From Amphibalanus amphitrite (lineage: Eukaryota; Arthropoda; Thecostraca; Balanomorpha; Balanidae): a stretch of 64,000 nt of DNA. The translations under genes and the position numbers were made by a program. Location of the stretch: contig NW_024881531.1 in the NCBI RefSeq assembly GCF_019059575.1, positions 372,001 to 436,000 of the forward strand. The letters run 5' to 3'. Under the pieces are notes generated by a model. It saw only the letters and a list, made by a program, of their open reading frames with translations. It did not search any database and was not told where the DNA came from. Shown here in pieces: positions 1-64,000 of the stretch. Positions within the stretch are counted from its first letter, which is position 1. Every line of letters begins with the position of its first letter.

Positions 1-90
1 TTCACATACGGAGATGATTCACAAACCGTAAAGCCCTATCCACTTACGTCTTACGTGCCTAGCCTATCTCATTTACGCTCCGTATGTGAA
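1..90. repeat. short inverted repeat at window edge
   Basis: The first 13 bases (TTCACATACGGAG) recur as a perfect reverse complement at 78-90, enclosing about 64 bases. This could be a tiny foldback element or the end of a larger inverted-repeat element running off the left edge. No target duplication can be tested because the left flank is missing. Confidence 0.5.
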
Positions 91-519
91 GCTGTCTTTG
101 GGCAAAAAAAAATCAGCAGGCTGCTATTTTCTGTCAGTAAAACTGGTCTTTGATCAATTATTTGCAAACCAGCCTACAGTACAATTACAAGCCACTTGAA
201 CAATGAACTTGACACTTCTCTGACTATTTCAATTTACAACACTCTCACTTCTCACTAGATTGAGATACATCTGAAAGGCATGCATGGAAAAGAACAAAAA
301 AGAAGTTGCAAAAAAATAAGAAATTGAAATAACAAACATGTTTTGACATTTCAAGATTGGTACCACTGATTGACATCAAATCTATATCAATCATCCTTGG
401 CTATGCACACGCCGCACGTTGGTTGGTTGGTTTTGGGTTAAGCACCACATCCAGTGGACCAAGGTGCTAACCGGAACTCTCACGCTGTTCCAAGCGGTCA
501 GGTAGCGGCAATGCCACGT

Positions 520-588
520 GCATTGCCCGGGAATCGAACCCGGATGGCCGAATCTAGAGGCAAGTATCTTACCCCTAGACCGGAATGC
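520..588 (-). repeat. tRNA-like sequence, probable SINE head
   Basis: On the minus strand the segment starts GCATTCC and ends GCAATGC, which pair in six of seven positions. It has a perfect five-pair T arm (CCGGG/CCCGG around TTCGATT), so it contains a good Pol III B box (GGTTCGATTCC, 530-540), and a near-consensus A box. It resembles tRNA-Gly most, but no five-pair anticodon stem can be drawn, so it is not a working tRNA. A tRNA-derived SINE or a decayed tRNA pseudogene fits best. The rest of 91-992 shows no gene that can be supported. Confidence 0.55.
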
Positions 589-992
589 TCCCCCCACACG
601 CCGCACGAACAGAGCACAAAATTTGTTTACCTTTCAAAAGCCGCGCCACCTTGCAACTGCGCCACCTGCCGCAGATAGGGTCGGGAAAAAAACTTCACAA
701 CATGAAGGAAATAAAAATTCGTGAAGTTTTTTGCGGGAAGAACGTCGCCTGAAGTAATCTTGGTCGCCTGGGTCGCCAGCATAGATCTAAAAGCGTCGAT
801 AGCGATGATGACGATAAGATAGGGCCAGGGTCCCACCAGCCCATGACAGCCCTCGGAATGCTATCTATCTAGCAATGCTGCCAATAACTCGAGCGAGAGG
901 GGATATTGGACCATGAATAATGAATTAATTTTGTCAGCGTTTCGGGCATAGGTATTTTTTTTTTAATGGCTTGAGTTTTGCTGTGAAATGGG

Positions 993-1264
993 TGTAGTGT
1001 GAGAGTTGAGTTTTGGAGGCTGTCGCCTCGGCGCCGCGGGGAGCGTCGGCCGGCCGCCGTCTGCCCCGTCCCCTCCGGTGTGGACGGAGGGCACATCTGG
1101 TGTCGGAGCGGTCCCGGCGGCCGTTCGTCCCAGTTTCGGGGCCATGCCGGCGCGCCGGATAGGGAAGAGGGGGAGTCGTGTCCGAGCCGAGCCATGGGAC
1201 CGCACGGTGGTGTGTGAGGGTGAGCGAGAAATACAAAGCAATTTGGCAAAGACTACCTTTTACA
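993..1264 (+). repeat. 5' LTR of the miniature retrotransposon
   Basis: This is a 272-bp GC-rich LTR with TG...CA ends. It matches 2665-2931 almost base for base, apart from a GAGCC tandem duplication near 1187-1192. Confidence 0.85.
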
Positions 1265-1570
1265 AGCTATTTCGGCAACATGCCTGAAGAGAGCGATGGT
1301 GCAGTGACGCGGCAGTGATCGGCACCGCTTGCAACGACTTGCAACGGAGCTGTCGAGGCAGTGAGAAGCAGGGGTCGCCCAGGAGCCGTGGCGTCTGCCG
1401 TGGACCCCGCCCGTCACCACGTCTGTCCCGGTGGCTGCTGCTGGACTGGCCCATATACAGCCGGCCGGGAGGATCGGCAGATACGGCGAGGTGGACTGCG
1501 ACCGGCAGAAGAACCTAGTGCCGCTGGACTAACTGGACACTGAGCGGCTGGGCCGCTCTGTGCAATGCTC

Positions 1571-1736
1571 TGGCGAGTGATGCTCGCAGTGAGGGTGCTG
1601 GCGAGTGATGCTCGCAGTGAGTGCGCTGGCGAGTGATGCTCGCAGTGAGGGTGGTGGCGAGTGGTGCTCGCAGTGAACGTGTTGGCGAGTGATGCTCGCA
1701 GTTAGTGCGCTGGCGAGTGATGCTCGCAGTGGTGAA
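1571..1736 (+). repeat. 28-bp tandem repeat inside the LTR element
   Basis: About six units of 28 bp share the core GAGTGATGCTCGCAGTGAG. They pass into a looser array of 18-24 bp units with AGCCGGTGGGGCTGTGG up to about 1950. Long open frames on both strands here are by-products of the repeats, not genes. Confidence 0.8.
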
Positions 1737-1954
1737 GGTGACAGCCGGTGGGGCTGTGGAGGAGCGGCAGCCGGTGGGGAGTAACAGCCGGTGGGGCTGC
1801 ATGGGATTGGCAGCCGGTGGAGCTGTGGAAGTGACAGCCGGTGTGGCTGTGGGAGTGACAGCCGGTGTGGCTGTGGAAGTGACAGCTGGTGGGGCTGTGG
1901 GAGTGACAGCTGGTGGGGCTGTGGAGGTGGTGGCAGCCGGTGGGCTGTGGAGGT

Positions 1955-2306
1955 GGTGGCAGTTGCCGGGACTGCACTGAAAATTCCACAAAAGGGTCGT
2001 GTGGTGACAGTTGCCGGGACTGCACTGGAAATTCCACAGGAGGGCCGTGTGGTGGCAGTCGCCGGCACTGCACTGGAAATTCCACAGGAGCCGTGTGGTG
2101 GCAGTCGCCGGCACTGCACTAGAAATTCCACAGGAGGGCCGTGTGGTGGCAGTCGCCAGCACTGCAATGGAAATTCCACAGGAGGGCCGTGTGGTGGCAG
2201 TCGCCAGCACTGCAATGGAAATTCCACAGGAGGGCCGTGTGGTGGCAGTCGCCGGCACTGCACTAGAAATTCCACAGGAGGGCCGTGTGGTGGCAGTGAC
2301 CGGAAC
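1955..2306 (+). repeat. 48-bp tandem repeat inside the LTR element
   Basis: About seven units contain GGAAATTCCACAGGAGGG followed by GTGGTGGCAGT. The common period of 48 bp (3 x 16) keeps several frames open across the array. No start context or protein similarity suggests coding. Confidence 0.8.
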
Positions 2307-2664
2307 TTTTTAGAATAAGTGTCTGATTGTTTGTGAGCTCGTGGTTTTTGTGTGCATTTGATTTAAGGTGACCAATTGATTTTGTGTGAGCCGTTGATGG
2401 ACAGGAGAGGGCAAGTGGTTGAATGAGAGAGCTGGTAGTTTCGTGGCATCTGTGGTCCGTGACAAAATTGGCGAGCCTGGCCAAGCGCATTTCTTCATGC
2501 CGGGCGCTGCACGTAAAAAAGATTCTTAAATGATTGGGGAAGGCACGTGGACATTATGCGTCCTGATTAGGAGCGTTTAAGAGAATGGCTTAGGATTGCT
2601 TGGCTGGTTGTGTGCGTGTTTGTGTTAAAATTTCAGTGGTTGATTCTTGAGAATCAGGGGAAGG

Positions 2665-2931
2665 TGTAGTGTGAGAGTTGAGTTTTGGAGGCTGTCGCCT
2701 CGGCGCCGCGGGGAGCGTCGGCCGGCCGCCGTCTGCCCCGTCCCCTCCGGTGTGGACGGAGGGCACATCTGGTGTCGGAGCGGTCCCGGCGGCCGTTCGT
2801 CCCAGTTTCGGGGCCATGCCGGCGCGCCGGATAGGGAAGAGGGGGAGTCGTGTCCGAGCCATGGGACCGCACGGTGGTGTGTGAGGGTGAGCGAGAAATA
2901 CAAAGCAATTTGGCAAAGACTACCTTTTACA
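2665..2931 (+). repeat. 3' LTR of the miniature retrotransposon
   Basis: This 267-bp copy of the 5' LTR is preceded by the polypurine tract and followed by the ATGGG target duplication. Confidence 0.85.
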
Positions 2932-2975
2932 ATGGGTCGGCCTAGAGGGCGGAACTGTAGCATGTCCCTCTCAAC

Positions 2976-3232
2976 CAGGGCTGCGGAGTCGATGGATTTT
3001 CGGCGACTCCGACTCCGACTCCGACTCCGACCAGAATTGTCGACCTCGACTCCGACCGACTCCAACTCCCAACTCCGACTCCGCAGACCTAGCAGGGCTG
3101 CGGAGTCGACAGATTTTCGGTGACTCCGACTCCGACTTCGGCTCGGGTTTCTAAAATCGACTCCGACTCCGACTCCGACTCCGGTCACAACTGTCGACTC
3201 CGACCGACTCCGACTCCGACTCCGCAGCCCTG
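2976..3232. mobile_element. hAT-type MITE, CAGGGCTGCGGAGTCG family (dimeric)
   Basis: The element begins CAGGGCTGCGGAGTCG and ends with the reverse complement CCGCAGCCCTG. It is flanked by a perfect 8-bp duplication, CTCTCAAC (2968-2975 and 3233-3240), which is diagnostic of hAT-type insertion. The body is made of GACTCC repeats. A second CAGGGCTGCGGAGTCG start near 3091 follows a decayed right end, so this copy is a head-to-tail dimer. No transposase is present. Confidence 0.9.
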
Positions 3233-3240
3233 CTCTCAAC

Positions 3241-3910
3241 TAACCGATCCTTTTCTCACCTCCGCCGGGTCTGTGACCTATTTTCAGACCGGACATTGTA
3301 CCCAGTCAGTCAGCCCATTAGCCACATGACGATAAACTCCCCTCTACCGTAAACTGCTGTAGACGGGATGGAGGGGGGGGGGGGGGGGGGGCTCGGTGAC
3401 AACAGAATACGGACTGGGAAACAGCATATACAGGCTATACACTTATACAGCCCTTGTAAATGTCTTTGACGCTGTTGTCGGCAACAGCGATCAGAAATTG
3501 GCCTTTCAGTTTGATTCACAATCCACATCACTGTATTGACTACAAAAAACGACGCAATGTTCACCAGCCTTGCATTGACTTAGTCGCATCGGCGGCAAAA
3601 GAACAGCTTCCAACTTCCAGCACGTCAGTTCATCAACAGCATTAACGAATAACAACCGAGCACACAATATGGGCATGGCGAAATGAAAAATAAATCGCCG
3701 TTAGCACAATGCAACACACTGCAGATCGGACCAAATCACCCAGCCCTTTCACTGACGTCCGAATTCCAATCGTTCAGATTCTCTTCAGCTCAACACCGTC
3801 TGAACCAACCATCAAACGTGTTTTTAGTTCACATACACACCCACACCTCATCAACATACCCACACTCTCCCCCCCCCCCCCCCCACTCATACACCCTCCC
3901 CACACCGTCC
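3241..3910. other. no gene seen; downstream of TMEM177
   Basis: This intergenic stretch contains a run of about 18 G near 3372 and a C run near 3871 next to CA-rich sequence. It would hold the TMEM177 3'UTR on the minus strand. No obvious minus-strand AATAAA was found close to the stop codon. Confidence 0.5.
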
Positions 3911-6329
3911 CTACGCGGCGGCGGCCGGCGGCGCGTCCTGTGCCGACACCGACCCCTCCCCAGCCGCCCTCTCGACCGGGTGGTGTTTCTCGCAGTACGC
4001 GCGAAGCGTCTCCAATCGCTCGGTGATCGGCATCCGCGGCTGGCGCAGCAGCGTACGCTCGTTACCGAACGCCGAGTACGAGCTCTCGCCGTCCTCTCCG
4101 AGAAGACGGCGCAGCGCCCGGTTCCGCTCCAGGGTCTGGGGAGGCCGAGACAGAGGGCGTTTCAAACGAGACAATATGGACGGACTGAGTTTTTTATCGG
4201 TTATATCGACGTGTCAAAATAAAATGACGTTTTAGTAACTGACGTGAATATTGAATATTTAAAAAAAAAACAGATTCTTAGGCATCAACATTCAGAACAA
4301 GTAGAAAATCACATAAGCTGATATCGCCGCATACAAAACATAGTTTCGTACTAATAGAAAGTTTCAGCGCACTGGTACCCAATAAAAGTTCCATAAAAAT
4401 GAACAACTACCAGCCGACTATCTCGAAAGACGGAATCAGTAGTCAAACTTTCCAGGCTTCGCTATACCTTTTCGTAGAACTCGACGCCGCCCCAGGCGTA
4501 GGCGGCGCCGAGCCGGGCCGCTGCCATGTCCGACTCGCTGTCCCGGTGGTGCTGGATCACATCGGTGACTGTCACCCAGACAGCAACACCGAACAGGGAG
4601 ACCAGCGAGTACAACATCACGCGCAGACCCTGCCGGAGAGAAGAGGCAGAAAATGACCTAATGCAATGCACCCTAGAAAATGGCATGAGGAAAGCCCGTT
4701 TAGGTCCCCGCTAATTGTTGTTACAGTATGTCGACATTTACAACAACGTGATGACAGCGTAACTGTAACTGCTCAACCATACTTTCCTACCCTAAGCTGC
4801 CTCACTGTCTCCCTTCCCGACACATTACCCAATATATAGCGCCCCTCCTATCCCCAATCGTCGTCTCACCCGTGGCCGTTGCGCGAAGCCCAGTCGCTGG
4901 TTGAGGGAGCTGCCCAGCAGATAAGTAGCGAACAGCGCTGCCGCGCCCATACCTCCGTCCTGCCACACCTGCGAGCTGCGCACGTGCCACAGCTCGCGCG
5001 CGATGGCGAACCGCTGGGCGGCCGGCGAGAGGCGCAGGCCGTCGCTCAGCAGGACGCCCTCGCGCGACTCCCAGTCCACCTTCTTACCGCCCACCTGCCG
5101 TCGACAAAGGGGAAATAGGTTCATTTGACATAAGTGCAGCAGTGAACAGTAATGTAGAATAAGAGCTAAATGGAATTATATCATTTAAATTCAATCCTGT
5201 AAAAAGGCATGCAACTTTAATTTACTGATCACCATTTCATGACGATCCTACGCCCGCCTCCCACCGCCTACCGTGAAGCCGCTGCTGTTGAGCTCGGCCG
5301 GCCCGTCGAGCGCGAAGGTCTGCGGCAGGCCGATGGCGGCACCCCAGCGCAGCCCCGTGCCGCCCGCGTGGAACGGATCGGCGCCGAACGCCGTGAAGAA
5401 GCGCAGCCGGCTGCGCTCGTCGGCGTCCACCGCGGCGTCATCGAGCACCGCGTCCACATGCCGCGTCAGCTCCGGCGTCAGCTTCACAGGCAGCCCCTCT
5501 CTGCAGGAAACAGGCGCATGGGAGTGAGGGAGGAGAGTTGTGCAAGTCCAGAATAAAACATTAAAAAATGTAGGAACAGGACATGTCAAAAGGTGGAAAC
5601 AATGAAATGCTTTTTAGGCTTACAATTTACAAGAGATATGGGATAAATAAATAGAATATAAAAGCCTAAAATAATTCATAGTTTAAGTTTTACCGAGGCT
5701 TTTATGCCATTTGAGCTGGTATACAACAGCACGTAAGTTATACAGAACATACAAATTGAGATATTCGACCTCAGTGGCTGCATATTTCAGCTCCCTGTAC
5801 CATAGTCATTTCATTCCAAAGGATTGTGATGCATGTTCACAAATTTAAAAGAAGTTGTTGGTGGGCAGCCCTAGTGCTAGGCTAGCGAATCCCACATAAA
5901 ACTTGAACCGTGCTATTTGTTAAAAAAAAAACTTACAAATTTTACCTTTAGCTAAAAGCCATCTCTGAAAAAGTTATGGCATCCTGTTAAGGCCTGGCTC
6001 TTCAAAAGAAATAATCTCATTGATGATGATGCTTAATTTCTAATACATTGGACATATGCTTTATATCAATAAACTGATTTAATCGCTGACCTTTACTGAA
6101 GACTAACTTCATAAAATTGTAATACGATTGTGGTACAGTCATTTTTAATGCATGACCATACGTACGACTGTTTTATATCTTACCTGTATGCCTGTACAAA
6201 ACGCTTATACTTATCTAGAAATAGCCCGTGTGGCAGCAAATATCCACCAAATATGCAACCACCCGCGAGTCCCACACAATATTGAGAGATTCGGCGATTG
6301 GATGAAATCCATTTAAGAAACTTCGCCAT
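3911..6329 (-). CDS. TMEM177: Transmembrane protein 177 (TMEM177), complete, five exons
   Basis: The coding exons on the minus strand are 6329-6184, 5500-5272, 5094-4870, 4629-4468 and 4135-3911. Every intron has GT/AG ends and the phases agree (an AG|A split codon, then phase 0), giving 328 residues plus TAG; human TMEM177 has 311. Known family role: a mitochondrial inner-membrane protein that helps stabilise COX20 and COX2 during cytochrome c oxidase assembly. Recognition rests on the C-terminal signatures AAYAWGGVEFYEK (242-254) and NRALRRLLGEDGE, and on the central TVGGKKVDW. Hydrophobic segments lie near residues 18-34, 174-189 and 202-224. The ATG at 6329 opens a short N-terminus ending in the first hydrophobic segment, as in relatives. 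The C-terminus is Ala-rich. No in-frame stop or frameshift was found. Confidence 0.93.
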
Positions 6330-7041
6330 AGCGTGGATCTTGGCGTGGACTTATCTTGGACTTATCTAAACCAAAAATACAACTCAAACTGCGTTATTCG
6401 TATAAATAATAAATGGTGACCCGGGACCCTTCACACAAGAAGCACTTATCATGAAGGTCATATGTTCTTTACAAGATGTCAAAGTGCTGCACACGCAATC
6501 ATATCCTACACTGATTTGTTAATTTTAGCTTACTCTGCTAGTTTAGGCGTTATACGGAAGTCGTGAACAAAGTGTTTTGTTGTCGCAGCTGCGCATTTAA
6601 TGTCTCAAAAATTGCTAAGTCAGTGTAGCTAAATTTAACCTCTTCGTAAAGAATGAAAGCAAGGCTTATCGCAAGCTTATCGCCCCGTACGACGCAACGC
6701 GCTCAGGGTCAGATAATTTGTACGCAGGGGAATAAAACTTGCATGGCGTATGTGCTCCCACGTCCTTTCATTTGCATACCTATATACCTACCTAGTTTCT
6801 ACCTACCCATCTCGATTATTTTGCTTTTACGTAAAAGTCACATGATGAAGTCGGTCAACAAGCAACCATTAGGCCCGTAATCCGCGCCGATGGGGCCTGC
6901 CGAGCAAAGCGCACAGATGGACATTTTGCCGCCCCCCCCCCCCCCCCCGGGATCTCGAGAACCACACAATATAGCGACAAGCATAGCGACAAGCATCAAA
7001 CGGTGTTGGATAGCCCCAACTGGGAACTACCTTAAGTGACC

Positions 7042-7613
7042 CAGGGGCGTCGACACCGGTCCGACTTTTCCGACTAGTCGGACCACTTTTTCGACTAGGC
7101 GGTGCCCTGCTGTGGCTCGCGGGGGCCCTGCTGCGACCGCGGGAGCCCCTGCTGTGGCCGCGGGGGCCCCTGTTGGGGCTCTCGGGGGCCCTGCTGCGGC
7201 CACGGGGGCCCCGCTGCGCCTCGCGGGGCCCTGCTGCGGCTCGCCCCCCCCCCCCCCTGCTACAGAATGCGGGGGCCCTGCTGCGCCTCTGGGGCCCTGC
7301 TAGACACCGCGGGGGCCCCTTCTGCGGCTCGCGGGGGCCCTGCTGCGACCCGCGGGTGCCCTGCTGCGACTACGGGGCCCCTGGTGCGGCTACGGGGGTC
7401 CCTGCTGCGGCCACGGGGGCCCCTGCTATAGAATTCGGGGGCCCTGCTGCGCCTCTGGGGCCCTGCTAAACACCGCGGGGGCCTATACATTTGTATACTC
7501 ATGTATGTATGTAAATGTACGTTGGGAAGCCGTTCGACACCTGGGGGCCCCCCACCGGTGGGGGCCCCCCGAGAAAAAGTCGGACCAGTTTTCCTTACGC
7601 GTCGACGCCCCTG
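7042..7613. mobile_element. hAT-type MITE carrying a GGGGCCC minisatellite
   Basis: The ends are CAGGGGCGTCGAC and GTCGACGCCCCTG. The flanks carry a perfect 8-bp duplication, AAGTGACC (7034-7041 and 7614-7621), the hAT signature. Subterminal GTCCGACTTTT / AAAAGTCGGACC extends the inverted repeat. The interior (about 7100-7480) is a GC-rich array of roughly 27-30 bp units, CTGCTGCGGC followed by GGGGGCCC. Frames open across it are repeat artefacts. No transposase is present. Confidence 0.9.
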
Positions 7614-7806
7614 AAGTGACCCAATTTTATTGACCTCGGTTTGACCAATGACGTCACAGGTCAGGTCAAATATCGAATTTTCACCGTTTACACTTTACAG
7701 ACAGTTCAAGAAATATGTTGTAAAATCGAGTAAAAAGGCATATTATTAAAAATCATCGATATGCAATTGTCCGTCAAAGACATGTTTTACTATTTGAGGT
7801 CACTAA

Positions 7807-8842
7807 CATAGGCGGCGGAACGGGGAGGGCACCGGGGCACCGTGCCCCCCTTTGATTTTGGCATTTTGACATTAGCCCTATGGGCGTTGCATGGAAAGAA
7901 TGGGACCAAAAGTCGGCAGTGCCCCCCCCCCCCCTCCCTTAACCCTCGCCCGTATAGGGGGGGTGGAACGGACCCCCCTCGATTTTTCGCAAATAACTCG
8001 CGTAAAAAGCGGCCGATCGCGACGAAACTTTCAGTACCCTCGCGTTAATCAATTTTACACCCACCCTGAAATTATCATGACCCTGACCCTAATGACCTTT
8101 GACCTGTGACCTACTTTTCGAGACCATGTTTGGCCGGAATCGCGATTCGGCGTATGTCGGCTCGCATTAGCCGCGCGTTTGCAGTCTTTTCGTGGTTTTA
8201 AGCGTTCAAACATGGGATATGATGTTGCTTTCATGCATTAGGGTGGGTGTCAAGGTCACCGGAAGGTCAGGTCAGGTCATTAGCCTTTGGTGACCTCGGT
8301 TCACTTTTTCGAGTTTTACGTGTTTCTAGGCCAGTTTTTGGAGCTGAATTCGAATTTAGCAACCATATGAACATTTACGAAGTAGTTTTGGCACATTCGT
8401 AGCATGCTACGAAGCTGTCAGAGGCGGTTACCACCTACTACGAATACCCTTACTGGTTGACCTGACCTGACCTGACCCGACCTGGCCTAAATGCATGAAG
8501 ACATCATCTGTGATCAAAACTTACATGATATTCGTGATCAGCACCCCAAAAAAACCCATATCAGCCACGCTTTACGACTTTCTAACAGGTCCCGATATTC
8601 CCGACTTTTGGGTCATTGACCTGACCTGGAAGGTCAACCGATGACCAAGGACCTTAAAATTGGGTATCATCGGTTTCCTCTCGTCACGGGCAACACGCTC
8701 GGCTCGTTTTTTCCGCGAAGCTCTAGCTTGATCAGGGGCGAAACGGCAAGGGGGGTCCAACGGACCCCCCCCCCCCCCCTTATACGTTCGCGGCTGGAAA
8801 ATCACCAATACGGGCGAAGGTTAAGGTGTTCCGCCGCTACTG
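7807..8842. mobile_element. hAT-type MITE (CATAGGCGGCGGAAC family), filled copy
   Basis: The element starts CATAGGCGGCGGAAC and ends GTTCCGCCGCTACTG, with a perfect 8-bp duplication GTCACTAA (7799-7806 and 8843-8850). Without the TTAA-type element inside it (7943-8820 plus one TTAA) it would be 154 bp. The related copy at 23735-23889 is 155 bp, so that copy serves as the unoccupied version. Confidence 0.9.
7943..8820 (+). mobile_element. TTAA-type MITE (piggyBac-like), CCCTCGCCCGTAT family
   Basis: TTAA flanks both sides (7939-7942 and 8821-8824). The left end CCCTCGCCCGTAT and right end ATACGGGCGAAGG are inverted repeats. Just inside each end sits a G-tract, a short spacer (TGGAACGGA or TCCAACGGA) and a C-tract. 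The 878-bp body holds AGGTCA/TGACCT runs and no reading frame for a transposase. Known family feature: piggyBac elements duplicate TTAA and begin CCC/CCY. The assignment to piggyBac is inferred from the ends only. Confidence 0.85.
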
Positions 8843-8939
8843 GTCACTAATACCAGATCAAGTCAAAGAGGTCAGGTCACTGAGGGTCACAGTACGGAAG
8901 TTTCGTGTGATACATGTTTTATGGTCCAAATGTTTTATG

Positions 8940-9655
8940 TTTTATGGACAAATGCGATAATGTGGGTCAGGCAACCTTTAAAAAATCGGGACCTGTTAGA
9001 ACGTCGTAAAGTGTGGCTGCTAGGGGTTTTTATCAGGGTGCTGATCACGAATATCGTGTTAGGTTTGATCACAGATCATGTCTTTAAGCATTTAGACCAG
9101 GTCGGGTCAGGTCAGGTCAGGTCATCCAGTAGGGGTCGTGACGGGTATTCGTAGTACGTGTCAACGGCCTCTGGCAGTTTCGTAACATGTTACGAAGGCA
9201 CCAAAACTACTTCGTAAATGTTCAAATAGTTTATAAATTCGAATTCAGCTAAAAAAACTAGCCTAGAAACACGTAAAGCTCGAAAAAGTGAACCGAGGTC
9301 ACCAATGTTCAATGACCTGACCTGACCTTCAGGTGACCTTGACATCCACCCAAATGCATGGGAGCAACATCAAATCACATATTTGAACGTTTGAAACCAC
9401 GAAAAGCTTGCAAAGGCGCGGCTAATGTGAGCCGACATACGCCGAATCGCGATTCCGGCCAAACATGGGTTCGAGAAATAGGTCACAGGTCAAAGGTCAC
9501 TTGGGTCAGGCTCATGAAATTTTCAGAGGTAGGTGTAAAATTGATCAACTCGAGGGTACTGAAAGTTTCGTCGCGATCGGCCGCTTTAAACGCGAGTTAT
9601 TCGCGAAAAAAACCATGGGGGAGGGTCCATCCGACCCCCCCCCCCTCTACACATG
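8940..9655 (-). mobile_element. truncated reverse copy of the CCCTCGCCCGTAT family
   Basis: The order of recognisable blocks (GGTCAGGTCAGGTCAGGTCA near 9103, AACATGTTACGAAGG near 9184, AAAGTGAACCGAGGTCACC near 9285) is that of 7943-8820 read backwards. The right end has the hairpin near 9615-9645 but decayed terminal bases. The left end is missing. Boundaries are approximate. Confidence 0.65.
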
Positions 9656-10044
9656 CGATGGGTAATAAAAATGCTTTTTATTTTGGGGGGTCAAGGTAAC
9701 AAAATTTTAAAATCCGAGATAGCAGTTTTGTAGCGCCGTCTTTTCTCTACACGGCCACATAAAGAACATTAAAATTGCTCGTTAGCTGTAGCTTTTGTGA
9801 GCGTTTCAAGATTTCATTCTTTTAGCTCATTTTTGCTCGAACATGACCTCAGTTTGACCTCAACAACTCCTGACCTAAGGTGGCCTAGGTATACCTAACT
9901 TGAAATGTTTGTGTGATGGTGTTAACTTTATGTTTTGAAAGGTAGGTACTGAAAATTTGGCGGCGCTGCGCACCGCCGCGCCGTTTTTCCCTATTCAAGA
10001 AAAACCACAGGGGGGCAAAATGCCCCCATCAGGGCGCGGGATAA

Positions 10045-10785
10045 GACATAGGATAAGTCAATGGAGATTGGAGGGAATATGAAAAAAGAATATTTTGACA
10101 CCGTAAATGGTCTCCAACTAATTCAAGCACATGAAATCGTGATTCGTGGTTTCCTATACTCCTAGCATTTATCGCAAGGTCCGATTATTCAGTTTTGCAC
10201 TGTGGTAGGTATACGATAATACGGACTGTCACGAAGCTCGCTTCAGGTCATCGGATTATATTTTCAGTAACTCCCGAGCGAAATTTATTTAGTGAGGCAC
10301 AACGGAATAGCCGCCTATGTAAGCAATAGATCCCGAAAGACCTGTCGAATCGATTGACATTCAATGTGACCTCATGCGACAAACTTTATGACCTGAGCGA
10401 CTGCAAAGACCAAGTTGACCTTTTCTGATAAAAGTAATCATTCGACGCGCCTGGGCATGACGAACAGGATGGTGCCAAATTCCAAAATCACGACATCTTT
10501 ATTATCCTTTACGAAGTTAATTACCAAAGCAGGCTCCTGCTTTTGGGGCCTTTCTGACCTCAGAGGTCACTGGCTGGCCTGAAAATTAACATTGTGTAGG
10601 TAAGTACCAGATACTTACTACGCCTTGTAAGGGCGCACACGGCTTTCTTCTGCGAAGCTCACAGCTCAAGTAGGTAGGGTTGAAACGGCGATGTGAACGG
10701 CGATGTGGAACGCCCCCCCCCCCCCCCCCCCGCCGCTACCCTCGGCCGTCTTCCTTATGAAGAAACCCGATAAGTCCGGCAAGGG
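10045..10785 (+). mobile_element. right part of a TTAA-type MITE, 47804-50758 family
   Basis: The sequence from CTCCAACTAATTCAAGCAC (near 10112) through CATTCGACGCGCCTG (near 10440) to the end GTCCGGCAAGGG follows the element at 47804-50758 block by block. It is followed by TTAA at 10786-10789. The left end is not present in recognisable form, and the two flanking TTAA-type copies abut here. Confidence 0.6.
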
Positions 10786-11446
10786 TTAAGCGTCGCTTTA
10801 CAGGTCCCGCTCTAGCCTCATTTGTATGCAGCCGTGGATAGGCGGGATACCATACCGGTCGGAACTGCAAGCCAGGCTATAGTCCGACCGGCTCGGCCCG
10901 GTTGTGCGGCGCCGGCTATCTGCAGGTGTTTGTGTGCACAGTCAGTACCTACGTCCGACCACCCCGGCTGACGGCTCTGTGAGCGCTGGGTCTCTGACCG
11001 GCCGGTCTGTGTTTGCACAGTGATCGTTTGTGCAGAGGGCGGCGTCGACAGGACCTGTGTGCTTGACCTCGTTCTGACCTGCGACTGCGCCCACGTCTCC
11101 TCTCTGGCGGAGAGAGACATTCCAAACTCGGGGAGCGAGTCCAGCCTGAAGGTGGTCGGTGGTGTGAGCAGAGAGGGTGGGCGAGGGAGGTAAGTATTCG
11201 CTACCCTTTACTTTGCTCTTGTTTGATAATTGCTCTTAATTTACTGTAGTGTGTGCCTCGAAAGGCAGATGGGTATTTCCCACCTTTGTGCGTAACCAGG
11301 CCTTTCCGGCCAGACATGAGCGCGCTCATTACATTATGCCCGGCCGACTCATTCAATGTTCCGGGGATCGCATGGATGGAACATCTGCCGTCTCTACTTC
11401 CGTTGTAAATCTGGTGAGTGGTGACGCCATCCCTATTACACCTGGA

Positions 11447-11519
11447 TGACGTCACAGTATTTGAGCCTGGCGCGGCTGGCACCGTTCTGATTGGTCAGCC
11501 GGCGGGGCGGAGAGCCAAT
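11447..11519 (+). promoter_or_regulatory. candidate promoter of the Id-type gene
   Basis: A perfect CRE (TGACGTCA, 11447-11454) is followed by an inverted CCAAT box (ATTGG, 11490-11494) and a direct CCAAT box (11515-11519). All lie 130-210 bp before the start codon at 11654, in a CpG-rich stretch. This layout fits a housekeeping or immediate-early type promoter. No TATA box was seen. The transcription start is not placed; a donor-like GGTAAGTATT near 11190 leaves an upstream 5'UTR exon possible. Confidence 0.5.
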
Positions 11520-11653
11520 CAGCGCTCGGTGGCTGCCACCTGTCGGCTGCCGCCGCCGCCGCCCCAGCGCGGCCAGCTGTGCGGGCAGTTCGTCGCTGTG
11601 GGTCTGTTGCGTTGGTCCGCCGCTGCGCAGTTCCAGAATCTCACCGCGGAGCT

Positions 11654-12043
11654 ATGAAGGCTGCTGTCGTGGACACGGGTCGCTCTGCGCGACTACGAGC
11701 GGGTATGAAGACTCCCCGCGCCCGGGCGGCGTCGGTCGACTGTGCCGATCAGGTGCAGCTGTACCTGAACCGCCTGACCGCCCTGGTGCCCTCTGCGCCC
11801 AAACACCGGCGGCTCTCCAGGCTGGAGGTGATTCAGTATGTCATCGACTACATCTGTGACCTGGAGGACACCCTACTCGGCCGCCAGCTGCCGCGCCACA
11901 GCGAGCGAGAGGACACCGAAAATGGTGACGACGCGAGCGAGCGCCCCAGGACGGCCGCCCACGCGAGGACGGCGCCGACCGCTCCGACCGAGGGTGACTC
12001 ACAGGAGGATATGGACCGGTCTGGTCAGGTGAGCACGCGGTGA
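11654..12043 (+). CDS. emc: Id / extramacrochaetae-type HLH protein, first coding exon
   Basis: The frame from ATG 11654 encodes a helix-loop-helix at about residues 36-72 (VQLYLNRLTALVPSAPKHRR and, after the loop, LEVIQYVIDYICDLED). This is the Id/emc form, with the near-invariant VIDYICDL. No basic DNA-binding stretch precedes it. Known role: it dimerises with E-protein/Daughterless and proneural bHLH factors in the nucleus and keeps them off DNA. The N-terminal MKA resembles emc. After the HLH the protein is acidic and then Ala/Pro/Thr-rich. A strong donor (CAG|GTGAGC) follows codon 125 at 12028; Id genes typically have an intron after the HLH. Unspliced, the frame stops at 12041-12043. 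The 3' exon is unresolved: one candidate begins at 12507 after TTCCAG and encodes only PPPPPPAAGS before TAA. Confidence 0.88.
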   Translation: MKAAVVDTGRSARLRAGMKTPRARAASVDCADQVQLYLNRLTALVPSAPKHRRLSRLEVIQYVIDYICDLEDTLLGRQLPRHSEREDTENGDDASERPRTAAHARTAPTAPTEGDSQEDMDRSGQVSTR

Positions 12044-15000
12044 GGTCGGAATGGGGACGGGGAGGGGATGGGGCGGCGACGGGTAGGGTGGTGGGGTGGT
12101 GACCTCTGGTCGCAGGGATGGGATGAGGTGGTGACCTCTGGTCGCAGGGATGGGAGAGAGAGGTGGCTTGCTGTGCTTGTGATATGTAAATTGCGGCCAT
12201 AAATTATGTGCAGTATGAATGCTATTTGATGGTGCCACGAAACAGCGCTTTCATCTGAACACAACTGACCACCTAACTTGCAACGTCATCTAAAATCATT
12301 ACTCAATTGTGCCCTGTGCGGCTGTGGGGCGCCGGCGGGCCGCCAGGTGTGGGCCGGTCGGCCGCAGCAGCCCCGCATACCGCCGCGTCTGGTGAGCGCA
12401 CCGCTCCCTCTCAGCGGGCCCTCCATTGTGGGCGTCACCTTGACGCAGCTGCGGCGGCGCATCGTACCAGCTCGCGGCGTGACGTGCTCGCTTTGATCCC
12501 TTCCAGCCGCCGCCGCCGCCGCCAGCTGCTGGCTCGTAACCGCCCGCCGGACCGGAGGTGCGTCCGGCTGCCGGCCACCTGCGACCACTGCTCGCCCTCT
12601 GTGCGGCGGACCCGTCGAGCGAAACCGGCACCGGATCGACGTGGGAGCCGAGCTGGGAGCGCGCCTGGTCCGCCGCCGATCTGCGGGTCTGTCCCCCCGG
12701 GGACCGTTGGTGGGGTGGGGGGCGACCGGAGCCGCCCCCTCGGCGGGGACACCAGCTGTCCCAGCCATCTGTCCCACAGCCGGACGGACGGACGGACGGG
12801 ACAGATGTGACAGACACACAGGCCGGGTGTGACAGATGAACGAGCCGCTGCCGGCTGCTCGAACGGGTCGATATTACCCCGTGATCGGCCCGCACCGTCC
12901 TCCTGATATTTTATTTGACTGACGTACGTACACTGACGGATCCAGAAAGGTGGTATTGAACGCTGCGAGGGGCATTTTCCCAAAAACATAAGATTTTAAA
13001 ATCTCCTCGGATTTCGCTTTCTCGTGCATTGCGGTGCAATGTACATAATGATAATTGTTTCGTATAAATGTTCCCTCGTTTTCTTTCTCTGCAAGGAAAA
13101 CGACACCCTTTTATCAATAGCTGACACTGCAGAAGGGACGATTGCCCCTACATAATGCCTCCTCTACATGGATCCGTCAGTGTAACGCACTGAATGTTTA
13201 GTGTTGAACCCCGTCGGATAGACGGGTCGCAGATATCATAAGTTATCGTCAAACCTGTACCACCATTCGTGACAATGATGGAGCCCCTAACTGGCATTGT
13301 TAAAACCACAGAATGGTCATTAGTTTCGGCCACTCTGGCGTCCCATCCCCAGTCCGTCAGCTGCGGCCACGGACCCATCTGTGTGCCGACTGCATTGTCC
13401 ACCCAATCCGGTGTGAGTGTCTGGCCAGTCGGAACGCTCTCTGACCGAGGGTGTCTCCCTCCCCGCTGAACACATAGGAGTGTCGCGGCAGCAGCTGTGC
13501 ACACTGTCCGCCCCTCCCCTCTCCGGTCTACCCTCCTCCCCGTGCAAACACCACATCCGTGAGCCGACCGATTCGCCGTCTGTCGCCCGTTCGAGCCGCG
13601 GCGCTATCTTTTGTTGCGGGTGTTTGTATATTGTTATCTGTATCTGTGATATGAATTATATATAGCGTGTTTGTGTACGTGTCGTGCTCGTGTGTGACAC
13701 TGTCTAGTAGCCGGAGTGGCCAAGTACAAAGTGTGACGTGACGTGTGTGCACGGTGGGTGACGGTGTCGTGACGGGCGCCGTCACGTGTCGAGAAATACA
13801 CAGCTGTTAGAAATGGTTGCTGTGTTTTGAAAAGAAAACGATTCTCTACGCCTCGAGACGGTGTTTTGTTAGAATTCATTGGCGAGTTGATGGATTTTCT
13901 GTAGGTTTGTGAATCGTGAACAATGTCGATTATTTTTGCTGGTTAGTAGTCGATTAATTAAACGGTAGTATTTAATAACAATAATCTTTACTACAATCTC
14001 ATTTCGTTGCGTTGCAAAAGTGGTTTACCTATAGGTGGGACAGAAAAGATGCACTGCTGCTAATAAATAACACACATAATTGGTATTTACCTAGGGTCTG
14101 CTCTTATAACGGGCTTACATCTACTGAGGATTAAGTGCCTAATTCATTGCTTCCTACGAGACGGAAATAGAACGACGATCACCACTTCACGTCTTGTAAC
14201 TGTCTTAGGTATGCTTAATACGGTATAACCTGTATTTTTCTTAATGAGCCCTGAGTAACATTGCAGTTTGCAGGCGCCTCTCTGCTCGCCATCTGTTGGC
14301 AGTGGGTCCGCGGCGGGTTGGAGGTGCCGTGGGAACAGAGTCCATCAGCGGTGGGCCGGCTGTCAGGTGGTCATTAGAGCTCCGTATTACCCTCGGTCAG
14401 CCGGCAGACCGTGGGTGCACACCGCCGTGACCAGTCGGTCAAGTGGCCCGCGGCGACCGGACGGTCATTTCGTGAACCGCCGCCCGCGACAGGGCGAATT
14501 AGTCAGCCTGGGCCGGCGGGCTCTCCCATGCGTGGACAAATAGACGGTGATTTTGTTTACAGAACATAGGCTGGAGGTGTCATAGGCATGGGAACAAATT
14601 ATATAGAACAGACGGGAGTGAGATAATGATGATGAAGTAATTGAAATGAATGTAACTACACGGCATTTCCCACAATAATTCGTGTTTCAATCAGCTTTGA
14701 TTGAATCAGCAAAGCACTGGTCTAACAATTAGCAAAGGCACAAATTACATCTTTATATTTTCCAACGCAAACAGAATGAAGACATGTCTGATAATTTCCT
14801 CGATAGCAGTATATGTGTCCTTCAACTATATATGACCCATGGGCTTTGCAGCCCACCACTTTTTCCCATAAATTGAATGAAAAAAGTGAGCTGAACCAAT
14901 CTGCATCAGTTAATTCGTTTTTTTTTTTGCGCAAGTCTCAGGACAAACCAATAAAACTTCTATGTTTATCGAATAACATTACCTATTGAATAGGTCGATC

Positions 15001-16700
15001 TATTCACTTTCAGCAGAATACACAATACACATACCTATCTCGAACCGTTTTATACCTACCTCTGTTCACACGTACATCTTCGGACATGTTACACATAATC
15101 AAGTTAAATTTAGCAATAAAGTGCGTTACAAAATATTTATTCCATCACTGATCACCGAAAGCGTTACACACGTTGCTCCATCATCCCCCATTATGCTTCA
15201 TTACCAAGGGCTCAATAGCTTTACCTATACGTGATGTCTTGGCATAAAATGTTGTACTATATGTCATATGACGACACGAAAGTTTAAGGAAAATACATGT
15301 TTTGATAAGTAATTTATAACCACACTCAACAGACATTGTCACGATGGTTTTTCATTGCTGGATGCCCAGATTACACACAAAACACAGTTAATTATACCTT
15401 TGAATGTGAGAGAACGAGTGTCAAATAGCAGGTGCCGCGGCCCTCCATTTGTGTCACTGCCGCCCTCTGACCCCTCCCCACCCCCACCAGGGGAGGGGCG
15501 GGCTGCCGTGCACGTGCACTGAAATGTCAGATAAGTGACGCACGTCGGCGACTCGCAGCTGCCGGCGCGGCGCGGCGCGGTCCTGTTCCACGTGTGAGCC
15601 CGAACTGTGTCCTGGTCAGTGCATTATATACCGTGAATATGACGGACGGATGCCTGCACCCTGACATATGTTTGTTTGTTTGCTCGATTTTATTGTTCAT
15701 TATCACAAATATTTTGATAGGCACAAGTCTTAGATTGGCATAAAAGCTTTACAGCTTATAAGTTTAACAGCGGATTTATATGTGACATGGCTTTGGCGAA
15801 CGTGACATTAACAAACAATGGAGGGTCAAGTTTTATTTCATGGTCATCTTTTTACGTGCAACATATTTTTGGACGATCTGAGTAAGAGCGGTTGTCGAAA
15901 AAAAAGAAACCCCGAAGTCCATTCTGCAGTTAAGCGCGGTGCAATTATAGAAACGGTAGGTACTGAAGGACATGTGGGACAGATGTGGCTCTGATTTTCC
16001 ATTGATCTTCCCCACTATCGCGGTCCGGGCCGGGCCGAACCGACCTCGGCCCACTCAGCGGCCCGCATGTGCCGCCGATGAGGTCACACCTGCCCCGGTG
16101 GATAGGTGTGCGGGCCGACCGTGCAGCGGGCCAAGGGCCGAGAGGGCGCGGCGGCGAGGGTGGCTGGTGCTGTCACCCTCACGGCGAGGGTGACTGGTGC
16201 TGGTGCCTGTCAGGGATCGGTGCGGGGGATTAGCGGAGACCACGGGAAGGATTCTGCCTTTCTCCGCGTCAATTCGCTCGCTGTTGGTTCAGTTGTGCTC
16301 CTATTTCGATTCGTCTCTGTGGGATATGGTCTATATAGGTTAATTCAAGCATGTGAAACGTAACAATGCCTTATTCGCATTCCTCTTTGCTCCACACCGA
16401 CACAGGGCACAGATATATCGGACATGCTATAAGTATGTAGATAATTCGATATTCTGTATTCGGTATTTGTATAAGCCGACTACATGAGCCTTCCTTGCGA
16501 GTAGCAAAGTAATATTGTTCCTCGCAGCCCATTTTCAGTGGCAGTCATGAGAACCGAAGCAGCGCCGCCGACGTGCGGAACTGATCGGGGAGCGAAACAC
16601 GCTTGTCATGTTAGTATAAGGTGGGCGTGCTGTCGACCGATAGACTGTGTGCTAACAACATCGCATTAGCGTCTCATCAGCCAGACGGCCACCGCCCACA
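12044..16700. other. no gene confidently seen; intron or flank of the Id-type gene
   Basis: A direct duplication of about 33 bp with GGTGACCTCTGGTCGCAGGG lies at about 12093-12150. GC-rich blocks lie at about 12300-12830, 14270-14540, 15420-15600 and 16020-16210. They have open frames on several strands but no recognisable domain or convincing splice pair. The tail of the Id-type gene may be here. 14560-15420 is AT-rich and featureless. Confidence 0.4.
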
Positions 16701-16717
16701 GCGTCTCCGTCTGAGCC

Positions 16718-17820
16718 CACTGTCAGAGCGCCCACAATGACAGTCCCACAATCCCAGTCCCACGATCACGGTCCCACTGTCAGAGCGCCCACAATGACAG
16801 TCCCACAATCCCAGTCCCACGATCACAATCCCACTGTCACAGCGCCCACAATGACAGTCCCACAATCCCAGTTCCACAATCCCAGTCCCACTGTCAGAGC
16901 GCCCACAATCCCAGTCCCACAATCCCAGTCCCACGATCACGGTCCCACTGTCAGAGCACCCACAATGATAGTCCCACAATCCCAGCCCCACGATCCCAGT
17001 CCCACGATCACGGTCCCACTGTCAGAGCGCCCACAATGACAGTCCCACAATCCCAGTCCCACGATCACATCCCACTGTCACAGCGCCCACAATGACAGTC
17101 CCACAATCCCAGTCCCACGATCACAGTCCCACTGTCACAGCGCCCACAATGACAGTCCCACAATGACAGTCCCACAATCCCAGTCCCACGATCACGGTCC
17201 CACTGTCAGAGCGCCCACAATGACAGTCCCACAATCCCAGTCCCACGATCACATCCCACTGTCACAGCGCCCACAATGACAGTCCCACAATCCCAGTTCC
17301 ACAATCCCAGTCCCACTGTCACAGCGCCCACAATGACAGTCCCACAATGACAGTCCCACAATCCCAGTCCCACGATCACGGTCCCACTGTCAGAGCGCCC
17401 ACAATGACAGTCCCACAATCCCAGTCCCACGATCCCGGTCCCACTGTCAGAGCGCCCACAATGACAGTCCCACAATCCCAGTCCCACGATCACAGTCCCA
17501 CTGTCAGAGCGCCCACAATGACAGTCCCACAATCCCAGTCCCACGATCACGGTCCCACTGTCAGAGCGCCCACAATGACAGTCCCACAATCCCAGTCCCA
17601 CGATCACGGTCCCACTGTCAGAGCGCCCACAATGACAGTCCTACAATCCCAGTCCCACGATCACGGTCCCACTGTCAGAGCGCCCACAATGACAGTCCCA
17701 CAATCCCAGTCCCACGATCACAGTCCCACTGTCAGAGCGCCCACAATGACAGTCCCACAATCCCAGTCCCACGATCACAATCCCACTGTCAGAGCGCCCA
17801 CAATCAGAGTCCCACAGTCA
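16718..17820 (+). repeat. 57-bp satellite array
   Basis: Roughly 19 copies, some partial, of a unit built from CCCACAATGACAGTCCCACA, ATCCCAGTCCCACGATCACG and CCCACTGTCAGAGCG. Some units are shortened or carry internal GACAGTCCCACAAT duplications. Because 57 is 19 codons, frames stay open for up to 167 codons on the plus strand and 133 on the minus strand. The protein would be a perfect repeat with no start context, so coding is unlikely. Confidence 0.9.
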
Positions 17821-17825
17821 CTCGT

Positions 17826-18140
17826 TCCTGACTGTCACAGAGAGGTCTGAGAGACACATCTGTCAGAGATGTGGTCTGTCGGGGAGGCACGTCTGTCAGA
17901 GAACTATAAGTATGTCTGTCACAGAGTTATGTCTGTCGCAGACCGGTCCGGGAGGGCATGTTTGTCAGGAAAACGCGTCTGTCACATGCAGCGGCCCGAG
18001 AAGTACGTCTGTCACGGAACAGTCGGTGGGGAGGCACATGGTCCGGGAGGCACGTCTGTTCGTGGGGCACGTCTGTCACACAGGCCGGCCTGCGGGGCAC
18101 GTCTGTCCGGCAGGCACGTCTGTCACAGATGGCCGGCCGT
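17826..18140 (+). repeat. dispersed GCACGTCTGTC tandem motif
   Basis: CACGTCTGTC or CACATCTGTC occurs about eight times at irregular spacing directly after the satellite. It resembles the GACTGTCACAG word at the satellite edge and may be a diverged extension of it. Confidence 0.6.
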
Positions 18141-18779
18141 CCCGCGGCTGACACCCGAGCTGACAGTGGTCGCCCGGCGCTGACAGATGGCGACCGGAGC
18201 CGACTGCGACACCCAGCCGCACTGTGCACGGCAGCTGCCGCCGAACCGAACGGCGGCGGATTGTGGGGAGGGCTGTGCCGAACGGCGCAATGCTGCCGAC
18301 TGCCGTGGCTTAGTGCAGATGGGGCTTAGTTTTGGTAATGAGACCAGTGTAACTTGCTGTTGGAGTAACTCGCATTTGAGTTGTTCACCTCACGCATGAG
18401 GTCTCATCAGTTTGGCTTTATTTACTGCAGCTCATGAGTCTATCGAGGAGTGAAGTGACTCATTGACTCCGTCCGTGACTCACTAAGTCAGTGAGTCTCC
18501 GAGATACTGTTGCTGTTTGCCGAACTCACTTGTGTCGTGGAATTATCATTCCGCCTTGCAAAGAAAACCCCCCGAAAATGGACTCCTGATCTCCGAACAA
18601 TGCGACTCCGTTCAACTATTGTTAAACAAACGGTCTATATTTTGACAACTATAAAGTTAACGAGACGCACGAACCCTGTAACATGCCCTAGAACATATAA
18701 ACTGCAGGGCTCGGTGAGAGGCCTTATTGCAGCATCATTGTACCAGTAAAACGCCTTTTGGGCGAAGAACGAGCGAGCG

Positions 18780-19515
18780 AGATAGTGAGCCCTGCACGTG
18801 CGAAAGGGCGAGAGGGTACTTCCAACGGGCTTGCGCAAAGCACCCTTCTAACCGGTCGCTAGCGGTGTACCAAATTTGAACGCAATCGGCCCAGCCATTC
18901 CTGAGATCTGGAAGCGGCATTCTGCACGTGCGCACGTGCAAACGGGGTCCAAACTGACTTTTGCACGGCACCCTACTAACTGGTCCCCAACCGTGTACCA
19001 AATTTGAGCGCAATCGGCCCAGCCGTTCTCGAGATCTGGAAGCGCCCCCTGCACGTGCGCACGTGCAGTAGCACCTTAACCGCAACACATGGGAATGCAT
19101 TGTCTGATGGGTGCCTACCTGTATGCCAAGTTTCAGCAAAATCGCCCCAGTAATTACCGAGTTATTAAAATGGGAACAAATTTGACACCTCTTATTGTTG
19201 TATTTTGCACGTGCACTGGGGTGACCCACATGCATCGAGAGTATCCTATTTTTTGGTAGAAGGGATGCTGCTACCCTACAAAAGTTACCGCAAGCCAATC
19301 GCCCAAGCGGCTGCTGAGATATGAGCCTCTCAAAATCACTACTTTTGCAAAACAGCTTGAACACCCTTGACTTCTCACGTGGCACGTGCCACGCCGGCCA
19401 CTGAGATGTATCAAAAGTAGTCAATTACGGGGTAGAAGGGATGGGGCTACCCAACAAAAAAGACCGCAGGCCAATCGGTCCAGCGGTTGCTGAGATATAA
19501 GCCTCTCAAAAGCGT
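18780..19515. repeat. diverged ~130-150 bp modules with CACGTG palindromes
   Basis: Successive modules repeat the wording GTACCAAATTTGA, CGCAATCGGCCCAGC, GAGATCTGGAAGCG, then GCACGTGCGCACGTGC. Palindromic CACGTG sites lie near 18796, 18924-18936, 19053-19065, 19208 and 19378-19388. Later modules (19280 and 19460) keep GCCAATCG and GCTGAGATAT. This looks like an old tandem array or the body of a repetitive element. No gene seen. Confidence 0.6.
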
Positions 19516-19517
19516 TA

Positions 19518-19576
19518 CAGGGCCGGGCCGGGCCGGGCCGGGCCGGGCCGGGCCGGGCGGGCCGGGCCGGGCCGCT
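19518..19576. repeat. (GGGCC)n microsatellite
   Basis: About ten GGGCC units with one interruption (GGGCGGGCC), adjoining CGCTCGCT-rich sequence near 19615-19640. Confidence 0.95.
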
Positions 19577-22500
19577 CATACTGAGATTTTTCCGCTATAT
19601 TGAAAAGACTCACTTCGCTCGCTGCGCTCGCTCGCTCGTAATCACCCGTTACCTATAAAGAACTAGGACCTGCAATGTATCCCGAAAGTAACCCCCGTAA
19701 ATCTACAGACATAAAAAGTTGGGCATGCTTCCATGGTCAGCCGGCCATGGGCAGCTGTGTGAGATGACTTCACGTTGTGGTGACGGTCCCGGAGCCTTCA
19801 CACAAAGACAGTCAGCGACTGTCGACATCTGACTAGCTCACTAATTGGAAGGAGAGCGAGTCAAAGCTCAGAGCTCACCGAGCTTCAGCCGAGCCGGTGA
19901 ATGAAGAGCTGGAGTCATGCTGGAATGTCATGGTAGTTAGCGAGTAGGGTTGAATGCTTGCGTTGATAGATGTGGGTGGGACGCTGTCGCTTTCGTATGA
20001 ATGCGGTAACGATCCATCAAAATGATTAACGATGAATTTCGTTACGGTAATGCTCGTCACAGTGCACCATTTATTTTCCGCTGACCGCATCGTTGAATGG
20101 TGAATGTACTGGTCTGATTCGTCGAATCACTGTCGAGTGCCGTACGGCGCTCTGAACCAGCCGTCAGACCAACACGCAACATCAGCGGCCGGCGGGACCT
20201 CGCATCCAACAGCGCTGAATGAGCGCCTGTTGCTGTGAATGGCTCTCACTTTTACCAAACCATTCAGAAATGTGACAGCGAGCGGCGTGGCTGGCCGTGT
20301 CCCAGTGTCAGCCCGACCCGACCCGACCGCCTCCGGCTCGGAGCGGGGCGTGGGAACGGAAGTGATGCCACGGCGGAGCGGAACCGACCGGAACCGGGCG
20401 GACCGCGCCCACAGCGGTCCGCCGCGCCCCCGGGTCCACACCCATCCCACAGAGCCGCTGATTTCAATTCATGGATCCGGCCGTGGCACTACTGAAATGG
20501 GAGGGGGCTGGGGAGGGGTGAAGTTTAAAGGTATAGATACGCCTTTTTGGGCTATTTCCGTTTTCTGCCGTTGAACTAATAGCATCACTCTTTTCAAACA
20601 GAGTACGAATGCCTTAGCCCATGGCTTAGCTAACCTAAGCCCACAGAGTAATTGCCGTTTTCCAGGCCCTATTTGTTATTCCGTCTGGCCTTGAGACGCT
20701 GTTTAGGAGCCTCTTTTGGCCTTTCACCCATTCGAATCCTGGGAGCGCCGCCTTATTATCACAGCAGGCGATCGGGACGTGGGGGCGTTCCCTGTGTCAA
20801 TACATTTACCTGATGCGGTTATTTTGCGGCTGTGGCCGCTCTCACCCGTTCTGACCACACAGGTGACCACCGATGCGCTGAGAGGCGCAGAGCGACTCCT
20901 CACGCGGCGTTAGGTCCCCTCGGTCCCAGGTTTGGCAGGTGTCTCCCACCGTCCCTTCCACCGTACCGGGGACGGCGCGCTGGGCAAAGAGGCGCCCGAT
21001 GTACCGCTGGCGATGCCAAACAGGTCCGGGGTCCCTGTGGGCAGACAGCGCCCCACCCGGCCAGGCGCAGTCACTTGGTCACAAAACACTCGGCAGGGGC
21101 CGTCCTGTTGGACAGTCAAACAGAGTCGTAACGATCGGCCCCCTGGCGCGCCGGGCCGCTCGCTTTGTGTCCAGGTAAACCTTATTAGTCCCTTCCGTCG
21201 GCCGGCGGACAATGTCTGGAATTTCTCACGCGTCTCACACCTGTGGCCCCAATCCTGAGCCAACAGAGCGGCGCACGGAGGCAGTGACGGCCACCCTCGT
21301 CAGACGGGCGATTGGACCCTGCCGGCCCGAAATCTGTCAGCCCCGGCCACCGGGGAGGGACGGCGGGTCGGGACGGACGGGTCGGCTCCTGCGGTCCCGC
21401 GCCGGTTCCGTCTGTTTTTATGGGACCCGGACTCCCAGCCCAGGTCACCGTGACATAGCGTCCCTCGGCAGTGGCCACCGGGCCGACAGGCTGGTTAATT
21501 GCAGCTATAGACAGTGGCCAGATGGTGGAGCGTTTGGAGGACAGAGGGGGAATAGTCAGCGCCAGTTGTGTGACGGACGGCTTCATTGCCAATCGCGGAT
21601 GTCCTTGCCCTGAGCGCTCAGCTCGCCGACTTGTATTGTTCGCCCTATTCACTGTTCCGATTTGACGGCGTCATCCAAACAAGCTAATGAATCGAGCATT
21701 GAATCGAATAGAATAAAAGGCTGGCGTTACCTATATGCACGTATTTATCTAAATTCAAACTAGCTTGCATGCAGTGTACACCGGTCAGCAGTCTCAAAAC
21801 ATTCAAAACTCGAGCCTCCACGTGCGTGACGAATCAAGAACGCACTGCAAGTATCAGGATTGCAGGATTGCGACATCGGGCACCACAAGACCAGTACGCA
21901 CCGTGCATCGCTAACTAAGCCGTTCACCCATCTCCCTGCAGCATCGCCGTTTAACATCTCTGCTGCACTGGCTTCTGTTGCGCCCCGGCTGCATCTATTA
22001 TGCACCTAAGCCGCGCGCGTCCCCTCTGCGTCTCGCTGCACCCCGGCTGGGTGGGACCGGCTCGGCTCTCAGCGGCCCCCAGCCGACATATGGCGGGTCG
22101 GGAGCGGCGCGGCTGGTATGCGGGCCGGGTGTGGCCGCCGCACCGGTGGGAGCCGGCAGCTGAGCAGGCCCGGTGTCAGCCGCCCGGCCTGCTGTCGCCC
22201 ATACAGCCGCTAATGGCGCAGACGGTAATGAAATCAGGCATCCCGCGCGGCAACATCTGCGCCGAACGGGAGACTATCGCCGGGTCAGAGCGCACGCGGC
22301 GCCGGAGGTCCCGCCACGGGCGGTAAAGGTTGTCCATGCTGGTGGGATTGGTTGATTGCGTTCTTCGCATTTCTCTTTGCTGATATCGCTAGGAGGTGGC
22401 ACAGGTATTGCAGATGGAATCCGCACCGTCAATATGCAGCTCAGAACTGCAACTTACTCGTAATTCAGGATCTAAAAATTGCCTTGTTATGTACAGTCAC

Positions 22501-23010
22501 CAGCACTTGCTACTAATCACCTCGTTTTTGTTCAGTAGTTTGAAGACCGATCAATTCTCAGTTGCGCAAGATACGTCAAACGATCCGTTTGGTCCTCCGA
22601 TTTTCGAATATATAACTTGTTTTTGTATATTCGAAGCATTTTGGGATGGGGAGCCAAAAAAACCTCTTTTCTGCCCTAAAGTGTGCCCCAAGAAGTCGTA
22701 GAACCTAGCCCCGCCTCTGATCCACAGACCACTAGTGCCATCTCTTGTCAGCCGAACAAGTCGCAGAAGTAAATAATGTCACGTGACCTTTGCACACGCT
22801 ACAATTACTACGCAGCTGTAGTGGGGGAAGCGGGGCGGAGGCGTGGAGAGGGACGCGATCGGTTGGCTGGGGTCAGGTCGCCGAGGTCAGAGGTCATCCG
22901 CCGGAGGCTGTTTGCGCGGTAGGGCCGTGTGGGCTGGGGCCTGCGGATTGGGGAGAGCCTGGACCTGTCTGGAAACAAGTCCTACAACGCTGTGGCAGTC
23001 GAGAATATGT
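19577..23010. other. GC-rich intergenic sequence, no gene confidently seen
   Basis: Blocks at about 20270-20470, 20830-21620 and 22000-22330 are rich in CG and have long frames open on both strands. None shows a recognisable domain, and no splice set could be built. They could be CpG-island-like regulatory sequence or undetected exons. 22340-22780 is ordinary AT-richer sequence. Confidence 0.35.
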
Positions 23011-23020
23011 GAGGAAGGAA

Positions 23021-23023
<3 letters not shown>

Positions 23024-23060
<37 letters not shown>

Positions 23061-23600
23061 GGGAGAGAGGAGAGAGGAGAAAGAGGGAGAGAGAGTAGAG
23101 CGAGAGAGAGAGAGCGAGGAGAGAGAGAGCGCGCGCGCGAGAGAGAGAGCGCGGGGAGGAGAGAGAGGCGGAGAGAGAGAGAGCGAGGGAGAGAGAGAGA
23201 GAGAGGGGAGAGCGGAGAGAGAGAGAAGAGGAGAGAGAGGAGGGAGAGAGAGAGAAGAGGAGGAGAAGAGGGGAGAGAGAGAGAAGAGAGAGAAAGAGGG
23301 GAGAGAGAGAGAGAGAGAAAGGGGGAGAGAGAGAAGAGAGAGAAAGGGGGAGAGAGAGAGAGAGAGAGAGAAAAGGGGAGAGAGAGAGAGAGAGAAAGGG
23401 GGAGAGAGGAGAAGAGAGAGAAAGGGGGGAGGAGAGAGAGAGGGAGGGGAGAGAGGGAGAGGAGGGAGAGAGGAGAGAGGGAGAGAGAGCTAAGAAAGAC
23501 TGGAGGGAAGGGATAAGGACGGGAGGAGAAAAAAGAGGGACAGAAAAGGAAAACCAGAGAGGGTAAAATGAGAAAGAGGACAATGGGTAAATCAGTGAGA
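23024..23600. repeat. impure GA-rich microsatellite
   Basis: About 575 bp of GAGA with interspersed GG, GC and AAAGGGGG. The Arg/Glu frame on the plus strand and the Leu/Ser frame on the minus strand are artefacts of the repeat. Confidence 0.95.
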
Positions 23601-23734
23601 GGGAGCGAGAGAGGAAATATTTAGTTGTGTCAGCTTGTTTCACATGTAAAATGTAAATTTGCTTTCCATCATTACAGCCTCGGATTGGAAATTAAATCTT
23701 AGCATCCTTATGATAAACCCACGTTGACGGGATG

Positions 23735-23889
23735 CAGTAGCGGCGGAACACCTTCAATTAAGGGGGGGGGGGGGCACAGCCGACTTTTGGTCCTATTATT
23801 TTCATGCAACGCTCATAGGGCTAATGTTGAAATGCCAAAATCAAAGGGGGGCACGGTGCCCCGGTGCCCTCCCCATTCCGCCGCCTATG
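23735..23889. mobile_element. hAT-type MITE (CATAGGCGGCGGAAC family), empty copy
   Basis: Read on the minus strand it is the 155-bp short version of 7807-8842. The ends are CAGTAGCGGCGGAAC and ATTCCGCCGCCTATG. The 8-bp flanks ACGGGATG (23727-23734) and ACGGGAAG (23890-23897) match in seven of eight positions. It has one TTAA where the other copy holds a TTAA-flanked element. Confidence 0.88.
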
Positions 23890-24119
23890 ACGGGAAGGGG
23901 GCGCTTTTATGGTCGTCGTTGGGAGCTCGGCACTAATGGGGTCTGGGGATGATGTTCAAGGTTTCGCAAATGTTTCCTAAAAGAGATGCTATTTTTTGCA
24001 CAACCTATTAAACATTTTTTACGTTTGCTATGAAAATGTTAGGCCCAGTTCCTTCAAGATCAGGTCCACCGTCCAGGACTCCACAGCTTACAACAGGAGC
24101 TAGCTAACATAACAATTAA

Positions 24120-25045
24120 CCCGCGCTGTGTTAGTGGCATGAACTTTCCGTCGAGTGATGGGGGGAAGTAATCTTGGGGGGTCGTTTCACGCCCCTCCGT
24201 CAACTCGGCTCCTGGGCCACGTAGCGACACGCGGTAAGCGGCAATCGAAAGAGCGTCAAAATTAAGGAGAAAAACACTCGGTCATTTTAAGGTCAAGGCA
24301 AAGGTTAGGTCACCAGGATTCATCAAAGGTCAAATTTTGTTGATTTCAACGATTTTGAACACCCGACGGCTAACTCGGGAACCAACAGAGCTACAGCGCC
24401 GCGGAAAAGCGCATTCGATAGCTCTTTTAACGCTCTTTTGCCGATATGTCCTCAAATTTGACCTCAAATCAACGGTTTAGCCCCCAGAGGACACCGCTCT
24501 GATTGACCTCAAGGTTGACCTCAGATCAACGGTGTTTTCACCGCTCTAGCACGTCTCTGTCAAAAGTAAAAAACTGCTGAAGACCTTTTATGTCCTAAAA
24601 TGACCTCAGGGGCACACACAGGGGTCACAGGTGCAATTTTCCGATTCAGTGTGTCATGTTTACCTACCTATGGACCGATGTTTGAGAGGGTGTAGAACGA
24701 AATTCGTCCAAAAGAGGCGCATTTCAATTTTCTTCCATTGACTTATACCTAATGGAGCAGTCGCCTCAGAATTGACCTGACCTTAGGTCACAGACATAAA
24801 AATCCGAGGTATCCATTTTATACATACTGTTACCCTAAGCAATTACTGAAAGTTTTAAAGTGATCGCTCAGTCGGTGTAGCTACAGCGAGTTTTCGAATT
24901 CTTTTCTGAGGTAAGGTCACTTGACGTTACCTGGTGACCTGACCTTGAATAACGCTACGCGTCTCGTCGCCGTTTTTGAGATATTCGCGAAAAACCTGAG
25001 GGGGGAAGGGCGTAAAAACGCCCCCCCCCCCCAGCACGGGGCGGG
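24120..25045. mobile_element. decayed TTAA-type MITE
   Basis: TTAA (24116-24119) precedes CCCGCGCTGTG. The presumed right end has a G-tract, TAAAAACG, a C-tract, then CAGCACGGGGCGGG, the same layout as intact family ends. The right TTAA is lost. The body contains repeated GACCTCA/AGGTCA words. The pairing of these two ends is inferred. Confidence 0.45.
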
Positions 25046-25574
25046 TGGTCGACATAGCGACTCGGACTGAACAAATGCCTTTAACGTTTCAACGGTTGAA
25101 TAGGGTGAGAGGATTGAGGTAGGCTTGTATCGGATTTTCTTCTGCTTGTCGGTAGTTTAGGTTGAATTTAATTTCGCCAGCTGTTCATAATCATTCAAGA
25201 GGGAAAATTCAGCTGCACATCGTTCGGGTCAAAGTAATACCAAACATTCTCAAATTTTGTAGTAAAGAGCCAGTAGTCTACGAATATAGGTATTCAAAAA
25301 ACAATTAGAAAAAGAATAAGCGGACCGGTTTCGTCCATCAAAGACTTCTTCAGCGCTTTTTCAAAAACGTATGAGAAGAAAACTAGCACAGTGACAATCG
25401 TTTGAAATAAAATTGGATTCAGTAAGAACTAAGAACTTCATTGTCCGAAAACCGCTGACAGTTGATAGCTCAATGACACTTAGAGCCGTGCATAAGGAGG
25501 CGTGAAAACACTCTCCTCATCTCGTTCTATTACGAGAGGACCATGTCATGGCGTAAGAAAGGTGTATGCTGCAT

Positions 25575-26425
25575 AAAGAGGTCATTGATGCCAGGTCAGT
25601 TCACAGAGGTCAGGTCACTAAGGGTAACAATATGAACCCAACTATGCTAGGATTGTGTGATTCATGTTTTATGGCCAATTTTGCATTTAAAATTCAATGG
25701 TGTGGGCTAGACGGCCATTGGGGTCAGTTTAGATTACATTCTGGTGGAGGTCAGGTCAAGGTCAGGTCAAAGAAGGTGAAATTTCAAAGTTGATATTTTG
25801 CGTAAAAGGGGTATCTATTCGATGCAGCTCATCACATGAAATCCAATGGTGGTCTTTGGCTTGCTCTGTGTGTTCTGTGACGGCTAAAAATAGAATTAGA
25901 AAATTTTGCGTAATAAATTTTGAGTAGTTTTTTTTTTTTTTTTGCTATAACTTTGCTAAAAATGGAGCTATCGAGTTTAAAGTTTGACATATCTAGAGCA
26001 GATAGTTCTATAACATATATTTCAGTTTTAATTTTGAAAGTTGTTGGTATTTTCGGGGTGTTATACTTCTATAGTTTTGATGGTCAAAATCAATTTTGGT
26101 TTGGAAATAAGAGTTAGCAGTTTGGTAGCGCTGTTTAGTTTACATCTTTTTGATCTTGAATATTTTTCGTTATCTTCAAAACTGTAAGCGTGACAGCTCT
26201 TCCCGCTATACCTTTTATTGGGTCGAAAATGACAGAACATGACATCCTTCTGACGTCATTTGTGACTAACCTTTCATAAGAGCTCTGGAAAAATTTGGTC
26301 ACAAGGTGTAAAAATGCATGCCCGGAGGGTCTTGAAAGTTTGGTGGCGACATTTGCTATACTTTAGGAGATATCGACTGAAAAGGAGAGAGGGGGCCGTT
26401 TCGCGCCCCCCCCTCAACGGGGCTT
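25575..26425 (+). mobile_element. decayed TTAA-type MITE body, 37223-38422 family
   Basis: Words in the same order as in 37223-38422 include GAGGTCAGGTCACTAAGGGT, TTTTATGGCCAATTTTGCAT, AGGTCAGGTCAAGGTCAGG and TGACAGCTCTTCCC. It closes with a G-tract/C-tract hairpin near 26390-26415. The left end is missing; boundaries are approximate. Confidence 0.55.
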
Positions 26426-27071
26426 TCAGTTGCTGCTCTCACAGAACTCTTGGTTATATTACAACGTAGTGGAATTGCAAGTGGCAATATAAGCTTCCTG
26501 CCAGCGCCGGGCCAGAGTTTAAATTAACATGCAGGCTGAATTTTAACATTTAACTTTTGAATTTTTAAACCATTGAGCTTTTTAGAAGTTGCATGAACTG
26601 TTCGGCTCCTTTTTTGGTCCATCACAGCGGGCTTGTATGTCATTTGTCAACCAAAATCGAATTAAAAAGCTTTTTAATTGGTCTGGCTACCTTGCCAACT
26701 TCTTATAACTGGATCGTTTAGTAGCTTTTGATTGGGCACTGCCCACGTTGTCTGTCTAGCTTTTCGTGTCACAGACACTGTCTATGACACGAGAAGAGGC
26801 TGCTGACATCGTTTGTCGCGGTTGGATAATACCAATCCACGTCCCAGTGTGGCTGCTCGATCGCACTTTCCCTGGCCCACCTCTCCCACCAGGCTAGACT
26901 TTGCCCGGCACAGCCGTCGCCTCAGTGCCTCGGGCGGTGACCCGTTCAAAGGGGCTCACAATACGTATGGTGCCGTGGCTCTCAAACCAATACAGAACAG
27001 TGAAACGCAAAGGCTCACTTTCCATATAAGGCGAACGGCTGATTCTAGCGCCGGGGCTTCATTCATGCTAA

Positions 27072-27205
27072 GGCGCCCAATCACAGCGCCGCATTTCAGT
27101 TAGTGTCGGGCGCAAAAGCTACTATGCTCCTCCCCTCCATCACGTGACCCTGCCCTCACGTGGCCTCAGTCACGTGGTGTTTCCACTTCTTGGCGCATGG
27201 CGGCG
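27072..27205 (+). promoter_or_regulatory. candidate promoter with three CACGTG boxes
   Basis: A CCAAT box near 27080 is followed by three palindromic E-boxes at 27141-27146, 27157-27162 and 27171-27176, each as TCACGTG(A/G). Then comes GCATGGCGGCG, which resembles a YY1-type initiator. USF/MITF-type factors bind TCACGTGA (known). No downstream gene could be recognised: 27206-28250 shows nothing else that can be supported. Confidence 0.4.
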
Positions 27206-28249
27206 CTAGTCTCGCAGGGGCGGTGGTAGCTTGCTCCCCCGCCGTCCGGGGGTGATGGGTAGCAACTGCCGGTGACTGTACCTACATACGTTCCCTCGTC
27301 ATACCTAACAAGCTAATTAACTTTCTTCACTTGCATGTGGGGGCTGGCCCATTCATGGTGATTGAATAAAGTAATAAGTAAATAAGCTGTTTTATATCGC
27401 ATATTTTCATTACAGCGGTGTTACGTCTTATAGGTATAATCGAAAGCTCAACGCCGATGCCATAAAATTGTCATCTTTATCCAGCATTCAAAGACTGGCT
27501 GACATCTGCCGAAAATCGCAAAATCCTCAGCTTTCAAAATCAAAATCTTTTGCATGTTTCCTCAAGGCTTGACATTTTATTACTAACCTTATAATTGAGA
27601 CGTGCGAGCATGGTCATGATTCAGAAATCAGTTTATCTCGGTAATTTATCCGAATTCTCACGGATTCAAAGCGCTTCATTCGTCCAAAATCGGACGAATT
27701 TATCAGCTTGAAATTTTAATATCTCCGAAACGGTTCCCAAAGATTATTACCAAACAGTTCGTGATTGAAGAAGGGACGGATCTAATCAATCACATTGATT
27801 ATGGATGAATGTTACTCAGTTTTCATATACATTTGACATAAAGGAAATCACACATCACATCACACGATTTGATGTAGAGACTCGGGTGACATTGACACGA
27901 GGCACGGGGTGGGACGCGCGTCTGCATCTCAAGAACAGGTGAAACGAATACGCTCACACTTGGAATGCAGCTAGGACCGGTTAGGTGGGTGGCTACTCGC
28001 TTGCATTTGAAGCCAATAGATTGCAGGCCACTGTTTCCGCATATACTTATAGAAGTGCGGCACTGAGTTGAGTATGTGAACTATTTTGACTGAACTAGTA
28101 TTTATTATCTTATTACATGTATTGGCGCGATTGTATTTTTTATTTGTTTTTGCGCGATTGCAAATTTGACATCATAAATCTAAAGTGATGTTATGTAGAA
28201 ATATAGGTTTGAAAGCCAAGAATTTCATTGCACGAGAGAGGGAGAAAGG

Positions 28250-28363
<114 letters not shown>

Positions 28364-28859
28364 ACAGGAGAAGAGAAAGACAAGGAGAGATACAGAAAAA
28401 AGATGTATGCCTGGGACTTGGGAGGGAGCAAGAGGAGAACAACTTGCAATTTTATAATTCTACCTCCTAACTGCTTTCATGTGCCTCCATTGGCAGTGTT
28501 ACAAGCGTGCATACTGCACATGCGTGACCGGAGGATATTCCCTCCGGATCGATCATTAGAGGCCGTTTCCGTGAGAACTTCAAATGGGACAAAATCGATA
28601 ACCAGCAGGCTGCAGGGTGCTGCTTCCTCAGCTACCTTCTAGCTAGAGTCCCAGAATGTGGGGTTGAATGATCCTGGACTATGGGATAAATGCATTAGGT
28701 ACGACTGACGGCACTCATGGCCACTAAACTAGAAATATAAAATGTTTATATATTAATTTAGCACTGGCGTCTATTTGTGTCAGCTTCTCCATGATTACGG
28801 AAAATTTCCAACCCGATCCTGGTGCCAACGCCCAGCCAACCGCCTGAAATTGATACTGT

Positions 28860-29300
28860 CCCCGCGCCCGATGGCCGAAATGAATGGTTTCCTGTGGGTT
28901 TACCGGGCCGGCGGGCGGCGCCGGTCTGAAGTTGGCCGCCGGGTGGCCAGCTCCAGTTGGGCGCCGGGCCGGGCAGCTCGTGGGGGCAGCTGTCACCGCC
29001 GCCGAGCGGCCGCGCTGTCGGCCGGCTGGCGGCCGATCGCATTGATATATCATTGTTGGTAGGCAGCGGGCACCATATGATGGAGTCGATCGCGCGCCGC
29101 GGCGTCATCTGCGTCGGCGGCTGCAGATGTCGTCCAGCGCGCGGTGCGGCGCCATCTGCCCGCCGCCGGCACCCCCGGCGCATATGGTGCAACCGCCCGG
29201 GCGCCAGCCGCGCCGCGCTGGACCCGCGGCGGCTGCCGGACAGCGGCCGATCGACAGCTGCTTACAGACAGCCGCCGAGGACTGTCAGAGCTGCTGCTGT
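28860..29300. promoter_or_regulatory. CpG-rich block with clustered E-boxes
   Basis: A strongly GC-rich island. Five CANNTG sites lie within 113 bp in the order CATATG (29074), CATCTG (29106), CAGATG (29124), CATCTG (29153), CATATG (29181). CATATG is a preferred site of Twist-class bHLH dimers (known). It sits between an Id-type and a TCF21-type gene, so it is a plausible enhancer. No exon could be supported. Confidence 0.35.
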
Positions 29301-29435
29301 AGGATAGCGTGGAGGGAAGACCCTCGACAGAGGCTTACGCGCAGTCTTTGACGACCATCCGAGCTCCTGTCGTACAGAACGGCGGGGGGGGGGGAGGGCG
29401 GATCGACAACTTCATACTTACGAGCTGCCGCCGAG

Positions 29436-29646
29436 CAGGGCTGCGGAGTCGATGGTTTTTCGGTGACTTCGACTCCCGACTCCGCAGCCCGGGAAGGTCC
29501 GTGGATTCGATGGATTTTAGGTGATTCCGACCCCGACTCCGACTCCGGATTTTAAATTCGACTCCGTACTCCGACTCCGGTCAGAACTGTTGGCTCCGAC
29601 CGACTCCGACGCCGACTCCGACTCCGACTCCGACTCCTCAGCCCTG
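29436..29646. mobile_element. hAT-type MITE, CAGGGCTGCGGAGTCG family
   Basis: The ends are CAGGGCTGCGGAGTCG and CAGCCCTG around GACTCC repeats. The 8-bp flanks CCGCCGAG (29428-29435) and CCACCGAG (29647-29654) match in seven of eight positions. Confidence 0.87.
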
Positions 29647-30612
29647 CCACCGAGAACTGTCCTCAGCTAACCGCTGCGCTAACCGCCACCGAGCCCGAAC
29701 AGTCCCTCTATTTCACCGCCGACTCGGTGTGCCCACCGCCCATAGCTCGGTATGCCCGTAAACGACAGGGCATGACCTCGGCCGACCTCTGCTTTGCTCA
29801 CAATACCCAAATGGCCAAATGTAGTTTTTTTTTTACTACTGTTCGTCATTTCTCGACATGATGTATCCACAACAGTGGCGGCAGTCGTTCACCGTCTAAC
29901 ACTGTCATTCCGATAAAGAACCTTGCGCGTGGCGACAGACTACTTAACCGTCCGCGATGCTAAATTATTTTATTTTCGAAAATCCATAATTCACGTGCCT
30001 ATATTCAAAGGTGGCACGAGCTGGTTCCGAAGAAAACATTTTCGTAACAACATGAAAAAGTATTCAGCTTCAAATGAGAACAAGAATGTGATTATAACGA
30101 ATGGTGGAAACCAAGGGTTGTTGAGGTTGTTCAAAATTTGACTTATAGGACCGAATATGAATGGAGTATCTACTGAAGGTGCCATGCTGCTTGAGCTCAT
30201 TTCTTTATAGCGACAATATTCGAAAGCATGAGCAATGCAAATGCGAAAGTCGGCCAATCTTCCAATTAATGCTGCTAGAATACTTTTGGAATTGGGAAAA
30301 TAAGCAATTCTATATTTATCCACCGTGGTGTAAATGTCCTGTAGGATACTCATCTGAGGGTACGGCCAAACGGTTGACGCTTCTGTGAGCTTTGATGAAG
30401 CCAATAAAATTGTCACCAGCTGTTTATTTCGGCCTGTTATAGCCTGATAAACGAAGCACGTAAATAACCGACGCACGCTGGCCCATACCGAGCAAGTCTG
30501 GTGCTCGGGAAAAGTTGCAAAAAAAAACATATTTCTCAGAAAACAATTTAGAGCTAGACATCAACTTGTAGATTTTGAGAACAATAGCTAATTCTTTATT
30601 TGTGTTAAGAAT

Positions 30613-31115
30613 CAGGGGACTGCGGACTCGTAGTCGAAGTCAGAGTCGGTCGGAGTTAATAGTTCTACCCAGAATCGGTAATCGATTTGGGGTCGCCAAA
30701 ACCTTACCGACTCCGACTCCGGAGTCGCACTTGACGCTGCATGCATGGCTCAATGTCATTCCCTGCGCCTGCTTGCTTGATACTACGCTCGTTGACCTGA
30801 AATCAGATTTTGTCGGAAAAGGCCCCTTTACCTGTTTTGGACGAGCTTTTTCAAAAAAAAAAAAAAAAACAGAAGACGGTGGATTCGCCGAAACTTGTTT
30901 TTTTATTATGCATGGTAGCTATTTATAAAGGATATTTGCGGAGCAAGGCCTTGGAACGGGCAAATGATAGTTTCAGGCAAAATAAAACATCTGGCCACCA
31001 TGAGCTTTACTGTCATGGACTTGAACTAAATGGACTTGAGGAAAACGTTCGGATTCCGAGCTGAAGTCGGAGTCGGAGTCGGAGTCACTCGAAATGCATC
31101 GACTCCGCAGCCCTG
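30613..31115. mobile_element. hAT-type MITE, CAGGGCTGCGGAGTCG family, longer copy
   Basis: The left end is CAGGGGACTGCGGACTCG and the right end is CTCCGCAGCCCTG. Flanks TTAAGAAT and CTAGGAAT agree in six of eight positions. GAGTCGGAGTC arrays lie at both ends, with about 350 bp of unrelated interior including an A-run near 30855. This is an older, larger member of the family. Confidence 0.7.
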
Positions 31116-34100
31116 CTAGGAATGGGTGTTCCTGTTTTATCATTTTAAACAAGAAAATTGTCGACGTTAACTAAACATTCTCGTTACCTACTCGTATCCT
31201 ACTTTATTCATGACATATCCAGCTTTAATACCGTCATCTGTTGCAAAACAAGGTTCCAATTTGATTCCACACAGCCATGTGATGGTTTTATGTCTAGGTC
31301 ATTACTTATCCGATTGGTGGTAAGCATGACAGTCTTGTTAGCATCTAATGTGCCATGCTTCGTAGAACATCTGCTGGATGTCTTCGACAAATGTTCAGCG
31401 ATGCGAGTAAATGTAAATGACCGACGAGTAATTAATTATTGGATGGATCACTTCACAGGCCATGAGCCTCTTGTGTGAACGATGGCACCTGGTTAGCATC
31501 GAAACATATGCTGTTTAGCGTCTCGAGATACCATTCACAGCAGGAAACTAAAAAGGTGCCAATAACCACACACATAAAAGCAAAGTAAAAGCTCACGTTA
31601 CACACGTGTGCAATGCGCATTGCGTAATCCATGCCCTGACAAACAGGATGGTGCTTTGAATAAGAAAATTGCCAGCTTTGCTTCGACGATCGACCTTATG
31701 CTAAACGCTATAACACATTAAAAACGGTAGCTTCGGAGCTTTGGTAAGAAATCTGGAAAGACTGCGGCGCGGAATGGGGAGGAATCGGGCTCGGTTTCTC
31801 GGTACCTCACGTCCCCCAGGTCGTCTTCAGTCGGCCGTCAGAAGCGAAGTCAGAAGCTCTTGCAACTGTCGTACCCGAGAAAGAAGGATGGGAGGAAAGG
31901 GTTTAGAGTTTAGGTGCCCACCTCCAAGAAGGCAATTGATAATCTGTTGAAGGAAGAGTGAATAACCAATATCAACTTATTCTGTTCAGTGTCAGCTTTG
32001 ATTTTTGGCACATGTTATAGTTAGGCGTCGTCTTCGGGCTTTCGTCACACGCATGAAATGTTTTCTCGACATGATGTCACGGAATGGTGGCTGATTGCAT
32101 TTTAATGAAAATGCGGCTCAAGTCGTAAAAGCAACATTCTTGAGCGTAACCAATTTTTGTAACAATTTCACGCAATAAAATTACATCGCGGATGACAACT
32201 CGCAAATCAAAATAACGCGTGTTTCCCTAAAGACCCGATGACATCAGTTCACACGCTCCCCATATGTCGCCTGCCATCCTGAGCCCACTGAATCACCCAT
32301 AAACCAGCCCCACGTCGCGCCACCGAACGTCCTCAGGCACGGCTGGGCAATGGGCGTCCCTCTCCCTCCCCGTCGGACCTTTGTGTAAGACACACGAGGT
32401 ATGCGGCCGCGCGGCCCTGGCGGCGCGGCGGCGGCACCTCGCCGCTGGCTCCGGCACCTCGCCGCTGGCTCCGCGCTCCCCTCGTCTTGCCGACAGATGG
32501 TCTCGGAGTGCTGCGTGATTGGGGCCGGGGAGGGGACCGGCGGCGCTCCCAGGTGGGCCGGCGGGCCCCCGGGCCCGGCAGAGGGTGGCAGGTGCACAGC
32601 CGCGGGCGGCAGCGGCCGCACAATCACCACCGCGCCGGCCGCCGCCTCATTCACCTGTTACAGAGGGCGACTGAGGAATGCGCCGGCCGGCCGGCCGGTC
32701 CGTCTCCCCATCTCTTCTCACTCAGTTTTTGTCACTCAAGGTGACTTTGGTTTAAATGGTTGTTCTAGAAGTGCGCCTGAGGCTCCGTTTTAGTTACCCG
32801 GCATGTGCGATGATCCTCCCCCGAGGCATTTCGTGTCCTACGACAGACGCTCCATCGCGGGCGCCATACGGCAGGCTTGGTCACCAAGCTGCCAGATGGG
32901 GACGAATCCGCACACAATCGCGGCGCAGAAAAAGCGCCAGAAGCGTCGCGCTGCGAATGCCGCCGGAGCGGCAGATGGCATTGCATATGCCGTGTTTTGG
33001 CGTCGCACACCGGTCGCCGCGCGGTGTCGTCGACTTCGGCAGATCGACCAACTGGCTCGGCTTCTCTGCCGGCCATCCGGGCCGGCGCACACACTTCTGA
33101 CGCTGCCTCGATTCGCCGGAACAGGTGGCGGACAATGTGTTTACAAAGCCGGGGAGGTGTAACTGGCCGAGCTCCGTGAAATGGACTGCGGAGGGAGGGG
33201 CTGAACAGAAGGCAGAGATTTGCCGAGCCGTCTACAGAGCGACAGTCGGTAAAAAAGGCACACGGAATCACAATCTGGCTCTGGGAAGTGTTGACTGCAT
33301 TGACGGTGGCTGACATCTAAGTTCTTTAGGAACAGCTTGCATTCTCACATAGACAAAAATATGTTTCTTTTGAAAAGGCATTGGTCAACTTCGTTTACTT
33401 TTGACTAGCCGAGGCGTGCCGTGGCGACGGGAGAGGCGTTTTCGAGCGTGTATGTTTTTTACACCAAACGCCGGTGTGTAGCGTCGCTGTTTTTGCCATG
33501 CCATACCTACACATTAGAATGCATAGAATCAGACATGTTTTTCGTTTATGTTGTGAATTTTAGTCCTAGGTCACCGAAGGTCGTGTCTCGAGGTCACGCT
33601 CAGTGATCTCATCTAAGAAGGTACATGCTCGCGCTTAGTTGCCCCGATCGAATAACTGCTACCAGCATACTAAGTCGTGTGACATCATGAGTCCGGTCAA
33701 TTCTCCAGCTTCCTTGTCACTAAGAAAAAATTAATCTTTGTTTCTTCGTACCTAACGGAAATGTCCTTCTTTCTTACCAAAGTCAACGCGTTGAGGCGTT
33801 GCTAAGCAGGTATAATTTAAATGCCCACAGAATAAGTAATACCCTACTCATGAGCTCATATCATGCCCCTGAGGTCATGTGACAACGGTGACCCTAGGTT
33901 TGTGACCTAAAGGGCGGCTTCAGTTGGAACTGCTCTCACGCTGTCCGATTGTGGATACCGTCTAATCTGACAGAAAAGTGGGACCAACGATTAGGATGGA
34001 TTTTCCCGAGGATGAAAAAGGAAATAATCCCCAAACTGGCAGAAATATAAATTGTTCCACAATTTTGGAAATGGTTCGTTTTAGAACTGCCCATATGATA

Positions 34101-37100
34101 GCTAGCTCACGCATGACTGGAGGGGGGAAGGGGGCTTTGCAGGGCCTCATCCCGTTTTTCGGCAATATCTTCTAAACCATTTGACGGATCAACACGACAC
34201 ACTAGCTAAAATTGTTTGGCCGGAAATGACGGTAAAGTGACGTCATGTCAGCCAGTTTTGATGCAAAATATTGAATTACGGCAAACGCTCTCAAAAGCTC
34301 AGTTTTAATTTTTAAAGCTATATTTAGATCAAATTCCTTTGCATGAGTGGACTACAAATACACGTTATCAAACTGCTACCTATCTCGATTTTTCGAAATT
34401 TTGAAAATTTTGAAAAAAAAAATATGTAGGCCAAATAAACTTTCAGATAGTCATGGCATAAAATAGCACTTAAAAGCATGAACATACCTATTGGGATAAT
34501 AAGGAAAACCTGCGAAAAAATGGCGTTCCGTCCATCTGTCGATCAGAACAATGGCGACGGGCCGGAAACCCCGGCCTGGCTCATTCGAACGACCGCGAAG
34601 AGAAGTATATTTGGCAGCCATGGACTGGAACTGACGCCAGTTGTGCAGGGCTAAAACGATTAACGAGGGTGGCCGCTTGCCCGGTCTCTCCTATGCATCC
34701 TACCAAGTGACCACATTAGTGCACGCGAATAGTCCTCAAGTGCTATTATATTCATTTTTGTTACGCCATCACATTCATTTTATACTCATTCATTCATTCA
34801 TTCATTTATAAATGCACATAATCCTTCTTTCCCTTCAAATTTGTTTTATTATTCGGCATGCCTCAGGCCCGACCACATCCGACATGTTTCTGCTGTCCGT
34901 CCCCGATCTCAGCACGAAAAGCCGACTGCACCCGGTGATCACAGCTGCCACGAGCGACACCTACAGAAAAACAGCACAAGCTCCGCGCGCTCTTCTGCGT
35001 AGGTGGCGCTCGTGACACGCTACGAAGTAAAGCATTGCCGAAGACACAGGGGCATACGAGTGCTCTGGCGGCCACGGGAAGGGGGAGGGTTGAGGAAACA
35101 CGGTTTAGTATGCATTCCTTGACAATCCGATGTTTTAGATATGGCAGTACATGGAAATCAATATAGATGTCCTACGGCCTACCATGAAAAGGCCCTCTGA
35201 CCCGATCATGCATCCCGACCATCCATCCCTTTTGACGATGCCCCTCTGAAACATACCTATTTTCGCATGCTCATCCGTTCTTTTGTCATCAAGACCTATA
35301 AGTACAAAATATTTACCCCCTTTCTTGATCACACCTGTTTTGGGGTGAGAATTGAGATTCATTCCCACATCACGCATGGCTTCTGAGTAGGGCGGCAGTT
35401 CCCTATACATACCCTATAGGAACAGACCCTATCACTATAGGGTGACCCTTTGCACCCGAGTGCATGGCTGGATGGTCTGTTCCACCGGGACACTCTTGTC
35501 TCAACAGGATCGGATAGGTTCACTGATTCAATCCCTCTCCCTGTGATGGGAGTGTACGAATCGCCACGCCAGTATGGATCGCCCATGATCGTAAATACAA
35601 TACAATACGAGTAACTACCTTTTTAACGTCTTATGTTTACATTAATTGCGGTTATTATCAAACAACTAAATAAGAGTAGGTACTAGGTATACCTATGCAT
35701 TGTTCAGTACTATGAAATCCTGAGGTGTCATTTCACACGAAGCCTGAAGCAGTCATAATTCCAAATAAGTGTAGGCTGAAAGGACCTTATCCAACAGAGG
35801 GACGAAACAATTATACGCTTATGGGAGTTGTTGCGTCGTTGATTGGCAATGCGAGGCGAATTAGGTATTAAGTCATTTATTCATGCGTTCTTACATTCAC
35901 AAAGCATATAACCAAACATAAAAGCATAAAACCAGTTAGATAATCCAAACTGCAAACTTCTTTTTTCCTCGACCGATGACAGACACTTCATCAAATTTTG
36001 TTTGAATTGACGCACAAGAGTTGCCCGAGAGAATAGCTTCAACTAGAGAATTTGGAATAGCAACCATCAGCCCCAGCACTTCTTCAACAATATATCACTC
36101 TTCCTTTACAGATCAGTTTCTTGCTAGTGCATATAAAATAAATGTCATGTAAACACAGCCGGCCGGCGGAAGGTTGCTCTTCCCCCGCCCATATCCGGTC
36201 GCTCGGAGGGGGAGGGGGAGGGGCCGAGGAGCGGGAGGGAGTGTCCGATGAGGCGCCGACAGGCCACAGGTGTTTTGTGTCCCGCGCGCAGGCCCATTGT
36301 TTTCCCGCCGCGACGACTAACGAAGCGGTCGGAGAAGCTCCCGAAATATACCGCGGCTGCCTGTCCAGCCGGCGACTGCGAGCAGCAAGCCATGGCCTTT
36401 GTGTGGGGCTCCTCTGCAGATGGGCGTCTGTTCCAAGCAGTTACACAATACACAGTGGTCTGCTGCCATAGGCTTATTGGCTAGCCGATTATAAATGGGA
36501 TAGGTAGCGTTACTTGCGCGAAACGTATGCTTCCATTGCCTAAGTGTAAAATGAATTATACCTCTCGTTCCAGTGGTCGATTTCGAGCCGAGTTTTTACC
36601 TCCACTTGATATGAGCCTTTAAATTAAATTATGTCTCATGGTTGTTTGTCATTTTATTATATCCTTTAAATCTCACTAAGATATGTACTATGTAGTTCGA
36701 CTCAGTCCTGACATTAACTCACTATCGGACTGGTTGTAAATGAACGGAACGAAGCGGATTTAATTAGAAGCTTCAGAAAATGGTTATCAAGTTTATCACA
36801 TACATTTGTGTTTATGTGAAACTTATTCAGTACCTACATACATGCTTGTATAACAAGAGGTTATTTGCGTGATAATTTGATACACACAAGTATGTACAAG
36901 AAAACGAATGTGTATTGAGGCCAAATAGCCAATGAAAATACATCAAATGCAGCGTCTAAAATCAGACAGTGCTTTTCATTCACATGGCTTAATAGAGCTT
37001 TAAGCGAAAACTGAAAAAGTTATTTACTCCGAGAATGAAATTCCAATGCATGACACAGGTCGGCGGCAGCTCCATGTTGAATGAGCCGGCACTTATAGCT

Positions 37101-37218
37101 GCGGCTGCCATGTCATTCGGCTCATGTACCCATTACCCAATCGATGAATGACGATGCTTTACATACGATCACAACGTGCATTGACTCCGATCTATTCTTC
37201 GTCCATAAGGGCGAATAT
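31116..37218. other. intergenic, no gene confidently seen
   Basis: GC-rich blocks at about 32260-33260 and 36150-36480 have overlapping frames on both strands but no domain or splice pattern that can be trusted. The first contains CAGATG and CATATG close together near 32975-32990. 33880-34260 resembles a badly decayed TTAA-type element (G-rich and C-rich words, a GTGACGTCATG word). The rest is AT-rich and unremarkable. Confidence 0.35.
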
Positions 37219-37222
37219 TTAA

Positions 37223-38422
37223 CCCGCGCCCTGGTGGGGTCTGTTTATAACGCGACCTGGTGGGGGGGGGCTATTTTTTGCCCCCCCTCGTATCTCCGAA
37301 ACTACTTGACGGATCCTCAAAATTCAAACGGCGTTCGAAAGGCCTGTCAAATTTGTTGAGGGAAACCAAATTTCATTGACCTCGGGGTCACCGATGACGT
37401 CACAGGTCAGGTCAAAGATGACATGTTTCACCGTTCACGGGTCATCTAGGGAATGCGCTATAACACCGAAGAAAACGCATTTTGTCGAGAATCAGCGATA
37501 GGGCGTCAGTTGCCTAGTACATATGTTGCTATAAGAGGTCACTGACAATACCAGGTCAGGTCACAGGTCAGGTCACCAAGGGTCAGAGCCCAGAGGTCAG
37601 GTCACATGAACCTAACATTAGGTACTTAGGTTGTGCGATGCATGTTTTATGGCCAATTTTTCATTTCCAACTCAATGGTGTTGGTTATAAGACTATCAGG
37701 TACGGCTTAGGTCACTTTCTGGTGAAGGTCAGGTCAAGGTCAGGTCAAGAAAGGTCAAATTTTAAAGTTGATAGTTTTGCACAAAATGGGTATTGATTCG
37801 ATGCAGCTCGTCACGGGGAGTCTAATGGTGGTCTTTGTTTTGCGCTACGGGGTCTAGAATTGCTAAAAATTGAGTTTGAAAATTTGACGTCATCAATTTT
37901 GAACAGTTTTTTTCGCTATAACTTCGCCAAAAAATGAGGTATCAATCTCAAATTTGGTATGTGGATAGAAGGCGGTAAGGACTATCATATATATTCCGAT
38001 TTTTGCGAAACTCCAAAAACTTTTTGGATTTTTCGGTTATTATATTCAAAAAATCTATTTTTTGATTTTTGGGGGTCAAAATCCAAAAATTTCAAAAATC
38101 CGAGATAGCAGTTTTGTAGCCCTGTCAATTTTACATATTTTATGTCTTGTCGTTTTTCTGTATTTGCAAAGCTATAGGCCTGACAGCTCTTCCCTCGAAA
38201 CCCTTTTTTTGGTCGAAAACGGCAGAACATGACGTCACTCTGACGTCATTTCCAGCCAACCTATCATAGCCTTTGGAAAAATTTTGGTCACGATGTGTAA
38301 AATTGATGTCCGAGAGGGTACTGAAAGTTTGGTGGCGATTGGCGCAGCGGTTCTGGAGATATATCGAAAAGTCTGGAGGGGGGGGGGGCAAAAAATAGCC
38401 CCCCCCCCCACCAGGGCGCGGG
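37223..38422 (+). mobile_element. TTAA-type MITE (piggyBac-like), CCCGCGCCCTGGTGGGG family, intact ends
   Basis: TTAA flanks both sides (37219-37222 and 38423-38426). The ends CCCGCGCCCTGGTGGGG and CCACCAGGGCGCGGG are inverted repeats. Each end has a hairpin of G-tract, CTATTTTTTG or its complement, and C-tract. At the left only, the word CCTGGTGGGG is repeated 26 bp further in. The body contains about a dozen AGGTCA half-sites and one TGACGTCA near 37395. No transposase frame. Confidence 0.88.
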
Positions 38423-38426
38423 TTAA

Positions 38427-38962
38427 CAAGAGAGAGATAATATATAGTTCAGTTTCACACTCGTGCGACAAGGAAAGTTTTCCTCACAGCATTCTAAAAA
38501 CCGTCTTTTCGTCTACAAAAGACACACTTTGTTCAATACTCGATTTTGTTTAGTTTTCTACGCTGGTATTGCTTGTCACCGTATTGACTTTTCAATTACT
38601 AACGTGACTACATTTAATGTACCTATTTATATGGTTGAAATTAAGCCGCATAATTTAATTGATTTCATTTGATGGCTACGATACCATTCAATTTTTTAAT
38701 GGGAATCTCTAAGTATATACGTGCTATTTCATTTTAGGCACGGTTGCACTATCTTAGCGGGACACTGTCAATTAATTGAACATCATGCATGTGCAATTGC
38801 ATCTTACATATTTATCAATGATTTGAACACTGCATGCGTTCCATATCTTCATTAGCACCTTAGAGCCGCAGCCATCAGCTAACGTCGATCTCCAGACTGT
38901 TCCAGCACCTTTCTCCAGCCACAGCACTGTTCCTATGTCCGTGTTCCGATCCATCGTCTCCT
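38427..38962. other. no gene seen; presumed 3'UTR and flank of the bHLH gene
   Basis: AT-rich sequence between a TTAA-type element and the stop codon of the TCF21-like gene. The 3'UTR of that minus-strand gene should lie in its upper part. Confidence 0.5.
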
Positions 38963-41900
38963 CTACCGCAGGCAGTTGTAGTTGGTGTCGTACTGAGCGC
39001 CGCCGTAACAGGCGTACTCCACCGGAGCAAACGCCGCCTCCTCCTGCGAACTCGGAGCTGCCAGACCCTGAGGCTGACCTTGACCTCGGCTGACCTCCGG
39101 CTGGGCGGCTGCCTGCTCCGACCAGGCCTTTTGGGCGGTGTATGGCCAGCTCTGCAAAAAAAAAACATCGAGTCATGCTTCCATTGATAAAACATACCGT
39201 TCAAAACGAGAACATGTGACAGTTCCACCACGATTTAAACTAACAAATTCGAATGAAGATTAGGACATCCACATTTGCAGCTGTACCGCCTTTTCCGACA
39301 GTTCCTCAAGCGATCCGTGGTTTCGCCGTAGGTATGGAGAGGGGAGGGCTTGGGTGAGGAGGAGCCCGCTGGCGAGGGGCGAGAAGCCTGCTGTGAGCCG
39401 GCGTTCCACGCTCGTCACATGTGACAACTCTGCTGAGACAGGCGCCCCACCGCCTCAGAATCGGCCCAGTCATTGTTGCTGCGGCGCCGTGAAGTCGGAG
39501 AGCTGACCTGTAACTCCTGTGTCGTATGATACATGCATCAGTGTGCTGCTATGGTGTGGCGATAAATCCATAAGTCCAAATTTACAGTTATGAGTAGTGA
39601 TTTGGACGCTGATTGCGAACATTTCTCGTGAGCAAAAATAACGTCAGCTCCCCGCAAATGCATTGAATTGTACTCTCTCTCGAACCCTTCTGCACCTTCA
39701 AACGAACGTGACCAGGCACACGCTCAAAGAAGCCGCCATTTCCGGACTGGCCCTGTCGGACTGCCGGCCCTTTGAACCCTCGCCGACGGCGGCCGTCCCG
39801 CCTCCACCTCTTCACTCTACCTCCTGACGAGCACAGCACCACTATCGTAACTCGATATCCTTGCGTCGCGTCCGACTTTAAAATCCTTTCGGCGGCGGGT
39901 AGCCGGAGAGGGCGAGCACTCGGGTGGGGCGCGCGGACGGTGACGACGGCCGACGGGCTGCTCGCGCCGTTTTACAGTCGGCGGGGATAAACAGGGGACC
40001 ATATGGGGCGTCTCACTCGAGTGCCTCGAGCTCTTTATGACCAATCGCACTGTTTGTTTCTGTGAGCGGCCCGCCAATCGGAAGCGTGATTCGATACGGC
40101 CCGCGAAAATAAACATTTTAGCGTGATTGACAGCGCCGCTATTCAGCTTCGCGCGCCGTCGTGACGACGCGTCACGTCACTTGGTCGCGTCGCCTCCGAC
40201 GATACCAGAGCGGCCGGCTGCGGTGTCGCGGTTCCGAGCGCAAATGGAGCAGTCTGCGGCCGATGTGGCGCACGGCGGCTAATGTGCCGCTGGAGCGGCG
40301 TGTTCCCACCGCAGACCGGCGCTGCTGTTTGTGGGCACCTATAGGTTTCACCGGGGGACTGACCCAGTGGTAGGGACGGCACACCTCTTCCGAACACAAA
40401 CACAGCCCCGACACAGAGTAAACAGGCACGTATTGAGGGTGATCGGCCCGCGCGCTGTCCGAAAATAGATCACCGCTCGCCGGTCAAAGTGGCACTCGAT
40501 CTGTGGCCACCGATCCTACCCCTCCCCCTGACCAGCGAACACGTCATACTATGTCATTATGTGATTAACGGAGTGCCACAAGTGGGGCACCAGCCAGCGC
40601 AAAAAGCGTTTAAAATGCTAAGCCCTCCCAGCAGGTTGGTGTCAAGGAAACCACGCTCGGACTTCGACCCCTTCTGAAGCTGGTGTGCGAATGTGTGGCT
40701 GCGTAAGATTAATGATTGCTCTGTCATGGGAAAGACCTGGCCATTTCTAACTGACCGTGTCTCCCTTTGGATAAATACCACAAGGTAGTGGACTGTCCGT
40801 TGCGAAATAACCCAAATTGCTGAGCCTCCACCGGGGAACTTATATTTCAATCAGCCCCGGGTAGGAGTAATCGACCTTTCATCAGCGAAAACTGGGGCTA
40901 GGCGGCTTATCATCAGCGCCGATTGGAGGTATGTGATGGCTTGCTGCATCATGAGCCTGGCTTGGGTAGAAACTAAACGTATAGACAACTTACCATCAGC
41001 GCCGGGTGGGGGTATGCGATGACTTACCATCAGCGCAGGGTGGGGGTATGCGATGACTTACCATCAGCGCCGGGTGGGGGTAGACGTTGTCGCCGAGACT
41101 GTCGGGATCCGACTCGAGCAGGGCCGCCAGGTGTTTGATGTAGGAGGAGGCCAGCCGCAGCGTGTCCAGCTTGCTCAGCTTTGTGTCCGAGGGCACCCAC
41201 GGCAACGTCGTCTGAACGCGGACAGGCGTCATCGGGTCAACTCAGACAGATAGAGGTCAAGTTATTAGGGGAGGAATGACCTTTGAACGTACCAACATAG
41301 TTTTTTATCACACCTGGGCCTGAAAAAAATAAATGCTTCCTAGCCTGAAGGGAAAATTTGGTTTGCTAAATTGACAGGGTACTGGATAGGCACTACAATG
41401 ATAAATGGTCAAGACTAAGAGTCAAATGACTAATTTTGTAACTTGGTGCTTGGCGTGTGCCTTTATGCACGAGCCACACTGAGGCAATAAACCAAAGGAC
41501 AATGGGTTGCAGATTGCTATGCAGATGCGTGACGCGTACCACAGTACCACTGTGGCGACATGGGGAGCCAATACGTCTCATGACCGACCTCCTGAACGGT
41601 CCACAATTCGTCGTTACGACGAGACAAAGGTAAACATTGTCACCAGCCTCAAACGCGTTCAGAACCCTTCAGTGAGTGTCCCTACCCATCACGAAAATAG
41701 CAGCCGTCATGCATAACATTGCACTGTCATTCGAATCACCACATAGCACAAACAAGTCTCACTGTTTACATAAACGGCGTTTTGCGACAGAGGGCCAGCT
41801 GAGTGCGGTGAGCACACACTGAACAGGTGCTCTCGTCAGCATTCCTGCTGGATCTCGCCAGCATTCCTGCTGGATTCCAGCCGGGCGCGGCGGACGGGTC

Positions 41901-42071
41901 GCGACCTGGCCCCGCCCACTGACCTTCAGTCGTGTGAACGCCTTGCTGAGTATCCTCATGCGGGTCCGCTCCCGCGCGTTGGCGGCGTTCCTCTGAAGGG
42001 GCTTCTCCTGAAGGCCGGAAGAGCTCACAGAGGAGTTGGAGTCGCCGCTCGACTTTCGGCGCCGTGGCATC
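38963..42071 (-). CDS. HLH54F: TCF21/capsulin/musculin-type bHLH factor (HLH54F-like), complete
   Basis: The coding exons on the minus strand are 42070-41924, 41211-41062 and 39151-38963, all joined in phase 0 with GT/AG introns, giving 161 residues plus TAG. The bHLH starts at residue 26 ([20 protein letters not shown]) and continues [31 protein letters not shown]. These signatures are near-identical to the TCF21/musculin class. After it come VYPHPALM and SWPYT, matching the conserved tail of the family. Known role: a nuclear factor that pairs with E-proteins in visceral and mesodermal development. An acceptor (TTTTTGACCAG|GATG) ends one base before the ATG, so a 5' exon must exist. The N-terminus (25 residues before the bHLH) is shorter than in vertebrates. 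The exon 2 donor lies in a triplicated 34-bp repeat. Confidence 0.93.
39152..40985 (-). other. last intron of the bHLH gene, CpG-rich centre
   Basis: The last intron of the TCF21-like gene. The part at about 39700-40460 is strongly CpG-rich, with inverted and direct CCAAT-type words near 40040 and 40075. It is a candidate intronic enhancer or second promoter. No separate exon could be supported. Confidence 0.4.
40989..41090 (-). repeat. 34-bp tandem triplication of an exon end and its splice donor
   Basis: CTTACCATCAGCGC followed by GGGTGGGGGTA occurs at 40989, 41023 and 41057, exactly 34 bp apart. On the minus strand each copy reads CTGATG|GTAAGT, so each contains the last codons of exon 2 and a full splice donor. 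The copy at 41062 keeps the family reading frame. Using 41028 or 40994 would add 34 or 68 nt and shift the frame. A fourth, decayed copy near 40906 has lost the GT (CTGATGATAAG). Confidence 0.9.
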
Positions 42072-42269
42072 CTGGTCAAAAACGGGGAACGGGCGGCGAT
42101 GATACAATGCATAACATGCTAAGCATAATCATGAAAAAGCGTCACATTTGTCAGACATATTTAACACCCTTCGGCTGAGGAGAGAGTGTGGGGTGCAACT
42201 GCACGCACTGACGGCTTTCTCATAATTTCTCAAAACACGATTGCGTTAGAGGGCGAAAAGTTTACATAA

Positions 42270-44010
42270 TAGATAGTTGGTTTAAGCCTAAGCTTTTAAA
42301 ATCAGTTGCATTTTCGGGTCAAACCAGGTCACTGAACTATGATGTCATAAGTCAACCTCTGCTCGGTCAAAAAAAAAAAAAAATGTCGCCACTTCACAAA
42401 GGCAGCGCACTCAGTGCGAGGAAATCTTTCGCAGGGAGCTGAAGCGTTTTTTAGTTTTAATGGTGGCCGCCTGGGGTCAGTTCGGTCACGTGACTTCATT
42501 AAAGGACAACGAAGAAACTATGAAAACTCTTATTTTGACGACAGAAATAAGTTAGCCCCCCCCCCCCCGTATAGTGGGGGGTCAAACGGACCCCTCCTCG
42601 GTTTTTCGCGAATAACTCGCGTAAAAAGCGGCCGATGGCGACGAAACGTTCAGTACCCTCGAGTCAATCAATTTTACACCGACTTTGAAAATTTCATGAC
42701 CCTGACTTAAATGACCTTTGACCTGTGACCGATTTCTTGAGGCCCTGTTTGGCCGGAATCGCGATGCGGCGTATGTCGGCTAGCATTAGCCCTGCGTTTG
42801 CAGTCTTTTCGTGGTTTCAAGCGTTTAAACATGTGATATGATGTTCCCATGCGTCAGGATGGGTGTCAAGGTCACCTGAAGGTCAGGTCAGGTCTTTAAC
42901 CTTTGATGACCTCGGTTCACTTTTTCGAGTTTTACATTTTGAACATTTATAAAGAAGTTTTGGTGCCTATGTAACATGTTAAGAAGCTGTCAGAGGCGGT
43001 TCACACGTGCTACTAATACCCAGCAGGACCCCTACTGGTTGACCTGACCTGACCTGACCCGACCTGGCCTAAATGCATGAAGACATCATATGTGATCACA
43101 ACTAACATGATGTGCGTGATCAGCACCCCGACAAAAACCATAGCAATTAGCCGCCACACTTAACGACGTTCTAACAGGTCCCGATTTTCCCGACTTTTGG
43201 TCCATTGACCTGACCTGGAAGGTCAACCAATGACCTAGGACCTTAAAATTGTCATCGGCTTCCTCTCCTGACGGGCCACACGCTCGTTTTTTCCGCGAAG
43301 CTCTAGCTCGATCAGGGGCCAAGCGGCAAGGGGGGTCCAACGGACCCCCCCCCCCCATACGTTCGCGGCTGGAAATCACCAATACGGGCAAGGGTCGAGG
43401 CATTATTAAATATAAGGCACATTTATTCGTAACTTAATGCATTTTTTTGCAAGGTTTTATGCAAAATCATTATTTTCTTGCCTTGCATGGCATCATATGT
43501 GACGTCTCTAAGGTCGTCTGAGGTCATCGGAGTTTTCCGTCGAAACCTCCCGATCAAATTAAACTAGCGGATGACGAAGGCCACAAATGAACCCAGAAAA
43601 TAAAAAGCCTACCCAATTCATCAATATGAAATATGATCTCTTTCGAACAGCTTCGTGACTTTTTTACCTGACCTAGACCTGAGTTCAATAAACTTGGCTA
43701 AACTTTTCACAACAAAAGGTTTATCATTGAACGCGTCAAAGCAAGGCGAGCATGAAAGTGTCACAATTGAGGTTCTGAGACTATTTTTGGCAAAACCTTT
43801 TCCTAAAAAAAAAACAGAATCTTACCTTAGGCCTCCTGGCCGGAACTTAGATATTACCAGGTGCCCTAAGGCTTTGAAATAATTAGTTCGCAAGTCAATA
43901 GCTAATACGTTGTAAATCCCGAACTCGAGAAAATTTACCATTCGATAACCTCTCGTGGCATGACCTTTGACCTGACCTAAATAATGACATATATTTTTAT
44001 TTTTCTGAAT
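42270..44010 (+). mobile_element. decayed TTAA-type element (47804-50758 family) with inner copy
   Basis: Blocks at 42335-42360 (ATGATGTCATAAGTCAACCT) and 43490-43690 follow the order of 47804-50758. Between them a decayed CCCTCGCCCGTAT-family copy sits at about 42552-43394 (CCCCCGTATAGTGGGGGGTC to AATACGGGCAAGGG). Flanking TTAA words are mutated (TTAG, TCGA). No coding capacity was seen. Confidence 0.6.
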
Positions 44011-45250
44011 TATCTTTGGCTTTCGATCGCCGCTTGTCTCTTGTTGCTGCCCCAATCCTAATTCATGACTATGAGCCGAGTTAGAAAGTTGTCTTGGTAT
44101 TACGATTGGATCACATTCCTGACACGACTAAAAAGGGATGAAAGGTAAAGACCAAGACAAATAAGACCAATAAGCTAGGGTGGCAGAAGGCGCAACTGAT
44201 GCACGGGATGTAAATGTGGGGGAGGGGTACAGATGAGTTCAAGTTCAGCAAAAACGTTCCGTCGCAATGTATGGCGTGTGGATGCATTGACTTTTTTATA
44301 AATTTAGTCCGAACCTTTTGATGGGAAGGATTCACAAGGACAGAGCCACCGCTAAGCGAAGCTTGTTGCGATGACCCTGCCCTCTACCCTCCGATCGCGT
44401 AGTTCCGATTCTATGGCAGAATTTAGAGTCCAAAGTTTAACGTGCGCACAAAGCCGCGCACGGCCGGCTGCATCATTCACGTTCCGTTGCAAAAAGTTAT
44501 TTCTTCAATAAGGCATGGTTAAATGAAAAACGCAATCAAAGACAAAAAATAATGGCAGCCCATTAAACGTATGCAGTACGCAGGACGCAAGAACAAAAAG
44601 GTCGCTATAGTAGCTTGGCAGGAAAGCGGAGTTTTTATTTACTGTCAAAGTATGCAGTGGCTAGAAGAGCTGCGGATGTAAAACTAAGAGTATATCAGGA
44701 AGAACAGAGACTTTGCTTTTTGCGAGCACTTTTCTTCCTTTCTTAGCCAGATGATCTTGTTTAGAGTTGGTGCATGCTAGTCGTCAAATCTGTCTCCTTT
44801 GTGCATGCGAACATAGGGAAGACAAATAGAACTAATTGACATGAAACAATGGGTTAAGCGGTAGCGCTAGCATGGTTAGGCATACTTTTTATCGTGATAT
44901 GAATCGCACATCTAAATTGCAAAGATTGCACCGCAAAAACATTGTTACTAGATTTTCCATCATTTTGCAGTGGTCCCAATGGCCCTGATTTCTCAGCTAA
45001 AAGGATATTTTGTCAAATAAACGGCCTTAGATCTTTATCAAGATACCCGGAAAGGATTTTAATTTCCGTATTTATACAAAACTGCTGGACTCTAAGAAAT
45101 TGTGTTAACAATTCACATTTGAGAAGGCTTGCAATACAAAAAGGGAATTAACTTCGGAATTTTCCGTCTGTCAAGAAAACCTTGCAGTCAAAATTAGGCA
45201 CATGACCCGTGAATAAACTAGCACAATGCAGATCGTCCGCTCCTCTCAGC
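44011..45250. other. no gene seen; within or upstream of the bHLH gene
   Basis: AT-rich sequence. If the 5' exon at 45257 is real, this is part of the first intron of the TCF21-like gene. Confidence 0.4.
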
Positions 45251-45256
45251 ACTCAC

Positions 45257-45406
45257 CTGATTGCGTTCCCAGTCTTTCCTGTCGAGCTTCGTCGCTAATC
45301 GTCGATTCGCTGTAGCATCATCGTTCCCGACGAGTTTTCCCCGTCGCCGCCGACGGTACCGATGGCTCCGACGCCGCTGATTGGTCGGCCGACAATTAGT
45401 GGGCGG
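45257..45406 (-). promoter_or_regulatory. candidate promoter and 5'UTR exon of the TCF21-like gene
   Basis: On the minus strand a GC box (CCGCCC, 45401-45406) and a CCAAT box (45380-45384) precede CpG-rich sequence that ends in a strong donor, CAG|GTGAGT (last exon base 45257). The next minus-strand acceptor that fits is the one directly before the ATG of the bHLH gene at 42071. Joined this way, the frame of that ATG meets an in-frame TAG within this exon, so the ATG at 42070 would be the true start. A short upstream frame (ATGATG...TAG) is present. The link between the two exons is inferred. Confidence 0.5.
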
Positions 45407-45419
45407 AGTCACAGAGCGG

Positions 45420-46698
45420 CTCGTGCCGATACCGACGGTTGCGAGGCGGATCTTTGTTAGGAAGGCTGTTGTATTGAAAATTATGCGGACTTTGTTTTTA
45501 ATACGTGCCTTTATGGCATGGTGGGTTGCTAATAAAGTGTTATAAGTATTTTTGAAGCAGCTCACTCAGCTTTCTCTCTTCGACCAGCGGCAGTGTGATA
45601 AAGCGATGCTATCAACAGCCAATGAAATTCAATGGGGATGTAGCATTTGCTGTCATGACCATACAAGTGTATGTGTGCAAACATCAGCCAGCACCAATCA
45701 TACTATAAGCGTCTTGCTTCCTTTTTAGCGCTGAATACGTTTCAATCATTTTTACAATTCATTTTTTATTAAGTTGCTAAGATTATCATAAAATGCTATT
45801 AATTTTTCCCGGCAGCCTTGTGCTCTAATCGATCTCCGAATTGACATAGGACAGATATGGCTATCGAGCCCAAGGGCCCTTCGGCTCTTCGACTTAATCT
45901 TGCCTTCGTTGCGTGCCTAACACGGGCATCCATTGTTATTTCTGTACTCCATCCCACGCTCGCGTTGCTGAGCTCAAACATACCCAAAACATATCCAGTA
46001 TCCACTCCTATGATAGATAAAATAATTCCTCAGCTAGATGAAAATATAACAGCTTAGGGATATGCAATTGAGATTCGCAAGCAATAAATGGATGCACATT
46101 GCACTGCATTGTATGCATACAGCCGTTCAGCACTGCATATTCTCCGAAGTATCTCGTTCAGTGTCAATATTGGTCTATATTTATATCTCTCCGTCATGCA
46201 GTCAGCAATCAGTCTGTGACAACATCATTACCACCATCCCCTCTCCTAGTTGTGACGTCACACCCGGTGCCGTGACCGCTGTGACCGGGGACGGGTGAAC
46301 AAATAGAGGGGAGACGGTCGCGCGCTATTTTGACGATGCTGTCAGTCTGTTGGGCCCTCCACATCCCCTTAGCATTATTGGTGTTCGACAAGGCGAGATC
46401 AGAAAGGGTATACCGAAACCAGATAGGTCGTGGTAGTGTCAGGTTTCATACAGTTCATTTCGTTTGTTGCGTGCGGTTCTCGCGTGCAGAAAACTCCTCA
46501 TAGTTGCGGCACTCTGCCGATTTGATTTGAATTGTTTTACTAGTTCAAAGAAGCAAAAGTAAACTGATTTCATGGGTCAGATGAAATGATAAGTTTCAGT
46601 GCATTGTAGATGGCACACGTTATTTAAATCACAGATGCGGTATCCCTAAAACAAAATGTTTTGACTACGAGCATAGCTATGGATGCTAGCATTCATGG

Positions 46699-46700
<2 letters not shown>
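45420..46700. other. no gene seen
   Basis: Mostly AT-rich. A CpG-rich patch at about 46250-46330 contains GTGACGTCAC (a CRE) and GTGACCGC words and may be regulatory. Confidence 0.35.
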
Positions 46701-46998
<298 letters not shown>

Positions 46999-47803
46999 TC
47001 CCCCACTCCCTCTCTCTCCGACGTCGGCAGTTCAACCCTATCCGCCTCTCTGTTGGACGTACCGCGCTCTTTACGACCGGCCGCCGCCCTGTCGTGCTCT
47101 CCCGTCGTAGTCGCCACGGCCACAGCTGGCCAGCCGGCCGGCGAACCCACTCTCTGTTTGACAGTCGTCGTGACGCCCAGCATTGTCGCTATTTACGAGC
47201 GCCAGCTCTCGACTCATCCCGCCGGCAGCCGGCACTATAGCTCAGTGTTTACTCGATAAATACTCATGGGGACTGTCACAGGTCTAAACACTCCTCCTTT
47301 AGCGCTCCTAAGCAGGTCTCATGCCACTAACCCTTTTTCTCGCTGGATTATTTCGCATTTACGTCTAGGGGAGACCCGGGAGGTATGGGCCCTCGGGAGG
47401 TGGGCCATCCCAGTTTTGAAGAAGTGTTGCGTATTTTTACACATTTGACCGCAGAAACTAGTAGCAGCCATTTCGTTTTATAACCCACGTGATTTCCAAA
47501 ATCTTCCTCAGTCTTCTTTGGCATTGAGCGATGATAAGCGCTTTTGCCCTCTTCGAGTAAAATACGGTACGTACAGAAAATTTATGATAAATTTGAACCA
47601 GGCTCCTTTTATTATGTCAGACCATCGCTAACATAAAGCTTAAAGCATGCAAATTAAGACTGGATAGACAATTTGAAGCTTTCTTGCAAGATTATGAGCT
47701 GAAATGCTACGCTCATTTTGGCGTCCTAGCCGGGAGGTTCGGGCCACCCACCCCCGGTGATCCTAAATCAATGAACTGATGCTTTTATTGAATGTCCTCT
47801 TAA

Positions 47804-50758
47804 CCCTCGCCGGCCGAGGGGGGGGGGCGGGTGCCGCCCCCCCCCCATAGGGTTTTTTCGCGATAGCTCCGAACACGCTGGCGATAGAGAGCTGAAACTT
47901 GGCATACCTGACCTTTGATCCAAGCCGCATCTTTTGACACCAACCGCATTTTTGGGTCAGGTCAGGTCACTGACCTATGACGTCATAAGTGAACCTCTGC
48001 ACGGTCTTCAGATGTCGCAACTTCGCAACGCCCTCACTGCCAGAGGAGATGTCACAGGGAAATGAAACTTGCAGGATCTAGTATCCATTATGAGTCTCAC
48101 AACTTGTATATCTCGGATTTTTCCTAAAGGTCATATGAGGTCAGGTCATTTTCGTGACCTCACCATTATAAGTCAATGGGGAAAAATGAAAACTGCTATT
48201 CTGGCGCCGGGAACGATCTCCAACTATCTCAAGCACACAGAATCGTGATTTGATGCACTCCTTGCAAGGTTAGATGCGTCACTTTTGCAATGTTGACCTT
48301 GCGTGACGTCATTTATGACGTCATCAAGGTCATATTAGTTTTTCGTCAATAACTCTTGATCAAATTGAGCTAGCGAGTCGGGAAAGCCACCAATGGACTC
48401 AGGAAGACCTGCCGAATCGAATGATATGCGACATGACCTCTTTCGACCAACTTCGTGACCTGGGGGTGCTGACCCAGCCAGCAATTTTGCTCCGGGCCCA
48501 AGCAGGCTCAAGTGCGGATTGCCCGAGATTTTTAGTCGGGCTAAAGTCGGCTAGGGCTTGGGCTAAAGTCGGCGTATGACACAAAAACGCCGACTAAAGC
48601 CCATGCTCTGCCGGAGGTATGCCCGCTCTGCGAGCTCTGGACAGCCGTAGTTTAGCCCTAGTTGAGCGACGATTGGCGTTAGCCCGATTTAAGCCCGAGC
48701 AGTGAATCCATTTATATAATGGAGATTACTCTGGGCCCGAGCGGGCTGAACTCCGGCAAGCCCACTCTGTGTGCCCTGTCTATCCCGACTTAAGCCATAG
48801 AAGTGAATGGGGTTTATACATTGCAAACTGCTGTGGCTTTGCTCGGGTTCGGCTCGAGTGACGGCTCCTGTTTTCTCAAGTCTCGACTTGACTTCATCTT
48901 GCTTTTACTTCACACTGGATCAAGTAGCAAGGAGCAGCCAATGCACTTTCAGCAGGTTGTGCGGTTTCAATGCATATTTAAAATTGTTACGGTCACTCAT
49001 ATGCTCTGTTAACCGGTCATCGAGCATTGCGAAAGGAAAGTAGTGGTTGACTTTGATTGAATGTATATTTCAAACGACTACAGACACTCAAATGAAACAC
49101 AAATACATGAAACAGTGGACTGCAAACTGCAGCAACAATATAGCATGAGTCATGAAAAAGCGCCATCAAAACTATAAAACAATCAAAGGCCCGCTAGCCT
49201 CCCTCCCCGTTCATAATACTTGGTTGAACACTCAACCGAAAGCGCAAAGTAAGGACAGCAAGTAATCGCTCATAAGACATAAAGCAATTAGCAAACAATC
49301 GTTTATAAGGAACTTTACTCTGGTGAATGGGAGCTTTGGAGGCGTCTGGCTCCTCCACACACACACACATCTGCAGTAGGTGGTCGGCCAACTTTCGGCG
49401 CAGTTTCCGTATCTCCGTAGGTATACCGTATTTCCGTAGATATACTTACTTAATTATAAGCAGGCAGTTTCCGCTAAACAACTTGGCGAGGGCGACTGCG
49501 GCGTCCACCCGGTCCTGGTTTGTATAACTATTCTATTTTTTGGAGCCATTTGCTCTAATGGTACGTACCTGAAAAAGATATTAATTGGTTTAATTTACAT
49601 TGCATGTTTGCTTGAAAAATAACTTATTGTTGCATCAATACTGTAAAAGCACTTCTCATTGATCCGTATAAAATGGTCATTCGATTTTCAACGCGGACAG
49701 AGAATGAGCGTGCTCGGTGATAAGTAGATAAATATTTGTGTTTTGTATTTCATTTTCCTGGTTCAGAAGTGCTGATATTTCACAAAGATATAAAGGCACG
49801 GAATGCGGCTTTTCTGAGCGAGGGTATAAGTCGCCAGGCTGAACAGCTATTCAGATTCATGTTTGATGGCGTGAAACTCAGTCAAAATCATGACGTTTAC
49901 ATACGATCAAGCGCACCATTCAATACACTTACCTACCGTAAAACTCCACGCCAGTCCATTTGATAAGAGCAGTGAGCACTATCCCTTCTTCGCGCTGTCA
50001 CACGCGCCCAAACATCAACCACCAAATGCCTCAACACCGGTGTGTCGTTTCGTCGCACAGCGCACAGACTGTCACAAACGCTGCACATGATTGGCGCAGA
50101 ACTGCGCATGCGCGAACAGCCGAACAAGTATGGCTAAGCTCCGGCTTTACTCCAGTTAGCCGAAGGACACAGCCAGCTTGATCAGCCCGCGCTCCGCCCA
50201 AGTTAAGCCTGTTTTGGATGCGCGGGCAGATGTCGGGCTGAGCTACTGCTATCCGCACGTGGGCATAGCTGCGGCATGCCCCAGTTCAGCCCTAGTAAAA
50301 ATGCATTGGTTTTGATCAAAGTGGGCAAACCCAAGCTAAGCCCAAGCTGCCCGACGTTTGCCACAGTTCAGCCCAAGCGAATTGCTGGCTGGGGACCTGA
50401 CCTTGACCTGAGGTCAACACCCCAAGTTGACCTGACCCGGACAAAAAGTATATCATTCGACGCGCCTGAGCGAGGCGAACACGATGCTGCCAAAATCGCG
50501 GCTCTGCGGCCGTTTTTTGCGAAGTTATTCACCAAAAACTGAACCGTACCCTGGGGCACTTGACCTGACCTCAGAGGTCACCGGTTGACCTAGGACCTTA
50601 AAATCGGGTACCAATCTCTGCGTCTCGTAACGGCGCACACGCTCGTTTTTTCCGCGACGCGCTAGCTCCACCAGGGGCGAAACGGCGAGGGGGGGGTCGT
50701 ACCCGCCCCCCCCCCCTCGGCCGGCGCGTATGTAGAAAACCAATAGGTCCGGCGAGGG
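47804..50758 (+). mobile_element. TTAA-type MITE (piggyBac-like), CCCTCGCCGG family, with nested insertion
   Basis: TTAA on both sides (47800-47803 and 50759-50762); ends CCCTCGCCGGCCG and GGTCCGGCGAGGG. The left hairpin is G-tract, CGGGTGCCG, C-tract; the right one is G-tract, TCGTACC, C-tract. AGGTCA and TGACGTCA words fill the body. An inverted-repeat element at 48473-50393 is inserted in it; without that it is about 1.0 kb, like its relatives. Confidence 0.85.
48473..50393. mobile_element. inverted-repeat element CCCAGCCAGCAATT
   Basis: The ends CCCAGCCAGCAATT and AATTGCTGGCTGGG are inverted. Near both ends the sequence repeats variants of GGGCTAAAGTCGG, GGGCCCGAGC and AGCCCAAGC in both orientations (48500-48800 and 50120-50375), so the termini are built from an iterated word. 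The middle (48830-50100) is AT-rich with no supported gene. It interrupts the TTAA-type element around it. Confidence 0.7.
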
Positions 50759-50762
50759 TTAA

Positions 50763-51916
50763 CCCGCGCGGGGCTGGGGTCTCCAGCCGAACGCGCGGGG
50801 CTGGGGGGGGTAAATTTTACCCCCTGTTATCTCCCGAACTAATGGTCCGATTTGGAAAATTCAAACGCCAATCGAAAGCTCTCATCACGAACTACTAAAC
50901 ACATGTACTTAATTTAAAGTTTGAGGTCAAGGTCAAGGTCAGGTCAAGGGTACAAATTGCAAGTTTCTACAGTATCGGCCTTGCACCGTAGTTGCCGAAG
51001 AATGGAGTCATGGACTGAGACTGATCGCCCAAAACGTGTTCTTAGGCTACCAAGACAATATTCGTTGCATACAATATCATTCAGAGGTCAAGGTCAAGGT
51101 CAGGTCAGGTCAGGTCAGGTCACCAAAAAACAAAATATAGAAAAGGGCATGTGCGACACATGTTTTATGGGTCATTTTACTCATAGAATTCAATAGGCAC
51201 ACTCAATAAGTGATATGGACCACCTCTGGATGAATTTCAGGTCGAGGTCAGGTCAAGGTCAGGTCAAGTGAGGTCAAATTTTGAAGTTGGTTGTTAAGGC
51301 CTAAAAAGGTGTCTATCTGATGCAGTTTTTCACGGCGAATCGAATGGTGCTATTTTTGTTTTCGTACGAGGTCTAGAACTTCCAAAAAAGTCATTTTTCA
51401 AAAATTTTGTGTGTCGTGACGTCATAAAATTTTGAATAACTCCCACATTTTTGAACCGATTCTTCTAAAATTTGGTATGTAGGTGCACATAGACCACTCC
51501 TCTGACATATATTCCGGTTTTTCGATAGACTCAAAATTTTGGATTTTATAATGATTTTCCAAAAAAAGTCAGTTTTTTGAAAAAAAATTAGGCCAAAATC
51601 CAAAATTTTCAAAAAACCGAGATAGCCATTTGATAGACAAAGTAAATTACGTATAACCTTTTTTGTTACGTCTTCATTCCTTTAAAAATGAAGATGTTAG
51701 CGGCGTTTGAACTTTTGCCGTTTTTGAGGCGAAAATGGCGAACATGACGTCACTAAAACGTCAATTTTTCAAAAATTTTCCGACGGATTTCGCTCAAATT
51801 TTCAGGGAACGTGTCAAATTGATGTAAGAAAAGGTACTGAAACTTTGGCGGCGCTGCGCGCCGCCAAAATTCGCGAGGGGGGGTAAAATTTACCCCCCCC
51901 CCCAGCCCCGCGCGGG
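50763..51916 (+). mobile_element. TTAA-type MITE (piggyBac-like), CCCGCGCGGGGCTGGGG family
   Basis: TTAA at 50759-50762 is shared with the preceding element; the right TTAA is at 51917-51920. The ends are CCCGCGCGGGGCTGGGG and CCCAGCCCCGCGCGGG. The left word CGCGCGGGGCTGGGG is repeated 27 bp further in. Hairpins are G-tract, TAAATTTTA or TAAAATTTA, C-tract. The body has AGGTCA runs near 50925, 51086-51120 and 51239-51265. No transposase. Confidence 0.88.
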
Positions 51917-53067
51917 TTAATAAGTTTTATTTTTGTCTCACAAGGTCGAAAATTTAAGTACAAATTGCACTCGAACAGAAAAATATTATTTGTCTTAGTT
52001 CATGGAACATGATTAGAGTTTACCTAAATACATATGTGCCCGAGTGACCTCCATGAAGTAAGCTGATGGCCGCTTGGCGGTACCTGGGCTCTAAGAGAGC
52101 TCAAGGTAGAGCCCAGCTACGAGTATCGTTCTATCATCGAGAAAAGAATATAAAACATGACACCGGCCCATACCTCCCGGGCCATGGCTCATACCTCCCG
52201 GTGTATTTTGATTGATCGAAAAAGCGCATGATTTATTTAAAGTTATCTCGAGACAAAATAGTTGATCCCAGATGCCTAATATCAGGCACACTTTACAGGC
52301 GAAAGGCAATTTCACGTGCACAAAGTGAAAAACCAGGTCTAGCCACTGCCCACTGGAAGATAATTGCCTTTTTCACAAAAGCGGCCCATACCTCCCGGGT
52401 CTCCCCTCCTACTGTTTTGTAGCCAATTCATAGTTAGGCTAAAAATGGCAATAGATGGCAGCAAATCAAGTACCGTAAACCGGGGTGAGTTGATATGGGG
52501 TGGTGAGTTGATATAAATTGCTCGAAAAATGTTAAAATGTGTGCTGCTCATCCATTTGTAAACCAATTTTTAGTTTTATTTTTCTGTGAAGTGAAGCAAC
52601 CAATAAGTGATGCATATAGCTGAGAAAGGCATGCATGTGGTGCAGTGCCTTCTTAACACATTACTTTTTTCAAAGTCCTTTTTTTCTTCTGATTTTGAAA
52701 CTAAGGAAAAGTCCCCACCCTACAGCAAAGACGGTGGATATTCATGAAACAACATGCACTGGGAAAGAAACTACCATCAATTTACTGTTGATCCCAGGTA
52801 GTTTTGGGTTTCACCTATAACAACGCTTTTTTATAATTTTAAGAAAAGTGACAGGTGGTGAGTTGATATGCCATCAGGTGGTGAGTTGATATGCATGATA
52901 AAAGCTGATACCAGGCTGGTAGGCATGCAAATTAGCATGAAATATGGGTCTGCAGGTAAGACAAAGTCAATTAGACCAACTCTTCTCCTTTTCTTTCCCC
53001 ACATCATTCCATCAACCCCAAAAGCTTTAGTTTTTTCTGAATGCTTGAGACGAGGCCTGTTAGTATC

Positions 53068-53404
53068 ACTGATGTTAGTTGTCGGACTTTCGTCCCCGTC
53101 TTGAGTTGAGATGTTAGTTTCACAACGTTTCAGCCAGTAGCTTCTCCGGCCGTAGTCAAGCCTGCCTCGATAGTGGAGTGGTTACAACCGTGGACCATCA
53201 CCGGGGAAACCCGAGTTCGATTCCCGCTGACTACAGGAGCTTTCGAACTGTTTGACGCGTACGGCGCAACGCCACCAACATCCAGGTTCTTGAGGGTCAA
53301 AGAACACCTGACGAGTGACGACGGCCGGAGAGTAACTGGCCGAAACGTTATGAAACTGAATCTCAACTCAAGACGGGGACGAAGGTCCGACAACTAACAT
53401 CAGT
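53068..53404 (+). mobile_element. foldback element with a tRNA-like core
   Basis: Imperfect inverted repeats of about 90 bp begin ACTGATGTTAGTTGTCGGAC at 53068 and close at 53404. Shared blocks include CGTCCCCGTCTTGAGTTGAG and CTCTCCGGCCG-type words. The centre (about 53163-53233) carries a good Pol III A box (TAGTGGAGTGG, 53171-53181) and B box (AGTTCGATTCC, 53214-53224) at tRNA-like spacing. A similar 26-bp sequence (AACCCCAAA...TTTTTTCTG) lies on both sides, near 53015 and 53406, and may be a target duplication. It is not a functional tRNA: the arms do not fold cleanly. Confidence 0.7.
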
Positions 53405-53722
53405 AACCCCAAAGTTTTTTTTTTTCTGTGGACATACCTAACATGCAAAAGGCACAGCACAGCTCCCTGTCAAGTCTCAAGATGGCTCCCTACAAGCTAC
53501 AAAGGAACACTATAGAACACCTATATTACATACAGATTAAAAAAAACTGTTATATTTATTCGTAGTTTCGAAAATGACAGAACTGTCATTTCTGTATGGC
53601 TAACAGCGCGGGAATTCTGATCTCGTGAAACTGATTAGTTTTCCTGCTTGGCAGTTGCCAACCGAGAATGAGAGGCAAAATGAAATGGAACAAACAATAT
53701 AAAGAAATTGACTGGTGTTTAG

Positions 53723-54592
53723 CCCTCGCCCGTATTCGTGTTTTGCCAGCGTTTAACGTATGGGGGGGGGGGGTCCGTTGGAATCCCATCGTCGTTTGGC
53801 CCCTGGTGGAGCTAGAGCTTCGCGGAAAAAATGAGCGTGTTGCCCGAGACGCGAGGAAGCCGATGATAACCAACTTGGTCATTGGTTAACCTTCCAGGCC
53901 AGGTCAATTACCCAGAAGTCGGGAAAATAGGGGGTTATTTGAAGTTCGTAAAGCGAGTTTATTATTTTTTGGCTGTTGCTGATCGCGAATGTCATGTTAG
54001 TTTTGCTCATAGATGTCTTCGTACATTTAGGCCAGGTCAGGTCAGGTCAGGTCAACCAGTAGGTGTCCTGCCGGCTATCCATAGGGAGTGTCAAGTGTCA
54101 GCTACCACTGACGGTGTCGTAACATGTTACGAAGGCACTAAAACTACTTCATAAATGATCAAATGCATGTTAAATTCGAAATCGGCCCGAAAAAAAAACT
54201 ACCCTAGAAACATGTAAAACTCCAAAAAGTGAACCGAGGTCACCAAAGGTCAATGACCTGACCTGACCTTCAGGTGACCTTGACAGTTGACACCCAAAAT
54301 ACTGCGTGGGACCAACATCATTTACATGTTTGGACGTTACAATCACAAAAAGACTGGAAATGCGCGGATAATGTGAGCCGACTACGCCAAATCGCGATTC
54401 CGGCCAAGCATGGTCTCGAGAATCAGGTCACAAGTCAAAAACCATTTGAGTCAGAGTCATGAAATCTTTAGAACATGTGTAAAATTGATAAACTCGAGAG
54501 GTACTGAAAGTTTCGTCGTGATCGGCCGCTTTTTGCGCGAGTTATGTGCGAAAAGCCGAGGTGGTCCGTTCGCCCGCCTATAAGTGCGAGGG
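53723..54592 (-). mobile_element. TTAA-type MITE (piggyBac-like), CCCTCGCCCGTAT family
   Basis: The left end CCCTCGCCCGTAT follows TTAG; the right end GTGCGAGGG is followed by TTAA (54593-54596). Internal blocks match 7943-8820 in reverse order (GCCAGGTCAGGTCAGGTCAG near 54031, AACATGTTACGAAGGCAC near 54121, AAGTGAACCGAGGTCACC near 54228). It is inserted in the larger element 52470-55339. Confidence 0.8.
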
Positions 54593-55749
54593 TTAATTTT
54601 GGCTTTTGATGCCGAATTCTGTTTTATGTCGCTTAGAATACAGTCCGAATTAGATTCGCTTCACTTCACTTCATTAATATTTTGTTGACTACCAGTCAAC
54701 AAAAGCTCAGAAGTATATGTATTCTTTCATTTCAATCCATTATTTCTGTCAGAGGCATATCAACCTTGACCCGCAACTGACAATGTGTTTTAATTACAAG
54801 AAAATACACTTGTAATTCCAAAATATATTGCCAGTTTTGATACCGTTGGCTTGAGGACACGTGACTAGCCAAGTTCAGAATGTTCTAAGTAAAACTAAGT
54901 ATCATAAAGCGAAAAAATGATGCTGCTAAAATCAAGCCATTTTGATCGCGCTGTGTTGGACATGATTGCGTTTTCATGAATGTGAGGTCTGCTGCCAAAC
55001 TACTAGCATTTTTCTAATGGTTTCTTTCAGGATGTGTTCTCTCATCCTTTTTTTAAACACTGGCATTTTATCAACTCACCTCTGAGCTTCTTTAGCCGAG
55101 AAATTTTGAAAAATCCAAAATCATATCAACTCACCCCCTGTGGGGTGGTGAGTTGATATGAACTTTGGCGTTTTAAAAAAGGGGCTTAATATATACATTT
55201 TTTATTCATTTTTGCTGATTGCCTCCCCAAGGCATGTGCCATGAAACTGGCACAAAAAGAATTCCGTAAATGAATGTGGCTTTTAACGAAATCTAGAATA
55301 ACCTCAAAATCCATATCAACTCACCCCGGTTTACGGTACAAAAAGGAAATTTGTATCAGTGTATATTCTTATTTATCATTGTTTCCACCATTCATGCTTT
55401 AATTTGGTGCTAATATTTAATCAATTAATTAGATGATACATAATTACCTATAGCATTAACAGTTTACTCTATGAATCAGCAGAAGAGGATCGGCAGCAAA
55501 TCAGGCCGAACATGCGGCACATCGTAATAAATAAACACCGTAAGACCTGACTCCTGACACCCCTCCCCCTCCGATCACCATGTCCGCGGGCTGTCAGTCA
55601 TCACTACCCTCAGCGAGTCTCCCCTGCGCGCGTGGGCAGGTGCCCAACCGTGCAGAGGGGATCCTCTGACCCACAGACCGTCTTTTTAGCCGGCGCCCAG
55701 TATCGCGTTACCGGCGGCTATTTGTCGGGAATTCACGGTCGGCAGGGGT

Positions 55750-55833
55750 CACGTGCCGCAGACGGCAGCGCCCCAGCAGAGGTCACGTGACTGTCAGTTG
55801 GGGACGGCGCGGCGCCCCTGCAGAGGTCACGTG
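55750..55833. promoter_or_regulatory. three GGTCACGTG boxes in a CpG-rich block
   Basis: CACGTG sites at 55750-55755, 55784-55789 and 55828-55833, all within GGTCACGTG. The last two belong to a loose tandem of about 44 bp (CAGAGGTCACGTGAC then GGGGACGG). This resembles USF/MITF/clock-type sites. No adjacent gene was recognised. Confidence 0.4.
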
Positions 55834-57204
55834 ACCGTCGGCTGGGGACGGAGACGTGGCGGCCGGCGCTCCCTGGGCCCGGGGGCAAAAACAGCCGAAA
55901 TGGTGGCCGTCAGTGGGGGAAGGGCAGGTTTGACATCACTGCGGCCAGCAGCTGAGGAATAGACTGTGGGGAGGGGGAGAGGAGGGTTGACAAAGTATGG
56001 CGCCGGGCAGTCTAGTGTGGCAGTGAGGAGTATGTGGGGAATAGGTCATTATGGACCCCGAATTACTGTCGCCCTCAGTCTGTAAGCTGCTCCATGGCTT
56101 CTGTGACGCTTCTTCCGAATCATGCATTGAGTGTGCGAAGTGTGAATCTTCGTCGCTTATAATGCACGCTTGTATACATGTAAGAAACGCGACACATGTT
56201 TAGCAAGACATCTATTCAAAAACATCACGATTCAACAGGGAAGCTTCATCCAGCTATCATAGCCACTCACTTTAGCGCACTGCTGCATGCAGTGCACGTG
56301 CATAGGCATCGCATGGCCATACAACGTTTCCAATCGAACTTCGACAGAGCATCATACATGTTGCTGCTGTACGCGTTTATTACATTTTGATAGCAAGCAC
56401 GCAGCGGGGCAAGGGTAACAGGCGATGCTATGTGGGCCCGCCGGGACTCCCGACATTTGTCTAAATGTACAGAACAACAAATATAAACAGCACAATATGA
56501 CACCGATACACGCAGGGTCAGAAGCTAACATTTTGACGACTTGTACTTGACCTGAAACAACATACTGAAAGAAAGGCACATATAATAATATTGACAGAGA
56601 CGGGGATGGTCTATGTCCTATGAAGTGCATGATAACCCTGTCATGTCTGTTACCATATCGAGCTTCTACTAAGCGGTTCCTGGGTTACGTGCTTAATTTT
56701 ACAAAAACGGAGAGCGACGAAAAAGCGTTTTCATATAAGGCGGTTATCATTTAATTCCCAGGGCATTTGCTCAGTCAATTTGGAACTATACACCTGTAAC
56801 ATATGAATGTCTTTATAAGTGTTCCTTATGCCCCCTTAGCCGTAAGGAGCATGTTTAAATCGTCTGACAGCACAATTCACTTTTTTAAGTATAGTCTTAA
56901 AGTTGATCAGATGTGAACCGTTTAAGTAGGTAGGTAAGGTTTTGGCCGACGTTGCTGGGAGAGGCGAATTTAGAAGTTTACTGGGAAACTAAAGCAGCGA
57001 GTATGTAGTTTACAAAACATTTGCTCACGACAAGACTCGCGATGTTCTTTCATACTTACATAGGTGTAGCGTCATGCTGCTTCAAATTCATATAACAAAA
57101 AATGAATATAGAATTACAGAACAAGAGGCTTCAGAACGGTTCAAATCAGTGTAAATAAATATTTGAAATATGTGGCGCAATATGTTTATGTATGAGTTTT
57201 TTAT

Positions 57205-57248
57205 CTCTCTCTCTCACTCTCCCCCTCTCTCTCTCCCTCTCTCTCTCC

Positions 57249-57339
<91 letters not shown>

Positions 57340-57350
57340 ACTCACTCACT
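57205..57350. repeat. (CT)n microsatellite with CACT tail
   Basis: CT dinucleotides with occasional CCC, ending in CACTCACTCACT. Frames through it are artefacts. Confidence 0.95.
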
Positions 57351-58959
57351 CTTACTATGTGCATGTATGTATGTGTGCATGCGTGTGTCTATATGTAGCC
57401 ATTGCCAGTGCGGGGCTCATGATCGGCAGTGGGGGGCGGAGGGGGGAGCGGGGGATACTAACCCTCTCCAGTCGGGGAATGATGCGGTCAGGTGACCTCT
57501 GACCTGTCAGCATTCCGTCTAGTCAGTCCTCTGACCTGACCCGACCCGGCTACGAGCAATGCTTGGTCGAGGAACTGCTGGATGAATGGTCGCTTCTCAG
57601 GGTGGGGCTCAAGAAAGGATAGACCAGGGAGGATTGGAGGTTCATCGAAAGTTATACTTATTAGACATGCATTATTAATGAAACGCCATGCATTATCAAA
57701 TCGACGACCGGACGAATATGTGGAACCGAAATGTAGTAAACATATATTTAGCGATGGGTGTGTGTAACTGTATGGACAATGGACAGTAAGTGCACAAGAG
57801 CTTTCAGCTATGTGACCCTTGGATGTAGTTGGACGTAATAGAAAGCAGGCCAGACAATTAAAGACAATTTCTGCATAAAGATAACTTTATAGAATCGATG
57901 AAGGAAACATGCACTTGAAAATGTACTGCAAAAGTTTTGATCGTGCAAATGACTATTACACTACCTAATGATGACGAAAGGCACAGTAGCGCGATAAACG
58001 ATTGCTATTGAGGGAATGTAATGCTAAGCATGCAGCTACAAAGCATATTAAATACAGCAATGTGGATTGTGGAATGGGTGCGTTAGACATCTTCTGTGCT
58101 TGAGAAAGCAGTATTTGTCATTTATGACCCATGCTAATACCCGTTATTATTCAGCTTCTTACTTTTTAGCCCTTCCATATGACAGCTTTGTCTCGCTAAC
58201 AACCTACATAGTCTATGTACGCTCAAAGCACACGAGCATGCTTGCTAAGCAATAAAAATGTTAGTTTTGAACTTACAAGATAACAAGCATGAACTATTGG
58301 GAAGAGCCGCAACGAATGTGTCGGATGATTAGGTGTCTGCATACGGCATAGGCACGTTGAAGTTATGAGATCAGGATTAGATGTTGTCAGGTCAGGTTAT
58401 AGTGGGTGAGGTAGAGTCCTTTGATCTAGTCCGAAGCGTAACGTCGAGTCAGTCCTTGTCTGCTTAGCACTGGTCCATTCTTGTAAGGTCAGGTCGATTG
58501 TTGCGTTTTTTACAGGAAAATTTATTGATGATAATCAACTAATTTATCAACTACCAGCAACGAAGCAAATGAAACTGGTTTTTACGTTTTTAACATTCAC
58601 ACCTTCATCATTTGTGATCGAGTTTATTTTAGGTAAGTGTTTCGGCGAAAAATGTGTGAGCAAAAAAGGAGAATGCTTGTATTTTCAGGGCACATTTAAG
58701 TGGAATCTATGAGTCTATGAATGCATAATTATAAGCACGTTATTTGAATTAAAAAACAAAATCAGTTTAGTCTACACATATAGTCATGTCGCCCTTCTCA
58801 AACTGGTACGGTTTAAGTCGAGGCAGGTCGAAGACAGTCAAAATAAAGATCAATAAAGATAAGTTGGGGTCAGCTCTGCCGGGTCGTTTTCGCGTCGAGT
58901 CAAATGTCAACAGATCGAAAATGCCATATCCGATTGGGTTATGGTCAGTCCACGTCAGA

Positions 58960-59100
58960 ATTCGGTCAGTCAGGATCAGGTCAGGTCAGCCAGGATCATT
59001 TCAAGTCAGTCAGGTTCAGGTCAGATCAGATCTTGTCAGTCAGGATCAAGTCCGGTCAGCCAGGATCAAGTCAGGCTAGTCAAGATCAGGTTGGAACCAG
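58960..59100 (+). repeat. short tandem AGTCAGGATCAGGTC repeats
   Basis: About six irregular units containing GTCAGCCAGGATCA or GTCAGTCAGG with GGTCAGGTC. The wording overlaps that of the AGGTCA arrays in the TTAA-type elements, but no element ends were found here. Confidence 0.6.
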
Positions 59101-59304
59101 GTATGAGTTAGATAAGGATAAGGTCAGACCAGGTCGCTTTAGGCCGGGTCAGTTCGGGTCAGCCGACTGCAGACGGGCTGCTGATCTAGGTCAGAGAGTC
59201 ACTCGGCCGTCATCTGCTCCGACTGGAGACGGGTCAGTCCCGCACCCGTCCCTCACCCCTCCCATCCGCCGACTATTGGCAGCCCGCACACCAGCTCCTG
59301 GACA

Positions 59305-59480
59305 CATACACACACGCGCGCACACACACAAACACACGAACACAAAAATGCACAGAGACACAAGTACGCACACATCGTATACACACATACACGCGCGCAC
59401 ACACACACACACCAACACACGAACACAAAAATACACAGAGACACAAGCACGCACACATACGTATACACACAGACGAACAC
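59305..59480. repeat. CA-rich repeat with ~110-bp duplication
   Basis: A stretch of about 78 bp (from ACACACACAAACACACGAAC through ACAGAGACACAAG) occurs twice, near 59322 and 59404, inside ACAC-rich sequence. Confidence 0.8.
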
Positions 59481-61360
59481 ATGAGCGAGCAAACATACAC
59501 ATTTAATGTGCACATTTAATGTGCATTTAATGTGAACGTGTGCCTCATCGAAGATTTACGGATTTATATTTACCGATTTACATTGAAAAATTTAATGACG
59601 TGTCAATAAAATTATTAGGACGACTTTTGGTCCATTTCTCAATCACGTTATTTAAAAATTGCTTCCCAACTAACGTGGGTCCATAGGATGTGTTTTAAAG
59701 GCCTTCATATGGTTGGTCCCATTGCTATAATGCTATGATGGCCTAGAATTGCGCAGACTCAGAAACTACTGGTAATCAAAAACACTATTAAATAATTACA
59801 GCTTAAATGTAATGATACAAGAGTCGTGTTCAATTTGATGTAAGAAGTTCGAGTTATTATTCATAGACTAGATACTCATCCTTCAAATATTTTCCTTAGA
59901 TGAATGAGCATACTATTATGTATTTGAACTTAGGCGTAGCTATTTCTTGTTTGGGTGTTTTGTATAGGATATTGTTCGTGCCCTTACTCAAGATAAGACA
60001 TTTCAATGGGAAATATTTACATAGGCAAGTTAATAGTCTACTCATTATTATTGACTTGTTTTGTGACAGATTAACACTAAAACGAACATTTAGGTGATAT
60101 GAATAGTCATAGATCACATGAATCTATGATTCATGTTATCTATGGAATAGTGAATGCACAAATACAAAGGACCGTCGACCACACAAGTTAAATTATCGGG
60201 AGGGATGCTTGAACAATGTACAAATATACAAAACACTGTACTAGAACGGAGCCCAGTGGGCATATTGGTTCAGATGAGAAAGACTGTATAATCACAACGG
60301 TAACCTAAAGGCTTCCAGCTCTCGACAAATAGCTGCTGAATATGAGGCTCGACACAACATCACCCCTTCCACAGACCCAGTGCGATCGCCCACAGTTCAC
60401 GCAGAGGTCTCTAAGAAGGTCAACAAGGCCTCTCAGACCCCAAAGCTCAGAGGTCTTTCAGAGGTCAGTGGTCGCCGGTCACAGACCGGGTCACAGGTCA
60501 CATCTCAGCTGCCAGCCGTTCCCAAGGAGGTAGTGAGCATGACTAGGTGGATGCAGCATGTGCGTGGACCTGCAGCCTGTGCTTGCACAGTTCTCGTAGT
60601 CTCACGCCGGCTAAACCTTTGGTGCGAAAATGACTAGTGCTGAATAAAAACATGACTAGTCCAGATGGTGACAGTAGCCATAAAGCGGCAGCTGAACGTC
60701 CGATGTAACCCAGTCGGCTCTACGAACACTGAGATAGCTGGATAGCTGCATTGGGTCTAGTCCAGGTGCACTGCGTAATCCATGTCACTCAATATTTGTT
60801 GAGGTTTTGCTCACATAAGTGACGAGTAGGTGGAACTGAGCTTACTGGAGCGCAGGGCCAGGCGATCAAAATAATTCAACGACAGCGCGAGCTGTTGAGC
60901 TCACTGAGGTAATTGTACGGCCAAGAGTCGACTGAGTTCACACAAGCAGCCAGTAGTGTTCAGCCTGCACTCACGAGAGCGGTAGGTGGCCGTACTGAGC
61001 TCAGGCGAGTGATAAGTGAACTAGCTCGCAAAAGCGGCAGTGGTGCCGATCTGAGCTCACAGTAGAAACCGATACACAGTCTGAGCTTGCTAGGAGCAGG
61101 GAGTAGTATGTGGCCTGGTTCTGCCTACATGAACGATAAGTGGCATGACTCAGTTCACAGAACAATATGTGATGTGCCCGAGCTTGGTCTGAGCTCCCAG
61201 GAGATGCAGATAAGCCCATCTACGCTTACAGGAGCGGTAGATGTCAGCTCGCAGGAGCGGTACCTAAGTCTCTGCTCGTAGGAGCTGTAGGTGAGTCAAT
61301 ATCATCTAACGGGAGCGGTAGGGCTCTGCTGACAGAAGATGCAGGTGAGTCAGTCCGAGC

Positions 61361-63186
61361 TCACAGTAGCGGCAGGTAGGCTGGCCGGCCGTCGGTGGAC
61401 GGCGGCCAGCACTCCCAGACGGAGGGAGGTGCCGGCAGCGCCACCTGTCGGTAGGCGGCCTCCTCAGTCAGCGCCGGTACTCCGTCCCAGTAGGGGGCGC
61501 TGGCGGGCCCGGCCCACACCGGTACCCAGGGCAGCACTGCAACGACACGGAACGGCGGTCAGACGGGACAAGTAACGGCGGTCAAATGGGACACGGAATG
61601 ATAGTCAGACGGGACGCAGAAGCTGGCACGGAGTTACAGAGAGAAGGGGTGAACGAACTAGTGGATGTTTCGTAGCGTAGGTGCAAGAGACGCAAAACTG
61701 AACGACAAATAGGTCAGTTATGAGTAGTCATTAATTAGCCCTTGAAGAATATTACACAAACCATACTTCACTGACGAAAACAAGAAGTGAATTTAGCGAC
61801 TGGTGTTTTAATCATGTAGTTCTCATGTGCATTGATCTTACGTGTCATGGCCTGCGGGTACTGCTCCCACTGCTGCTGCTCCTGGACGTGAGCCGTCTCC
61901 GGCTGCGGCGGCCGCGGCGGCTGCGGCTGGTATTGGTGTAGAGGCTGCGGCGGCTGCTGCGGCTGACAGAGGGACAGGTCGAGGCCAGGGTAGGGCGCCG
62001 GAGCGACACAGGCCGGCCCCGCCAGTGGCGCCCCCGCCGGCGCCCCGGCGGCGTACCCCGGCGCCCCCGGCGGACTCAGGCGCGCTCGCTTGGTGGCGCC
62101 CTCGTCGAACTGGAGTCTCCGCTTGGCGGAGCCACCGTCGGCGTGCTCCGCCGCCGGCCGCCGTTTCCTGGGTCGGGGAGCGTCGTCCCCGGCAGGCCTC
62201 TTGGCTGGTCGACTGGGCGCCTTCTCAGGACGGGTGGGTGTCTGCTCAGGACGACTGGGTGTCTTATGGTGCTCGGGAGTGACTGAAGAAGAACAAGAAG
62301 TCCCACCGGACGGAAGGGTCTGGACGGAACCAGCTGACTCACCAGGTCTGGTAGTCTCAGAAAGTTCAGCTGGCTCTGTTCTAGTCGATTCTACCGCTGA
62401 ACTGGTAGTGATAGTGGCCTCCAAACGCTTTGCGCCATTGAGGTTCTCTTTACACGGGCTACTGATCTCACTATTTGACTGTGGTTGAAGAGGCGACCCT
62501 CGGGCTCGTGGATCATCCGTCTCGGTACCCAGTGGACCCCGAGACTCAGACCCTCCACTTGACAAGCATCGGGGCTCAGTTTCAGAAGTTGAACATTTCT
62601 TAGGCTCCTTATCCGTAGCTGAGGCTCTCCGGAGCTCGGTCTCTGCAGCTGAGGCTTTCCGAGGCTCTGTGGACTCGGCTCTAGTGCCCTCAGGAGAGCC
62701 GCTGTCACCTCCTGAACCGCCGCTCGCCTCATCATCAGCGTCAGCGGCGCTAGAGTAGCGCTCCGTATCGCTCAGATACCGGAGCAGCATCTTCTTTTTG
62801 TACTTTGGAGAGCCGGCGGCCGGAGGTGAACGACCACGACGACCTGGAGAGGTCAGTGTCGGCACCGCACTGGGGTCAGACGGGTCGACCCGGTCAGCGG
62901 GGTTGGTGAGGTCACTGGGGTCGCCGGGGTTGACACCGTTCAGCTCGATGCGCTGCTCCGCATCGATGCCGGTAGAGGTCTGCTGTCTGGTGTCGTCACC
63001 TGTAACAGGTGGAAATAAGCGTCACCGCTGGGGAGCGTCGACGGATATAAAAAGTCATATCGACACAGTGCTGTCTGAAACATCCAGTCGTACTATTCGA
63101 AATGCATGCACATATACCTCCGATACGTTTTGATAATTGTTCACGTAACCGGTAACACACTGCCGTGTCGGGTTCGTTACCATATC
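61361..63186 (-). CDS. unrecognised proline-rich, probably nuclear protein; last three exons
   Basis: Minus-strand exons 63186-63118, 62999-61842 and 61536-61361 join in frame (phase 1, then phase 1) with GT/AG introns and end in TGA. They encode at least 466 residues. The first has YGNEPDTAVCYRLREQLSKR. The large exon begins GDDTRQQ, then has a basic KYKKKMLLRYLSDTE, a long Ser/Thr/Glu-rich acidic part, a bipartite nuclear-signal-like stretch (KRPAGDDAPRPRKRRPA), KRRLQFDEG, and a Pro/Gln-rich tail. The last exon is Trp/Pro-rich (LPWVPVWAGP, SVWECWPPSTDG) and ends PAYLPLL. This composition suggests a transcriptional regulator, but no DNA-binding domain is visible and no family is claimed. The 63186 acceptor needs an upstream exon not resolved here; the start codon is unknown. 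Confidence 0.72.
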
Positions 63187-63806
63187 CTGTTGAAAAGTTG
63201 TGCCTTCGTGCGTAAATGCCACGAGGTCCTAGCCAGTATGTAAAGTTAAAACTATGCAATGCATGCATAGAAATTTAAATATAACCCGACGGTAGCCAAC
63301 GCATTTTGTTCCAATGTGTTATTTGCAGAGGAGCGCAGAGGAACTGCACGAGTTCGATGTTCTTCCATGTCTGATGACTGCGACTCTGCCTGCGCCTTTT
63401 TCATGGTGTATTCATTATCTGCATTGGCTGCGCTGTGTTTTTGCTCGTGTGACACGCCTCCTCTGTGCACTGTTCCATCGACTGTCGGAGTCGCTGCGCC
63501 GCGTGGTCGGGCGAGGCACGCCCCGATAGCTGGCCAGGTGCCCACTCCGCTTACACCCCCGCTCCTCTCCTCTCTCCACCCGCTCTGCACTCTCTCCAGA
63601 GCCCCGCCCCGACCCACGTGCCTCACAAAGTCCTGCACAGGCTGTGGGTCTCAGCGTGGTGTCTCCCCTGTAGCGTTCGACTGGTGACTCGTGCCGTGCA
63701 GACACCTCGCGGGGAGGGTGTCTGCCGCGCGGAGACTCCCGCTGAGACCTCCTGCCCTGCAGAGCCCTGAGCGGAGAGCCTGTCCCCGTCTGACCGCACT
63801 CGCGAA

Positions 63807-63837
<31 letters not shown>

Positions 63838-64000
63838 GGCGCTGTAGAGGGCACATGCTGGGTGCCGACGTGTTGCCAAACGGCCTCTCTCGGACCCTGT
63901 AACATCGCGGCGCTTGCGGTGGAGCCGCCCCTGCCCGGCTGTGCAACATGGCTGAAACGGTTCGCAGCGACGCAGGACGAGTTATGGTGCTGTTAACGTA
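63187..64000. other. upstream part of the unrecognised gene; no exon resolved
   Basis: CG-rich from 63460 onward with a C run of about 17 at 63808 followed by CA repeats. Several frames are open on both strands. No donor with the required phase (one base into a codon) could be chosen with confidence, so earlier exons may be here or beyond the window. Confidence 0.35.

What the first reader, a model, noticed from the sequence alone, without database searches (positions are those of the whole stretch)
6881..54596. A set of TTAA-inserting element families with shared architecture
At least four families with different terminal words (CCCTCGCCCGTAT, CCCTCGCCGG, CCCGCGCCCTGGTGGGG, CCCGCGCGGGGCTGGGG) share one plan: TTAA on both sides, CCC...GGG inverted ends, a G-tract/C-tract hairpin just inside, and a body of about 0.9-1.2 kb full of AGGTCA words with related wording such as GTACTGAAAGTTT. 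Intact pairs of TTAA were read at 7943-8820, 37223-38422, 47804-50758 and 50763-51916. Known: piggyBac duplicates TTAA and starts CCC/CCY. Inference: one transposase lineage mobilises several diverged non-autonomous families here.
Basis: partly seen in the sequence, partly recalled or inferred. Interest (0 to 1): 0.75.

Follow-up and report, generated by a model that had tools for sequence, protein, structure and literature searches.

The report
Sibling piggyBac transposons and miniatures
The repeats are real jumping-gene families that insert at TTAA and belong to one branch of the known piggyBac group; their ends keep the odd lopsided layout of the insect piggyBac element, which makes that layout's purpose testable.

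Summary
All four TTAA-flanked elements are at the stated places. In the window's own 807.55-Mb genome the end words occur thousands of times, mostly behind TTAA where both counts exist: A 3,740 of 5,150, C 2,401 of 2,936; D 4,238 and B 3,131 ends were counted with TTAA only. The genome holds autonomous piggyBac elements (PF13843; DDD residues and Cys-rich tail aligned to T. ni piggyBac) with the same plan: TTAA, CCC...GGG ends, G/C-tract palindromes, AGGTCA arrays. Their transposases form one clade apart from 11 other piggyBac rows. Family A matches non-coding ends of two clade members at 81-87% (one short piece 98%); the C word is shared with a third. Correction: not one enzyme but a clade of diverged ones, apparently with matching end words. 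New detail: one end carries the terminal word twice, 26-28 bp apart in 15 of 15 elements scanned, the register of T. ni piggyBac's right end; the 'hairpin' sits where that transposase's C-terminal domain binds. The register is not absolute (A has a 24-bp subfamily). Kolobok is excluded by its RR...YY ends. Ordinary in kind, informative in detail; the role of the AGGTCA arrays is unknown.

The parts
7939..8824 (+). Family A copy A1 (element 7943-8820) with both TTAA; simple end left (CCCTCGCCCGTATAGGGGGGG...), double-word end right
   Evidence: pieces 85-98% identical to 5' and 3' non-coding parts of autonomous C778
7957..7978 (+). Left G-tract/C-tract palindrome of A1, position of the piggyBac CRD-binding palindrome
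   Evidence: functional reading is inference from PMC7351741
8751..8790 (-). Second copy of the terminal word (26 bp inside the right end) and right palindrome of A1 (approximate limits)
8982..9641 (-). Partial, inverted family A copy
   Evidence: 86% to A1
42556..43400 (+). Second family A copy (decayed ends, approximate limits)
   Evidence: (82% to A1)
53719..54596 (-). Third family A copy with TTAG / TTAA flanks
47800..50762 (+). Family B copy (element 47804-50758) with both TTAA; double-word end on the right, offset 28
48473..50393 (+). Unrelated element nested in B (perfect 14-bp TIR CCCAGCCAGCAATT, 2-bp duplication GA by the empty site in L010)
37219..38426 (+). Family C copy (element 37223-38422) with both TTAA; double-word end on the left, offset 26
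50759..51920 (+). Family D copy (element 50763-51916) with both TTAA, sharing the left TTAA with B; double-word end on the left, offset 27
25565..26349 (+). Diverged relative of family C
   Evidence: 72% over 834 aligned columns
10650..10789 (-). Remnant of a B-type double-word end (CCCTTGCCGGAC) behind TTAA (inner limit approximate)
6878..6960 (+). Decayed end resembling the CCCGCGCCCCGTTGGG family seen in L005 and L042; flank no longer TTAA
   Evidence: read by eye, compared

Best explanation
The four families are non-autonomous (MITE-like) cut-and-paste transposons moved in trans by one clade of piggyBac transposases encoded elsewhere in the same genome. Shown: TTAA on both sides, CCC/CCY...GGG ends, autonomous relatives with the same plan and a DDD piggyBac transposase, a TTAA empty site for a sister family of the same plan, and family A built largely from the non-coding ends of such autonomous elements with the coding part gone. 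Shown for the ends: a simple end (word + G/C palindrome) and a double end, in which word and palindrome recur 26-28 bp further in; in the three autonomous lineages read at both ends the double end is the 3' end. Inferred: as in T. ni piggyBac, a transposase dimer grips the outer words, Cys-rich domain dimers grip the palindromes, the inner word binds a second dimer that makes the synapse asymmetric, and the excised element joins to TTAA. Also inferred: each sublineage of enzyme serves families with its own end word.
For: TTAA: A 3,740 of 5,150 exact words, C 2,401 of 2,936; D 4,238 and B 3,131 ends counted with TTAA only. Spacing of facing ends among the listed places: D 35 of 37 pairs 1,173-1,224 bp, A 17 of 20 pairs 854-916, C 18 of 19 pairs 1,178-1,209. 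Autonomous elements: P, three copies read at both ends, about 99% identical over about 3.98 kb; C778 and C33. PF13843: P E 2e-69 and C778 2e-71, C33 place 4e-58. PDB 6x67 T. ni piggyBac against P: E 2e-78 with D268, D346, D447 and CRD cysteines aligned. Clade P+C778+C33 100/100 in a 14-row tree. A 1-474 and 669-838 match C778 in pieces at 85-98%, A 1-414 and 669-828 match C702 at 81-86%. C word with C33's own spacer: 21 of 100 listed double ends, 19 of them letter for letter. Offsets 26-28 in 15 of 15 elements scanned, among them three A and three P copies. Empty site of sister family H: 12 of 20 distinct paralogous sites keep a single TTAA.
Against: No autonomous element with exactly the A, C or D interior was found; C33 shares with C only about the last 48 bp and a few short internal words, and for D there is only a similar word beside C412, where one end alone was read. 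The offset is not fixed: of 100 listed A double ends 59 are at 26, 29 at 24, 8 at 25 and 4 elsewhere; of 100 D ends 7 depart, by -1 to +13. C702 is broken and its outer 3' end was not seen; C778 carries a nested element and its 5' flank reads CTAA, not TTAA. Only 116 of 232 PF13843 candidates were scored, and flanks of only part of those were read. D's total without TTAA was never obtained. Family E has the same ends but no AGGTCA. No clean empty site for A-D themselves was shown; A1 sits in a hAT-like repeat whose uninterrupted copy differs by a few bases at the junction. Transposition itself was not observed.
Confidence: 0.92

Rival explanations
1. They are Kolobok non-autonomous elements, the other superfamily that duplicates TTAA.
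For: Kolobok also makes TTAA duplications and occurs in arthropods (PMC9587614, passages).
Against: Kolobok ends are 5'-RR...YY-3' (same passages); the families here start CC. Autonomous elements with the same plan encode PF13843 piggyBac transposase. No search for Kolobok transposases was made.
Confidence: 0.02
2. A single currently active piggyBac enzyme (for example P) moves all four families by tolerance for the end word, recognising mainly CCC, the G/C palindromes and perhaps the AGGTCA arrays.
For: P is the best-preserved clade member read (three copies about 99% identical); palindromes and, except in family E, AGGTCA arrays are shared across families; PMC2872659 proposes such cross-mobilisation for coral MITEs (passages).
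Against: Words differ among families but agree within a family and with particular autonomous elements: C778 carries the B word CCCTCGCCGG, C33 the C word CCCGCGCCCTGGTG. No binding or mobilisation data.
Confidence: 0.2
3. The G-tract/C-tract hairpin acts as a folded structure (cruciform or G-quadruplex) rather than as a double-stranded binding site.
For: Tract lengths vary between copies while a pairing pattern is kept.
Against: Its place matches the 19-bp palindromic CRD site of piggyBac (bp 17-33 of the left end; PMC7351741), and the cores between the tracts are mostly palindromic themselves and family-specific (read by eye). Not tested by folding or assay.
Confidence: 0.15

Closest known systems
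T. ni piggyBac (transposase structure 6x67/6x68; PMC7351741, passages read)
   Same: TTAA; CCC ends; DDD plus Cys-rich domain; asymmetric ends, right-end bp 34-63 nearly identical to left-end bp 7-35, i.e. an offset of 27-28; palindrome inside the word
   Different: End words differ; palindrome built of long G and C tracts; AGGTCA arrays; transposase well diverged
piggyBat of Myotis lucifugus (9c0f; PMC11707139, passages)
   Same: Superfamily; motif-plus-palindrome units repeated inside one end
   Different: The left-end motif spacing given there is 44 bp (11, 55, 99), not 26-28, and its right end lacks the palindrome; P matches it far less well (3e-30 against 2e-78)
Coral CMITEs (PMC2872659, passages)
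   Same: Several TTAA MITE families with differing TIRs but a related interior, tied to piggyBac-like elements
   Different: No double-word ends or G/C palindromes in the passages read; the CC[C/T]T motif given there as general is broken at the fourth base by C and D (CCCG)
piggyBacs catalogued in Amphibalanus amphitrite (PMC10813416, passages)
   Same: Intact elements of 2,708-4,732 bp and 506-645 aa; C33 here is 4,723 bp including both TTAA and 645 aa from its first Met, so C33 may already be listed there if this is that species
   Different: Sequences and species not compared; MITE families and double-word ends not in the passages read
Kolobok / KolobokP (PMC9587614, abstract and passages)
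   Same: TTAA duplications
   Different: RR...YY ends, different transposase

Membership tests
piggyBac superfamily (A-D as non-autonomous members) | TTAA on both sides | tested here: met
   Window copies. Genome: fractions for A and C; D and B, counts with TTAA only
piggyBac superfamily (A-D as non-autonomous members) | Ends begin CCC or CCY, short inverted repeats | tested here: met
   the fourth base is G in C and D, outside the CC[C/T]T that PMC2872659 calls general
piggyBac superfamily (families A, B, C) | Autonomous relative with matching ends encodes PF13843 DDD transposase | tested here: met
   A/B: C778, C702, P. C: terminal word and plan of C33, interior not matched
piggyBac superfamily (family D taken alone) | Autonomous relative with matching ends encodes PF13843 DDD transposase | tested here: inconclusive
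   Only a similar word beside C412, one end read
piggyBac superfamily (A-D as non-autonomous members) | Insertion creates the TTAA duplication (empty site) | tested here: inconclusive
   Shown for sister family H of the same plan, approximate for A1, not for B, C, D
piggyBac superfamily (A-D as non-autonomous members) | Seamless excision | not testable with these tools
   Needs an assay
T. ni piggyBac-type ends | One end repeats the other end's word and palindrome about 27 bp further in | tested here: met
   15 of 15 elements scanned, best offsets 26-28 (not all independent); genome lists, with exceptions
Kolobok | 5'-RR...YY-3' termini | tested here: not met
   The families start CC

The most novel reading that the evidence does not exclude
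The AGGTCA/TGACCT arrays, found in most members of this clade (not in family E) and in none of six other piggyBac lineages compared here, and denser in the gene-less A-D than in the autonomous elements, are cis-acting parts of transposition: either an array of extra transposase sites (T. ni CRD sites contain TGACG) or sites for a host nuclear receptor that ties transposition to development or moulting. The miniatures A-D would then have outgrown their parents by enriching the array.
Probability: 0.2. Interest if true: 0.75.

Novelty: new variant of a known kind. Interest (0 to 1): 0.5.

Why it matters
The lopsided ends of piggyBac, a widely used gene-delivery tool, were called puzzling by the authors of its structure, who found that a 5-bp insertion in the right end lowers transposition by about half (PMC7351741). 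Here is a natural test set: eight or more families with different words keep the double unit at 26-28 bp in the copies scanned, with countable exceptions (a 24-bp subfamily of A; D variants up to +13) that say how far the rule bends. The well-preserved autonomous P copies and thousands of miniatures make word specificity, palindrome binding and the AGGTCA arrays directly testable.

Tried and rejected
Kolobok was considered and rejected on termini and on the autonomous relatives found. TTAACCC alone as a signal was rejected (12 sites, expected 7.9). Looking for an autonomous A copy among the listed facing A ends 2-6 kb apart was dropped because none of those places coincided with a PF13843 match. 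AGGTCA as nuclear-receptor direct repeats: the common GGTCAGGTCA spacing is 5 bp, which is not a standard receptor spacing (recalled), so that reading was kept only as a possibility. Strict invariance of the 27-bp register was rejected. Rfam and ARAGORN gave nothing in the window. Naming the organism: not done; a barnacle is only hinted at. Structure prediction, fold search and the RNA-model tools were not used. Papers: search listings 19, 48, 49, 83, 84, 94, 109; abstract and passages as cited; none read in full.
Full report
What is there. The window is G000:C34:372001-436000 of an unnamed 807.55-Mb genome, animal by its gene content (an Id/emc-like helix-loop-helix reading frame at 11465-12043; recognised from memory). 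B is about 1.04 kb plus a nested 1.9-kb element; B and D share one TTAA. Three further A copies or parts, a C relative, a B-end remnant and a decayed end at 6878 lie in the same window.

More than chance. TTAACCC by itself is not enriched in the window. The full words are, genome-wide: CCCTCGCCCGTAT 5,150 times, 3,740 of them behind TTAA (73%; reversed-word controls 0 and 29); CCCGCGCCCTGGTG 2,936, of which 2,401 behind TTAA (82%; controls 0 and 1); TTAACCCGCGCGGGGCTGGGG 4,238 (control 0); B double ends with TTAA 3,131 (control 0). For D and B the number without TTAA was not obtained. Among the listed places, facing ends stand at fixed distances: D 37 pairs under 3 kb, 35 of them 1,173-1,224 bp; A 20 pairs under 3 kb, 17 of them 854-916; C 19 pairs under 5 kb, 18 of them 1,178-1,209 (99 of the 100 C places).

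The autonomous relatives. A PF13843 search scored 116 of 232 candidates and all 116 matched. In the 30 loci that came with it, the facing ends that bracket a reading frame have other words (CCCATTARYGCC, CCCTTTACCGGG, CCCAGATCTGCC); A-D-like words occur there only as neighbours (for example L011, L028, L031), and one of the 30, L036, whose ends lay outside the locus, later proved to be C778. I fetched the 3' flanks of 40 of the other 86 matches: TTAACCCTCGCACGACC stands beside four copies of one lineage, P; many of the 40 showed no recognisable end. Three P elements were read end to end: TTAA on both sides, about 3.98 kb, about 99% identical pairwise. A protein search with P listed 89 matches: P copies 95-100%, C778 62%, C702 58-61%, C53, C542 and C235 52-65%, C33 with two equal-scoring copies 41%, further partial matches mostly 34-52%, and the remaining piggyBacs at 24-32%. 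Of 15 regions then fetched for 14 of these copies, double-word G-tract ends in a place fitting a 3' end were read for C778, C33, C412, C639, C1010 and C698. For C778 and C33 both ends were read and agree; for the other four only one end was read, so a neighbouring miniature is not excluded, and the C639 end is nearly that of miniature H. In the rest no such end was recognised.

Identity of the enzyme. P and C778 match PF13843 at E 2e-69 and 2e-71, C33 at 4e-58. P matches T. ni piggyBac (6x67) at 2e-78 and piggyBat (9c0f) at 3e-30; the three catalytic aspartates and the C-terminal cysteines align (residue numbers counted from the printed alignment, their catalytic role recalled). A non-clade lineage, L022, matches piggyBat best (2e-27 against 7e-10). 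In a 14-row tree P, C778 and C33 form a clade with 100/100 support on a long branch (the program warns that the long row C387 may be misplaced with respect to them; several rows are partial proteins).

Link between miniatures and enzymes. Family A 1-186, 182-389, 376-474, 669-715 and 712-838 match C778 at 85-98%, and 1-414 and 669-828 match C702 at 81-86%; C778 has extra sequence between its pieces, A lacks the coding part, and about 195 bp in the middle of A have no match in C778. B matches C778 at both ends (80-86%) and shares its word CCCTCGCCGG. C778 itself has the same word at both ends, flanked by CTAA and TTAA. C33 (4,723 bp with both TTAA, open frame of 666 codons, 645 from the first Met) has ends CCTTCGCCCTGGTG and CCCGCGCCCTGGTG; 21 of 100 listed C-word double ends have the C33 spacer, 19 of them without any change. 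The C and D interiors have no close autonomous match here.

The ends. In every family compared, one end is word + palindrome and the other is word + spacer + word again + palindrome. A scan of 128 TTAACCY ends (some in overlapping loci) for a second copy of the word 14-48 bp further in found 14 with at least 10 of 12 letters (10 distinct places), 13 at 27 and one at 26; shuffled tails reach this in 0.2%. Comparing the two ends of 15 elements (among them three A and three P copies) over offsets 8-59 in both directions gives 26, 27 or 28 as best in all 15. In the genome lists, whose patterns need exact words and allow offsets from about 9-15 to 37-42: C 1,556 matches, of 100 listed 79 at 26 and 21 at 27; D 2,045, of 100 listed 93 at 27, the rest at 26, 29, 32, 34 (three) and 40; B 3,131, of 100 listed 99 at 28, the last being two abutting ends; A 325, of 100 listed 59 at 26, 29 at 24, 8 at 25 and one each at 27, 29, 31 and 36. 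Copies of one family share descent, so the independent units are the families. T. ni piggyBac's right-end bp 34-63 are nearly identical to left-end bp 7-35 (PMC7351741, passages), the same register, and its 19-bp palindrome at left-end bp 17-33 binds the Cys-rich domain dimer. The G/C palindromes begin at about bp 15 here. That they are the binding site is inference.

AGGTCA. Density is 13-19 per kb in A-D, 6.6 in family H, 0 in family E, 6-12 in the non-coding parts of P, C33 and C778, 0-0.95 in six other piggyBac lineages, and 1.0 in the window outside the elements (coding limits of the six were set roughly). It is thus a mark of most of this clade, not of piggyBac or of the genome. TGACGTCA occurs 1-4 times in B, C, D, H and P, but not in A1, E, C33 or C778, and once each in two of the six other lineages.

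Empty sites. Family H (CCCGGCAGTTGC / CCCGCGAGTTGC ends, same plan) sits in C778; 12 of 20 distinct paralogous sites have a single TTAA at the junction, four have changed or lost it, and four P copies read AAAA. Other piggyBac lineages sit in B (L010, L023) and C (L028) copies at similar joints. A1 lies in a hAT-like repeat whose other window copy is uninterrupted but differs by a few bases at the junction.

Judgement. What I did not find described is the preserved piggyBac end register across families with different words, the G/C form of the palindrome, and the AGGTCA arrays: searches were seen as listings, with passages of five of the papers cited here; supplements could not be searched.

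Noticed in passing
window 48473-50393: 1.9-kb element nested in B: perfect 14-bp TIR CCCAGCCAGCAATT, apparent 2-bp duplication GA from the empty site in L010; superfamily not determined
   Followed up: partly
window 7807-8842 and about 23730-23889: hAT-like miniature (ends CATAGGCGGCGGAAC / CAGTAGCGGCGGAAC, 8-bp duplication GTCACTAA) that hosts A1; a second copy, on the other strand, is uninterrupted
   Followed up: partly
L043, L048, L049, L059, L060, L073 (and L054-L056): piggyBac (PF13843) lineages whose 3' similarity ends at ...TAT|CCTCTTGGCACCC or at CCTCTAGCGACCC without TTAA; possible non-TTAA target
   Followed up: no
G000:C1:2188324-2190686 and G000:C5:1139328-1139362: Two D copies, and a C and a D end, sharing one TTAA like B and D in the window
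   Followed up: no
G000:C1:326454, C3:69524, C15:761167: D ends with the same 7-bp longer spacer, perhaps a small subfamily
   Followed up: no
window 991-1188 and 2663-2860: 198-bp direct repeat, 100% identical
   Followed up: no
window 11465-12043: Reading frame with an Id/extramacrochaetae-like helix-loop-helix motif (recognised from memory)
   Followed up: no
window about 53180-53260: tRNA-like promoter boxes by eye, possibly a SINE; ARAGORN reports no tRNA
   Followed up: no
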